Source of the DNA: Nemopilema nomurai
Lineage: Eukaryota > Cnidaria > Scyphozoa > Rhizostomeae > Rhizostomatidae
DNA length: 64,000 bases
NCBI GenBank assembly: GCA_003864495.1
Contig: ML133499.1
Span: 806,001-870,000 of the forward strand
Direction: 5' to 3'
Part shown: positions 1 through 64,000 of the stretch, one piece after another
How the letters are laid out: the number at the start of each line of letters is the position of its first letter
Position numbering within the stretch: position 1 is the stretch's first letter
Translations under genes and position numbers: made by a program
The notes under the pieces: generated by a model
What the model saw: only the letters and a program-made list of their open reading frames with translations
The model's database searches: none
What the model was told of the DNA's origin: nothing

Positions 1-1720
1 TCAATTCTTGGGGAGTGGATTGACCACATCCGTTTGAGCTCTCCGGCAGAAGAGACCACAAGCACCCCCTATACATTTCGCCCCGCGCTTTGTATAATAG
101 CGTGACACGATGGATTTGAGGACCTGCTAGCGATTGGAATTGTTTGTATCTGCTGGTCCAAGTTCGCAAACGCAACACGGCGTCTAGATGTAGTTTCTGT
201 CAGGGAACTTTTGAAGAACGACAGTGCAAAGATAAGGCAGCTTTACAGAAATTAATATACCGCTCGATATTTATTTAGAATTTTGGATGGAGGAGACCTT
301 TTGGAGTGGACACTGCTTTTATCGCCTAGGCCGTAGAACACGCATGCGACCGTCTTCTTCTAATTTAATAATTTCTAATAATTTGCTTTTTAAGTTTTTT
401 TCTAATCTTCATCTGTGTTTTCGATGCCTTGTGGTTCATTGCGAGAATTTCTTCGCAAAACTTTGGTTTCGAAGTCAGTTTTTCGTCGCTGTTGCCACAG
501 AAGAACAGCGGGCTTTTTGAAATATCAACTTGCATTTTCTCCCAACCTGACCACGTGCTGGTTGAACGGGTGTCTTGTCTGGATGAGTTGCGCGTGGGCG
601 ACCTTTCCCATTGTCGGTGATCAAACCTCTTTGGATTCCTCAGCGGATAATATCGAAAAACTCAAAAATATTAAAGCTTAGAAGCCGTTTTGATTTAAAA
701 GTGTGACCATTCGTTTCATCTTTGATATATAAAACCCAGTGAACTACTTTCATTTCCCCCACTCTGTCATGCTTCATTAATTATGTAAAGCCCCGTCTGA
801 GCATTATGGTAATTGTGCTTCGATGTATGAGTCATCTTCCTTAGACTTAGACACGTGTTCAGTGGAAAACAAAGCGATTTGCCATTCTGAAGTATTGTGC
901 AATCTATGAATCAGCATGTTGTTTTTCAATCATTGGCCTAAGCACATACTGATAAAGTCATCACCTTAAAAGTTAGACACTCATTTTCAAAACAGCCCTA
1001 AATATAATTCACAATACAAAGCAGTTTGCTTACTTTTTAAGGCATTTGTTCTGGTTTAATAATTGCATGAGATGATGGAATTGTTCTCAACTTGAAAACA
1101 ACACAGTGTATGCTTTTGTTATTTTTTATATTGTTATAGAGGAGCTTGATTTAGGTAAGGCATGCACAAAATGTGGGAAAGTGTTATACACAGTTCAAAA
1201 CTAGCAAGGAATTAAGTACAGTCCCAGAATAGATCTTAACAGATAACCAGCCTATTATTGATATTGAAAGTGGTTGTACTGACCCTCGATGCCTCTACTA
1301 ACCAAGAAACAAATTGCTTATCTCAGGAAAAAGCTATGCTAATTAAGACCATTTCTTTATGGAAAGAATCAATTTCATCATAATTTTGCAATTTTCAAAA
1401 GTTGGCTCTACAGTATCGTCATACACAAAAGGAACGCTGTATTCACAGTGTAAGAATTAAAGAAACTACGGGGCTTGTTTTATATTCTTAGGCCTAAATC
1501 CCGCTCAATAGCAATATTCACATGAAGCCAGGGAAATTAACGAATATTCAAGTTCACGAATTGGAAGTTTTTTTGGAATATCACTCATATATAAATACTG
1601 TTGCTTATGGTATTTAGCAAAATATCTTTTAGACGATATATATTATTAAATCCTTTTAATTACACTCAAGAATAAATGGCGGTTAAATGGCTTGGCCTTC
1701 AGTTGACGGCTTGAAAGCAT
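1..1720. other. Intron sequence upstream of the first visible DYRK1 exon
   Basis: No exon is recognised here on either strand. The next + strand exon, at 1921, starts inside the kinase activation segment, so the catalytic-loop and N-lobe exons must lie left of the window and this stretch is most simply an intron longer than 1.9 kb. The short open frames near 287-681 resemble no family and have no splice context that would join them to the kinase. Confidence 0.6.
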
Positions 1721-1793
1721 GACCCGATAGCTCAGCTGTAGAGCACTTGCCGTACAAAGTCAGGGGTCGTGGGTTCGAGTCTCGCTTGGGTCG
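1721..1793 (+). repeat. tRNA-like sequence (tRNA pseudogene or SINE head)
   Basis: The acceptor stem pairs over 7 bp (1721-1727 with 1786-1792, one G-T). A 4-bp D stem (gctc/gagc) and a 5-bp T stem around a ttcgagt loop are also present, with A box (tagctcagctgtagagc) and B box (gggttcgagtc) promoter elements. The anticodon arm does not form a proper 5-bp stem and lacks T33, so a working tRNA is unlikely. A degenerate tRNA copy or the 5' head of a tRNA-derived SINE inserted in the kinase intron fits best. Confidence 0.55.
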
Positions 1794-1899
1794 GTTATTT
1801 TTCCGCACTCTCTTTGATTATTCCTAAGAAATCCAGTTGCCCTTGACACTTGCACTCAAGAAGTGCTAATTAGGCATTGATAATCGGTCTGTATTATAA

Positions 1900-5072
<3,173 letters not shown>

Positions 5073-5241
5073 GTCATGTGATTGCCCGGTGCAGTCGGTT
5101 GAAATCGAGGCTCGCAGTGAAAGGAGGTTAAAAACGCGCTCCGTAAGGACAAATGTCGTCTTTAGGCTGCTGTACGGTCGTAGCAATGGCGCAAGTGTGA
5201 CGCAAAGGCCTATGTTACGGATCTGTGGCAAACGCTAGGAT

Positions 5242-5338
5242 CCGCGAAAACAAGGGAAGCACGCGAAAACGAGGGAAGCACGCGAACACGAGGGGAGGAC
5301 GTGAAAGCGAGGGAAGCACGCAACGTTGAGGGAGAGCG
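5242..5338 (+). repeat. Imperfect ~19-bp GC-rich minisatellite
   Basis: About five degenerate copies of a unit like cgcgaaaacgagggaagca lie in tandem in the presumed kinase 3' UTR. Open frames over it are by-products of the repeat. Confidence 0.7.
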
Positions 5339-5732
5339 TGAGAGGACGTCCGCGAATGAATATCTTGTATTAGGCTCTGTCTTTGAAGTTTCACAGCGCC
5401 TAAAGAGTCTGTTCATCTCACAGCTTCACGTAATTGTTTTGATAGTGAGACAAATTGGCCTAGGTGCTCAAGGCAAGGCCAAATGTTCTGATTTGATAAC
5501 AGTTTGAGCAAGAGTCAGACAACGAAGAAATACTGTGAACTGGAATAGTTTCGTACATGTAAAAATACCTAGTAATGCCTTTCTTTAACAGTCTTGGATG
5601 CGAGATGCGAAATCTCTGTCTTGCCAATGAGTCTTAGGTTGTCGGGGTGTGGTGATTTGTCGCTCTAAGGACTTGGTTGGAAAGGAAACTAACAATGAGA
5701 TAATTTAGGGGAACTATCTGATAGAACCCTCA

Positions 5733-5840
5733 GAGAACCCCAGTCGAAAAGAGAACCCCAGTCGAAAAGAGAACCCCTGTCGAAAAGAGAACCCCAGTCG
5801 AAAAGAGAACCCCAGTCGAAAAGAGAACCCCAGTCGAAAA
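5733..5840 (+). repeat. 18-bp tandem repeat, six copies
   Basis: Six consecutive copies of gagaaccccagtcgaaaa, nearly identical (one a-to-t change in the third copy), total exactly 108 bp. On the - strand the unit is open and encodes an LFDWGS repeat, which is an artefact of the 18-bp period. Confidence 0.9.
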
Positions 5841-5919
5841 GCAAAGAAAGAAGAAGTGTCCCGATTGACATAGTTTCCTCGCCAACTCCCCCCTTCGCAC
5901 CCCAGGTTTGCCAAATAAA

Positions 5920-8049
5920 AGAAGGAGGCTGTAATTGTTAATAGAAACCTCTAATTAAAGGGGGACAGGGATGTCTCATCCATGCCACTCTGTGCGGATA
6001 TTCTAGTGTGTCTAAATTCAGCTTCTGCGTACCTTAATAACATTGAAACTGTCGAGTTTTTCTTAGAGTATGCCCATCTTCTGTTTTCCATTAGCTAATC
6101 TTTTTAGTCTGTTTTTATACGGAACCAAAAATTCTGAGTATTTTAATTTGCAAACATGCCATCACCACATTAGGTTTTAAATTTACAAGTCAGCACAAAA
6201 GGACTGAACTTGATTTTAAGCGGTAATTAATTGTTCCCTGAAACAAGGGATAGTGGGACTCCTATTTGTTCTGTCCCTAAAATGAGACGATGTAAACGAT
6301 ATTGAGAGAATCGGGGCTACTTTGTCCTCCCTTGGACAGCAGGCTTTTCTAATGGACTCCTGAATGTGTATCCATCCTTCCTTAGTTCCTCTCCATCCGT
6401 CCCCATCTTTACATACCGCTCTCAAGTTATATCCACCCTCAAGGATAAAAATTTACCCAGCCCTCAACTTTTATGGAGTTCAATTTGTGAGTTCTTTCAT
6501 GTGTAATTAATTCATTTACTCCCACAATCCGTGCCAAAATAGGGCATCTTTGCATGAAGGGCCTAACATGGCAAAAACTTATCCATTTGTAGCACGCCTC
6601 GAGTTTTCGGATGACGTCACGTTTAGTTGGCTACGAAACAGCCTCTGATAAAAATACATCGTTTTTATAGATTTCTGTATGTAGATCGTGCTTTTAAGGA
6701 TATAAATTTTAATTGACTTTCTTTTATAGGAATGTTTGATGTTGTTAAAAAATTGAACTTATTGGAACGACAATTGCGCCAAGTTTCTTGACACTTCATT
6801 TTCTGCTTTCACCGACACATAAAAATTTGTATGTACCCCCGTCCTGCTTATTTGTACCCAGGACCTTGAAAAACGAATCACTGACGAAGAAGTCTAAGAA
6901 ATTCTCCACTCTTCTAACTAGACCTATAATTATAAGATTCATAAATTTTCGAAAATCACAACTGGCCCTTCTTTAATCCTAACTCTGCGCATTGGTTCAT
7001 CGGTAGTACATGGTTTTGGGCCTTTTGAAATAACGAATTTAATAATGTCAGGATTTGGATATATTGTTATAAATACTATGAAGGGTCAATGTCAGATTTG
7101 AATCTTTAGAATTCACATTTTATTTGGACAATATTTTGTCACACCGAATCTAGATCCTGCAAACGACAACTGAAAAGGTGATATAAAGTTACCACGGTAA
7201 CTAAAGATGCACATTATAACTATTAATTTGGAATGTTGTTTTGGGTATCAATTGATATCTATCAAATCAAAATGTAATTACCTTTTTACGATTTGCTTGA
7301 GTCAATTACAAATTCGTATCATGACAGTTCCAAGCCCCTTTTTTATGCTCAAGGTAAAAGACTAAATATATTGAATCGACTGTAGCAAATTGCCCCTATC
7401 TTAAAAGTTTACTTATTTTTCTTTAGAATAAGTACTACATAGAATAAGTGGAAAATGAATCAGCTGTTTTGAATGTTTCCGTTCACCCAAAAGCCAGGAT
7501 ATTATCTGCATAATCGTCAAATTCAAAACCGACTAGTCTTTTCAAATATTTTGAAGTTAAATTGACTTCAAGAGTGATGTTATCAATTTTTTCTGTCATC
7601 GCAAAGGTTTACTTTGAAATCGTTAACAAACTCAATAAAAGCGATACACTAAGGAAAGACTTGTCTTGAAAAGTGTCTGAGTGAAGTAGACCACCATTTT
7701 GCCTGTTAACTGCCTTCTACCACAAAAATAAGCCCCACTTCCTATCTCAAGTTAAGGCCATAACAGCCCTGGAACTTAACATCCTTTCCATCAGTCTAGG
7801 CAATCTCGCAGAGCCTAAAATTTGCAAGAATAACTTTCTGATGAGAATTTTTGAATAAGAAAACATCCCTTAATTCATCAGTTTTGAAACCTGTTATATA
7901 GAAATGTGACGCCCTAGTCTTTGGGATTCAATAATCTTCTTTAACAGCGTCTAAAAGTATCACGTACAAGGCGAAAATTTGCTTCTAAATGGCTGGTGGG
8001 TTGAGCTTAGTAGGAAAATCTCTCTACAAATGAGTATGTTAGAAAATGC
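5920..8049. other. Intergenic stretch, no gene seen
   Basis: AT-rich sequence between the kinase and NAA50 with no recognisable exon on either strand. A palindromic CRE consensus (tgacgtca) lies at 6612-6619, but nothing else around it identifies a promoter. Confidence 0.5.
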
Positions 8050-8055
8050 TTTATT
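8050..8055 (-). terminator. Putative poly(A) signal of NAA50
   Basis: On the - strand these bases read AATAAA, 371 bp beyond the NAA50 stop codon. The call rests on the hexamer and position only. Confidence 0.35.
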
Positions 8056-8425
8056 TCTTAAATCAGTATATTTGGGTGAAGATGGAAAACCAAAAACACT
8101 ATGAACTCAGAAAAAAGTGGTTAGAAAGCCAGTTGGAGGACAGTGACAAAACAGTTTAAAATAAAAAAAATACTTTTTAAAAAGTGAGACACATCAAATA
8201 AAACAAGCTTCGAAGAGGTAGAAAGATCATGAATGAAATATCTAAAAAATATCAATTGAGCAATATAACTCTTACAACCTTGTAAGAATATCATCAAGTT
8301 TGTTGCTTCAATCACTGATGCAGCGAGGGAGTTTGCAAAAACCAGAGCATATGCCTGGCATTTCCATTTCTGACCATCTCATCTGTATCAATCATGGTCT
8401 GTTGATAGTAATATTGACTAGACTA

Positions 8426-11400
8426 TCATTTTTTTTCTTTTGGGTTTCTAAGAGTTTTTTGTAGCACGTACGCATCTGCAGGCTCAATACGTTTGTAATA
8501 ATTTTGTTTGGTCTCAATGATTTCAAAACCAAAGTTTCTATAAAATTCAATAGCACCATCATTGCTAACTTGAACATGCCTAGAAAAAGAACCAAATAGA
8601 ACAGTAATTTTTAGAAATGACAAATATTATGATTCACAACAAAAAACTACATAAAACCTTAAAATAAACATAGAGAAACAAACACTTTAAACAATAATTT
8701 GAGCTATAAAGTTGCTGATGCAAAAATTATTTGCAAAAGTGAAGCAAAAGTAGATATATTATAAAATGCCTGAAGAATGTAAATAGGTAGTTTTCAAGTT
8801 TTCCAGCCATTTACTTAATGAAGAAACTAGATTATTGAATACAATAATGGTTGGCAAGCCTATTGAACATTCTTAGGAACAGTTCATCAGTGGCGTGTTG
8901 AAGGGCTTTTGAGGTGGGGATGGAGGTGGTTGTAACATGAGAAATTTACAGACAGGGTTGATTACAGATAGTTGATCATAGCACACAAGTTTTACATTCT
9001 AGTGCCATATTAGTTCATTTGTGTCTAAGCTGGATATAACAAAACTGCAAATCTTATTCTTCCCCGAAATACTGACATGCTGTTATAGTTGTTTCAATTT
9101 CTACAGACAGGTAAAAAATTACATCCCCCCTACACCCGCTACTTTGGCACGCCCCTGCAATTCATAAGGATGCTGAAAGGTCCGACTTCATCAACCAACT
9201 TTTGAAATTGCAAAAAAATGTCCAATTATTGTGAAAACACCAGTAAAGAAAATTGTGGTTTATTAAACAAAAATCTCATTTACTTTCACAAAGGAAAGCA
9301 AGCCATCTAAGACCATGTGTGTTGCCGTTTGTCTAAAGGCATCACTCTCATGTTTATTTCATCTGATCTAACAATATCTCCCGATCCTCAATCATGTGAC
9401 AATCAGTCTGGCATAACCAACAGTCATGAGTTTTCTGGGTGACGATTCAAGGTGTGGACTTGTTTGGAGATGCTGGGTGTACACTTGAATAATTATAGTA
9501 AGAGCGTTATTACAACCTCTGATACCCCCTATCTCTAGGTTATAAATAAAGTTTCCCATACAATCAAGGCTGAGTAATAATTCAGCAGATATGATTTGCT
9601 TGAAAAATTTTACCAGTATAGAGGTCTGAAAATTTGTCTTGTCAATGGTAAATTAACTGTGTAGAAATTGTGTGTTAGCTAATACTTACAGATAAATGCT
9701 GTCAAAGTTTGCATCTTTCTCACATATTTTCAGCACATGCTCAACCATCTTTGTACCTAAACAAAAAAATAGTGTTTCAATATTTAGAAAAGAAACTTTT
9801 TAAAATACTAAACTGAGTCAAATGTATACAAATGATGCCTTTGACAAAACATATTTTACTGGAATATCTGCAGGGCCACAGTTATGACTGCCTTGGATCC
9901 ATAGTTAATGGAGCCTTCTAAAATATACCAAAGTAGCTTCTGTCATGCTAATTAATTCATCAACAGCACTTGTAAAATTTTTGGCTTAAAATTTTTCTTA
10001 AATAAATTAAAAACCTTAGCAGCCCATGGGTAAATGCGCCTGGATATCTGGAATATAAACTGCAAGCAAAATAGCAGCTCAATACTCTTGAAACATCAAA
10101 AGCTCAATATGACATGATTCTAAATTCTGATCGAAAGATATGAAGTCATTGCAGTGCACTCGTAAAATAATTCAGATATTTTCGTTTAGAGAAAACAGCC
10201 GAAGAAAAATTTGCCAAAGGCAGTCTCAGACCTCTCTTAATCTATTGACTTCTGCGTAAGTTACCACCCTCCCTTCCCTTTTACTAAAACCAGCCCTTGC
10301 ATTAAGCAGCCAAGAGTATGTTGCCAGTTATCAGCAACCACTTTTATCATCATATGCTTAAGCTGAGTAGATGCAGTGTCTTCTTTATCACTCAATTTTT
10401 AATATTGACTTGACTACCATAAATTACAGTGGTAACTTTTCATTTCAACATTTCAAGCAGCAAGCTTGCTTAAAATAGTTCATGTTTGTAAAAAGACATA
10501 GAAAAGATTTAAGTTTTAAAGTCACCAGGTTTTGATTTTCTGCAAGTATCTATAAACAACTATTTCAAATAACTGCTGCCAATCAATTTTTTATGCAAGC
10601 TTTGTGCAATCAGTGTCAAAAAATTCAATGAAATTGTCAACTATCTAAAGAAATATCATCTGTCAGTTTCATTTGCAAAACAAAGAAGCAAGTTCTCACC
10701 AATGCCAAGTCTTCTGTATGGCGCTAGACATCCAAGGGTCATTATGTAAAGCCTTCTTGCATTATCAGACTTGTCAACCCGACAACAGACTGCACCAACA
10801 ACAATATCATTGTGATAAGCTGTTTAGAAGGAAAGTTGCAGACATTATTGAAACATTTTTACAAGGCCTGGCTATCCGTCAAAGAAGTGGCATTATTACA
10901 TGGCAAATCCATCTAGCAGATTTAACTTAGTGTATGACATGATTTAATATATTTAGCAGATTTGTTTCCATATAGTATTTTATTATTTCCAATGTGATGC
11001 TGTTGCCACTGCTTATAATTTGCATCTTAATTAGGGCAAAAGTCATGCATTCTTACATCTTCAGGCCTGGCAATAATAATTTGAAAGACAGGCAGCAAAT
11101 GAGCTTCCCTGTTGGTGTCAGGTGGCCATTCTCACAACACATAAAATTTGTCTGCAAATGCTTTGAAGCAAATGAAAAAAGAAATTGCATGTGATTCCTT
11201 AAAATTATACTTGTCATCTTTCACAACCAGGTAGTTAAAAGATGAACTTTCCTTTAATTCAACTTCAAAACTCAGTTTGATTGCTGTGGCAAATTTAAAA
11301 AATCAAAGAACACGAAGAGGACTGGAATTACATGAAACAGGATTATGGTTTTCCTTGTGGACAAAAGATCAGAGTGGGTGGAAAGTTAAGGAGGTGTTAA

Positions 11401-12322
11401 ATTGGTAGATGAAATGGTAAAGAAACACCAAGGTGGGTAGTTTCTATTGGAAAATAAACTTCAGGGTAGGTACATAGGTAATGGCCAGAGCCTGTAATGG
11501 CCAATTACTCCTATCAATATAATCACCAACTTGGTACCAATAAGATAGATAAATTAGCACCCACTTGCCAAAATTCACCACCAAAGTTGTGGTATTAGTG
11601 ATCCTCTTTCATGACAAAAAATTTAAAACTTTGGAGCATGTTACATAAACTACCCTGGGAAAACAATGTTGTTTCTTGTTTAAAACAAAGGTAAAGAAAA
11701 AAGTAATTCTGTATGCAATTGAAATCCAACATTGGGAAACATGGTTCAGAAGGGCATTTCCCTTAGCTGTTGCCTTGAGTGGTAAAAATATTGTTGCTAG
11801 AAGTGATTTAGCAAACCTTAGATGTTGTGAGCAAAGTTGAAAATAAAGATTAAAAATCAGCATTATTATCAAACAAGATGTATCTATTGCATACCCAATT
11901 TTGCTAACTCTCCCACTTCAAGAACATCTTTGTAGAACTGTAAAATGAGCGGGCTCTACATATTCAAAAATTCACAGAATATTCAAATTAACCAAATGTT
12001 GAATAAATCTTCCTAAGAACAAGGCGGCATAGTCTTTTGACAAAATATATCTTCATACCACAGCAGAAAAAATGATAAGAATCAAAGGTAAAAATGGAAC
12101 TTTGCACAAAGCCTTTGCAACATTCCAAAGAAATACAACCATACAAGGCATCAAATTTTGAGATAAGAAATGATGGTTACTGAACAATAACCCACGCAAT
12201 AAACATCTATAACTTCTGACACAAACCTTGTCATTATATGAAACTGGAAATACCACTGAATTGAGCTTTTTTAACTGTTTGATGTTGTGGGGAGTAATGT
12301 CGCCAAGATCTGTTCGCCCCAT
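8426..12322 (-). CDS. NAA50: N-alpha-acetyltransferase 50 (NatE catalytic subunit)
   Basis: Exons in transcript order are 12322-12227, 11937-11895, 10819-10700, 9756-9690 and 8579-8426, with phases 0, 1, 1 and 2 consistent at each GT-AG junction. They give 159 residues; human NAA50 has 169. The protein is a single GNAT domain that transfers acetyl from acetyl-CoA to N-terminal Met-hydrophobic starts. Visible motifs are LGDITPHNIKQLKKLN, FPVSYNDK (substrate loop), VGAVCCRVD, RLYIMTLGCLAPYRRLGIG (containing the acetyl-CoA-binding RRLGIG) and NYYKRIEPADAYVLQK. The ATG at 12322 directly follows an acceptor-like tttcttttag|g, so it is probably preceded by a spliced exon. An ATGAA|GTAAAT at 14782-14778 (-) would supply Met-Lys in phase and match the human N-terminus in length, but this is speculative. 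The tail after the GNAT fold is short and Lys-rich. Confidence 0.94.
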
Positions 12323-15300
12323 CCTAAAAGAAAACAACAAGAGCCTTGGTTCATTGGGGTAATGTGCGTGTGGTTGAACTGTTGACTGCTATCTGTTAAT
12401 CAGACCAACCAACGAAACACTAGATGGTTCAATCTACAATGACAGATGAACAGTGCACCTGGGTCATAGCAAAGACAACAATAGCCAAGCAGCTGCCCTC
12501 CACTTTTACAGGATTCGCTGACCCAACTAAGCTAGCAGAATCTTTAAAGAAAAGCACATTGCATAATACAATAATTGGAAAACATGTGCACGTCTCAGCT
12601 AGCACAACAATTGTTGCTACTATGGACAGTTACATCTTGAAAGACAAATAAAGCAAGTTCATTACTGACGTTCATTATCTACCTTTATGCCTTGTTACAA
12701 AAAGGGGCATTTCTTTCAATGGCTTAGCCAGTCGATTTATGTAAGCCAGTTGTTTCTATGTATACCTGATTGAGGGTTTGCTTTTTCAACACTTCTGTCA
12801 CTATTGATTTCAACATGGATTTGTCACTAATTTAATATCACATGGGTTTATCAATTTATCATTACTGAATATGAGCAAATAAGTATGATGCTTGTCATCG
12901 CCATACTCGTCCTAAGATTCTTTAAACATACATATTAAATAGGCTCATAAGAACGTGGGCAGAAAAGCTGTAGTGCTTAGATGTCTTTCATACTGGTAGT
13001 AATATTGAATATGGTAATCAAAGACTGTAACATTTTAATAAATCTTTTTTATTCCTCAATCTACACTACCATCCCACAATGAATCAGACCCTTTCATATT
13101 TCTTAAGCTCATCATTCAAATATTCATTATCAACTCTTTTCTACATAAACATGTTGCAAGGTTACACATCCTTAGTCTCAAATCAAGGCACAAATGTTGC
13201 ACCTTTTCCGATTCTGATCCTCTGCCAGTTAACGGGTGACAATAGATGGAAGCCAAATAATGATTTATTCCCTCAAATAATGGGTCCAAGGTCAATCATG
13301 CTCTAGTCCTTTCCATTCCCATAAAGACAGCAGACTTGCAAATATTTTAGTAGGATTAATTTCAAAAATTCCACAAAGCATGCTAATGAGGTTTACGGCA
13401 GTTGTATTTCACTTGATTTGGTGTTGTATGCTGACCTGATATGAGATATATTTTCAATACTATTAATTGCTTTCTTTTTTAAAAGATGCATCCAAGTTTT
13501 AAAATTTAGCACAACTCTTTATGAAAAGAGATGTCAAAGGGTTTAAAAAGCTGGAGGACAAAATGTGGTCACTCAAGAGGGGTTCTGTTTAGGATAGATT
13601 TCAGATTTGTGCCTGAACTGAATACTCTTGTGATTAAACAAAAGATAAAACCTACACATAAACCTATTCTTATGGAGTTCTTACATTCATTGCAGTTCAA
13701 ACATTCATGTGAAAATGAGCATTTACTTTTCACATTTTCCAATTCATTACTGCTGTCTAATCTGTTGGTGTAATTTTTTTAAATGAAAGATCTATGGCTG
13801 TGATTATATGCAACTTCTGTTTTCAAAACACTATCTATTTTGTTGGATTTTATTAGTGTTATCATCCAACTAACTGTTTAAAAATATCAGCTAGCATTCA
13901 TTCAGTAAATCAGTGTGATCTGTTCTGAGGTGGTCTCATTTGATAAAGGGCTCTGGGGATGAATTAAATGCTGTAGCAGTTGTAATTCTTATTGAAAGTG
14001 ATTCTTCAGGGGTGATTAAAACAAAAACTTAATCTGTGGTGTTCTTCATGCTTGAGACTGTCAAAGACCAAGTTTCTGACAGAACTGTAAACCAGTTATT
14101 TTGGACTATTTGAAATTCATAATGAATGGAAGACTTATGGGCTTGAAGATGGACAGTTTTTCTTTCCACAATATCTCATTAACCACATCAAAAACCCATA
14201 TTTTCCAAATGCATCTTATCACATAAAGTTATACTTGAAAAAACCTGCTAAATTCTTTTCTTCTAGCACCTGCAGGATCTCTTTTAAAAGGAGATAACAT
14301 GAGATACTACCAATTGGGCTTTCCTGGTTATTGTGAAAAATATGATTGAATCTACTACTCATATTTTCAACAGATCTACTGTTGAAGTAATGAATCTTTA
14401 ATAAGACTTTCAAAGACTTTAGTCAACCAGACTACTCTCCCTATAATTTTTTGGGAAGAAGTTGAACAAATTGGACATCACCTTTTTGTCTATGAACAGA
14501 GGAAACATGTCCCAAATTGCTTAACTCCAGGGGTATGAATGGTGTTATTAGTACACCAATCTAGCATGAAGTACCTAGCTAGGTGATTAAAAAGGCCCTT
14601 TGGAAAAATCTAGGTGATCTACTACATGTAGGGGAATGCTACATTTTCTAATTTCCTTAGCCAGCGTAAAATAGGCATTACTTTGTCATTGTGTCTGAAA
14701 ACTTTTATTTCCAGGAATAGAAACAGGAAGAAGGTTGATGTTTGCTAGTAGTGTCAACAACTGACAATGAAATTTACTTCATGAAAGTATTTTGAACAAA
14801 TGATCTTAGTTTGAAAACTCATGTAAAAATACACATTGGGTAAACTTCTTTTCTACACTAGTTCTACATTTTGTGTAAATTCTTTGAATTAGAGATCAGG
14901 TAAACATATTATTTTCCCATATAAGAGTCTGCTTAAAATCTTTATAGATTGGGTACAAACTAATTCTGCCCTCTTCTGGATTGACTGTTTTTAAAACGGC
15001 AAAAACTTGAGAAATCTGTTACAAAGATTGTATTTTTCAACCAACTTACCATTCAACTATAAATTTTAAAGCCAGGAAATGTACATTGCCTGTTGATATT
15101 GGAGTTATCAAATCAAAGTTTAAGACACTACATAAAAGGGCGAATTGAGGAAAAAACCTCACCAGCAAAATAATCTTATAGTTTCACGTTTAAAAATCAA
15201 AAAAGTTTTAAACCTAGACGTAATAAGATTAACCTACAAATTTTAAGGCAAACCTTACAAACGCAAAAAAATTGTAGCAATTTTCACATTTGTATTATGA

Positions 15301-15929
15301 AACGAAAATTATAAACTTTGAAACGAGCTGTCAATATAATTCGATTTAAATTCACTTTCTAAAACTGATTCTGGAAATCCTCAAAATGAAATTAAAAAAA
15401 CTCAGAAAATAATTCATTTCTGTCGAACTGATTGAATTTCAAATTTACAATCCAATACTTTGTTGAAATTACTTTTCTATTAAGCTGAGGAAGCATCTCT
15501 TGTTGGAACAGGCGTCCACAGCTAATTAGAGGGATCTAATAAAAAACTCTACAATGCATGACTTTATCAAATTCAGATTGATGAATTTAGATCGTGTCTT
15601 CCGAAGTTATAGCATAGTTCAAACATTTAATCTTTACCTTGTCATAATGCAGTTGGTTCAAAATGGCAACAGACGAACACTTGACAGCAATTTACCACTG
15701 GTACTGTCTCTCCCTCTTGACAGAGAGAGTAAACCAAAGGAGGTTTCTCGCTTAAAATCTAGAAGGCAACCTTTGTTTTACAGTTTAACTTCGGCCAGGA
15801 AGGCACAACTGTGCTTTGTAGCTTAAACGAATTCCAGTTGGCCTCCACGAGTGAGCAAAATTCGTGAACTTAATTTGAAGTATTGGCATGCGAGTTACTG
15901 GCGCTGTCATTCCCGCCATAACGCGGGGG
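12323..15929. other. Region upstream of NAA50, no gene seen
   Basis: AT-rich sequence with no exon recognised on either strand, apart from the possible five-base coding exon of NAA50 near 14778-14782. It should contain the NAA50 promoter and 5' UTR, but nothing marks them clearly. The small open frames at 12424-12651, 13531-13773 and 15554-15826 have no family resemblance. Confidence 0.5.
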
Positions 15930-16640
15930 GGGGGGAGATGGGTAATTGAGGAGGGAAGGGAGGGAGAGGGAATGGAAGAGGGATTGGAAGGGTAATGGCG
16001 GAGGAAAGGAAAGGGACAGGGAATGGAAAAATGATTGGAAGGGTAATTGCGGAGGGAAGGGAGGGGGAGGGAATGGAAGAGGGATTGGAAGGGTAATGGC
16101 GGAGGAAAGGAAAGGGACAGGGAATGGAAAAATGATTGGAAGGGTAATTGCGGAGGGAAGGGAGGGGGAGGGAATGGAAAAAGGATTGGAAGGGTAATTG
16201 CGGAGGGAAGGGAGGGGGAGGGAATGGAAAAAGGATTGGAAGGGTAATGGCAGAGGGAAGGGAGGGGGAAGGGAGAGGGATTGGAAGGGTAATGGAGTAA
16301 GGAAAGGGAGGGTAATGGAGGGGGGAAGGAAAGTGGAGGGACAGGGAATGGAAATGGAAGGGGAGGGAGAAGAAATTGATGAGGGAATAGACGGGGCAAT
16401 GGAGGAGGAAAGGGAGGGGGAGGGAATGGGAGAGGGATTGGAAGGGTAATGGAGGAGAAAAGGGAAGGGTAGAGGGAGGAAATGGAAGGGGGGTTGGAAG
16501 GGTAATGGAGGGGAGGGAAAGGGAATGGAAAAGAAAAGGGGGAGGGAGAGGAAATGGAAGAGGGATAGAAGGAAAGGATAATGGAGGATGAAAGGGAGGG
16601 AAATGGAAGGAGGGAAAGGGAAATAGAGTAGGGAAGGGGG
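15930..16640 (+). repeat. ~700-bp polypurine tract with a ~50-bp tandem period
   Basis: The + strand is almost entirely A and G, with scattered T. Within it, units of about 50 bp containing ggaatggaaaa, gattggaagggtaat and ggagggaaggg recur several times between about 15960 and 16260, then decay. Open frames on both strands (Pro/Ser/Phe-rich on -, Gly/Arg/Glu-rich on +) are a consequence of the composition. Confidence 0.9.
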
Positions 16641-17054
16641 GTTGCAAAAAGAACAACCCGGCTGCTAGCATTGTCCCCCAGTTTTCAAATTTTAATACAC
16701 AGGATTTGTTGTAGATGCTAATAGAATCAATGAAAATGGATAATGTAGGAATGCAGGCAATATTTTGAATCAATTTCGAAAGATTCTAAGTGCAATCGGT
16801 TCGAATTCATCACGGATTGAGAAAAGGGCCAAACCTTAATGAACGTGTCAGAAATCATTAATAAAATCCTTGAGATTGAAATGGCTTTAGCCAAGAAAAA
16901 TCACTTCATTTTTTGAGAGAATTTTTTTGGCATAAATGGAAAAGTCAAATTATCAGCTGCTTGATACTTTCCATCGAAAAGGCACCGTATTTTCTAGTTA
17001 ATGAAAAGGCAAGTGGTTTCCAGAAAGTAAGGGATCGCAATTGTTAATCCAACA

Positions 17055-17620
17055 TTTTGATGTTGGGGTCTGCTGCGCTCAAGGGAAAGAAAAGGAGACT
17101 GAAATTGAGAAAAAACATGGGGATGGAAGAAAGTGGCGGATCATAGGGGCAGAAAAAAGAGACAGAAAATAGAGACAGATCAAGAAGGCTGAAACAGAGA
17201 AATAGCATGTGGATAGAAGAAATTGGCAGATCAAAGGGAAAGGAAAAAGGGGCAGATCAAGGAGACATATCAAAGGGGCAGAAAAAAGAGACAGGTCGAA
17301 GGAGTCGAAAATAGAGGCAGATCAAAAGGACAGAGAACGAAAGGTCAAGTGGACAGAAAAAGGAGACAGATAAAAGGAACAGAAAAGAGAAACAGATCTA
17401 TGGAAAAGAAAAAGAGAGCAAAGAGGCATGTCAAAGGGACAGAAAAAAGAGACAAAAAGAATCGACAAATCAAGGGACCGTAAAAAACAGATCAAAGGCA
17501 GATGAAGAAAAGATAAAAAGTGACAAATGAAAAGGATAGAATAAACTGATACAAAAGGAGAAAGAACAAAAGGGACATAAAAAGAGACAGAAAAGACAAA
17601 AACTCCACAATCGGAATACG
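17055..17620 (+). repeat. ~560-bp polypurine tract of agacag/aaaggg repeats
   Basis: This second purine-rich block has a different motif from the first: degenerate iterations of aaagggacagaaaaaagagacag. It is separated from the first tract by about 400 bp of ordinary sequence. No gene is supported. Confidence 0.85.
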
Positions 17621-18121
17621 TAGGCCAAATACGTTTAAACATTCATCTATTGCTTCAAAAGCGTCAAGTCCACACAAAATACAAAACACCTGCTAGTATT
17701 TTCAAACTCTGCAGAAAAATACAACGGGTAGGTATATAAAATCTCATACAAATATACGCAAACGGTTTGTATCAATCCACCCATGTTTGATATATAACAG
17801 CTAAGTTTCGCGCAACGTGCAGTCGAACAACTATAGAAGTTGAAAGGCACGCTCTTGCTCAATCTATTAACCATCTCGCTGGCTTATTTCCCTTGCAACG
17901 GTTTAGGCCGGGATGTCCTCTACTGACGTATGCAGAGAAGAGAATCCAAAACAACTCTGTCACAAACTGTTAGCTGAAAATATAACGTGTTTCGCTCTCA
18001 CTGTTTTACAGGGAGTACAGTTAACAGTTGTTGAGTAAGTCCACGAACTTTAGCAAGTATAAGCCGACCGGCCAATCCGCACAGCTCCACAACATATAGT
18101 AATTCCATACATTAAACAGGC
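17621..18121. other. Spacer, nothing recognised
   Basis: No exon, RNA gene or repeat could be supported between the second purine tract and the inverted-repeat element. Confidence 0.5.
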
Positions 18122-18516
18122 TACACGCTTTTTTTATAAGGAACCTACCACAAGGCCTAGTTCCAAAAGTTCCTTATTCGTAGACCTCAAGTCCTCAGAT
18201 TTTAGTACCAAAAGTTCCTTAAAAGTTCCTTATTTTTCACTGCACATCAATAAGCCTTAACACTTAAAAGACGAGATAGGCTATGCGGAAACTACTCGAT
18301 AAAGCACTTGACACAAGAATAGCAAACAATCTATGTCAGTATTGGCTGCAAATGAATGGAAGTGGCGTTTTAGCTCTTGATGCTTGCAGTTATAAAAAGT
18401 TTTCAAATCAAAAAGTTCCTTAGTGATTTCATTTTTAGTAGTATAAGTTCTTTAAATATATCGGCCTTCTACATGTACGTTCCTTATAAAGTAGTTCCTT
18501 ATAAAAAAAGCGTGTA
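18122..18516. mobile_element. MITE-like element with 23-bp perfect terminal inverted repeats
   Basis: The left end (18122-18144, starting tacacgctttttttat) is the exact reverse complement of the right end (18494-18516). The 395-bp element has no coding capacity. Its interior carries several extra copies of the motif agttcctta taken from the terminal repeat. No convincing target-site duplication is visible, although TTAA occurs a few bases outside each end. It may be a non-autonomous DNA transposon; the superfamily is not assignable. Confidence 0.6.
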
Positions 18517-19210
18517 TTTAAGCTGCTTTTCGTTTTATCTGTTTTTGCGTAGAATGTTTCACTCAAATTTGGCATCGCATCTTGTTCTCTGAGTGGCAAC
18601 TGAACACAACGAAAACAAAGTTGTCCTCGTTCTAAAAGAAACACAAATTCAACTTGTTTCAAGCCTAGATGTCTTCCATTACATTATATAGCAAATATCT
18701 TATTGGTAATTTCTTAGTTCCAAAGAAATCTTCCGCTGGGAAATCTGACTGCTTGGGAGTCCGTCAAGGGATCACTATAACTCTACCATAGGGACCACGC
18801 CGTACTAAAGATTTCTATAACTCTGTGATACGGCATTAGTGCAAGTTTTTTTCGTTGGGTAAAAGCCACGGAGGGTATGGCCCTAGCCTAACTTTGCTTT
18901 TCAGTTCTGCTTAATGATTCACAATCTCTATTTCATTAACCTCGTCATGTTTGCATACAGATTACGTGCATAGCTTCGATACAATTTCCGGACTGAAAAA
19001 GGAATAAAACACCACTCTTAAAACTCTTGGTTTTTCTCTCAGGTCCGTATATCTGTTTCGGTAAAATTAGCCTAAGTTAACTAGCATGTATATATATTTA
19101 TGGAGAACAAAACTAGTTATAGACCTTTTAAAAGTCTGGTATTCAAGTTAAAAACAAGTCTTTTGAAAATTCATAGCAAAATTTAGTTATGTAAACAAAT
19201 TTAGCACGAT
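18517..19210. other. Region downstream of MIPEP, nothing recognised
   Basis: No exon is seen. This should include the MIPEP 3' UTR on the - strand, but no consensus AATAAA was found on that strand in this stretch. Confidence 0.45.
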
Positions 19211-22200
19211 TTAAATCTTCAGCTCCTCTTTTAAAGACTTGACGAGTTCTTTGGGTGAAATGTTTTCTCCCAACATGTCGTTGACAAGTTCCTGCGCAGG
19301 CTTTCCTCCTCCGTGGGCGAGCATCACTTTCCTGTAGCGCTCGCCGGAAGACCTGGAAAAGGGATCTTCCTTGAAGAACCGGCCCCAAATGAAGGCAGCG
19401 ACCGCCTTGGACCACAGGTAGGAGTAGTATCTTGCTCCGTAGCTATGGAAGTGGCTGAATCGAAGCTGCCAGGCTGTTCCTGCATGGAAAAACAAATCTT
19501 AAACAGCGCGTAATGATAAGCAAGGCCGAGATGGTGCCATTCAGTAGCAATATGGGTTCAACATAAGGTGATACACTCAGTGGTATACTGTGTGGCATTT
19601 AATGTGAAGAAGCACTACGAAGAGTAAGGAACTTTAGGCATCATTTGCACAGGTCTCCAACCCTTTTACCTCCGGAAGTTATACGCGCTGCTGATGCTGA
19701 TTTCCTTACGACTTGTGAGGAGGAGAAAAATATCATGGTGAACGACAAATGAGAGACTCATTGTCGTGAAGAGAAGGAACATTAGCAACAACTATTTTTC
19801 CAAGCGTTTTCTGTATAGCTTTATATCAACTGGAAACATGAAAGTTGAAAAATTCTTCCAAAACAATCATCGACAAAACCTTAAGTCTTTACTCTACATT
19901 AATATATTTCGTCATGTGATTGTTCTGATGTGTCAATCAAATTATTATGTACGGTAATAATGAGATTTAAGCTAGCATCCACATCACTGTGCTGATATCA
20001 TGGTGCCTTAGCATTGTAACCAAACAGAGGGCAGTGGGAAAATCAAAACAAAGAAAGGAGCCGATTGCGCCATCGATACATAGGGTTACGAAACATAATG
20101 CACTCTAAAAAGACACCAATAAAGCCGCTCGAAAAAACGCTTAGTAATTTGCGAAATGCTAACATATTTACGAGAAATAGCGCTCAGAGTTTAGGTCACA
20201 AACCTTGGACGTAGGGGATGGGAAAATGATCTTTCTGGAGCTGAGCTAGTACCTCCGTGGTTGAATTACCCAGCGGATGCTTCCCATGATACACCTGGTC
20301 GACAAGGGCATAAAAAGCTTGCGTTGTTGTCTCCAGTGACGTAAACATCGATTTCGACAAATGCAACTTGTGTATGAAGTCATCGGACAGAGGCTGGCCC
20401 GTCTCATAATGCTTTGCGAACCTCTTTAACACCCTTGGATCCAGTGCGAAGGACTCCATCAACACAGATGGAACCTCTGCGAAGTCGGTCGAACATCGCG
20501 TGCCGGTCACGTGCTGGTACTTGGTACGGGCAAGCATCGAGTGCATTGCATGGCCCATTTCATGGAATAGGTTTTCAACCATGCCAATAGTGAGTAATGG
20601 AGGCAATGAGTTTGTTGGCGAAGGAAAGTTGCATACAAGGCACACAACTGGTAACTGATAGCATCCATCTTTCAACTCTTTCCCGCCTATGAAAAAATAT
20701 TTTTGTTTAAAAAACAGGCATTTTATCGAGGCTACAAGAAACATGGAGTGGGAAACGTGCTTTGCGTTACAAAACTTCACAATAGCTAGAAATAGCGGAA
20801 CTAGTTTTTGCATACTTAAAGTATGCAAACGTCGGAAAATAACCAAAAACTGACCGAATAAATAGCCAGATGCGGATCGAAAACACTAGGGTTTTGATAA
20901 AGACGCAATGCGTTATTAACACCTAACTTTAGAAGAGCTCAAGGGAAAAGACGAACCCTTTCTGTCAACAAAGAATGAGATATTCAATTGAAATGTAGAC
21001 AAGTATTAAACATTGTGTGTCTCAAAAGTCAGAATTGTAGATATTAGACTCGTATTCGGTATAAAATTCTGGGGAATGCGCTGTTGGAGTGAATCTTCCT
21101 TAGCGAATAGCTTGCATGATAAAGTGGTCAGTTCCTTTCCAAGCCATGTTGTTTTATTGTAGAACATTCCAAATTTGGCATTCACTCTCAACGAAGTGAA
21201 CCTGAGTCCGTCCAGGAGACTGGATCGAGTATTGAACGCTGACGTGACAATCGAGTGCCTTAACCACCCGGCCATCACGGCCCCAAAATACCCTTATGCT
21301 TAAACCTTTAACAAGCAAGGTTTTGTATCACAAAACTTCTTTACCGCCCAAAACAATGTTTGATACTTGACATATTTTCTAGTTCACAGTCTACTGTTAA
21401 GGCAAACGTGGTAAGGACCACGTGACATACGGTAAGCACGTGACAAACGGCAAGCACGTGACAAAGACGTACACTTGACTCGTAACTATAGAACCATTAA
21501 ATAAACAAAGTAAAGTTACACCTTCAATATCACTTTCAATGTATACTGTGGAAACTCTTTTTCAAAGAATAAAAGTGGAATTGGCTTGCAATACAGTGAT
21601 ACAAATGAAAGCAAGTTGGCAGGAAAACATAAAATAGTACCTTTAATTGTAAAGTGGCAATCCTGGCCTATCTTCCCTGGTCTGCTGAAAAAATCACAGT
21701 AGATGTAGCCAAGAATTCCTTCTTCTTCATGTTTAACCTCAAGTTTCAGGACTTCCTCAGCCCATACCTCTCCAGGTTCTGCATCAACATAATTGAGTCG
21801 CACTCCATAAAGTTCACTAAACAGCATGTCAAGGCCCTCCATACAAGTACCAAGAGACAGAAACTCAGATAGCTTTCTAGACGAGAGTGTAAAGCTCTGA
21901 GAAACAACATGGCTTGTGTAATACCTAACATCCCACATGTTCACCAAGTCACTGCCACCATCTTGCTGTTTCCACTTGGCGATGGTGTCAAGCTCAGCCT
22001 GTGTTGAGCTTCTCAACAGAGTTAAAGATTCGTGTAAGAAAGATGTTACAGTTTCTGGGTTTTGTGCCATCATCCCTTTTAGTGCCCTTTCGGAATAGCT
22101 TTGAAACCCAAGAAGGTTGGCTAACTGATTACGGTTGGACAACAAGTTTTCTAGAACAGCTAAATGGTCATCTGTTTGCATATAAAACGCCTTATAAGCC

Positions 22201-22958
22201 TCTTTTCTTAAAATATTGTTTGAAGAATCAGAGCATGGACTGTTGACAATTATGTTACTTCCAGATACTCGAAATGGAATCCTTACATCTTCTGGCCAGT
22301 TCTTCAATGGGTATTTGCTTGGCAATGCAGTATTATGTGAAAACTCTGCACCGAAAGCAAGAATTTTCTCATGAATATTAACAGCTTCTTCACGTTTTCT
22401 GTCTTCTAAGTGGATCCCACTTTGCTCAAAATCAAATAAAAACAGGTTTCCAACATGTTTTGTTGTAGCATCCATGGCACCACTTACCTTTCTATCCTTC
22501 AGTGCATGATTAAGGGCTTGGTACAATACTGTGTTGGTATTCAGTTTTTCAACAAAAGCACCCAATCCCAAACTGGTTTGCTCAGCTGCCTTTGCAAATG
22601 CTTTTGAAGGATGCGTCAAACGCACAAACTCTGCTAGATCAGCTACCTTGCACAGCTCATCAGAAATCTCATCAAAAATGGCAACAATTTTGGGTGAGTC
22701 TTGGTTCTGAATGGCCTTCTGAATCAAACTACTGCATTTGTCCATCACTTCATCTTTCAGAATATGAAATCCTTCAGGGCGTACAAGTTCTTTTATTCCA
22801 AACAAGCCAACACCACTCTCATCAAGCCTTCTAGCATTGTCAGAAGAGCATTTGTTAAAAAAGCCAGCTAATGTTGTAACAGTTCTTGATGTAGGGTGGA
22901 AAAGGTATCGGGGGATTCTAGCCAAAGGTTTGGCCTTCAAAAGTGCACTTGAAGTCAT
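19211..22958 (-). CDS. MIPEP: Mitochondrial intermediate peptidase
   Basis: Three coding exons, 22958-21641, 20686-20204 and 19479-19211, are joined by phase-1 GT-AG introns and give 689 residues (human MIPEP has 713). It is an M3-family zinc metallopeptidase of the mitochondrial matrix that trims an N-terminal octapeptide from imported precursors after MPP cleavage. The first ~40 residues are rich in Arg, Ser and Thr with no acidic residues, as expected for a matrix presequence. Exon 1 carries GIHLEDRKR, FSLGTCMEGLD-like and GYIYCDFFSRPGK-(4)-DCHFTI segments. Exon 2 carries the zinc site FHEMGHAMHSM, then QHVTGTRCSTDFAEVPS and DQVYHGKHPLGNSTT. Exon 3 carries TAWQLRFSH and YGARYYSYLWSKAV and ends in a short Lys/Glu-rich tail. 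All elements needed for activity are visible. The first exon, at 1.3 kb, is unusually long next to its neighbours' exons. Confidence 0.96.
21130..21284 (-). repeat. Probable tRNA-derived SINE fragment in MIPEP intron 1
   Basis: Read on the - strand from 21284, the sequence begins like a Ser/Leu-type tRNA (gccgtgatggccgggtgg, then ttaaggcactcg) with a good A box at 21274-21258. The downstream B box is degraded, and the body continues into unrelated sequence. The right boundary is uncertain. Confidence 0.45.
21419..21462 (+). promoter_or_regulatory. Three CACGTGAC E-boxes at 18-bp spacing
   Basis: The motif cacgtgac occurs at 21419, 21437 and 21455, each 18 bp apart, inside MIPEP intron 1 and preceded by a degenerate copy. 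CACGTGAC is a classic bHLH-leucine-zipper (USF/TFE/Myc-type) site. It may equally be a short tandem repeat without function. Confidence 0.4.
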
Positions 22959-25686
22959 GATGTTGGCTAAAGTTGGTCACACACTAACCACAAGTCAAGT
23001 CAAGTCTTTGGCCATATCTATATTTGAAAACCTGAAAACATACAAATTTGTCAAAGTAAATAGAATATTCCCAATGCAAAAAGTGAAATAAAAATACATG
23101 ACAAGGTCATAGTTAGGTGATACAAATGATCCTTTAAATATTTGTTGAGGGTTTGTAACTATGCAAAACTGAAAGAAGAAAAACCTCATAAAACATGAGA
23201 TACTTGTAATAGATCTTTATGAAACTACTATACATTGCAATACTAAATTGAAGAAAAGTAACTAAAAACATTGAAAAAGTGTAAACCAGAGGTCTGAATA
23301 TCACGAAAATTCATCACAGCAAAAATGCCCCAGGAATATTCATAAAGTTAACAAAAGACTTTCAGCTTGGTTAAAAAATTTGGGAAATGTTTGTAGGTAG
23401 AAGTTACTCTTACTTTATAAGTTTTGTTACTTAGAAAGCTATTTTTTAAAATTCTCCCCTACAAACTAACAGCAGTTTTTTTAACAATCTACCACTTCAC
23501 TTTAATAATTTCCAATTCCTTGCTTTATGGAACTTTTATAGCATTGTTGTATAGCATGTTATTTATTTCTGTATGATTAAGTAACTGTTGATTTCTGAAT
23601 GCAGTGGAATTTAAATGAAACCAAAACTCAAAAACTGATTGCTTGGAACTACCACACTTTGCAGATTTTGTTTTACATTTAACTCTAGCAGAATCCTGAC
23701 TTGCTAATAATAATAAACAGAATAATAATTGTAAACAGAATTGAACACCAACAATTAAGACAATGCCAGGTTAAGGTTGATTCCATTAAAACCCTGCCCT
23801 GCTAGGAAAGCAAGAAGACCTTGCACGTTCTTTTATGAATTTTTATAGAATATGTTTGAACAAAATAATAATTATGTCGTTTTCTATTTTCACCGAACTA
23901 GAAGTTACAAAACAAAAGCTTGGTAGTATCAAAAGATTTTCTAGCAACCTTCCCACTTCTGTAACCATTAAAAACTAAATTTCCGTCGCATGCGTGCCTG
24001 ATATGACTGCACTCTTTTAGAGAGAGTGCAATAGTGCTAAAGTCAAGTTTCAAAAACAGACGAATTACTCTTCAAGGCACCAAGTTCTGGATTTCATCAT
24101 CTTTTGCCACTCTTAAAGAACAGTTCAATTGATGAATTATCTTGCATTTATATCAATTTATATTTATCTGTTTCATTTTTAGCAAGCTAAATGTTATCGA
24201 CAGTCAAATAAGCGAACTATACCGGCGCCTCAGACATTACCGAGATAATGCCCTGGAATTTCGACAAGCGGCGAAGTTATTTGCTAGGTAGATAAGTAAC
24301 CAAAGGTGCAGATTACTATCAACTTACATTATGGAAAATAAAAAACTTCACGAAAAGTAAATTTTAAGAAATATTGCTTACTTCCTATGAAACTTTCACT
24401 TCAAGCAACACACGACAGTAGCGCTTCGAGATTTCACTGAACATGCACGCAGCAACAACAACACAATTCTCGTGTTCGGCCCAAGGCCCAAAATGTAAGT
24501 TTTGTTTCTTGTATTTCTTTAAAAATTTTATTTCCTCAAACAGTTTTAAACAACTTTTCATAGCACATCCAAGGCATTAAAATCCAAAAAGTTATGCGTG
24601 TAGCCAACTCTTCGTAATGATTTCTACTGAATTTTTTCAAAAACTTGGTAGCATATAGCGAAATGGCAGATATATTTTTGAAAATCAAATGCCCATTGTC
24701 AAAGGATCAAAGGCCTATCGACAAATTCATAGAGGCCAGGATCACGATTTTATAAGGAAGAACAAGAAATGTTAAAAGAAATTTTGGAGCATAACACAAT
24801 CTAGTATACAATTTCAAAAGCACTTTATCGAAATACAACAGATTATAATTTTGCCTCAAGGCACTTCGAAAACAATCTCCAAGTGGATTCATGGAACAAC
24901 TAGAGTTTCCAAACATATAGTAAAAATTTATATTCAAGATACGAAAGCTCAAGTAGAAAAATACAAAAAGTTGCTAACAAAACTGGAATAAAATTTTGTT
25001 AAAGCTACATGAATATCGTCAAATTGCAATTCTCATAACGAATTGATACTCAATACCTCGCCTTCTACTGGCAACAGTTGATAAAATACTGTCATCTTCT
25101 TGCCTGCTGCAAAATCTGGGGAGCCTTAAACAATTTGGGAAGCAGCCCTAGTGTCAACATCCCATTAGTGCAAGGTAAACGAACGGTAGGCATCGAAGTG
25201 TGGCCAGATTCTTCAGATAATCAAATTTTCTAAGTCTAGTACGTAAGGTCTTCCTCAAGTTGCTAAAGAACAGAGCTCTATGGTGAAAGGAAACCTGACC
25301 AAGTCAAATACCAAAATCATAACACAAATTGGCGTGGCTACACGTGGTGATTAAATACAGCCGCCATGAAACTTGTATTTAAAGAAGCCAGCTGGGTTTG
25401 GGAGAATATCTCTGTGTCAAAGATTTGCTGAACTAATCGCTTGAGACAAAACACTGTCTAGAGATGTATCGACTCAAAGTTCCTTACTTGTTGGCAATTA
25501 TGGAGTGATTTTCAAATTTGGTCGTATTAATCGCTGATTGATAAATATCTACTCGGGAAACCGTTGTATTTTCTAAGCCTTGTTACATTATTGTCGAAAG
25601 GACTTAAACCTCCACAAAACAAACAAATCCTTCATAGAGTCACAATGTCTGTCTAACAACGTGAATTAAATATTCGCTAGAGCTAA
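22959..25686. other. Intergenic region between MIPEP and the collagen gene
   Basis: Both neighbours run on the - strand, so this interval should hold the MIPEP promoter and the collagen 3' UTR. No exon or repeat could be supported. No close AATAAA was found for the collagen on the - strand; the nearest I noticed is around 24520. Confidence 0.45.
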
Positions 25687-26016
25687 TTAACGTCGATTAA
25701 GAATATTTCCGCTGCTGCCATTTGATTTCGGTCCTTCTAATGTGTTTGTGTCAAATCCCTTCGTACAAACTCGGCACCTGCTAACACGTGATGTAAGGTC
25801 ATGACCTTTGTCCCCGTGCAGGGTTTCCACTTCTGCTGCCTGGAACATAGCTTGTTTGTTTATGGTTCTGAGCCAGAAGCTAAATTTGTCACTAAAAAAG
25901 TCGCAAGTTCCCCTCTTGCCGTTGCACTCAATGAATGGGTTGGAACGGAACTTTTCCAAACAAGAACCAGATGACGTCAATGACTCACCAGTGCCAGTCC
26001 CCCCGCTTCCAGTCAT
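25687..26016 (-). CDS. NC1 exon 3: second C4 subdomain and C-terminal tail
   Basis: The final coding exon starts in phase 0 at 26016 and stops with TAA at 25689-25687. It contains [29 protein letters not shown] and SRCRVC, matching the second half of a collagen IV NC1 with its five cysteines. There is one extra residue between the FIEC and GTC cysteines (NGKRG in place of the usual four-residue spacing). After the last cysteine comes a tail of about 25 residues (includes [14 protein letters not shown]) that vertebrate collagen IV chains lack. The residue aligned with the sulfilimine Lys is His (in ETLHGDKG). Confidence 0.95.
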   Translation of the reverse strand: MTGSGGTGTGESLTSSGSCLEKFRSNPFIECNGKRGTCDFFSDKFSFWLRTINKQAMFQAAEVETLHGDKGHDLTSRVSRCRVCTKGFDTNTLEGPKSNGSSGNILNRR

Positions 26017-29000
26017 CTACAAATAAGCAAATAACAATTAGGGATGGCTGTGAAATTTAGGCTGCATTTACATGATACAGGATACCTTTCTACAGTTATA
26101 CACATAGGCCGTTTACACAAGTACTGGAAAATCATTAGCCCACAAAAATATGTAATAGCCCCTAGAACTACCACTAAAACAAAACAAGCAGAATAGCCTC
26201 GAAAAGACAAGAGCCTCGAATCGAGATCAAAAGTTACGTCATGCACAACCATGCACAAGGGGAAATTTAGAAGGAGCGGACCTTTCAGACAAATGTTGTC
26301 AACAAAAATGATTCGAAGAAATCACTCGCCATCTTGTATCAGTGATGTACAAAATCAAAGGCTTCTGCGCATCAAATCATGTTGATCATGATGGTTTAAA
26401 ACTAACGGAGCCTACCATAAGGAAACTGTAGCCAGACCATAAACTGCTCCAACCCAGCGGACAATCTGGATTCGTAGCTTCCTGACTGTGCACGGCCATA
26501 TGAACAGAAGGCGTCTCACAAACGACGCAGCGACTTATGAATGGTGTAACTGCGGAGGCCGATACTGCTGACATAAGCTGGGTATTCTGGGCCGACAACC
26601 AGTACATGAAATCGTTTCGTGAGGCATATCTGCAGTTCTTGTAAATATCGCAGACGACAAAAGGCATGGTACTGAACGACCTGCGTAATAAAAGCGATTA
26701 ATGTACTTGTCGCACCGAAGCACTCGATAAAAGTATCGGGAATATAACGGGATAATGTAATATAATCTCAAGCTAGGTAGCATATTGCAAAATAAATAGC
26801 AAACATTTACAGATAGCAAATATTATAACATTAACAATTATTCCAAATAAATCAAACATAATTACAAATAATTTCAAATAAACATTGGTTATGTATAGAA
26901 TCAAGTCTTTCGCTAAACCTAAACTACCGAGAAGATTCCAAAGGCAAGTTATTTGACCTTTCTTGACCTTATTTGACCTCACCTTACGCAGGAGCCGGCA
27001 TTCGCAAGATCCTGTCCATGTGCCATTCCATTCCCAACGGAATACATCCACGAGTATCCGTGCCATAGCTTTTTCAATCCATTTGGACACTGGGGAATTA
27101 TATCAGATTGACTGTGACGGACAATGTAGAAACCTTCAGCCACTGCAAGGGGTCCAGGCAATCCCTGGTCTCCCTCTGTACCCTTCTGCCCGACAGGTCC
27201 ACCGAAACCAGGCAAACCTTTCTCTCCATCTCGGCCGGGGTCACCTGGCAAACCAGGCATACCGTCTTTTCCCCTGTCACCTTTGACCCCTATTGGTCCT
27301 TCTTGGCCTGCCGGTCCTGCAGAGCATACAAAACATTGGAAAAGTCTGAAGACGCCAAAGAGCGTATGGTTTAGTTTCCAACCCGTAGCAGATAACCTTG
27401 CATACAAGGTTATCAATCAAAGGACAAAAGACAAAGGCCAGATCAATTCCAAACCATGTGCTGGCAATTTGGACACTTAAACATAATAATAGCAGACATG
27501 TGAACTCATATATATAATCTGTATGTCATCTCTGTTACAAAGTTGGTACAAATGCCTGTTGAAGTGAAGGGAAGGTAGCGGAATTAACAAAGGGCGTTCA
27601 GAAAAAAGTAACCAACTATACTTTTCTGACCAATCTTTTCTCCACAAAAAATTTGTTTTACAGTTTCAAATTTTTACAAAGCTCCCAATTTACGTTAAAT
27701 TCCTTGATGCATGACCTACTTTCCGGTTTTTTCAGATATTGGGGGGTGTCACGCCCCCCATGCCCCACCAATTGGCACTTCCCTGTATCTCGCTAAGAGC
27801 GAGGGGAGCTCCTAATTCTAAAGGCAGCAGACAAGCGTTATAATTCTTCGAATGCAATGTCCTTTGTTGAATGAACTGGCTCACTTCATAGTGAAACTAA
27901 ATGATCTGGGCTACCTTGGCTAGGCTCACAAAACATTTAGGCTACAGGAAGTCTTTAACTGTACAAAAACAACGAACAGAGTCCCCTGTAATTACCTTCT
28001 GGTCCTCTGAGGCCTTCAGGGCCTATTTTTCCCTTCTGCCCAGGAGAACCAAGATCTCCTTGCTCTCCTTTACTGTTTCTAGAGTCGAAGGTAACTTCAC
28101 CCATGTCACCCTTGACTCCTTTTGGCCCTCTTCCTCCTGGATCACCGTCCTCTCCATCAAATCCTGTAAGTCCTGCAAAGAGAGGAAAAGTCTATGAAAC
28201 AGAAGACTTTCCATTGTCTATAGAGTGCTACGGTAACGTACCGGACTGTAAAGTTCCGGTAGTGTAATGTTCCGGTCGTAAGAATGGCTGAAATAACAAC
28301 ACCTAGAGTTGACAGGAAAGATCCTCGCTCTTTCTTCACAATCTTTGTTATATTTACGATAAACGACATGCAAAAATAAAAACAAGAAAAGTACCTTGAG
28401 TTCCTGCGAACCCTCTCGCTCCTTTTGGTCCTATGGGGCCTGGGGGTCCAAGAACTCCCTTTATACCAACAGGGCCAACCTCACCGGGGGCACCTGGCTC
28501 ACCATCCAATTGTTCACCCTCCTCTCCTTTAGGACCATTCTTACCGACTGGTCCCGAATCTCCTTGGTCACCCTTAAAGCCTTTCATCCCATTTGGCGGC
28601 TCAGCTGGGAAACCTGCGCAAAAACAATTGAATAATTTAGTATTCTTTGATCAAATTAGTATGAGCACTTCCTTCCACATTTCAGGAACCATAATTGAAT
28701 GATACTCTAGGAAAAAAGCTGCTCAAGACGTAGTGAATACTTTAGATTATTAACAATACAGTTCAGTGCATCCATTTTTAACTCCACTTTAAACTAACAC
28801 TCTATCATTAACAATAATATATAACTACATATAAATTAATAAGATAGTAACACACATAAAGGAATTAAGATACATGACACCAGAGGAATTGTACCCTTGA
28901 TTTTTCACTCTTATCTTACTTTCTCAGTTATTCCCTCTTGAAGAATACCAAACCTAGTATATGGTTTGCAGTTTGTTGCCGAATGACCTAGTTAGGATGA

Positions 29001-32000
29001 CCGCTGCTAAATAAAGTTCAAATATAAGGCTCCGCTAAGAAATTCTGCGATTTGTCATCTGAGGATACGAGGGTAACTCACCCTTGGGACCTCGTTCTCC
29101 TAGGTCACCTTTCGGTCCGTTTAGTCCCATGAATCCCTGGAGACCCTGCTCTCCCTTTGGTCCAAGAAGTCCCGGGAACCCAATGTACCCAGGTTGACCA
29201 TCAGGGCCAGGCACACGAGCCCCATCCCGGCCTTTGTCTCCTAGCTGTCCTTTTGCACCAACCTCTCCCTGTTCACCCTTCAACCCGTGCAGTCCAGCAA
29301 CGCCCTGGGGTCCAAGAGGGCCTAAAAATTGAAAATGCATCACTAACACGTGGGCATGGATTCAGAGATTTATGACGTAAGATTCAGAGTTGACTCCCTA
29401 AACCTTGAGCGCGTTGTAAATGAACATTAGGTCAAAGTCAAAAGAAACCTTTGCTCCAAGCATCGTTAACGGACAGATACAAAGGACAGAGACAAAGGAC
29501 AAAGACAACGGACAAAGGAAAGAGACAAAGGACAGAGATAACGGACAAAGACAAAGGACAGATACAATTTTCCTTGATTTCTTGACTACCGTAAATCCTC
29601 GAATTGGCCCCCCTCGAAAAACCCCCCCCTCGAATAAGCCCCCACCAAAAAATGTCAAAAATAAATAAGGGGGCTTATTCGAGGATTTGCGGTATCTAGC
29701 GAGCCAAATTAGCTTGCCAAATCAACCATGCACGCACCCATATTCAAAATCTTTTCATGCAAAACAATATATTACAAAGAATGAAGAAATCTGGAAGTGA
29801 CATGCATGTCAAACATGTTTTAATTTTGCCGATTAGCATCGTCTATAAAAAGTACAGACCTCGTGGCCCTGTTTCCCCCTTGTCGCCTGCTGGTCCCTTC
29901 TCCCCCTTTTGCCCAGCTGGGCCCTCTGATCCATTTCGCCCTAATATTGGGTCGGGAGGAGTGAGCAATACTCCATCTCGGCCCTTCTCTCCTTGACGAC
30001 CTTGGTCGCCTTTGTAACCTAGAAATTGAATGTTTTCAATCAATAGATATATAACAGTTTCGTTTAATAATAAATTAGATGGGTCAGTAATGAAAAACAA
30101 CAAATAAAAATAAAATGAGAATCGTATTCAAACAGAACATCATACATTATAAACACTATAATGAATAATGAATATAAGCAATATAATGAATATAATCATA
30201 ATTAAAAACTATTATCACTATTCCCTGATTTGATATAAGACGCTTCTTAGCATGCACTTTTTCACAAAATATTAATGTAAACAATGTAATAATATATGTT
30301 AATATAATCAACATTACTATTTTACTTTCAATATATTCTTACATTTTCTCATAAAGACCCAAGACACAAATTCAAGATTGAAAAAATCTTGTTACAAGCC
30401 CCCTAGTTTCCACAAGGGTCAAAAATAATCATCCGATATAATTTCTTGCATAACAAGAAATCACTTCGATACTCCCAAAGTGCATCTAAGAACAAAACCA
30501 GAGAGCTATCTCCTTAAAAGCAAAAACCGAGGCCGGTATATTACCGGATTGTCCTTTGTACAGCCGGTTGAGAGCGTCTTTTGGCATGCTGCTGTCCTCG
30601 CCATCGAACCCAGGGAAACCCGCTTCTCCGACATCGCCAACTTCTCCTTTGACACCCTTAGGACCTGGCCCTGTGCGGGCGCCTTCGGGAATTACACCCT
30701 TCTCTCCTTTCAAGCCCTCGTAGCCTGATACAATACAAAACAATACATAAATAACGTACAGGTATAAAAGACGTAGATGGAGATGCGACGGCGTCCCTGT
30801 GCAAACCTGCAAACCACTGTGCAAACCATAGCAAGATGCTGGGTTAAATAAGGTGCAGATGGGGCACTAAATTGTGCACTGCTTGGCTGAAAGTTTTCTA
30901 ATTTTTTCAACATTTAAGTCCTATCTAGCACAAAAATGTCCATCTAAAATGGACTGAAAACTGATCAATTCAACAATTCAACATATTTCATTAAATCATG
31001 TGATGATCATGTGATGATCATGTGATGAGCATGTGATGAGCATGTGATGATCATGTGATGAGCATGTGATGATCATGTGATGAGCATGTGATGATCATGT
31101 GATGAGCATGTGATGATCATGTGAGCTGGAGAAAGTATCTAATCAGTTATGCTCAAAAATAAAATGTCTTTCTTCAAGAAATATATATTCGAAAAATCAA
31201 GAAATAAGGACGACATGGATCAAATTCATCACGTACCTTTGGGTCCTCTTAGACCAATTGAGCCAACGTCACCTTGGATACCTTGAACACCCCTGTCACC
31301 TTGTGTGCCTTGGGGACCAGGTTTACCTCCGGGACCACTTTCACCAGCATCACCTTGAAAAAACAAACAGAGTCAAAATAGATAAGGCCCAATTGGAAGG
31401 CGGGAGATAAAAAACAGTACATTAGGCAGGGTACATGCAGCCTTGTTTTCACATGACGCGGTTGCAATTACTACCATCTTCGTGCGAGAAAAAAGGGGCG
31501 AAGAAATGTAAAAAAAGGTCCAAATACATACCGATGTCTCCCGTAACACCCTTGCTACCCTTCTTTCCTGCTGGTCCCTCAATACCATCGTCTCCTTGGA
31601 AACCGGCGCGACCTTCATTACCGACTTGGCCTTTGACCCCTTTGTCTCCAGAGAAACCTTTTGGTCCTGCAGGCCCGGCCTTCCCTTGAGGACCAGGGTC
31701 ACCGGCTGGACCAAACGGCCCACCTATGGAACAAAAGCTATTGCTAAAGAAGCGCCTGCATAGCAACAGAACAAAATAGACAAGCAAGACTCCTCAAATC
31801 TCTTGAAAAAGCAACTATAGCTATAAAACAAAAACTTTCATAAAAACATAAGAACATAAAAATATAAGAGATAAAGGAGTGAGTTCAAAAGGATAATACG
31901 AGTGTTTTTTAACCTCGTTCTCACATCTGCCTCTTCTCGCTCCTGATGGTAATTATTCTTTTACAGAATAATCTTCAGTATGTATAGTTATAGTGTCGTT

Positions 32001-34579
32001 ACATAAACACGAAGATACACATAAAACAAGAGAGTCTTTTTCACAAATCCTTTGCAATTAGATGCTTGTGGACTTCAAGCTGCCATCACTAGAGGAGAGG
32101 GGCGAAAGGGTGGTTGTGTTGTATGGAAATTGTTAAATGACGAAGTCAAACGCATGCGCACCTGTGCAAATGAGAGCAGAGGCAACCTCAGATGAAATCT
32201 CCTTTATCAGGCGGTCGAAATCGGCCGCAAAAAAGACGAACGAAGACTTGGAAACTATTTCATTTAACTGCAGAAGGTCAATCTCCGGGCCAATGCCAAC
32301 AGACAGTATCTCAACGTCTTCGCCTCGAAGTTCCCTCGCGGCTTGAGTGACGTCAACGGACCCAGGCTCCACGGATTGTTGGCCATCAGTGAGAAGAATG
32401 ACAACCTAGCGAGAATGGCAAAGAGATACGTCATGTTTGACCTACGAGTTTCACGTGGTCCATAAACAGTGTTTAAGGTGTATAGGAACAGCTGATACAA
32501 CAGCTATGGAAGATCCATCAAGCTTCTCTACTCATTTTCCTGTGACGAAAGTTTACCGTGTTTTCCTGTATCCATGAGCTCTATGTGATTTATAACAATA
32601 TAGAGAATGCTTAAGGCACAAGGAAAGCGGCCAGCTACGGCTAAACGTGTCTAAAGATTCCATTCTTTAACTCTGTCTTGCTGAGTCTCAGGTGAACAAC
32701 TTGGTCCGTCTACAGTGAAATTTGGTCCGTATATATTGAATGTTTCATCCGAATACGGTAAATGTTTGGTCCGAATACTATCAAGGTTGGTCCGAACGCA
32801 GTTAAGTTTGGTTCGTATACGGTAACGAACAAATGCCTTTTCAGCGCTGTATCATTCTGAGCCAACGGATTCTGTATTAATTGGCTAATTCCTTTCCACA
32901 TCGCCTTGAACTCAAGCGAACATTGGCATGATGAATGAGCGCCCAAACAACTCTTGTACCACGTCATCTTTAGTTATACATACCAGTTATTGCATGGTGT
33001 AAACCAATAATTTGAAAAAACTTACTTTTCTTGAATAGGGCCTAGCCCCGTTAGCTGTAGTAAACATTTGATTCTTAGCCAGGATCAAGGCGCGATCAAT
33101 CCTTGTGTTAGATGACTCGTAGGGGATTTCATCAACTGCACTCTTTAAGCTCTCCTTATCGAAGTATTGATCAAACTTGACATGAATGACTGCATTTTTG
33201 CTATATGCCATCACGCTCACGCGGGTCTGCCTCCTATTAATGAGCTGTTTGTCGATGACGCTTTTGACGAAGGCCTTCTCTTTGTCATAGTTGTCAATGT
33301 ACAGGGAGCCGGAGGCGTCCATCAGGAATGCCAGGTCTAGAGGTATCTCGTTGATTCTAGCATCAGGAGGGCAGCCTGAAAAAATATTCTTGTTTATCTC
33401 TCTGAAAGGCGAGCCATAGAAAATAGAAAAGGGAAAACTTTTTCTGACTTTTGATGGCAAGATGGCATCAAAATTAGATTGATCCAAATTTTAGACACTA
33501 TTCAACGTCTGTTTTTACTGTATATTTCCGAGAATTGTTGCCCCCTGGAATCTAATTCTATTTACAATAATACCCCCCTTCCCTAAAAAGTAAATGAAGA
33601 ACCATTCAATAGATCTTAAGGGGTGTTCCTCTTTTCCTGTTATCCCGATAACATAAATTTGGGACATCAACAAAACAATAAATTGATATAAAATAAACAT
33701 TTATTTCTCCAAACAGCTATACTACCAGCAATACCAAGAACGGTGCCAAGCTAAAAAGTTAAATCACCTGGCAATCCTGGCAGTCCCTTGACACCAATGA
33801 AACCTTTTTCTCCCTTGTTACCTATCGAGTTGAAAGTAGCCGGCCTGCCTGCTTCTCCGATGCCTCCTTTCAAACCTGGGTCTCCAAGAGGTCCTTTTCC
33901 TCCCTTGGGTCCAGCTGGTCCTAGAAATCCCTTCTCTCCCTTCTTACCAACAGCACCAACGCTTCCCTTTTCACCTTAAAAAGTAAAACAAACCACATAA
34001 TATATTGTTCTTCTTGCATAACGGCCTAGTTATGTGCAGACTCGAGCCTCGGAAGGGAAACACAGTGTAGAATAAAAACGAGGCTGTGCAGGGGTTAAAA
34101 GAACTTACCACGACAGCCGATATCGTTCAGTTCCACTAGCTCTTCTTCGATTCTGGCATTCAGCGACTCAAAGTCAGTCTTCAGGAAGAGGTGATGATCG
34201 ACATCGACCATTCTGCGCAGCTGCAGTCGGTCAACTTCAGCACCGACACCAATGACATATACGCGAATTCCTCTGTTTCGAAGATTATTTGCCAGTGCGG
34301 ATAAATCATACGTCCTATCGCCAGGTGGTTTAGTTGACTGTTGGCCATCGGTGAGTAAGAGCACAGCCTAAATTGAAACATTTCATCAATGAATCGGATC
34401 GGATCGTAATAGAAACACTGGTGATTCAGCAAAACCAGGAGAAAGAGTTTGGACTCTTGGCAGGCAAATGAACAAGGTTATCTCAAGTCTTTTTCGAAAG
34501 AGCAAAGGCCTTAACCATAATAAACTGTGATTATCGGCTTTGATATTTTCTATTACACGAGTGTAGGTTATGAACAGTA

Positions 34580-34615
<36 letters not shown>

Positions 34616-37600
34616 CGAATGTTTTAACAGGATGACCTATCAGTACAATACATACTGTTATCATTAGGGTCCTGACACACACACGATGTCTATTTTAAGA
34701 ACAAGTCTCGGTAACATGTTATGAATATTGTAAATAGGGTTTTATAGGTTAACTTAATAAATAGCTATCATCTAGTACTTTTTGTAAGTGATGCTATAAC
34801 TTTAGGATCCCTTGAAATCAACCTGTTAAAGGGCAACCCTCCTTGAAGGAATTAAATTTGAAATATGAAATGAAAATGATGAGAGCATACCCTGAAGGCA
34901 TCCGCCCTGGCATTGTTGGATGTAGTGAAAACATTCCTATCTGCCGCAAGGAGAGCGTTGTCGATGTACGTGAATCGCTCGCTTCGATAAGGAATGGCAT
35001 CGATGGCATCGGACAAAGCTTGCTTGTTGGTATACCTTGTAAAATCGAATTCCGTTTTCAAGCTTTCGCCATACGTTACGACAGAAACATGTGTGTTCTG
35101 GGGGCTGACATCGAAAGCGTTCGTAACTAATTTGACGAAGTCTTTCGTCTTCTTGAAATTGTCTTTTCCCAAACTGGAAGAGGAGTCCAAGAAGAATGCC
35201 AGGTCTGTCCTAAGAACTTCGCGGCAAACTGAAATGAAGAAACTTCACCGTGAAGTAAGGAAATTTTGTTTCTTCTTCGCAAAAATTAAGCTTTTTAAAC
35301 AAACAACAGTCTTTGAGGCTACAGAAACATGCCCACTATGGATATCTTACCCCAGCAATTTTGTTCTTCTTCAAACTTAGAATTCCTCATCAGAATAATA
35401 CGTATCTTATCAGTACGTCGAAAAAGGTGAAAACAAATGCGACAACATTATAACAAAACTTGAATGGTAAAAATTAGGTTAGCTAGCGCCCAAAAGTGAA
35501 CACAAAATTCAAGCATAAATCAAACAATAAAGCAATTGTTCGATGGAAGGAGCGATAGTTTAGCGACGATTCTAGAGGTCTTGGGATTTAGGGTGTGGAT
35601 TTCGGAGATGTTAGAGTTAGTACATCAATCTTCAAATCGAAAAAGAATATTCTCAAATGAAAACAGAAATATTCCAGAGATGCAAGAGGCAGACTTACGC
35701 TTCTCGCCGGATTTTCCTTTTGGACCGGCAAGTCCGGGAAATCCTTTCGGTCCAAGCGGTGCTGAAGTGGCCGGTTTACCAGGGTCTCCTGTTTGACCCT
35801 TTAGCCCAGGAAGGCCTGAATCTCCTGTGTCACCTTTAGCTCCTAGAAATTCAAAGCACCGACAGTAAAACACCAATGAATAAACAATTGGTCCGGTGAC
35901 GCGGACAAGAAAACCGGACACCTGGTCCTATGACCCGGACAATGAGCTGGGCTTCTGGTCCTGTGACCCGGACAAGGAACCGGGCATCTGGTCTTGCAAT
36001 CTCGGCAAGGGCGTCTGGCTCTATGACCTAGACAAGGAACCGGCTCTACAGAATGTCATTTTCATTCCACCTTACGAAAATGAAAAAAGGCAAAACAGAG
36101 CTTCAATAAGACATACTAAAAAATAGCACTTGTAAAACACATTTACCTGGTGCTCCTGGGAATCCCATCAAGCCTTGGCGTCCCGGCAGTCCAAGGATGC
36201 CTTCTCCCTGGGTACCCTTTTGTCCCTTTTGTCCACGAGGACCACTCTCCCCCATAAACGAGACACCTTTTGGGCCTCTTCTGCCTGGTGGCCCTACTGG
36301 TCCAGCTGCTCCAATATCACCTGGTTCGCCACCTTCACCCCTTTCACCTAAAGAAGAACCGCACGGCGTTAAGGAGATTCACGGGTATTTACCGTATTAT
36401 TAACATTGAACTATGATCTTTGAACTATGATCTTTGAACTATGATCTATGAACTATGATCTATGATCTCTGAACTATGATCTTTGAACTATGATCTTTGA
36501 ACTATGAATATCTATGACCATGTGCATCTCTCCAACTTAATGTAAAACAATCCATTCGACAGTACCAATAGTACTGCTAAACTTTTTAAGGTAGAGTCAC
36601 AAAACATTACCTAGAAATAAGTTATATTTGCTAAGCTTTATCAGCGTTATCTGATAATTAGCACAAGCCTCTTGTGTAGTAGTGATTGCTTAGAATGAAA
36701 TGCAATATTCTTGGTGGATAGAAAATAACTGTAAGAGAGAATAGAGGTGGAAGTAAATGCTCAAAAAACATTCTGGCTAACCTTTCTGGGATGCACATCC
36801 CACTTGAAGCGCAGCACTGACTGCCGAAAAGCGATTGAAAAGGTCGTTGAAGTTCTTTGCTTCTACAACGTCAGAGGTACTTGAAGCGACTTGGGACAAA
36901 AGGTTCCAGTCGATTTCCGGTCCGCCAGCCAAGACGTAAATTCTCATTCCCAGATTCTTCAGTCCAGCAGCGGTTTTGATTGGGGATTCCATGTTCTCTG
37001 CGGTGCTTTGGTAGCCGTCCGTCAGAAGAACTATTATCTGGGAATCACCAAAGAAGGATTCTCACAAGTCACGTTATAACAACAACTCATAACAACTTGA
37101 TCGGTTCAAAACAGGAAGGCAAAGCCAGATGAGAACAAAATCTAACATTTCTAAAGTTGATGCGTGGTGTTCCATGTGACGTTGTTGTATGTGATGTGTG
37201 GTGTTGTATGTGATTTTACATGTTATGTTATGAATTTGTTGTATGTGGTATGCGGTGACAATGTCCTGCTACATGAGGTCGAGCATAGTTTCACCGTATG
37301 CTATACATCATACCAATGTCTTTACCTTCTTTGCGTACTTCTCTGCAGACTGTTAAGTTTGAGCTGAAGAAGCTCTGGATTAATTTGAAAACGTAGGTAA
37401 GCAATAATACAAAGATTGTTATGGATCAATATGTATAAGAAAACTCAAGGCTTGGGATGTTCACACATGTATAAGGCCGGGTGAAGATCAGAGCAAACCT
37501 ACCTTCTTGGAATCACTCCTTGCACCATTGGCAACTGTGAACAGGTTATCTCTTGCCATTTTCAAAGCGAGGTCGATTCTTGAGCCTCCTTTTGCAAATG

Positions 37601-40600
37601 GAATGCTATCGATCGAAGTATACAGGTCCTCATTTGTGAAGTAATCATTGAGGTTGGCTTCAATCTTTGCCGTGTCACTGTATCGAACGATTCCAATTCG
37701 GTTTCCTTCGATTGAGACTGGGTATATCACTTTGATTATCTCCTTCATGATTTTCTTCTGGGCCATGAAATTTTCCTCTAACAGCGAAGCGGAACTATCA
37801 ACAAGGAAAGCGATATCTCGCGTCTGATCTACCAGCTTTCCACTATCACAACCTGAAATTTAAAAAGCAAATGTTGAGGTAGTTATCACGTCAAGGATAG
37901 AACACCACCCTTAATTGCTAGCAATGTCGAATCCTCCGCAGATCTATAGGACGGACAAACATCATTCAACCTAATCGAGCAGGGGAAAATTTCATTTTGA
38001 AGGCGACGATAACATGTATATTCCATCTTGTTATTTGACAAATCTGAGTTACCAAATCTGAGTTAGTCTTTTCAAATAAAAAACAAAGAATGACAAATTC
38101 GGACACTAAAGTATTTCTTTCGCAATTAAAATAAGGACGTGTAAAATTTTCATCGTTTCAAGGAGGGCAAACCCCTCTCTGGTTTATAAACTATTAAAAC
38201 TGATAATCAGAAATGAAGTTAGCAAATCATATCATATCCAAAACCTCAAATGCAATTATTTGAAAAAACATCAGAGCCAAACTAGGTAGTTTTATTATTC
38301 CTTGCACGCGAATACAATCTGCAAAAACTTACTGCTTTTTCCTTTAATTCCAGTTGGCCCCTTGTTTCCAGCCAAGCCAGTTTTTCCTCGGTCACCTATC
38401 TCACCCTGTGGCCCAGGGTCACCTATGCCCCCCTTTGGACCTCTGACTCCCTTTTCACCTTTGGACCGAGTCACGCCAGGGTTTTCTGCATACGAGAAAT
38501 TATGTGTTAAAAGGGAGATATTCGTTTTGCAATATACAACAATTGTTGCAAAGCACTTAAAAGAGTATTTAAGAATAAAAATCGTTACAAAATACCTATA
38601 AAACTATTGATAAAAACTATGGCAAAACACGTAGAAACTGTTAAAGAAAAAAGAGCACCACACAAGCCATGTCCCAGTCGCATTAAATCAGAGTCAAAAA
38701 GATTTAAAATTTCTGACCAAAGCAATATGAAACCCTCTAGGAACCTTAAAACGAGCTTCGAATGTAAGCAAATATAACCACTGTGTCGAGTAAATCTTTC
38801 CAAAAGACTTAACATGGCATATAATCAGATGAAAGGACATTAATCTTTGGCTCATACCTTGAAGAAGTGACAAGACATCCGATGCATCGTCGCCTTTATC
38901 CCAACTATACCCTTGGGACCTGTATCCCCACGCTGGCCCCCGGTGCCTTGCTCCCCAGGGTCACCGTCATCTCCAACGTCTCCTACAGCACCCTTTGCAC
39001 CCTTTGAGATGTTATCTTGAATAAGAGAAATTCATCGAATAAACAACTTGGTTGTAAATACTTGTTTTATAACTTTGTCTGAAATTCAGCAGTTTGTTTA
39101 TAGTGCCAATATCTCTCCTTCAATCTTCTAAAAAACTCTAAACTTCATATGGTTTATATATGTTAGTTAAAGTAATAAACATTAAAATAGAAAGCCAAAC
39201 TCTCATTTAAAGCTCATACATGAAGGGAAAGATACAAATTTCATAATATTAAAATACGGATATCTTCGTAAACGGGAGTCTTAGATGAAAGCCACTTCCT
39301 ATTTTTTGAGTGAATATGAACTAAGTTCCATGTTCAAGCAACTTTTTACCAGTGAAATTACAAAAGAAGGTTCTGAAAATGCCTTTGAAAAAAGCAAACA
39401 TTTTTCGACATACTAAAAGCTTTTTCGTCTGACACTCCTCAGAGCTTAAAACGTCAGAATAAGGTTCCGAAAGAACACGATGAAAAATATATAACCAGTT
39501 GCGGTTCGGAATAAGCCAAACAGAAAGACGCAAGCAAAAGACCGGTATAGTTGACCAATCAGTGCCGCGAGCCTAAAGAAAAATTACCAATGGAGTCCAA
39601 GAAGGTTCTCTTAACTAGGGCGCTGTAAACGAATACAAGGTTTAGACAAAAAAATTTTGCGTGGTTGGGAATCCAATAAAAAAGAACATTTGAGTAATGT
39701 TTCTAATGCGTACGAATCTACTGTCTTTGTTATGGTTCTTTTGATTTTGCTTATACCTGGCTACCAAGCATAGTAAGAGACTTGATGTATTTCGCCACCT
39801 TCCATTATTACCATTGCAAATTAATATGACAGTTGGAAGGAAATCAACAAAACCTAACGACTTAACAAAGAACTCACAAAGCCGAAGCGCATCCAAAGCA
39901 GGCCCAGTGCCTTCCCTTCCCTTTTCGCCCGACTGACCAGGTAGGCCAAATTCGCCTGGTTCTCCAGGATCCCCAACATCACCCTTTGAGCCCCTTCGCC
40001 CAGTGATGGTGTCCCCAGTTTCACCACGCGGTCCCTTTGCCCCATCAGGTGCGTTCCTTCCACGGTCACCAGTAACACCACGCTCACCCTTTTAGAAATA
40101 AAGAATTTTTCTACATTTCAAACATCACTATAAAAGCTTATTAAACACCAAACCTTAAGACTGTATTATGCACGCACTAACAGATAGTGGCATAATCGAT
40201 AACTGCACAGTGGCGAAATTAGTCAAATCAATTAGCACTTGTATAAAACAAAAAGGTAAGCATACAGGATGAATAAACTTTGAAAATTATTTTACTGGAA
40301 ACTAGAACATTCCGCTGAAACGAATGATGCAAGTTAATGTATGAATCGAACAGTTAGTCACAACGCACCCTTCCTGGGCTAAGTCCATCGATACCCCGCT
40401 GCCCCTTTTCTCCCCTTGGGCCTTCGGGTCCGATGACTCCTTGCTTGCCCATTCTTCCAGCTTGACCTTTATCACCAACATCCCCCCTGTCGCCACCGAT
40501 AATACTTGGCTGATCTGCTGTTTCTCCTTTCTGTCCAGGGTCACCCCTGTTGCCTGGTTGACCTTGATTTCCCTAGACAAACGTGTCATAATGCTCTTAC

Positions 40601-43600
40601 TGCTTTGAACGGTAACAACAATGAAAATCAATGACACGAGTCCTTACTAGAATCTTGATAAATCTTGATAAAGTTTGGTTAACCAAGCTTAAAGGAATGT
40701 CCCCAGGAAAGAAAATACCCCCATGGTTTCGATAGCATCGACATTGGATTCTTCTGAAAACCTTCTTTAACAGGGATCATAAAGAATCCAACATTCTTAT
40801 CAGAGCATGCATTAGCACAGTCTAGGAAAACACAGTTCTAGTTTTGTATATTTATCAATGAAAGGTGCATTCAATAATAAATTGTAAACATACTTAATTT
40901 GAAACATTTAGTCCAAGTTAGATATCGACCAACTGTTATTCGACGACAGACAAACCCCGTCAGGGCTTCTAGGTATATCGCAGTACATTGCAATGCATTG
41001 AGCAAGCATTCGTTCAAGGCAATCAGTACAAACAGATTCTAGGCCCTACGGTGAAAAACCAAAGATGCACTTTATAAGAAAGCCAGCATCATACGCATTT
41101 ACCTGTTCTCCAAAAGGACCGGCGTCTCCAGCGATGCCTTTTTTCCCATCCCCTCCTTTATCTCCCTGAATTCCCGGTGCCCCCTTCGGGCCCGCCTCGC
41201 CAACCTTTCCGGGAAATCCAAGGTCTCCGGTGCTTCCCTGTTCACCAGCTGGGCAGGTCGGACACTTGTCTTTGAAACCTGGTAACAAATTCGGACTGAG
41301 ATTTGAAGGATTGTGGATGCAGCGGTGACAAGGATCTATTTGGCTTTGGGCGGGGAGATTTTCAAACGAAATATGGCTCTCTCTAAAACTATGTCTTGAC
41401 TCAATATATAAGAAGCTGTTCTTAGCCCAGTTATGAATAACATCTTGCATAATACAATCTTTCATTGTCCTTTATTCTAGTCATACTTGGTTCAAAGTAA
41501 TGAGATTAATTGTCCCGCATGAAGTAGCGGAATACGATCTGCAAGCTATTTTGCAGTTCAGAGAACTTGAATAAAAAGGCAAAACAGAACATGGGAGTGT
41601 TTTTGTAACTTAAGCGAAGCAACTTGAGTAGCGGAACACGGCCATCAAATGTTTCAGCGTTTATAAATCTTTCATAAGTGGCGGACCAAAAAGTATTCGT
41701 AAATGTCTCTAGAGATTTCCTAAACTTTAGAATACTCACCCTTGAGACCCGGCGGTCCTCTTTGTCCCAAATCTCCCGTCTCACCAGTTGGTCCCGGTGG
41801 ACCACGCACTCCGCGAGATCCCTTCGGACATTCTCCACCACGACAGAGAGTTTTTACCGTTATGTTCTTCCCTGAAACACAAATCACATGGAAATGTCAC
41901 TAACTAGGCACTTCGCAACTCGTAAAAGACTTCTGTCAATCATAATTCTGGTTTGCAAGAAGAGCGCTAGAACAAACATTGAACAATTGACGAAGAAGAT
42001 GCTCTCTTGTTGCAGCATTTGTTTCTTACTATCTGTGGAACGCTTTGCACCTACAGCATACAAAGACTAGGCAAGCAAGTAGTAGAACTCTGCAGCTTGC
42101 TGATACCTAAGCCCGTGTTTAGAAAGCCACGTACCTCTTTGTCCTGGTGGTCCCGGGTCTCCAATTGGCCCCGGCAGTCCCTTTTTACCTGGTGGACCCA
42201 TCATACCATCTATGCCATTAACAACGGGAGGAGTTCTTCCGGGCTCTCCCACTGGACCCGGACTTCCTTCCGGACCTTGGGGTCCCATCTTTCCAATCAT
42301 TCCGGGCACACCTGAAAGGGAATGACATCCGTGAAAAGTATTTATCGCTTTTTTCATCGATGATTCTTATCAAGGTTTTCAGGGTTAAATGGTACGCCTT
42401 CTGCTAAGATTGGTTCTAGCCTAACTAATGCTGCTATCAAAAAGTTCATTAGCTACGAAAACATCGAAACATCGAAACAATCTAAAATCCATTTAACAGC
42501 TACCTTTAGCCTTCCTTAGTGTTAAAGACGCGGGTAACAACGACAAAGAGCTCACAAATTGCCCATTAATTTCTTTCCTTGGAATGTCAAGGGTCAAAGA
42601 GACGAACCTTCACTTCCCGGATTGCCTCTAGGTCCGGGTGGACCCGGGTCTCCTGTTTGTCCGGTTTCTCCCGGGGTCACCATTCCATCTTTGCCGCGTA
42701 GACCTGTAGGCCCTTTATCTCCGAAGGGTCCTCTCGAACCAACTTCTCCCTTGGGTCCCTGCGCTCCTTTCAAACCTTTATCCCCTCTTCTCGCTTCCTA
42801 TATAATATAATACCGATTTATCACGCCAATGGAAAAAGACTAGAACAAGTAAACAATAAAAAGGACAAATATTAAATGTTTTGATGACTTTGTTGCAAGC
42901 GAAATGATTGAATTTCACCAGGCACTCCATTTTGAACATTGAAAATTACTTACGAAACTTTCTTAATCCGAAAGTATTGATAGGAGTGGGACGTTTAGTT
43001 GTTGTATACTTCATTAATACATATAATACAAAGAAATAAATTAAACTGAAATAATTTTATCCTGAATGAACAGAAATTCAACACTCAGTCTAAAACTTTT
43101 CTCATGTCTAGTAGGCGGCCATTTGATTTCTAACTTCCCAGGCCCAAGCGCGCGAATCTACATCACGTGATAATAACGCAGGTAAATTTGTGTCTCCACT
43201 ACAAGTGAAAAGTATACAGAGGAAGTATAGACATGTGTATTTCTCTTAAATCAGAGCACGGAGAAAGGGGTGATGGGGGTTGTGGGTAAGAGGGTGAAGT
43301 ATTGGCCCCCCATGTCTCGAGCTCCCTGGTCTTCGATTGTTGCATTTGTCTCAAACAGTTGGCACAAAAAGTCTGTTGGAAATATAAAACATTGAAGTGC
43401 TTACCACAGCTGGGTCACCAGTTACACCTCTTGGCCCAACAGGTCCTTCAGCTCCAGCGCGTCCCTAAATTGGACAGAATAGTGCCATGAAATAAGATCA
43501 CTTAGAGCACAAACAATATATAAATAGTTAGGATATTATAAAGTAGAAAACACATCACGTTGGAAGAAAAAAGGAACTAGAAACAATACAAAATATTCCG

Positions 43601-46600
43601 AATGAAAACAAGACAACAAACTTTACCTTTCTTCCATCTAGACCTGGCTTTCCTTTTGCTCCTTCCAATCCAATATCTCCCTGCGAAAGACGAAGCAAAG
43701 GTTTCATAAGTTAAGTGACTTAACACTATTTCTGAACAACAAGATCCAATTTAAGGAACCAATAGGCTTTGGAATTGACTCATAAAAAAACAGCGAGAAC
43801 AATTGTATCCGGGAAAGTGCGAACGAGCAGTGAGGGGCGCTGGAAAAATTACGAAAGAATTTTCTGCAAACATAGACCTAAAGCATTTTTACTAGTCACC
43901 AATGTTACGGAGATACCAACACTATTATCTATACTTATTTTGTCTTATCAATATTGGAGTGTGTTATTACAATAAGCCGATATCTTTCTTGTTTTGGGCA
44001 TGGATTTCATCAGTTGCAGCTGCATGAATGCGTGAACAGCATTATTACACTTAGAGCAAATCAGAGACAACGATAACTAAACAGAAAAATTAGCTAGTGG
44101 AACATTTTTTATTTCTAGACATATCAAAGTTTAGAAAAACCTTTGAGAGGAGAGGATTCATACCGTTTGACCGATAGAACCTGGGAATCCAGGCACCCCT
44201 TTCTCTCCCTGGAAAAATGAAGAAAGAAATTTTATTAACACGGAAAATGATAATCTAACGCACTAATGTAACTGCATGGTTACTCTTGGACAATTAAAAG
44301 TAATACCAACAAATAATGGACGGGTGCTAGCGAGGAAAGGCTGTTGATAAATAGATGTTTATTTGTTAAGAGTTTATTTGTCTGTTGATAAATAGGTATT
44401 TGAAGAACTGGTTTCGGTGAAACCTGTCTATTGAATTATTGAAAGTTGAATTAGGCCCATTTGAAAGTTTACTTAGAATACATTGTATATAATCATTGAT
44501 AGGGTGCTTGAGTATAAGTTAAGCATTGGAGCTATTGTTAGGGCAATTGTTCATTTAAGAGCGAGGGTGATATTTAAGAGCGAGGGTGATTTGTTTTAAT
44601 TTTAATCTTGTATGTTTTAATAACAAGTTCCATATGCGTATGTTTCCTGACTTCAACCTTTTTATAGCTTTGCATTGCTGAATGAAATTGAGGTTTTGTT
44701 ACTGAGACACTTTTATCAAACGCAGTAATACCTAGCACAACTTTACAACTTTTATGATAATAAAGGAATGGGTGAATGAATGATTTGACAGATGAATAAA
44801 TGAATGCATAAATAAATGTTTGAGAAATTCCGCTTACTTTGGCTCCCAGATCACCAATTGATCCCCGGTCACCTGTCGTTCCCCGTGGACCGTCCACACC
44901 CTATGGAAACAATACAAGAAATTACGGCCTATAACGATCCGAGTTCGGTTCCTATCAAATATAAAGATCCGGGATATATCTAAATCATGCAACTGATAAA
45001 AGAGAATGAGATATACTCCAGGGTGAAGATTTAAAATTCCAAAATTGGGGACGAATAAGCTTTATGGAAAGACTTTTGGAGCTGTTTAGAACATGTTTGC
45101 TTGTAAAACGCGAATTAATCAAAATTTGATTAAAATGCTGCAGTATAGCTAAAAGAATAATCAAACTTCAAAATTTTCGAATGCACTTCTTGTAACGAAT
45201 AATAGAAGCTTAAGAAATTCCTCCAAAAAGAACCAAGTACCATTATTCTAAGCAGTGCATTTGTAAAGCCTTGTTTTCGGATTCTGATACTATTGCTGTC
45301 AGTAAAAATTACTGTTAAGTTGCCATTCCACTTGACACGAAAGTTTTTTACATTTTTGATTAGTTTGCTGACTCAAGATAAAGTATACGTAGTGAAAGCG
45401 ACGTCATTTCAATGTTAGATTGGTTAATAATCGACAAATGCACTTACCCTTTCGCCAGTCTTTGTTGAAGGCTCACCTTTCAGACCAGTATCCCCCGGAA
45501 AACCCTGAAAAATGTGCACATTGATTCATTGGAAATTTCTTGCAGACGGATGCTTCAAATTTCATTTATCACCAAATTAAACAAAACTTTCCCGCCAAAT
45601 TCATCATTAGTTTGAGGTTCAAAATACACATTTGTTTTGAAACAAGGGCACAACAGTGAGAAAGACCCAACCTGCAAACAGTGCAATAACTAAAAGTTTA
45701 ATGCGATAATTTAGGGATATCGAGAACATAACAGCATTATTGATTTCTAGATATATCAAAGTTTAGAAAAACCTTGTTGATGGTAAAGATTGAATAAGCA
45801 GTTGAGAAATTTAACAGCTTCACAGAGTGAGTTTATCTTAGGTTTGAGAGTCAAAATGACTTCTTGTCTCGCAGTAAAGCAACAACAATGAAGGAAACAC
45901 AACTTGCAAGATATTAGATCAGCAAATTCATCAAATTACCTTTTCGCCTTTCAAACCAACAGGGCCCTGTAATTGACGAATAAAACGATTTAATGAGGAA
46001 TACATTAAAAAATGAAACTACAAATATAGCTAGGCACTATTTGTTTTAAATAAATTGAAATTGCTTTAACATTGTTTGGAAAATTAATCCATATAATAAA
46101 GCCAATGAACTAGATACTGATGAAGTTTGAAGAGTGTGCACAAAATTATGAAAAAAGTTACAAAACGATTGCTAACAACCTTTATTTGGGCCTAAACATA
46201 AGGATAACCAGAAAACTTATATTGCACAGTATATTATTTCATTCAAAAGGAAAAGCCATTCATAAGGTGACCACTACGAAATTCAAAAGAGACTGCAATT
46301 CAACCCTACGGGCATAAGCACATAGCCGCTTTATTGTTACTGATCACATGATTAAAAGGAAATATGGCGCATCGTAGGTCGCTGCCGTGAAACTGATCAC
46401 ATGAAGAGATAGTCGACCGAGTAGAGCCTTGATTTGATTCGCTGAGATTCCCAGAAACAGGCGACAACTGGGTCTACGCCGCCATTAACTATGCTTAATC
46501 ACTTTTAATTAATCACATGACTTTTTCATTTCGTTTTAGGCCTATTCTTCGTGGTTGGTCTTCAATCAAGCTAGGAGGCCTAAACAGTCCGGAAAAATAA

Positions 46601-49600
46601 TTTTCTAAACAAATCATGAGTATAATTATTGCTAAAAGAATACCATACCCTGAAAGACGATTCTATAGCATCTTCTTTTAGTCCTCCTTTGCGACCAGGC
46701 TCTCCGCGAAGACCCTAACAAAAACATTGACACAAAACTCTTAAAATTAGACGAACCTTTGACTAATGCATAAACTGACAAAGTTAAATTAATGACTATA
46801 CTTGACGTTAATGAGAAAAAATATCGCACAAACACATACTTCATAATATATTGCATATTATTATACACTATATATAACATATTATATATACATTACTGAA
46901 ACTTTCGGTCAAAACATTTAAGAGGTCTTTTATGACGTATTTTTTATATAAATATATCTCTTACATTTATCCATATATCTCATGGCCCTTCAAAAAGTAC
47001 TAAAAAGTAATCAATCTGTGCTGGCAATTTGGGACAAGGTTCAAACGCTCGTGGAAAAAAGTCTTGAAGAATAATCTCACCTGTTCTCCCTTTTCTCCTT
47101 TAATTTCTTGGAGCACTCTTCCCTGCGATTCAAAATGGTTACAGGTTAGATTTTACAAAGTAAAAAAAAACCAGAAAAAAGAATGATTTTCTCAAGGATT
47201 AGTTTCTCTCCCTTCTTCTCAGGTTTACTGAATTGAACTTGGAAAGGATTTCCATGCTTCAGTTTATGACGTCATTTCAAAATAAGCTATTGTCATGTTA
47301 ATACCAATATTTGAATTTCCTATGTAAATTTCATTTACTAATCGGTTAGGCTGAAAGGTAAATTACATACAAAGATGACAGACGATAGCTGGTCTCTTGA
47401 AAATTAGGCCTAAGTGTTCCTGATATTGTAATAATATATAATACATAAGTAATAATGTATATGTAATAATATAAATTATAAGCTAACGAGGACTTGTGCA
47501 AAACGACACAAAATAAATATTTTCGATTAAGGTTTCCATAGTTACCGGAGTTCCAGGTTCACCTTGGAGTCCATAGTCACCCTGAAAAATAATACACAAA
47601 ATGATTAATTCAGTAAAGACTTTGGAAAAGGCTCAAACACCAGGCCATGAAATAGTCTGTCCTACAAGCATGATTTGGTGCAAGCTGGTGATTCTATGAT
47701 TTCAAGGAAAATGCTATAAGAACTCTCTTTCCAAACAATGGCGAAGCAAATTTCAAAATTGCCTTTGGAGGGACAAAAATTTCACTTGGTGATTCTATGA
47801 TTTTAGAGAAAATGCTAAAAATCTCTTTAGACAATGGCCAAGCAAATTTCAAAATTGCCTTTGGAGGGACAAACATTTCACTTGATGATTCTATGATTTT
47901 AGAGAAAATGCTAAAAATCTCTTTAGACAATGGCCAAGCAAATTTCAAAATTGCCTTTGGAGGGACAAACATTTCACTTGATGATTCTATGATTTTAAAG
48001 AAAATGCTAAAAATCTCTTTAGACAATGGCCAAGCAAATTTCAAAATTGCCTTATGAGGACCAAAATTTTTACTTGCATGTGAGATTTTTCACAAGAGAG
48101 ATTGTAGGACAGGAAATTGCCCCACTTTAGTAAATGAATGGCAATATGATACAAGCAAAATTAATGTAAATGTGACATATGATATTTGATGTGGATTGTG
48201 CAGTTGGCAAAACATTATGGATTGTGCAGTTGACCAAACCAATTTGCATTTTGTCATTGACTGGAGGCTATGTCAAAAAGTTTGTTACCTCATCCCCAAA
48301 AATACCAGCATCTCCCTAAGAAAAACAAGAAATTTCAAAAATTAGATAATGTAAAAATTGCTATGTAATTTTTTTTAAAAATATTCTACTTCTAAAAACG
48401 CACATGCATTTTAAATGTGAGCTAAAAAGCCGCATACCCAAAGGACTTTCAGCTAAAAAGCAGCATAACAGATTTCAAAGGTTGTCTATCGACATGATAA
48501 AGTAATTCGAAAACAAATTTCTGCAAACAATTCTGGGCAACATGACGGGACATATCTATAGCCCTGTAAATGCCAAGGATATACAAACCGACATTTGAAA
48601 CAAGCATTTCGCTACATATCATTCTTAAACGATGATATAAAAACTTCTAAATAATATTGAAAAATGTGGAAACGCATTGCTTACTTGAGGACCCTTGAAG
48701 CCAGCGGCTCCATTGTCTCCCTGTTAATAAGAGGGAAGTAAAATTTAAAGGTGCAGAAAATAGAAGTATTTACAGTAACTAATAATAAAAAGTTGCCAAC
48801 AGAGCTGATGACAACCTTTCACTCAAGCAGTGTGTGATAATGTGAAACAGAATAGACAAACAAATGAGACAAAGAAAAATCTGAAAAGGTTATCGGAGCT
48901 TCTGAAGCGAATTTCTTGCGCTAGTTGAGACATGAATTGATAAAAACCATTCGATTTCATCAAGATTCAATAAAATTAATTGCGAAATCAAATTAAATAC
49001 TTACCACAATGCCAGCAATGCCTTCGTCTCCGGGGTCACCCTGAAGTGGATCAAAATTTATGAAGCATTCGGTAAAATTCGTTCAAGAGAATTTAAGTCT
49101 CAGAGAAAAGTATTTCGTGTATGAACGAATAAATAACAAAATTTATAAGCGTTGTTCTAAAATAATACTTGAACTTTTAAAGGAAAATTGAGCAATGAAG
49201 GTAGAATGAGTGTTAGTTACCGCAACTCCCTTCTTCAATGGAATATTGTTAAAAATGTCAGATGCGGGCTCTCCCTAGGAAGAAAAGACAAATAAAAATG
49301 AAGGATGATTAAAAGAATGCTGCTTCGCAGCGAATCAATAAATTAATAATAAAAAACAAGAATGGATAATTCATTTTGTGACTGCATGTAGCATCTGGTA
49401 TTTGAAACTTTTGTGCGCAGATTTAGATCGTTTTGAAGTGTTTCAGTCACAAAGGTATGTACCAACATTAATCTTTGAATTGTATAAATTATTTATATAC
49501 TAAATCAACCAATAAATTATTTGAAGGCAATCAATGAGTCGACCAATTAATACAGCGATTAACTGGATTCGAATCAACAAATTGATTGAGCAGGCAGCCA

Positions 49601-52600
49601 ACAAATTAATGAATAAATAAATAAGTAAATCAATCAATCACTCAATCAATTAGTCAATCAATTAGTCAATCAATTTATAAATAGAAAATTGTTAACTTGT
49701 ACATCTTTTAGTAAATTAGAGACAAGTTTAATAACCTTGATTAGAAAAAAATCTTATCAAGATTCGCTAATTATCATCTTAAGAAATGCTGAAAATCTAG
49801 AAAATCTCCAATCATACCTTGGGGCCTCTCGGTCCGGCCTCGCCAACTGGTCCGGCTACTCCGGGAAGACCATCAACACCATCAGGTCCTACCACTCCCT
49901 GGCAAGAAAAAGAAGATTTATGGCCGTGTTCAACAACCGTGTGGCATTTCAAATATTCCAGGCATCAAATTATCACAAAGATTAAAGAAAGGAGTTATCA
50001 CCGGGAGAATTCCAACGATATTATTAGAAGTTGGGTAGGATAAAAGAATATTGACCACCTTCTTCTACTTACCGGCTTGCCTTTAATTCCGCAGTCTCCG
50101 GGGCGACCGGGTCGACCTTCCACTCCGGGGACTCCCTGTGGAAAATCAAAAATGCGGGTTAATGATTAACAAAAATAAAAGAGGTTGCTCTCAATTCGCG
50201 AGGATGGCTCAGTTGTTAGAGGCGCTGCCTAAAGACCCAAAAGTTCGTGGTTCGAGTCCTTGGCACGACCAAACATTCACACAGAGTAAGGAGAGTCACC
50301 AGCTCTCTGTAATTCCAAGCATAAGGAATCACGAGGTGTGGTCATATCAAGAGAAAGGACCAGGACACTGCTCGATAACCTTAGGCTTCTTAGTCTCCTA
50401 AAATATACCTTTGGATGCTAGGTAGAAACAAATACAAATACGATTTGCTGATGACTCCAGAATGTTTCAAAGGAGACTTCTTAGGCAAGGAGAATTTTTG
50501 TAAATCTTGATTCTAAATAGTACAATTCGCTTTCGTTTTGAGTCGATTTGGCGTTCGGAGTCAACCGGGCATTAAGACCAGGCAATGAATGTACTCAAAA
50601 CCTTAACTTACCGGTATTCCATTAAGACCCGGATGGCCGGCATGCCTTGCAGTCCCTGGTTCACAAAAGAAAAGCAAGTCATCAGTGAGGCGGAAGGGTA
50701 GACCGCTTTTTACAATACCTTCTGGACAAATGTTTAATGTTACTAATATACAATCGAAACGAAACGGAATCTGATCGACGAAAATACATTCGCATGCTCT
50801 AGGTGTGTGTGACGTTTTTAATGTAGCAATTTTAAGAAGGTTTGCAGTTCAAAACAAAATCAGAAACCTTTGTTAGAAAAGAATAGTTTAAAAGACATTT
50901 GTTAGAACACCATAAATATTATTCATTTCTCGCAATTGAAGAAACATCTAAATGAGATTTACCAAGATTACTCTTGCCTCTCTTTATTTGTTGATACCAC
51001 AATATCGCTGCGAAAAAGCTCTAACGGATCATGTTAGGAACAAAAAGTGAGCGGGTACTTACGAAGTCTCCTCTTCTACCACGACCACCTTGCAACCCTG
51101 GGTCACCTCGGCTGCCCTTTGGTCCATGTGGTCCTGGTGCACCAGGGAGACCCTGTGGAACAAAAATCATTTCTACTTTCAGAAGAAGCAGTCTCGGTAA
51201 CATTTAATTCAAAATAAAAATGCCCTTGTGATTATTACGTCACATCAGCTCGTCAATACAGTGTGGCGTGATTTTGATAACTTTTCTTCATTCATCCCAT
51301 TCAGAATATTTTTCAATAATTCAAGTTTGTAAATAAAGGAAAACAAAATAGAAAAGATCAAGTTTACTTTGTTAAGCTTAAAATAGAAATATGCGAAGAG
51401 TTTAGATTTTTTGATCCAAGAATGGGATAATTTCAAGAGTTGAAATTTCGAAAATAATTAGCAAAGAAGATGCTCACGTTCTCGCCAGCTCGTCCTTGCG
51501 GTCCAGGAGGCCCATGACGTCCCTGAGGAAAAAATTGGCACATTGTTACCCTACTGTTAGGTAACTGGATATGAAAGGCGCGAAGGTGTGACAAATGTGA
51601 ATGTGCACACGATGTGAAAAAAAATAAACGAAAATATTGAAGAGAAAGCAGGTCAAGGATAGCCTTCATAGGCCTTCATAAATTAACTGGACTGAAAAGA
51701 GAAGAATTTTTAAAGATCAAAGATTAATTTAAGATCAACTTAAATCTAGGTCCACAATCTGTTAAGAGAGGAAAAATCTCATCAAGTCTGTTCAAAATTG
51801 AATCTCACCATTGCGCCTTTGGGTCCTTTGATGCATTTTGGAGCTCCACATTTCTATAAAAGAAACGCTCAATAAATAAACCAGCATTGGAATAAATTGA
51901 GGTCTTAGAATCATATGAGTTCTTGAACACTTGTCATTAACGACGGTTATATGTTCTCTTAATATCTCTGCTTGTTGTCTAAAAATAAACACAAAATAAT
52001 TTGCACCGTAAATTTATTGTCCAGATGTCCTAAGCTGGAGAGACAACATTTGGATAATTCAAATTCCCTACCTTTGGAACTGGTCTTGTTTCTTCCGTGA
52101 TTTCTCCTGTTTTCAATTGTGCCGCTATGAATGTAAATCAATAGAATAAAATCACAAAACAATGTAATTAACATGATATAGTTAATATAATATAATATAT
52201 CATTTAATGTAATATGAAATATAGTATAAATATAGAACACAATCTACGCCACACTATATACCATAATACGATGTAAAACAAATTAGATATGATGAGAAAG
52301 TTACATGGCGATAAGAATCTTAGATAGTCAGATAACTTTACTATGCATTAGAAAAGAATTCAGAAAGTTCCCTATGAATTCCAGTTCTAAGAGTTCTTGA
52401 GTAAGCGCTATGAAACAGGTGTTGCCCAAGCAACGTCAGAGTTCATCGATTTCAACCACATCAAACAGTTTAGCTGAAACATAACGAAACACAAACATGT
52501 TTGACAGCTGAAACTGAAACACAAACATAAAAAGTTTGAGCAACGGAAACATACGTGCGAAACATGCAGTATCGGAAATGTCTTGGGAATACTGTTTCAT

Positions 52601-55600
52601 GTTTGAGAAAGTCTTCACCAAGAAAACACGACTGTCGCCATCCCCGTAGTTTGTTATGGTCTCTAGGGTCTTGATTTCTCTCAAAGGTCCAACGCCAAGA
52701 GCCACAAAATTGACGCCTTTCGATTTCAAAGCTTTAATGCTGCCCCGCATACCACTTATTTCTCCGATACCACCATCGGTGACAATAACCATGAGCTGCG
52801 GAGGAGTCGAAGTGATCTTATTAAAAAATTCAGAATGGACACATTAAAAGCGATTAACCAGCAAAACTTATATCAAACAATTTTAAATAATTCATAAAAA
52901 GCACCTTGAAGGCATTTTTCCGTAATCCATTGTTCTCGCTGTAAATGCCCTCGTTCACAAGGTCTAGAGCAAGATCCAGACGAGACTGCCCCCCTGTAAA
53001 GCGAATCTTTCCCAGTGCATCCATTGCAGCTCGCATGTTTCTCCCGGGGTAGTCCTTGAAGGTCCATTCTACATTTGCCTGTGTTCCAAAGCAGACCACT
53101 GACACGTGTGTTTGATCCGGTCCAACGTTAAAATGTTCCATCGTCCTACCGACGAACTGTTTCACTTTGTCAAAGTTCGCTGCACCAACACTGTCAGAGT
53201 GGTCCAGGACAAACGTGAGGTCCACTTTGCGACGGCAGACTAAAAATAAAAGATAATTAGAGCATACTGCTCTGATCCACTTAATATTGCGAAGAACTGC
53301 TTAAAGATGCTAGAGGGAGCTTCACTATGATCAGTAAGCAGAGTCCAGAAAAGTTGTTCAACTTCTTCCAGACAGAAACATCTTAGAAGGCAAACCTTCC
53401 TCAAAGAACAATAGAAAGTGGGCGTGGCCTAGGTGTGTCACATGGGCTTCTATTGTTTTTCGAGGACCTTCCTCCGGTCAGTGACCGTGCGACCGTAATG
53501 TTGGAAAGACTTTGGTGTTCAAAGATGGTCTTTCTTCAATTCAGCATTAGCTAGCTGAATAGGTAAAAAGGCTGCTCAAACCAGCTTTCACAAAACAACA
53601 ACATTAGTTTGCCACTAGTGCTACCCTTCATCGCGTCTGCCTTTATCTTGCTTTATGATTAATTTGGCTCTTTATTTGATAGTCAAGGCCAATAGACGTC
53701 TACCAAAATCAAATTCAACAACGATGTTGCTAGGAAACACTCTGTGAACTTACCCCCTGATCGCGGAGTGCACGTCTTTCGGCAGCCATCAAAACAGCAC
53801 TTGGATTCGCCGTAACACTCGAAATCAGTCTTACACTCGTCCTTACTCGCAACGCAATTGTTTTGCTGCTTGATGGCGTAACATGTCCCAGGCTTCTCTG
53901 CAAGAAAAATCATTTGGAGCAATTACTGATAAGTTTGATTGAATGATTAGCGGAGACACTATTGCACGTGCTTTGCTATTTATTACCTGATTGGTGCATC
54001 ACTCTGAAACACGTACGCTTACGATTTAGGCAAATGCAGACAGTTGAAATACACATCAAATCAAGGCTTTTTCACTCATAAAAATACCTGATATCTGACA
54101 ATTCATAAGATCTACTTGGAACACAAAACACATACCAACATTTGTTCCCTACCCTGAAACAAGGAATTCACGAGAATACACAAATTTATGAAAAAGCCGA
54201 AAGAAAAACATACATACCCCTGCAAATTTTCTCTGTTAAACTGAACAAACTCGGAATTAGCTCGTTGAAATTCTTTCCAGTGAAAATATAATCTTCAGGT
54301 GGTGTTGATGCGAATTTTTTCAATTCAAAATGGTTCACTTCAGGTCCCACCCCGACTGCGATGACATTCACGCCATAATCCTTCAAAGGTTTCACCGCTA
54401 CACTGAGGTCCTCTGAGCCACGATTGGTACTTCCATCTGTGACAACAACCAGCACCATGGGCCGTCTTTGTCTCACGTAGCCGTCCAAACTGAAAATGCT
54501 CCTCTTGGCCTCACGCAAGGCCTTGTCGATCCTCGTTCCAGTCTTCATGTGGGGAAGATTGTCGATGGCGGTCTTTATGCTATCTGCGTCATCGTAGCGC
54601 ACCAAGTTAAACTCGACGTTCGTCTCGCTGCTGTACAGGAGAACGGAGAAACGTGCGTTGTTCTGAGAAACTGCGAAGGAGTCCACAATCTTCTTTACGA
54701 CCTCCTTCATGCGGACGTAGGAAAAGTCCCGGATGCTGCTGGAAGAGTCCAGTGCGAATCCGATTTCAACCGGAACCAAACAATCTAAAAGAGTCCGGAA
54801 CGTTGATCATTTTAAGACCCATAAGAAGCCGGATTCCAAAATTTTTAGATAACAGCAAATATCAATAAAAATAGGGTTGCAAAATAATATTATCGATAGG
54901 GTTGCAAAAATATAAAAGAAATGGGCAAGACATATCAACAGGGCGAATAGATCATTAATCATTGAAGGCGCTGATTAAGAATTGTTGAAACAGACCCGTG
55001 GAGTGAAGGATGTCACTGCTGAGGAATTGGCAAAAAATTCTATCTGAGAGATTTAGTCAAAGGAATATGGCTTTGGAGGAATCCCTGGTTTAGCATTTCT
55101 GGGAGCAGTGTATTTCTAATACGCCTTAAACATTACGTCATAAATACCCCTTTGAATGTTACGCCGAAAAAGTGTGAAATTATATTAAATGTTGCTGATG
55201 GCTGAATCAAAACGAAAAGGCACATGCTCTTACTGACCTGTCAGCGTATTTAGTGATCAACAATGCTCGCGGAGCAGAAAATCAACTTTTTATTGGTTAG
55301 GCATGCATTGGTTGAAAGAGGGGCAAGAACAACCACAGGCGCACCCAACTTATAAACCCCTCTAAAATTACACCTAAAGGCTGGCAATTTACACCTTGCC
55401 AACGACAGTAAGGTAAAAGAATCCTCTTCCACGCCTCCATGAAAAATGCACTGGACCTGTCGCGCGAAATGCACACTGGGAACTTGACACCTTCTCCATG
55501 TGACACCTTCTCCACGTGATACCTACTGTCTTAAGTGGCCGTGAAGGGCCTCTGGATTGTGTCATTCCCACAAGCTTAAATGACAAATGACCTGATGTTG

Positions 55601-58600
55601 GACGTCTCTGCTAAAGGACCTTTGACGGCAAGGCACCGTCTTTATATTGAATTTCAGAAAGACAAGTCATTTCCTAACACACCCAACCAGGTTATTATAA
55701 AACTCGTTAGAATAGGCTTATCTCGCAATTTGAAAGTGATTAAGAGTATTTCGGGTCTCTGGACACAGGTCGTATGTCAGATAAAGTGGTGCCAAAAAGG
55801 CGACTTCGATTCTAAAACAGTTAATTCAAAAAACTTGATTGTGGGGAAACTGAGAGACTAATTCACTACAACTTTCAGGTATTGAGAGGACAGGCAACAA
55901 AGCGTAGGAAAAATAATTGTTTGGAATGGGAATTAATTGAAACAAGGTATGATTGCAAATGAGTGGTAAGGACTGGGGCTAATTAAAAAGATGATGTGCG
56001 AATGATAGTTAAGACTGATTATTTGTGATTCGTGATGATTGATCATGACTAATAATGATTTATGCCGTTTCGCAATTATTGACAATAATCACTCGTGGTA
56101 ATTGGCAGTGATTTGAGGTGAATCATAACGTTTGGCCATGATTGATTGTGATTCCAGTTGATTGTGATTCCAGTTGATTGTGATTCGTGATGATTGGTGA
56201 TGACTTGAAGTGATTCATGATGTTTGGGGGACTTATACTGTTGATGAAGACGTTATTTCTAAGCATGAAATTGAGATACGAGAAAAACGTAGTCACTCAC
56301 TCAGAAGAGGGAAGACGCATTTACGGGAGCAGCCATTGAAACAGCATTTCTGTGCTCCAGGGCACATTCTGTCTGCCCCACATTCGTTGGTCTCATCCTC
56401 TCCACATTTGGTAACTGCAGGGGGCAGAGGGCACTTTCCCCGTTTGGCTGAAACAAACATGACCGTTATCTTTAAATACCTGTGAAAATCTTGTGAAACG
56501 AGGTTTACTCTAAAGTGAGAAATAGTCTTTTACAATAACCAAAGATACGGACACTTCAACACTCAACAATCTAGCTTTGCAAAGAAAATTTAAAACTTTT
56601 AGTGGATTTGTTCGAGAAAATTAGGCTTAATTTATCACAAATTGTCACAATACTTTACTTAATTATAATTTAAGGTCTTAATTGGGTCAAATACGCAAAA
56701 TTTCATAATTTGGTGACACCCACAAGTGTAATTGTGCAAAGGGAAACGTTGAAAGGGAGAATCTTTGAAAAGAAAATTTTCGCATTTATTGGGAGACAGT
56801 ATTGGTGTTAATTGGAAACGAATGACGAAAACTTTCGGAAACTCGCATCAGGAATTTTCACAAGAATATTGGCACTTGATTTGATTCCCAGGACTGCAAT
56901 ATTGCTATAAATCCACCCCAGACCAAATCACCTCATCATAATTTGACTCTTTCTACATTTTAATGACTGCAATACTGCTGCGTGTCTGAGGGCGCACAGT
57001 GACCAGAGAGTAACTGAACAATTCGAACGACAACAAACAAGAAACGCAGCCACGATAACATGCGAACAAGTTTCCTTCCCGTACTCCAGAGGAGGAAGAT
57101 GCACGAGATACTTTGGTAAATACAATTTGTTCTTAATGCACCGAAAAGAAAGACGGCTGGAGGCCATTTCCTGCCCTTTTCGACTGGATTTCAAATGAAT
57201 CAGGAAACCCATTAAGCAGATGCACGGGTCATAGACTCGAGCGACCTAAACATAAACCGTGAATGCTTTGAAATTAGGGTCTTTTAGTCCCGAGCTAACA
57301 GGATTCAGATCAACGGAGGCTGTATTGGTCTCTCAATAATAGAGACAAAAAAACAGCAGTATTCATTCTAGTTTGAAATCTTATTTTGAGAAAAAGGGCA
57401 ATCAATCAACCGAGTTCAATCGCGAAACGTTGCGTGGGGTTGGGAAAGGTTCGGTTCATTAAACAGAATGTCAATCTCAACCTTACACGAAAGTATCCAT
57501 CTCATATAACAGCTTCCTTCTCATACAACAGCCTCCATCTCATACAATAGCCTCAATTTAACGCAATAGCCTCAATTTCACGCAACAGCCTCCATCTCAC
57601 GCAACAGCCTCCATCTCATACAACAGCCTCCATGTCACACAATAGCCTCAATCTCACGCAACAGCCTTCATTTCATGCAACAGCCTCATTCACATGCAAC
57701 TGGCTTTGTCTTAGGTATCTGCTTTGCATAAATTACTTGCCTACAAAGCTGCTGCAATCACACCGAACAGAGATCTTTTGACAATAAGTGAGAATAAATG
57801 AGGGGGAACAATAAAGTTAGAAATAAATCCTTAAGTCTTGGTAAAGATGATAAATGTGTTTTATAAAGGTCTCCTTGAACTAGGATGACTTGTGAATAAC
57901 TAACTCACCCTGACATCCTTTGTACGATAGTTGCTTTATGATGGTCTTCAGTTTGTCTAGGCCAGCAACTTGAAGAATATGCTCAGATGGAGGCTGCGAA
58001 ACAAACGAGTTCAACTCCGCAATGTCGACTTTCTTTCCAACAGCAATGGCGAAAATGTTGACTCCCTTGGCCTTCAGCGCATTTGCCGGGATGGACACAT
58101 GCTCCTTGCAAGCGGTGCAATTACCATCTGTTAAAACAATGAGGACAAGTGGGACATTTTGTCGGATGCCCCCTTTGAGAGAAAACATCTCCGTGTTAGA
58201 CAGTCTCAGGGCATCGTCAGTAGCTGTGGTGTAGCCAAGGTAAGATATATTGTCAATCTTGTCCAATAGGGTTGCCTTGTCAAATGTCTCGTCCAATCGA
58301 ATAGCAACCTTTGCCACGTGACTGAACACGATAACACCGGCGTGAGTGTCTTGGATGCCGATTTTGTATGAACCGACCAGGGCCTTGGTGAAGTCCTTGA
58401 TCTTTTGAAAACCTTCAGATTTCACGCTACCGGAAGCGTCATGAGCAAAAACCAAATCGATTGGCTGGAAGCATTCACCTGAAAATTGAAAAGGAGCCTT
58501 GAAGATTTGTTGCTTATAAAAGCCACAAGAGCTAAAACAGTTATGTAGATGTTTTAATGAAGCTATGAAGTAAAGTTTCTCAATATGCAACTGTTTAAAA

Positions 58601-61600
58601 ATTCTCACAGACCCAAACACACATGTAAAGTTGTCAGACTATTAACAGAAAAATACTATTTATTTCCAAGCTCGAGACTCCCTGTCACACGAGCTCTTTG
58701 GAAATGGTTAGCGGTTGAGCTTTTGACAATATCATGGCGGCATTCTAGCTGTTGTTAAAGATGGCAGCCATGACGCTGAAAGAAATTGCATAATGCAAAT
58801 GTCTTATGCTGACTAAAGCCTAATTCTTGGTCAAACCCGATATGTCCTATCAATAAAGCTCTACGTTAAAAAAGCTTCTTGCTTACTTGGGCATTCGCCT
58901 TCTTGAGCGACCGTAATCTGTTGTTTTTTCAAGCATGCTTCGGCCCGCAAAACGCATCTGTTTGCGTAAGTCTTGCCATTGGAACCGCATACTGGGCTGT
59001 AATCTGCCGTGCACTGAATGTTACACTCGGCTGAAAAAAGCAATTCATGTTAAACTGGATAAAAGTGAATTAGTTACCAATGCTTTCAAGGCAAGGGGGT
59101 TCCACAGCATAACACTTTTCTTTTAAAAGCAAACAAAAATTTGTAAAAATTAATCATTATTGGCCTATAAAAAGTCAGCTGCAAAATTATAGACTTGCAA
59201 ACCATAGAATAAATCTGGCGTTAACTATCCCATCCCTTTAATGTGCAACTTCCCCAAGTTCTTTTAATTCCGCTATAGCATATGGAATCATAAATAAATG
59301 TTGGTTTGCTGGAAATTTGAAATTTTCTACTACAGCTTAATGTTAACTTTAAATCACCTTAGGCCAACATTTGTATGCTGCACAAAACTTATGCACCGGA
59401 TAAACATGCATTTAGGCCAAATCAAAAATCAAGAATCAATTACTGGGCGATGCCTTAGAGTGGGAGTGGTTTATTGAAGAGGAACATACCCCCGTCGCAC
59501 GCTCCCTGGCTTGCCACAGTTATTGTCTTCCCGCTGGTACAGGCCTCAGCCCTGAGAACACATCCATTGGCATAGGTAACGCCATCTGAACCGCATACGG
59601 GGGTAAAATCTACCCCACATTTGAAGTCACAATCTACAATGGAAGATATAAACTATGTTATAGCGGTAAAGCTTGAAAACACGACAGCTAAGAAGACGTT
59701 CCAAAAACCATCCCTAAGCCTACCCCCCTTTCTTCTAATCACACTTCTCTTAAAAGAGCTAACTAAACTTGGAAACTAAACTTTCTGCCAAAGTAATTCG
59801 ACGGAGGAATACAAGCGATTACCAGCTTTTGCGCAAAAATGTACAATACTTCCCTATTATGAGGCAAAATTTTGAAACAGGCTAGGGATTTTATGGTCCG
59901 TTAGGTCCTTCCATTTTTAGGCCCAGTTTGAAAGAATTTTTCCATAAAAAGATCTTATAGGAAACCAACCACTAAGTTGGCAAAACAGTAATATCGATTA
60001 TCCTTTAACTCATAACTGTTCTTGAGAAAATTTCTCTGATTGCATTTCAATTTTTCAAAAAATGTGAAATGCGTGGTTATCCACTGCTAGCTAAATAAGA
60101 TCGGTATATGGTAAAACCCAAATTTTTGATCCTTCAAATTGAAGCAGTCTATTGATCTTCAACGAGAAATTTCTTAATTTGACCCTTACGGTAGTGCCCC
60201 TTGTATAAGAAACACAATTTCCTAAAATCAAAAAGGTGTTTGTTATAGACGGGACACTACAGTATATCAACTAATATTTAAGAATATTTAAGAGACTTTT
60301 AGTATTTTTGTCTGAGTTTCTTACATAGAGTCTGTGTACTAAGGTTGTCACAAAACAGTTTCAAGACTTGTTGATGCTCCGCGTTTTGTTTGAAGGACTT
60401 TCTGGACCAAGTGCTTCATATAACACGCTGCTTTTTCAATATTGGTTCGCAGATGAGTCAATTGATGTCACAAGCAAGCGAATGAAATGGCAATGTACAA
60501 AGGGCCATTGAGCAAACGCAGTCATTGAAAAAGCTGAATTAGAAAAACACGGGCATTAACATTTTAACCTTGGAGACATATGACCCAAAATCAAAAAGAA
60601 AGTTGAAGATATTTGAAGCAACGTGACCCACAGGTCGCTGTGGAGGACAAAACCGAAGAGTTCTGAGTATTGTATGGACTCTTCGCTCGCCAGTCACATT
60701 GGGAGGTGAGGTTATCGCTCGCCATTATGGAACTTCACCAGACCACGCAAAACAATTATGGAGTTTTGTTATATTGCCACTAATTGCAAGACAGTTTTAT
60801 TTTCTTGCGTGCTTCAGTTCAAACGGTATTTTGTGCTGTGCAAGGGGAAGTTCTTCCAGCGCCTCTTTTGTGGTTTTCATTATGGCTCTTAACCTTTAAA
60901 TTCAAAGAAAAGGATTTGCCTTATGGTATTAGATTAAATTGGGACAATCATGAACTCGATCTTAAAATCTTTCGTTGGAGTACTAAAATGTACAAAACGA
61001 GATTTCTTGATTTTGGATAACGGCAGCAGGTCGGGTAGACTTTAAATGCAATTTATATTTGCTTGGGAAAAGCTTCATTTGCATCCACGGCTCCTAAGCG
61101 GCACCCAACAATTTGCTTCAATGGTTCCTTGATTTGCCTAAGCCGAGAAACAACAAACAGGGCCCTTTTTGCGGCCCTAACGTTGTGTCACTTTGAATTG
61201 CCATTCCACTTCCATAGGCTTGAGGGACAACAGAGCATTTGTTCAAACCATTCTGCATTAAGCAAGCAAAGTCACTTCTTGTAGTCTTCTCTTTGTTATG
61301 AATATAAAAATTAAATCTTCCTCGCTGAGTACCCGAAACAATAAACAAAGCGCCCTTTATAACTGCATGGATTTACAAACACAAGTCAATGGCAAACGCC
61401 CTTCCTTTAATATTACCGCAGTTGACACGGACTAAACCTTCACTCTCTTCCAATCTTTATGATATCTAAACAACTAAAAAGGACCTACATGTCGAGTAAA
61501 TTACGTTGCCAAATAGCAAAAGACAACTCAAATACGCAGAAAAACAAGTGAGAGTTTATAAGCCTTCATTCGCTTCCAATTTTGATGGTCTTTAAACAAC

Positions 61601-63216
61601 TAAAAAGGGGCCTACATGTCTAGTAAACTTCGCTGCCAAATAGCAAAAGACAACTTAAATACGCAGAGAAATAAGTGAGAGTTTATAAACATGAAACGGC
61701 GAGGAAAAGAGGAATATGTTCCCGCCTTCTGCTTTCCGCGTGTGTAAATTGACTACAATATATTTTGTATTGAATCAATGTTCCTAAGTTGTTAATTAAG
61801 GGCAGATGCCTACTCTAGCTAAGTGGAATTAATCATTTCAAGATAAAAGGCATCGCAATCAAATTGTGAAAGAATAGCCTTCAGGGTTCACTAAGGCTCC
61901 ACTATGAACTTAGGCCTCTCGTGACGTCATCCGGGAACACTAAAGCATTTTCTATGGTTATTACTTCCATTACACCCCTGTGTCCACACGATCTGTACCT
62001 CTACCAGGGCTTCCGACGAAGGGGGGGGGGCGGGGGGTGGGGGGGGTGCATGGCAACCCGAACTTTCTTGTAAAACAATAGAGCTTTTTTAAATACATTT
62101 CGTTATGATTGTTAAAATTTTCCTTGGCCCCTCCACTTTTCAGCCTGCGTCGAAGCCCATGTCTACTCTGTACAAATCGAAGTACAAAAACAAACTAGAT
62201 TTGATAGTTCAAGAGGGCGCCAAATCCCTGAAAGACCATCGTTAATCAATGAAAAAGACCGAGGCAGATAACAGCACACGGCATTCGAACCCATTGCTTT
62301 TTAAAAGGGCCTACATCCGGATAAGCTCAAGTCTTTCGACAGCATGTTTAGTTAACGTTCATCACGGAAGATTCCACAGACAGTGTGTATTTTGTGTTTT
62401 CCTGCAAAACTTGCAGACAAGAAAAGCATAGCGATCCGGATAAGAATTGATATTGGAAGTTAGTAAAAAGGGAAAATATTTGTTGTTCTGCCTACAGAAT
62501 TGAATTATCATTGCTGACTTTTATCGGATGCCAGGCGGACTGTAATTAGATACATGGAGCCAATCTCGTCTTTTATCTCGTCTTTATCAGTCCCATTTAG
62601 ACAGAAAAATAATTCACCAGGCCACTAAATTACTTTTTTAACTGGCAATGCCAACAGGATGGATAATTTGAATAACCAGTGACAGAGTTGTTGAAGTGGT
62701 TCCCTCAATTATTTGTCGGTCCGTATGATTCTGACCGGATAACTATTTTGTGCCAACGATGTGCGTGTTTAAATCACATCTTCAAAACAGCATGGAGCAA
62801 CAGAGGAACCATAATCCTCGCTTGAAACGTGTTTGCAAGGTCTGAATAGCCCGTTGCGAAAATTAGCTTGTAGTACGAAACACTCGTCTATCAAAGTAAT
62901 GTTTCTTTTCTAGACAAATTTGTGGCAGATTTCTTGTCAAATTTCGTTTAAAGACGTTAAATGAGAGAGAAAAAATACATGAGATAGAAACAGGTAGCTT
63001 CTTTTTCAAATTCCTTTTAGCTCCCAACATTACTGGCCTAAAAAGATCCTTTTACTCTGGTATCGCGGTAACAGGACGTAGAGTCGGGTTACTAGTACTC
63101 AGGCCCTCATAGCAAGCGCAGATTCTCAATGCAATGATTAAGACCAAAATAGTGAGAAACTCCAAGGAATTGAAAGAGGATATGCAACGCGATTTCTTTT
63201 CCAGTTGATACACCAT
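25687..63216 (-). CDS. Giant chimeric collagen: Kazal, vWA and WAP modules, interrupted helix with internal vWAs, collagen IV NC1
   Basis: About 56 exons on the - strand can be joined with consistent phase into one frame of about 3,132 residues (9,397 bases read, two missing bases inferred). Order: signal peptide, Kazal, Kazal, vWA1, WAP, vWA2, WAP, vWA3, linker, collagen, vWA4, collagen, vWA5, collagen, vWA6, collagen, NC1. It should be secreted. The NC1 domain is the chain-recognition and trimer-end domain of collagen IV, and the vWA domains are ligand-binding or assembly modules. Decisive junctions are vWA6 into helix (tgc aca g|gt ggg ccg), vWA5 into helix (tgt cgt g|gt gaa) and vWA4 into helix (aaa g|gt gaa). 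Each completes a Gly codon, which argues against separate genes. Cnidarian collagens that alternate vWA and helix are known (Hydra Hcol6, from memory). The addition of a collagen IV NC1 is the unusual part. Two collagen exons carry one-base frameshifts. No established gene name is assigned. Confidence 0.85.
26416..26680 (-). CDS. NC1 exon 2: rest of first C4 subdomain, start of second
   Basis: The exon enters in phase 2, and the split Arg codon is completed by its first base. It encodes [42 protein letters not shown] and [11 protein letters not shown](2)-YSFLM, unmistakable collagen IV NC1 sequence. Where collagen IV has its crosslinking Met93, the ungapped alignment gives Ala (in QLMSAVSA); a Met is present two residues earlier. 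Confidence 0.95.
26983..27316 (-). CDS. Last Gly-X-Y segment and NC1 exon 1
   Basis: The exon opens with a split Gly codon (g|ga) and about 60 residues of collagen ([19 protein letters not shown] onwards), then passes through [16 protein letters not shown] into the first C4 subdomain ([29 protein letters not shown]). It leaves in phase 2. This exon physically links the triple helix to the NC1. Confidence 0.95.
27996..31723 (-). CDS. C-terminal collagen block (seven phase-1 exons)
   Basis: Exons in transcript order are 31723-31532, 31353-31237, 30724-30545, 30018-29860, 29321-29082, 28613-28395 and 28172-27996. Each begins by completing a Gly codon (g|gN) and ends with the first base of the next, so each is frame-neutral. 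Gly-X-Y is broken repeatedly, for example by FDSRNSK near 28080, [11 protein letters not shown] near 29960, and [12 protein letters not shown] near 30570. Such interruptions are a hallmark of collagen IV rather than fibrillar collagens. The block follows vWA6 and precedes the NC1 exons. Confidence 0.93.
29470..29565 (+). repeat. ~12-13-bp purine-rich minisatellite (aaaggacagagac)
   Basis: Degenerate tandem copies of aaaggacagagac lie in a collagen intron. The motif resembles that of the 17055-17620 tract. Confidence 0.75.
29587..29694. mobile_element. Fold-back (MITE-like) element, 108 bp
   Basis: The ends taccgtaaatcctcgaat (29587-29604) and attcgaggatttgcggta (29677-29694) are inverted repeats differing at one base. 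A further inner inverted repeat (cctcgaataagccccc with gggggcttattcgagg) extends the hairpin. It has no coding capacity and sits in a collagen intron. Confidence 0.65.
30997..31124 (+). repeat. 11-bp tandem repeat catgtgatgat/g, about 11.6 copies
   Basis: Units alternate between catgtgatgat and catgtgatgag, in places regularly. Every unit carries an E-box half-consensus CATGTG at 11-bp spacing. The repeat lies in the intron between exons 31237-31353 and 30545-30724. Confidence 0.9.
32162..33375 (-). CDS. vWA domain 6 (two exons)
   Basis: Exon a, 33375-33026, enters in phase 1 (GCPPDAR), encodes [21 protein letters not shown] with the MIDAS motif DASGS, and ends NGARPYSRK in phase 0. Exon b, 32405-32162, starts [11 protein letters not shown] (MIDAS Asp) and ends with Cys-Thr and the first base of a Gly codon. 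A Thr in NTRIDRAL fits the third MIDAS position. The flanking cysteines (GCPP and LICT) bracket the domain as in other collagen vWAs. It sits between two Gly-X-Y stretches. Confidence 0.93.
33768..33974 (-). CDS. Collagen segment between vWA5 and vWA6
   Basis: A single phase 1-1 exon of 69 codons, Gly-X-Y throughout except for one interruption ([13 protein letters not shown]). It opens [13 protein letters not shown] directly after the vWA5 closing Cys-Arg and closes LPGLPG before the GCPP start of vWA6. Confidence 0.92.
34109..35228 (-). CDS. vWA domain 5 (two exons)
   Basis: Exon a, 35228-34891, begins with a Cys-Arg-Glu stretch, then [19 protein letters not shown] (MIDAS DSSSS) and ends NNARADAFR in phase 0. 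Exon b, 34367-34109, starts [11 protein letters not shown] and ends DIGCRG in phase 1. The internal intron is at the same structural position as in vWA3, vWA4 and vWA6. Confidence 0.93.
34579..34615 (+). repeat. (taa)n microsatellite
   Basis: About 12 uninterrupted trinucleotide units lie inside the intron that splits vWA5. Confidence 0.9.
35699..36347 (-). CDS. Collagen segment between vWA4 and vWA5 (two exons)
   Basis: Exons are 36347-36147 (67 codons, [13 protein letters not shown] to FPGAPG, one interruption at GVSFMGE) and 35842-35699 (48 codons, [10 protein letters not shown] to GEK, one interruption at [10 protein letters not shown]). Both are phase 1-1. The second ends with c| and is joined to vWA5 by completing a Leu codon. 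Confidence 0.92.
35889..36041 (+). repeat. ~33-bp minisatellite, about four copies
   Basis: Copies of ctggtcctatgacccggaca plus aaggaaccgggcat, diverged from each other, lie in the intron between the two collagen exons. It is open on the + strand (W-x-C/Y-D-P-D-K-E-P-G) but has no gene context. Confidence 0.75.
36406..36508 (+). repeat. 14-bp tandem repeat gaactatgatcttt, about seven copies
   Basis: Near-perfect copies with a few atcta variants lie in the intron between vWA4 and the following collagen exon. Confidence 0.85.
36782..37852 (-). CDS. vWA domain 4 (two exons)
   Basis: Exon a, 37852-37503, starts with a Cys-Asp-Ser-Gly stretch, then [17 protein letters not shown] (MIDAS DSSAS) and ends NGARSDSKK in phase 0. 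Exon b, 37037-36782, starts [11 protein letters not shown] and ends VGCASQKG in phase 1. The third MIDAS position is Ser (GGSRIDLAL). It is the first vWA embedded within the helix. Confidence 0.93.
38333..40572 (-). CDS. Collagen block just before vWA4 (four exons, one frameshifted)
   Basis: Exons are 40572-40369 (204 bp, phase 0-0), 40088-39878 (211 bp, phase 0-1), 39015-38858 (158 bp) and 38485-38333 (153 bp, phase 1-1). The 158-bp exon reads [16 protein letters not shown] and GPKGIVG, then loses the frame at the CCC run at 38900-38902. One more base there restores Gly-x-Lys-Gly-Asp-Asp-Ala-Ser and the phase needed at both ends. Exon 38485 opens with a helix break ([13 protein letters not shown]). 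An Asn-Ile-Ser sequon sits at the start of the 39015 exon. Several RGD triplets occur within Gly-X-Y. Confidence 0.88.
41103..42797 (-). CDS. Collagen block with mid-helix cysteine-bearing breaks (four exons)
   Basis: Exons are 42797-42608 (phase 0-1), 42311-42135 (1-1), 41871-41740 (1-1) and 41278-41103 (1-0). Exon 41871 starts with a helix break [18 protein letters not shown] that has two cysteines and an Asn-Ile-Thr sequon. Exon 41278 starts with a second break, [15 protein letters not shown], with a CxxC. Exon 42311 contains the break [11 protein letters not shown]. These Cys pairs are likely interchain or intrachain disulfides in a flexible hinge. This block is also where the splice regime changes from phase 0 to split-Gly exons. 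Confidence 0.9.
43405..51853 (-). CDS. N-terminal collagen block of 19 short phase-0 exons
   Basis: Exons (high to low, with bp) begin at 51853 (45), 51522 (45), 51152 (90), 50655 (44), 50135 (63), 49898 (81), 49274 (54), 49040 (36), 48720 (36), 48315 (27), 47581 (36), 47122 (42), 46714 (66), 45966 (27), 45504 (57), 44900 (63), 44208 (45), 43680 (54) and 43464 (60). All but the first begin with an intact GGN Gly codon, and all but one are multiples of 3. The first, [13 protein letters not shown], puts two cysteines at the helix start, as expected for trimer disulfides. Exon 50655-50612 has 44 bp and goes out of frame after Gly-Leu-Gln-Gly-Met-Pro. Exons 49274, 46714 and 47122 carry non-helical segments. 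These exons are too short to be found as open frames. Confidence 0.9.
47687..48075 (+). repeat. 96-bp tandem repeat, four copies, in a collagen intron
   Basis: Copies start at 47687, 47788, 47884 and 47980. The last three are nearly identical at a 96-bp period, and the first is diverged (101 bp). Because 96 is divisible by 3 the array is open on both strands (a 32-residue repeat on the + strand containing [19 protein letters not shown]). No splice sites or coding context support a gene. Confidence 0.92.
50197..50402 (+). mobile_element. tRNA-derived SINE in a collagen intron
   Basis: The head has an A box (tggctcagttgttagagg, 50205-50222) and a perfect B box (ggttcgagtcc, 50249-50259) at tRNA spacing. 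A non-tRNA body of about 130 bp follows, beginning aaacattcacacagagtaag. The acceptor stem does not pair, so it is not a tRNA gene. The 3' boundary is approximate and no target-site duplication was identified. Confidence 0.6.
52072..52124 (-). CDS. Short linker exon between vWA3 and the helix
   Basis: A 53-bp exon (phase 1 in, phase 0 out) encoding [17 protein letters not shown], with acceptor attcatag and donor gtaggg. It converts the phase-1 module series upstream into the phase-0 collagen exons downstream. It has no family resemblance and was called from splice sites and phase. Confidence 0.7.
52555..53239 (-). CDS. vWA domain 3 (two exons)
   Basis: Exon a, 53239-52905, starts [22 protein letters not shown] (MIDAS DHSDS) and ends [10 protein letters not shown] in phase 0. 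Exon b, 52795-52555, starts [12 protein letters not shown] and ends DTACFA in phase 1. The third MIDAS position is Ser ([10 protein letters not shown]). It has the same internal intron position as vWA4-6. Confidence 0.92.
53754..53897 (-). CDS. WAP (four-disulfide core) domain 2
   Basis: A single phase 1-1 exon of 48 codons. It has the eight-cysteine WAP pattern, starting PGTC and with [14 protein letters not shown] and KTC in order. WAP domains are compact disulfide cores, often protease inhibitors; which protease, if any, cannot be read here. Confidence 0.9.
54218..54784 (-). CDS. vWA domain 2 (single exon)
   Basis: A 567-bp phase 1-1 exon that contains the whole domain: [19 protein letters not shown] (MIDAS DSSSS), TGTRIDKAL (MIDAS Thr), [14 protein letters not shown] (MIDAS Asp) and a closing EKICRG. 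Unlike vWA3-6 it has no internal intron. Confidence 0.94.
55975..56225 (+). repeat. Low-complexity gattgtgattcc-like repeats
   Basis: Degenerate iterations of tgattgtgattccagt and tgatgattggtgatga lie in the intron between the first WAP and vWA2. Confidence 0.6.
56301..56447 (-). CDS. WAP (four-disulfide core) domain 1
   Basis: A single phase 1-1 exon of 49 codons. The eight cysteines occur as [24 protein letters not shown] and RKC, the canonical WAP arrangement. It lies between vWA1 and vWA2. Confidence 0.9.
   Translation of the reverse strand, partial: PNGESALCPLQLPNVERMRPTNVGQTECALEHRNAVSMAAPVNASSLF
57480..57705 (+). repeat. ~19-bp minisatellite, about eleven copies
   Basis: Degenerate copies of cctccatctcatacaacag, with catcg-type variants, lie in the intron between vWA1 and WAP1. 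Confidence 0.85.
57909..58478 (-). CDS. vWA domain 1 (single exon)
   Basis: A 570-bp phase 1-1 exon: [20 protein letters not shown] (MIDAS DASGS), [10 protein letters not shown] (Thr), [10 protein letters not shown] (Asp), ending SYKGCQG. The whole domain is uninterrupted, like vWA2. The loop after TDG carries an extra CTAC pair. Confidence 0.94.
58887..59030 (-). CDS. Kazal-type domain 2
   Basis: A phase 1-1 exon of 48 codons with six cysteines: [26 protein letters not shown] and GEC. The first two cysteines are close together, as in agrin- or follistatin-type Kazal domains, so it is more likely an extracellular structural module than a tight protease inhibitor. Confidence 0.92.
59490..59633 (-). 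CDS. Kazal-type domain 1
   Basis: A phase 1-1 exon of 48 codons with six cysteines ([27 protein letters not shown]). It is very similar to domain 2 (both share the VLRAEAC segment), pointing to a tandem exon duplication. Too short to stand out as an open frame. Confidence 0.9.
61436..61690 (+). repeat. Tandem direct duplication of ~125 bp
   Basis: Two adjacent copies share ttcactctcttccaat/ttcattcgcttccaat, the aacaactaaaaagg core, cctacatgtc, gccaaatagcaaaagacaac and aagtgagagtttata, with scattered substitutions. Confidence 0.85.
62021..62046 (+). repeat. Poly-G run interrupted by single bases
   Basis: Runs of 10, 6 and 8 G's are separated by a C and a T, enough for a G-quadruplex. It lies in the presumed first intron of the collagen gene. 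Confidence 0.9.
63099..63216 (-). CDS. Putative first coding exon with signal peptide of the collagen gene
   Basis: The ATG at 63216 opens a frame with a charged start and a hydrophobic core ([15 protein letters not shown]), a typical signal peptide with probable cleavage near ICA-CYEG. A donor (ctga|gtacta) at 63099/63098 leaves phase 1, exactly what Kazal exon 1 needs. Joined, the split codon becomes Asn followed by the first Kazal Cys. Phase and position are the only links, across a 3.5-kb intron. Upstream in-frame ATGs exist, up to 63288, but the hydrophobic core would then be far from the N-terminus. Confidence 0.5.
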
Positions 63217-64000
63217 TATGAACTTGTTGAATGATTTGTTAAAATCTAGAACATGGCATTGTACTGGAGATTTATGAATGGCAAACAATGTTCAAAGGAA
63301 CTTTAAGAAACATTTCTGTGTGGGCAGATAAAAGAATATCTAAATGTTGACATTTCCAAACACCACAAAATTCAATATTTTGGCCCAAAGTTACTGGGCA
63401 AGTCGAATTACCTAGTGATTAATACCCAGTGGCTGTCATGCAGGCAAAAGCACATAAATTGGCAGCATCTTGTGACATTCTGTGCACCATTACCAACAAC
63501 ATGATGTACCCATGGTACAATTTAGTAGGGGGAGGGCCAGCTCCAGGGGCATGACCAGTATTGTTCTACATCTCTGGGTGATTACTGGGGGCTCAGCCTT
63601 GTAAACCCTAAGCTCTGAAGGAAGCTTAGATTTAAAGTGAGGTTCGACAAGCATCAGTCACCGTACTCAATTCAAAGTGATTGCAAAACTGTGCAGCTAT
63701 CATTACAGAACATCGCACTGATGATCATTTATGATCAATCAAACAATCACTGATCAATCACTGTTTATGGTGAAAGCACCCACATTTGACCAGTAATTAT
63801 TTCTGATTTTTCTGACGGAAGTCTTGAGTGGAAAGTTTAGAGAACTGCGGAGAAAGATTCGTAATGACCTATCGCGTAATGTGCTATAACCACACCCTGT
63901 GTTCCCAATCTTCACATGTTTGTGTCGCTACCGCTGCGCGTCCATCTCCTCCGCACGGTTGTGGCTTCCTTTCATAGACATTCCACCAATGTAATGTTTT
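63217..64000. other. Region upstream of the collagen start
   Basis: Presumably 5' UTR and promoter of the collagen gene if the first exon call is right. No clear core promoter element or other gene is seen. Confidence 0.35.

Follow-up and report, generated by a model that had tools for sequence, protein, structure and literature searches.

The window analysed here, a stretch of 64,000 nucleotides of genomic DNA from the scyphozoan Nemopilema nomurai (C133:806001-870000), carries a real, single gene (gene A) that encodes an Hcol6-type collagen, a conserved medusozoan gene of an already described kind. What looks new, within the literature searched, is that an ordinary collagen IV gene (gene B) adjoins this Hcol6 gene back to back. 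Since the human collagen IV genes are arranged in the same way, the head-to-head position of genes A and B suggests that Hcol6 may be the second chain of the COL4A1|2 pair in remodelled form. We consider it highly probable that gene A encodes a scyphozoan Hcol6-type collagen IV chain which neighbours an Hcol4-type gene and has acquired vWA, WAP and Kazal exons, and that it works in the manner proposed below.

Structure of the Hcol6-type gene

The model of gene A, built from splice sites and coding signal by a finder with a Gly-X-Y bonus and curated by hand, comprises 56 exons on the minus strand and has a genomic span of ~41 kb. The original prediction of about 56 exons on one strand is therefore sound, save that 55 of them lie in the window and one beyond it: the proposed start at 63216 had to be rejected, and the signal-peptide exon was located at C133:872705-872627 (66705-66627 in window-extended coordinates), 2.7 kb past the window edge. 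This exon was found with the N-terminus of a related protein, P0001 (E 1e-10), and presents a donor score of 3.0 and a phase that fits the first Kazal exon. A pattern search of the window for Gly-X-Y runs returned runs on the minus strand and 0 on the plus strand, and the chained models extend from the Kazal exons through to the NC1 stop codon at 25689-25687. On the one protein thus encoded, Pfam identifies six VWA, 19 Collagen, two C4, two Kazal and two WAP matches. These matches, together with the relatives described below, uphold the claim of one gene whose chain unites an NC1, a 7S-like start and vWA domains, and the predicted vWA6-helix junction (32162 to 31723) and exon at 27316 coincide with our model.

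The encoded chain reads signal peptide-Kazal-Kazal-vWA1-WAP-vWA2-WAP-vWA3-7S-like start-helix I-vWA4-helix II-vWA5-helix III-vWA6-helix IV-NC1, all on the minus strand. The two Kazal domains (59490-59633 and 58887-59030) are each encoded by one phase 1 exon. Single exons also encode vWA1 (57909-58478; MIDAS motif DASGS, T, TDG) and vWA2 (54218-54784; DSSSS, T, TDG), which are followed, respectively, by the WAP domains at 56301-56447 and 53754-53897, while vWA3 (52555-53239; DHSDS, S, TDG) is divided between exons 53239-52905 and 52795-52555. A linker exon (52072-52124) precedes the 7S-like start (50073-51853), which is made up of exons 51853-51809 (containing KCGAPKC), 51522-51478, 51152-51063, 50655-50612 (44 nt) and 50135-50073 (63 nt, with a cysteine). 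Helix I (38333-49898) occupies 22 exons, from 49898-49818 to 38485-38333, and includes a frame change at 38902-38900. Within the helix lie vWA4 (36782-37852; exons 37852-37503 and 37037-36782), vWA5 (34109-35228; exons 35228-34891 and 34367-34109) and vWA6 (32162-33375; exons 33375-33026 and 32405-32162), and these alternate with helix II (35699-36347; exons 36347-36147 and 35842-35699), helix III (33768-33974; one exon) and helix IV (27147-31723), the last running over seven complete exons (31723-31532 to 28172-27996) and into the 5' portion of exon 27316-26983. The rest of that exon, exons 26680-26416 and 26016-25690 and the stop codon form the NC1 with its two C4 repeats (25687-27146), in which M and K occupy the Met93/Lys211 places. 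The split vWA domains, vWA3 to vWA6, are all interrupted at a like place. The DxSxS and TDG motifs are present in all six vWA domains, with T at the third MIDAS place in four of them and S in two.

A continuous splice phase had also been predicted, and this is true of most of the gene; exon 39015-38858, compared with the relatives, needs a one-base frame change at the GGG run 38902-38900, after which acceptor 38485 follows. Exon 50655-50612, in turn, measures 44 nt where the relatives, compared by eye, suggest 45. Both one-base differences sit in G runs and are probably assembly errors; with the GGG-run exon read as in the relatives, the corrected model is 3110 aa long. Several elements of earlier models were discarded. 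The weak acceptor 38555 (score -1.8), which had kept an earlier model in phase, was replaced by 38485 on the basis of P0001, as was the exon pair 51152-51089/50655-50612 by 51152-51063/50655-50612, and the small exons 62066-61999, 42050-42030, 39622-39588, 36020-35922 and 27782-27720 were dropped as unsupported. The two differences in reading frame with respect to the relatives might also be taken to mean that the copy of gene A in the assembly is a pseudogene. We regard this as very improbable, given that both fall in G runs, that no stop interrupts the remainder of the more than 9 kb of coding sequence, that the identity to P0001 is 81% from end to end and that the genome search yielded no further C4 locus of the gene A type among the matches listed. 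Apart from gene A, the minus strand of the window has, at 21519-22976, a reading frame of 486 aa that contains a peptidase M3 domain.

Relatives with the same domain plan

A whole-chain search scored on the NC1 part (460 candidates) returned six proteins of 3012-3108 aa (P0001-P0006), all of which combine Collagen, WAP, VWA and C4 in one protein. Kazal matches occur in two of the six, the two leading Kazal domains being present in gene A, P0001 and P0002 and in none of P0003-P0006. Corrected gene A is 81.0% identical to P0001 over 3065 aa, 64.1% to P0002 over 3074 aa and 44.5% to the Hydra protein P0005 over 2880 aa, and the earlier gene A model is 40.8-41.6% identical to P0003, P0004 and P0006 over 2939-2948 aa. 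The spacing of the helix parts is nearly constant, with parts II, III and IV measuring 116-119, 69-83 and 476-485 residues in the seven chains. P0001 is devoid of part of WAP1 and of the KCGAPKC exon, both of which are found in gene A and P0002, possibly through an annotation gap.

These relatives bear directly on the integrity of the gene A model. The exons of gene A are linked by the model and not by reads, and one of them needs a frame change, as might be seen if a vWA/WAP protein, a vWA collagen and a collagen IV, encoded by two or more adjacent genes, had been wrongly joined. Yet the whole plan is found in one chain in six proteins of other origin, and the longest contigs of four of them (P0002, P0003, P0004 and P0006) measure 9376-10218 bp, which is the size of a cDNA as opposed to the ~41 kb spanned by gene A; wrongly joined genes are, hence, an extremely improbable explanation. 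For the relatives, the existence of separate genes, which the original prediction had named as its refutation, is excluded, and for gene A it is very unlikely.

P0005 is the product of Hydra vulgaris LOC100214647, a 3012-aa 'uncharacterized protein' with the same plan minus Kazal, and we infer that it is the protein named Hcol6. Hcol6 has been described as a chain that unites an interrupted helix, a type-IV C-terminus, and WAP and VWA domains (PMC9966395, section 3.5), all of which are present in the gene A chain, and the same study counts it across 11 medusozoan genomes. Two earlier statements are accordingly not upheld: that no chain with this plan had been described, since Hcol6 had already been reported (PMC9966395), and that Hydra Hcol6 lacks an NC1, which finds no support in that report or in the Hydra vulgaris protein. 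Orthology between gene A and the Hydra chain is indicated by an NC1 clade with 100/100 support, by the grouping by position of five of their six vWA domains and by the identity given above. Both chains are alike in the order and spacing of the six vWA domains, the two WAP domains and the NC1, whereas the Hydra chain differs from gene A in having no Kazal domain and in having the crosslink places of its NC1 occupied by K and D. Among the 27 distinct proteins obtained in the protein searches, seven of which have VWA and C4 together, no anthozoan, sponge or ctenophore names were found, and PMC12549020 reports no Hcol6-like sequence for Nematostella.

In a tree of 34 vWA domains, v1, v2, v3 (90/87), v4 and v6 each group by position across five chains. 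The v5 domains, by contrast, are divided between two groups, and v4-v6 come together with 91/87 support. Grouping by position implies that the six-vWA plan is older than the split between Hydra-type and jellyfish-type chains. The DxSxS pattern is missing from vWA3 in P0003-P0006.

Head-to-head arrangement with a canonical collagen IV gene

A profile search of the genome (212.9 Mb in 226 contigs) yielded at least seven C4 matches (10 candidates), with two loci among the matches listed, both of them on contig C133. Gene B, a canonical collagen IV gene, lies on the strand opposite to gene A, with its predicted start at C133:875877 and its stop codon at C133:905681, and the two genes stand head-to-head with 3172 bp from predicted ATG to predicted ATG. 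Inspection of the gene B model by eye revealed no vWA, WAP or Kazal exons. A tandem repeat with a 233-bp unit (3.6 copies, 96% matches) is located between both genes, at window-extended positions 67940-68783. COL4A1 and COL4A2 likewise stand head-to-head (PMC12141075), as do the two collagen IV genes of Nematostella and of Trichoplax (PMC5395295). No mention of Hcol6 as a head-to-head partner of Hcol4 was found in a literature search that covered mostly papers outside subscription journals.

The likeness of both genes extends to their exons. Aligned by length under a scoring scheme of our own, with short and long exons shuffled apart and both models drawn from the same finder with its Gly-X-Y bonus, the helix exons of genes A and B score 40.1 against 17.3 +/- 4.3 for the shuffles (highest 30.6), and 0 of 1000 shuffles reach the observed value. 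A first version of the comparison, made before the P0001-based exon changes in gene A that were incorporated into the second, gave 0 of 500 shuffles as good. Exons 90198-90218 and 97744-97839 of gene B had been dropped beforehand and exon 72452-72490 stays doubtful; a protein search for a close relative of gene B against which to check its model found none. Fifteen of the 30 paired helix blocks are equal in length and 24 differ by no more than 9 nt, and gap-free pairing takes in only 23 blocks, from 51853 to 39878, beyond which five exons of gene A and four of gene B are left unpaired. Both genes use mostly phase 0 first and phase 1 later, and in each of them phase 0 reappears at two exons that are matched between the genes (40572 and 40088 in gene A, 90380 and 90756 in gene B). 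At the 7S-like start, the KCGAPKC and GDCG cysteine exons of gene A pair with the CSSSCSTCNTVC and GCNG exons of gene B, the 63-nt exon 50135-50073 being the one that faces the GCNGTKG exon, with two cysteines at this start in gene A against four in gene B. The helix totals are also close: the six relatives range from 1464 to 1492 residues, uncorrected gene A has 1499 (~1476, by arithmetic, once corrected) and gene B has 1460. In view of the canonical head-to-head neighbour and the common exon plan, the hybrid basement-membrane/beaded-filament collagen of the original prediction is better recast as a collagen IV gene that has gained vWA, WAP and Kazal exons.

The NC1 tree and the origin of the pair

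The NC1 tree, computed on 20 of the 27 rows, recovers the Hcol6 clade mentioned above on a long stem (0.67) and places gene B in a group (91/85, below star level) that also includes alpha1-like chains and a single ostracod row on a long branch. Grouping of gene B with alpha2-like chains is rejected (p-AU 0.015), and none of the placements of Hcol6 is: p-AU values are 0.27 with gene B, 0.21 with alpha2-like chains and 0.08 with alpha1-like chains. Taken by itself, the NC1 tree does not single out one ancestry for Hcol6, or one vertebrate chain as its counterpart. As Hcol6 and gene B may still form one group, the pair could be traced to a late inverted duplication of Hcol4 within the medusozoans instead of to the old COL4A1|2 pair. 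Such an origin appears unlikely, however, in the light of the position of gene B with alpha1-like chains and of its rejected union with alpha2-like ones, and the head-to-head pairs reported in Nematostella and Trichoplax make an old pair the simpler source.

Crosslink residues in the NC1

The places of Met93 and Lys211, located by their distance back from conserved cysteines, are held by M and K in gene A, in gene B and in six of the seven other Hcol6-type chains (P0001-P0004, P0006 and P0017), and by K and D in Hydra P0005. They can be read by pattern in 18 of the 27 rows, the count leaving out nine (P0016 and P0019-P0026) that are unreadable or match at a wrong place; 17 of these 18 present M and K, and the remaining one is the Hydra chain. 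An HMMER alignment agrees on the lysine of Lys211 and sets the M opposite the first M of the alpha2 MM pair; against alpha1, the M falls opposite Met91 with a two-residue gap after it. The sulfilimine bond is reported to be absent from Hydra (PMC5395295). A change of both crosslink residues of Hcol6 in an animal that lacks the bond fits what might be expected of a shared NC1 hexamer. With regard to peroxidasin, the genome was searched at the level of the An_peroxidase family, which gave 22 matches.

Proposed assembly of the Hcol6 chain

According to the explanation favoured here, a collagen IV gene would have acquired vWA and WAP exons, joined in some members by Kazal exons, ahead of its 7S-like start, and three more vWA domains would have been inserted at exon borders inside its helix. 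Judging from the family, the NC1 would select chains and join protomers end to end in hexamers, and NC1-driven trimerisation of the gene A chain follows, as an expectation, from the same family knowledge. Since the helix totals agree, the helix may be in register with that of its partner, with the inserted vWA domains looping out and the others standing at the amino end. The vWA domains would bind metal-dependent ligands and might thereby tie the basement-membrane net to the mesoglea, and the Kazal and WAP domains may either protect the chain from proteases or serve as spacers rich in cysteine.

We put the chances that Hcol6 forms heterotrimers with the partner chain encoded by gene B at even. 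The wider proposal, in which Hcol6 would be the missing second medusozoan COL4A1|2 chain and would still form Hcol4-Hcol6 heterotrimers, giving vWA-studded nets in the basement membranes of jellyfish and Hydra, is advanced tentatively and with a likelihood slightly short of even. It is also conceivable, if rather doubtful, that Hcol6 chains assemble into homotrimers and build a net of their own apart from collagen IV, in which case the pair position and the NC1 would reflect ancestry only. Three equal chains with vWA domains at the same places would need no looping out, the stem of the Hcol6 NC1 clade is long, and PMC9966395 lists Hcol4 and Hcol6 apart from each other among the network-forming collagens. 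Homotrimers sit less easily with a helix whose total comes near that of the plain partner, or with crosslink residues that are kept in the partner and in six of the seven relatives and are both changed in Hydra, where the bond is lacking.

PMC12141075 regards the alpha1-alpha1-alpha2 protomer as the progenitor scaffold for the basement membranes of animals, and Table 1 of PMC9966395 lists one Hcol4 gene for Hydra and for most medusozoan genomes. Should Hcol6 be the partner chain, the second chain would have been converted into an adhesive one rather than lost, and NC1 selection between a plain and a vWA-bearing chain would become testable in Hydra or in jellyfish. The identification of Hcol6 as a putative remodelled partner chain of collagen IV provides a link that is testable and, within the literature searched, new, and the structure of gene A indicates that a collagen IV helix can bear large folded domains at exon borders while the lengths of its helix parts are kept.

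Comparison with other collagens

Several features ascribe gene A to collagen IV. Its C-terminal NC1 comprises two PF01413 matches (E 3.2e-71) and has matches among collagen IV NC1 domains of solved structure (13 distinct sequences), its gene belongs to a head-to-head pair, and it possesses the long, interrupted helix of collagen IV (~1400 residues), which totals 1464-1499 residues in the seven chains and is split by three vWA domains. Gene A and the canonical members (gene B, Hcol4 and COL4A1|2) are alike in their helix total, helix I exon plan, NC1, head-to-head position and M/K places, and perhaps in their cysteine-bearing 7S-like start. On the other hand, its six VWA, two WAP and two Kazal domains depart from a plan of 7S, helix and NC1 only, and it is because of these extra domains that gene A is filed as Hcol6, a derived chain, and not as a canonical collagen IV. 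In the collagen VI type, vWA domains surround a short helix and no type-IV NC1 is known; set against this general plan of a vWA-rich collagen, gene A is set apart by the presence of its NC1. Among the proteins retrieved, P0020, from Branchiostoma belcheri, is a C4 collagen with EGF-type families in its Pfam list, and may represent another non-canonical NC1 chain.

Hcol3 is a fibrillar collagen whose amino end carries WAP and vWA domains, and an Hcol3-like locus (C90:3266355-3282052) presents three WAP and four vWA domains followed by a helix. Its last three vWA domains lie in a single, a single and a split exon with WAP between them, which is the order vWA1-WAP-vWA2-WAP-vWA3 of gene A, but, unlike gene A, this locus has a fibrillar-type end (by eye) and no C4 among the matches listed. 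This agreement in exon order raised the idea that the vWA block derives from Hcol3; as the vWA tree neither resolves the Hcol3 domains nor ties them to the vWA domains of Hcol6, the idea was retained as a lead only. Lastly, dozens of vWA matches, some of them with equal scores and regular spacing, are clustered on one strand over ~100 kb at C24:1986938-2084965.
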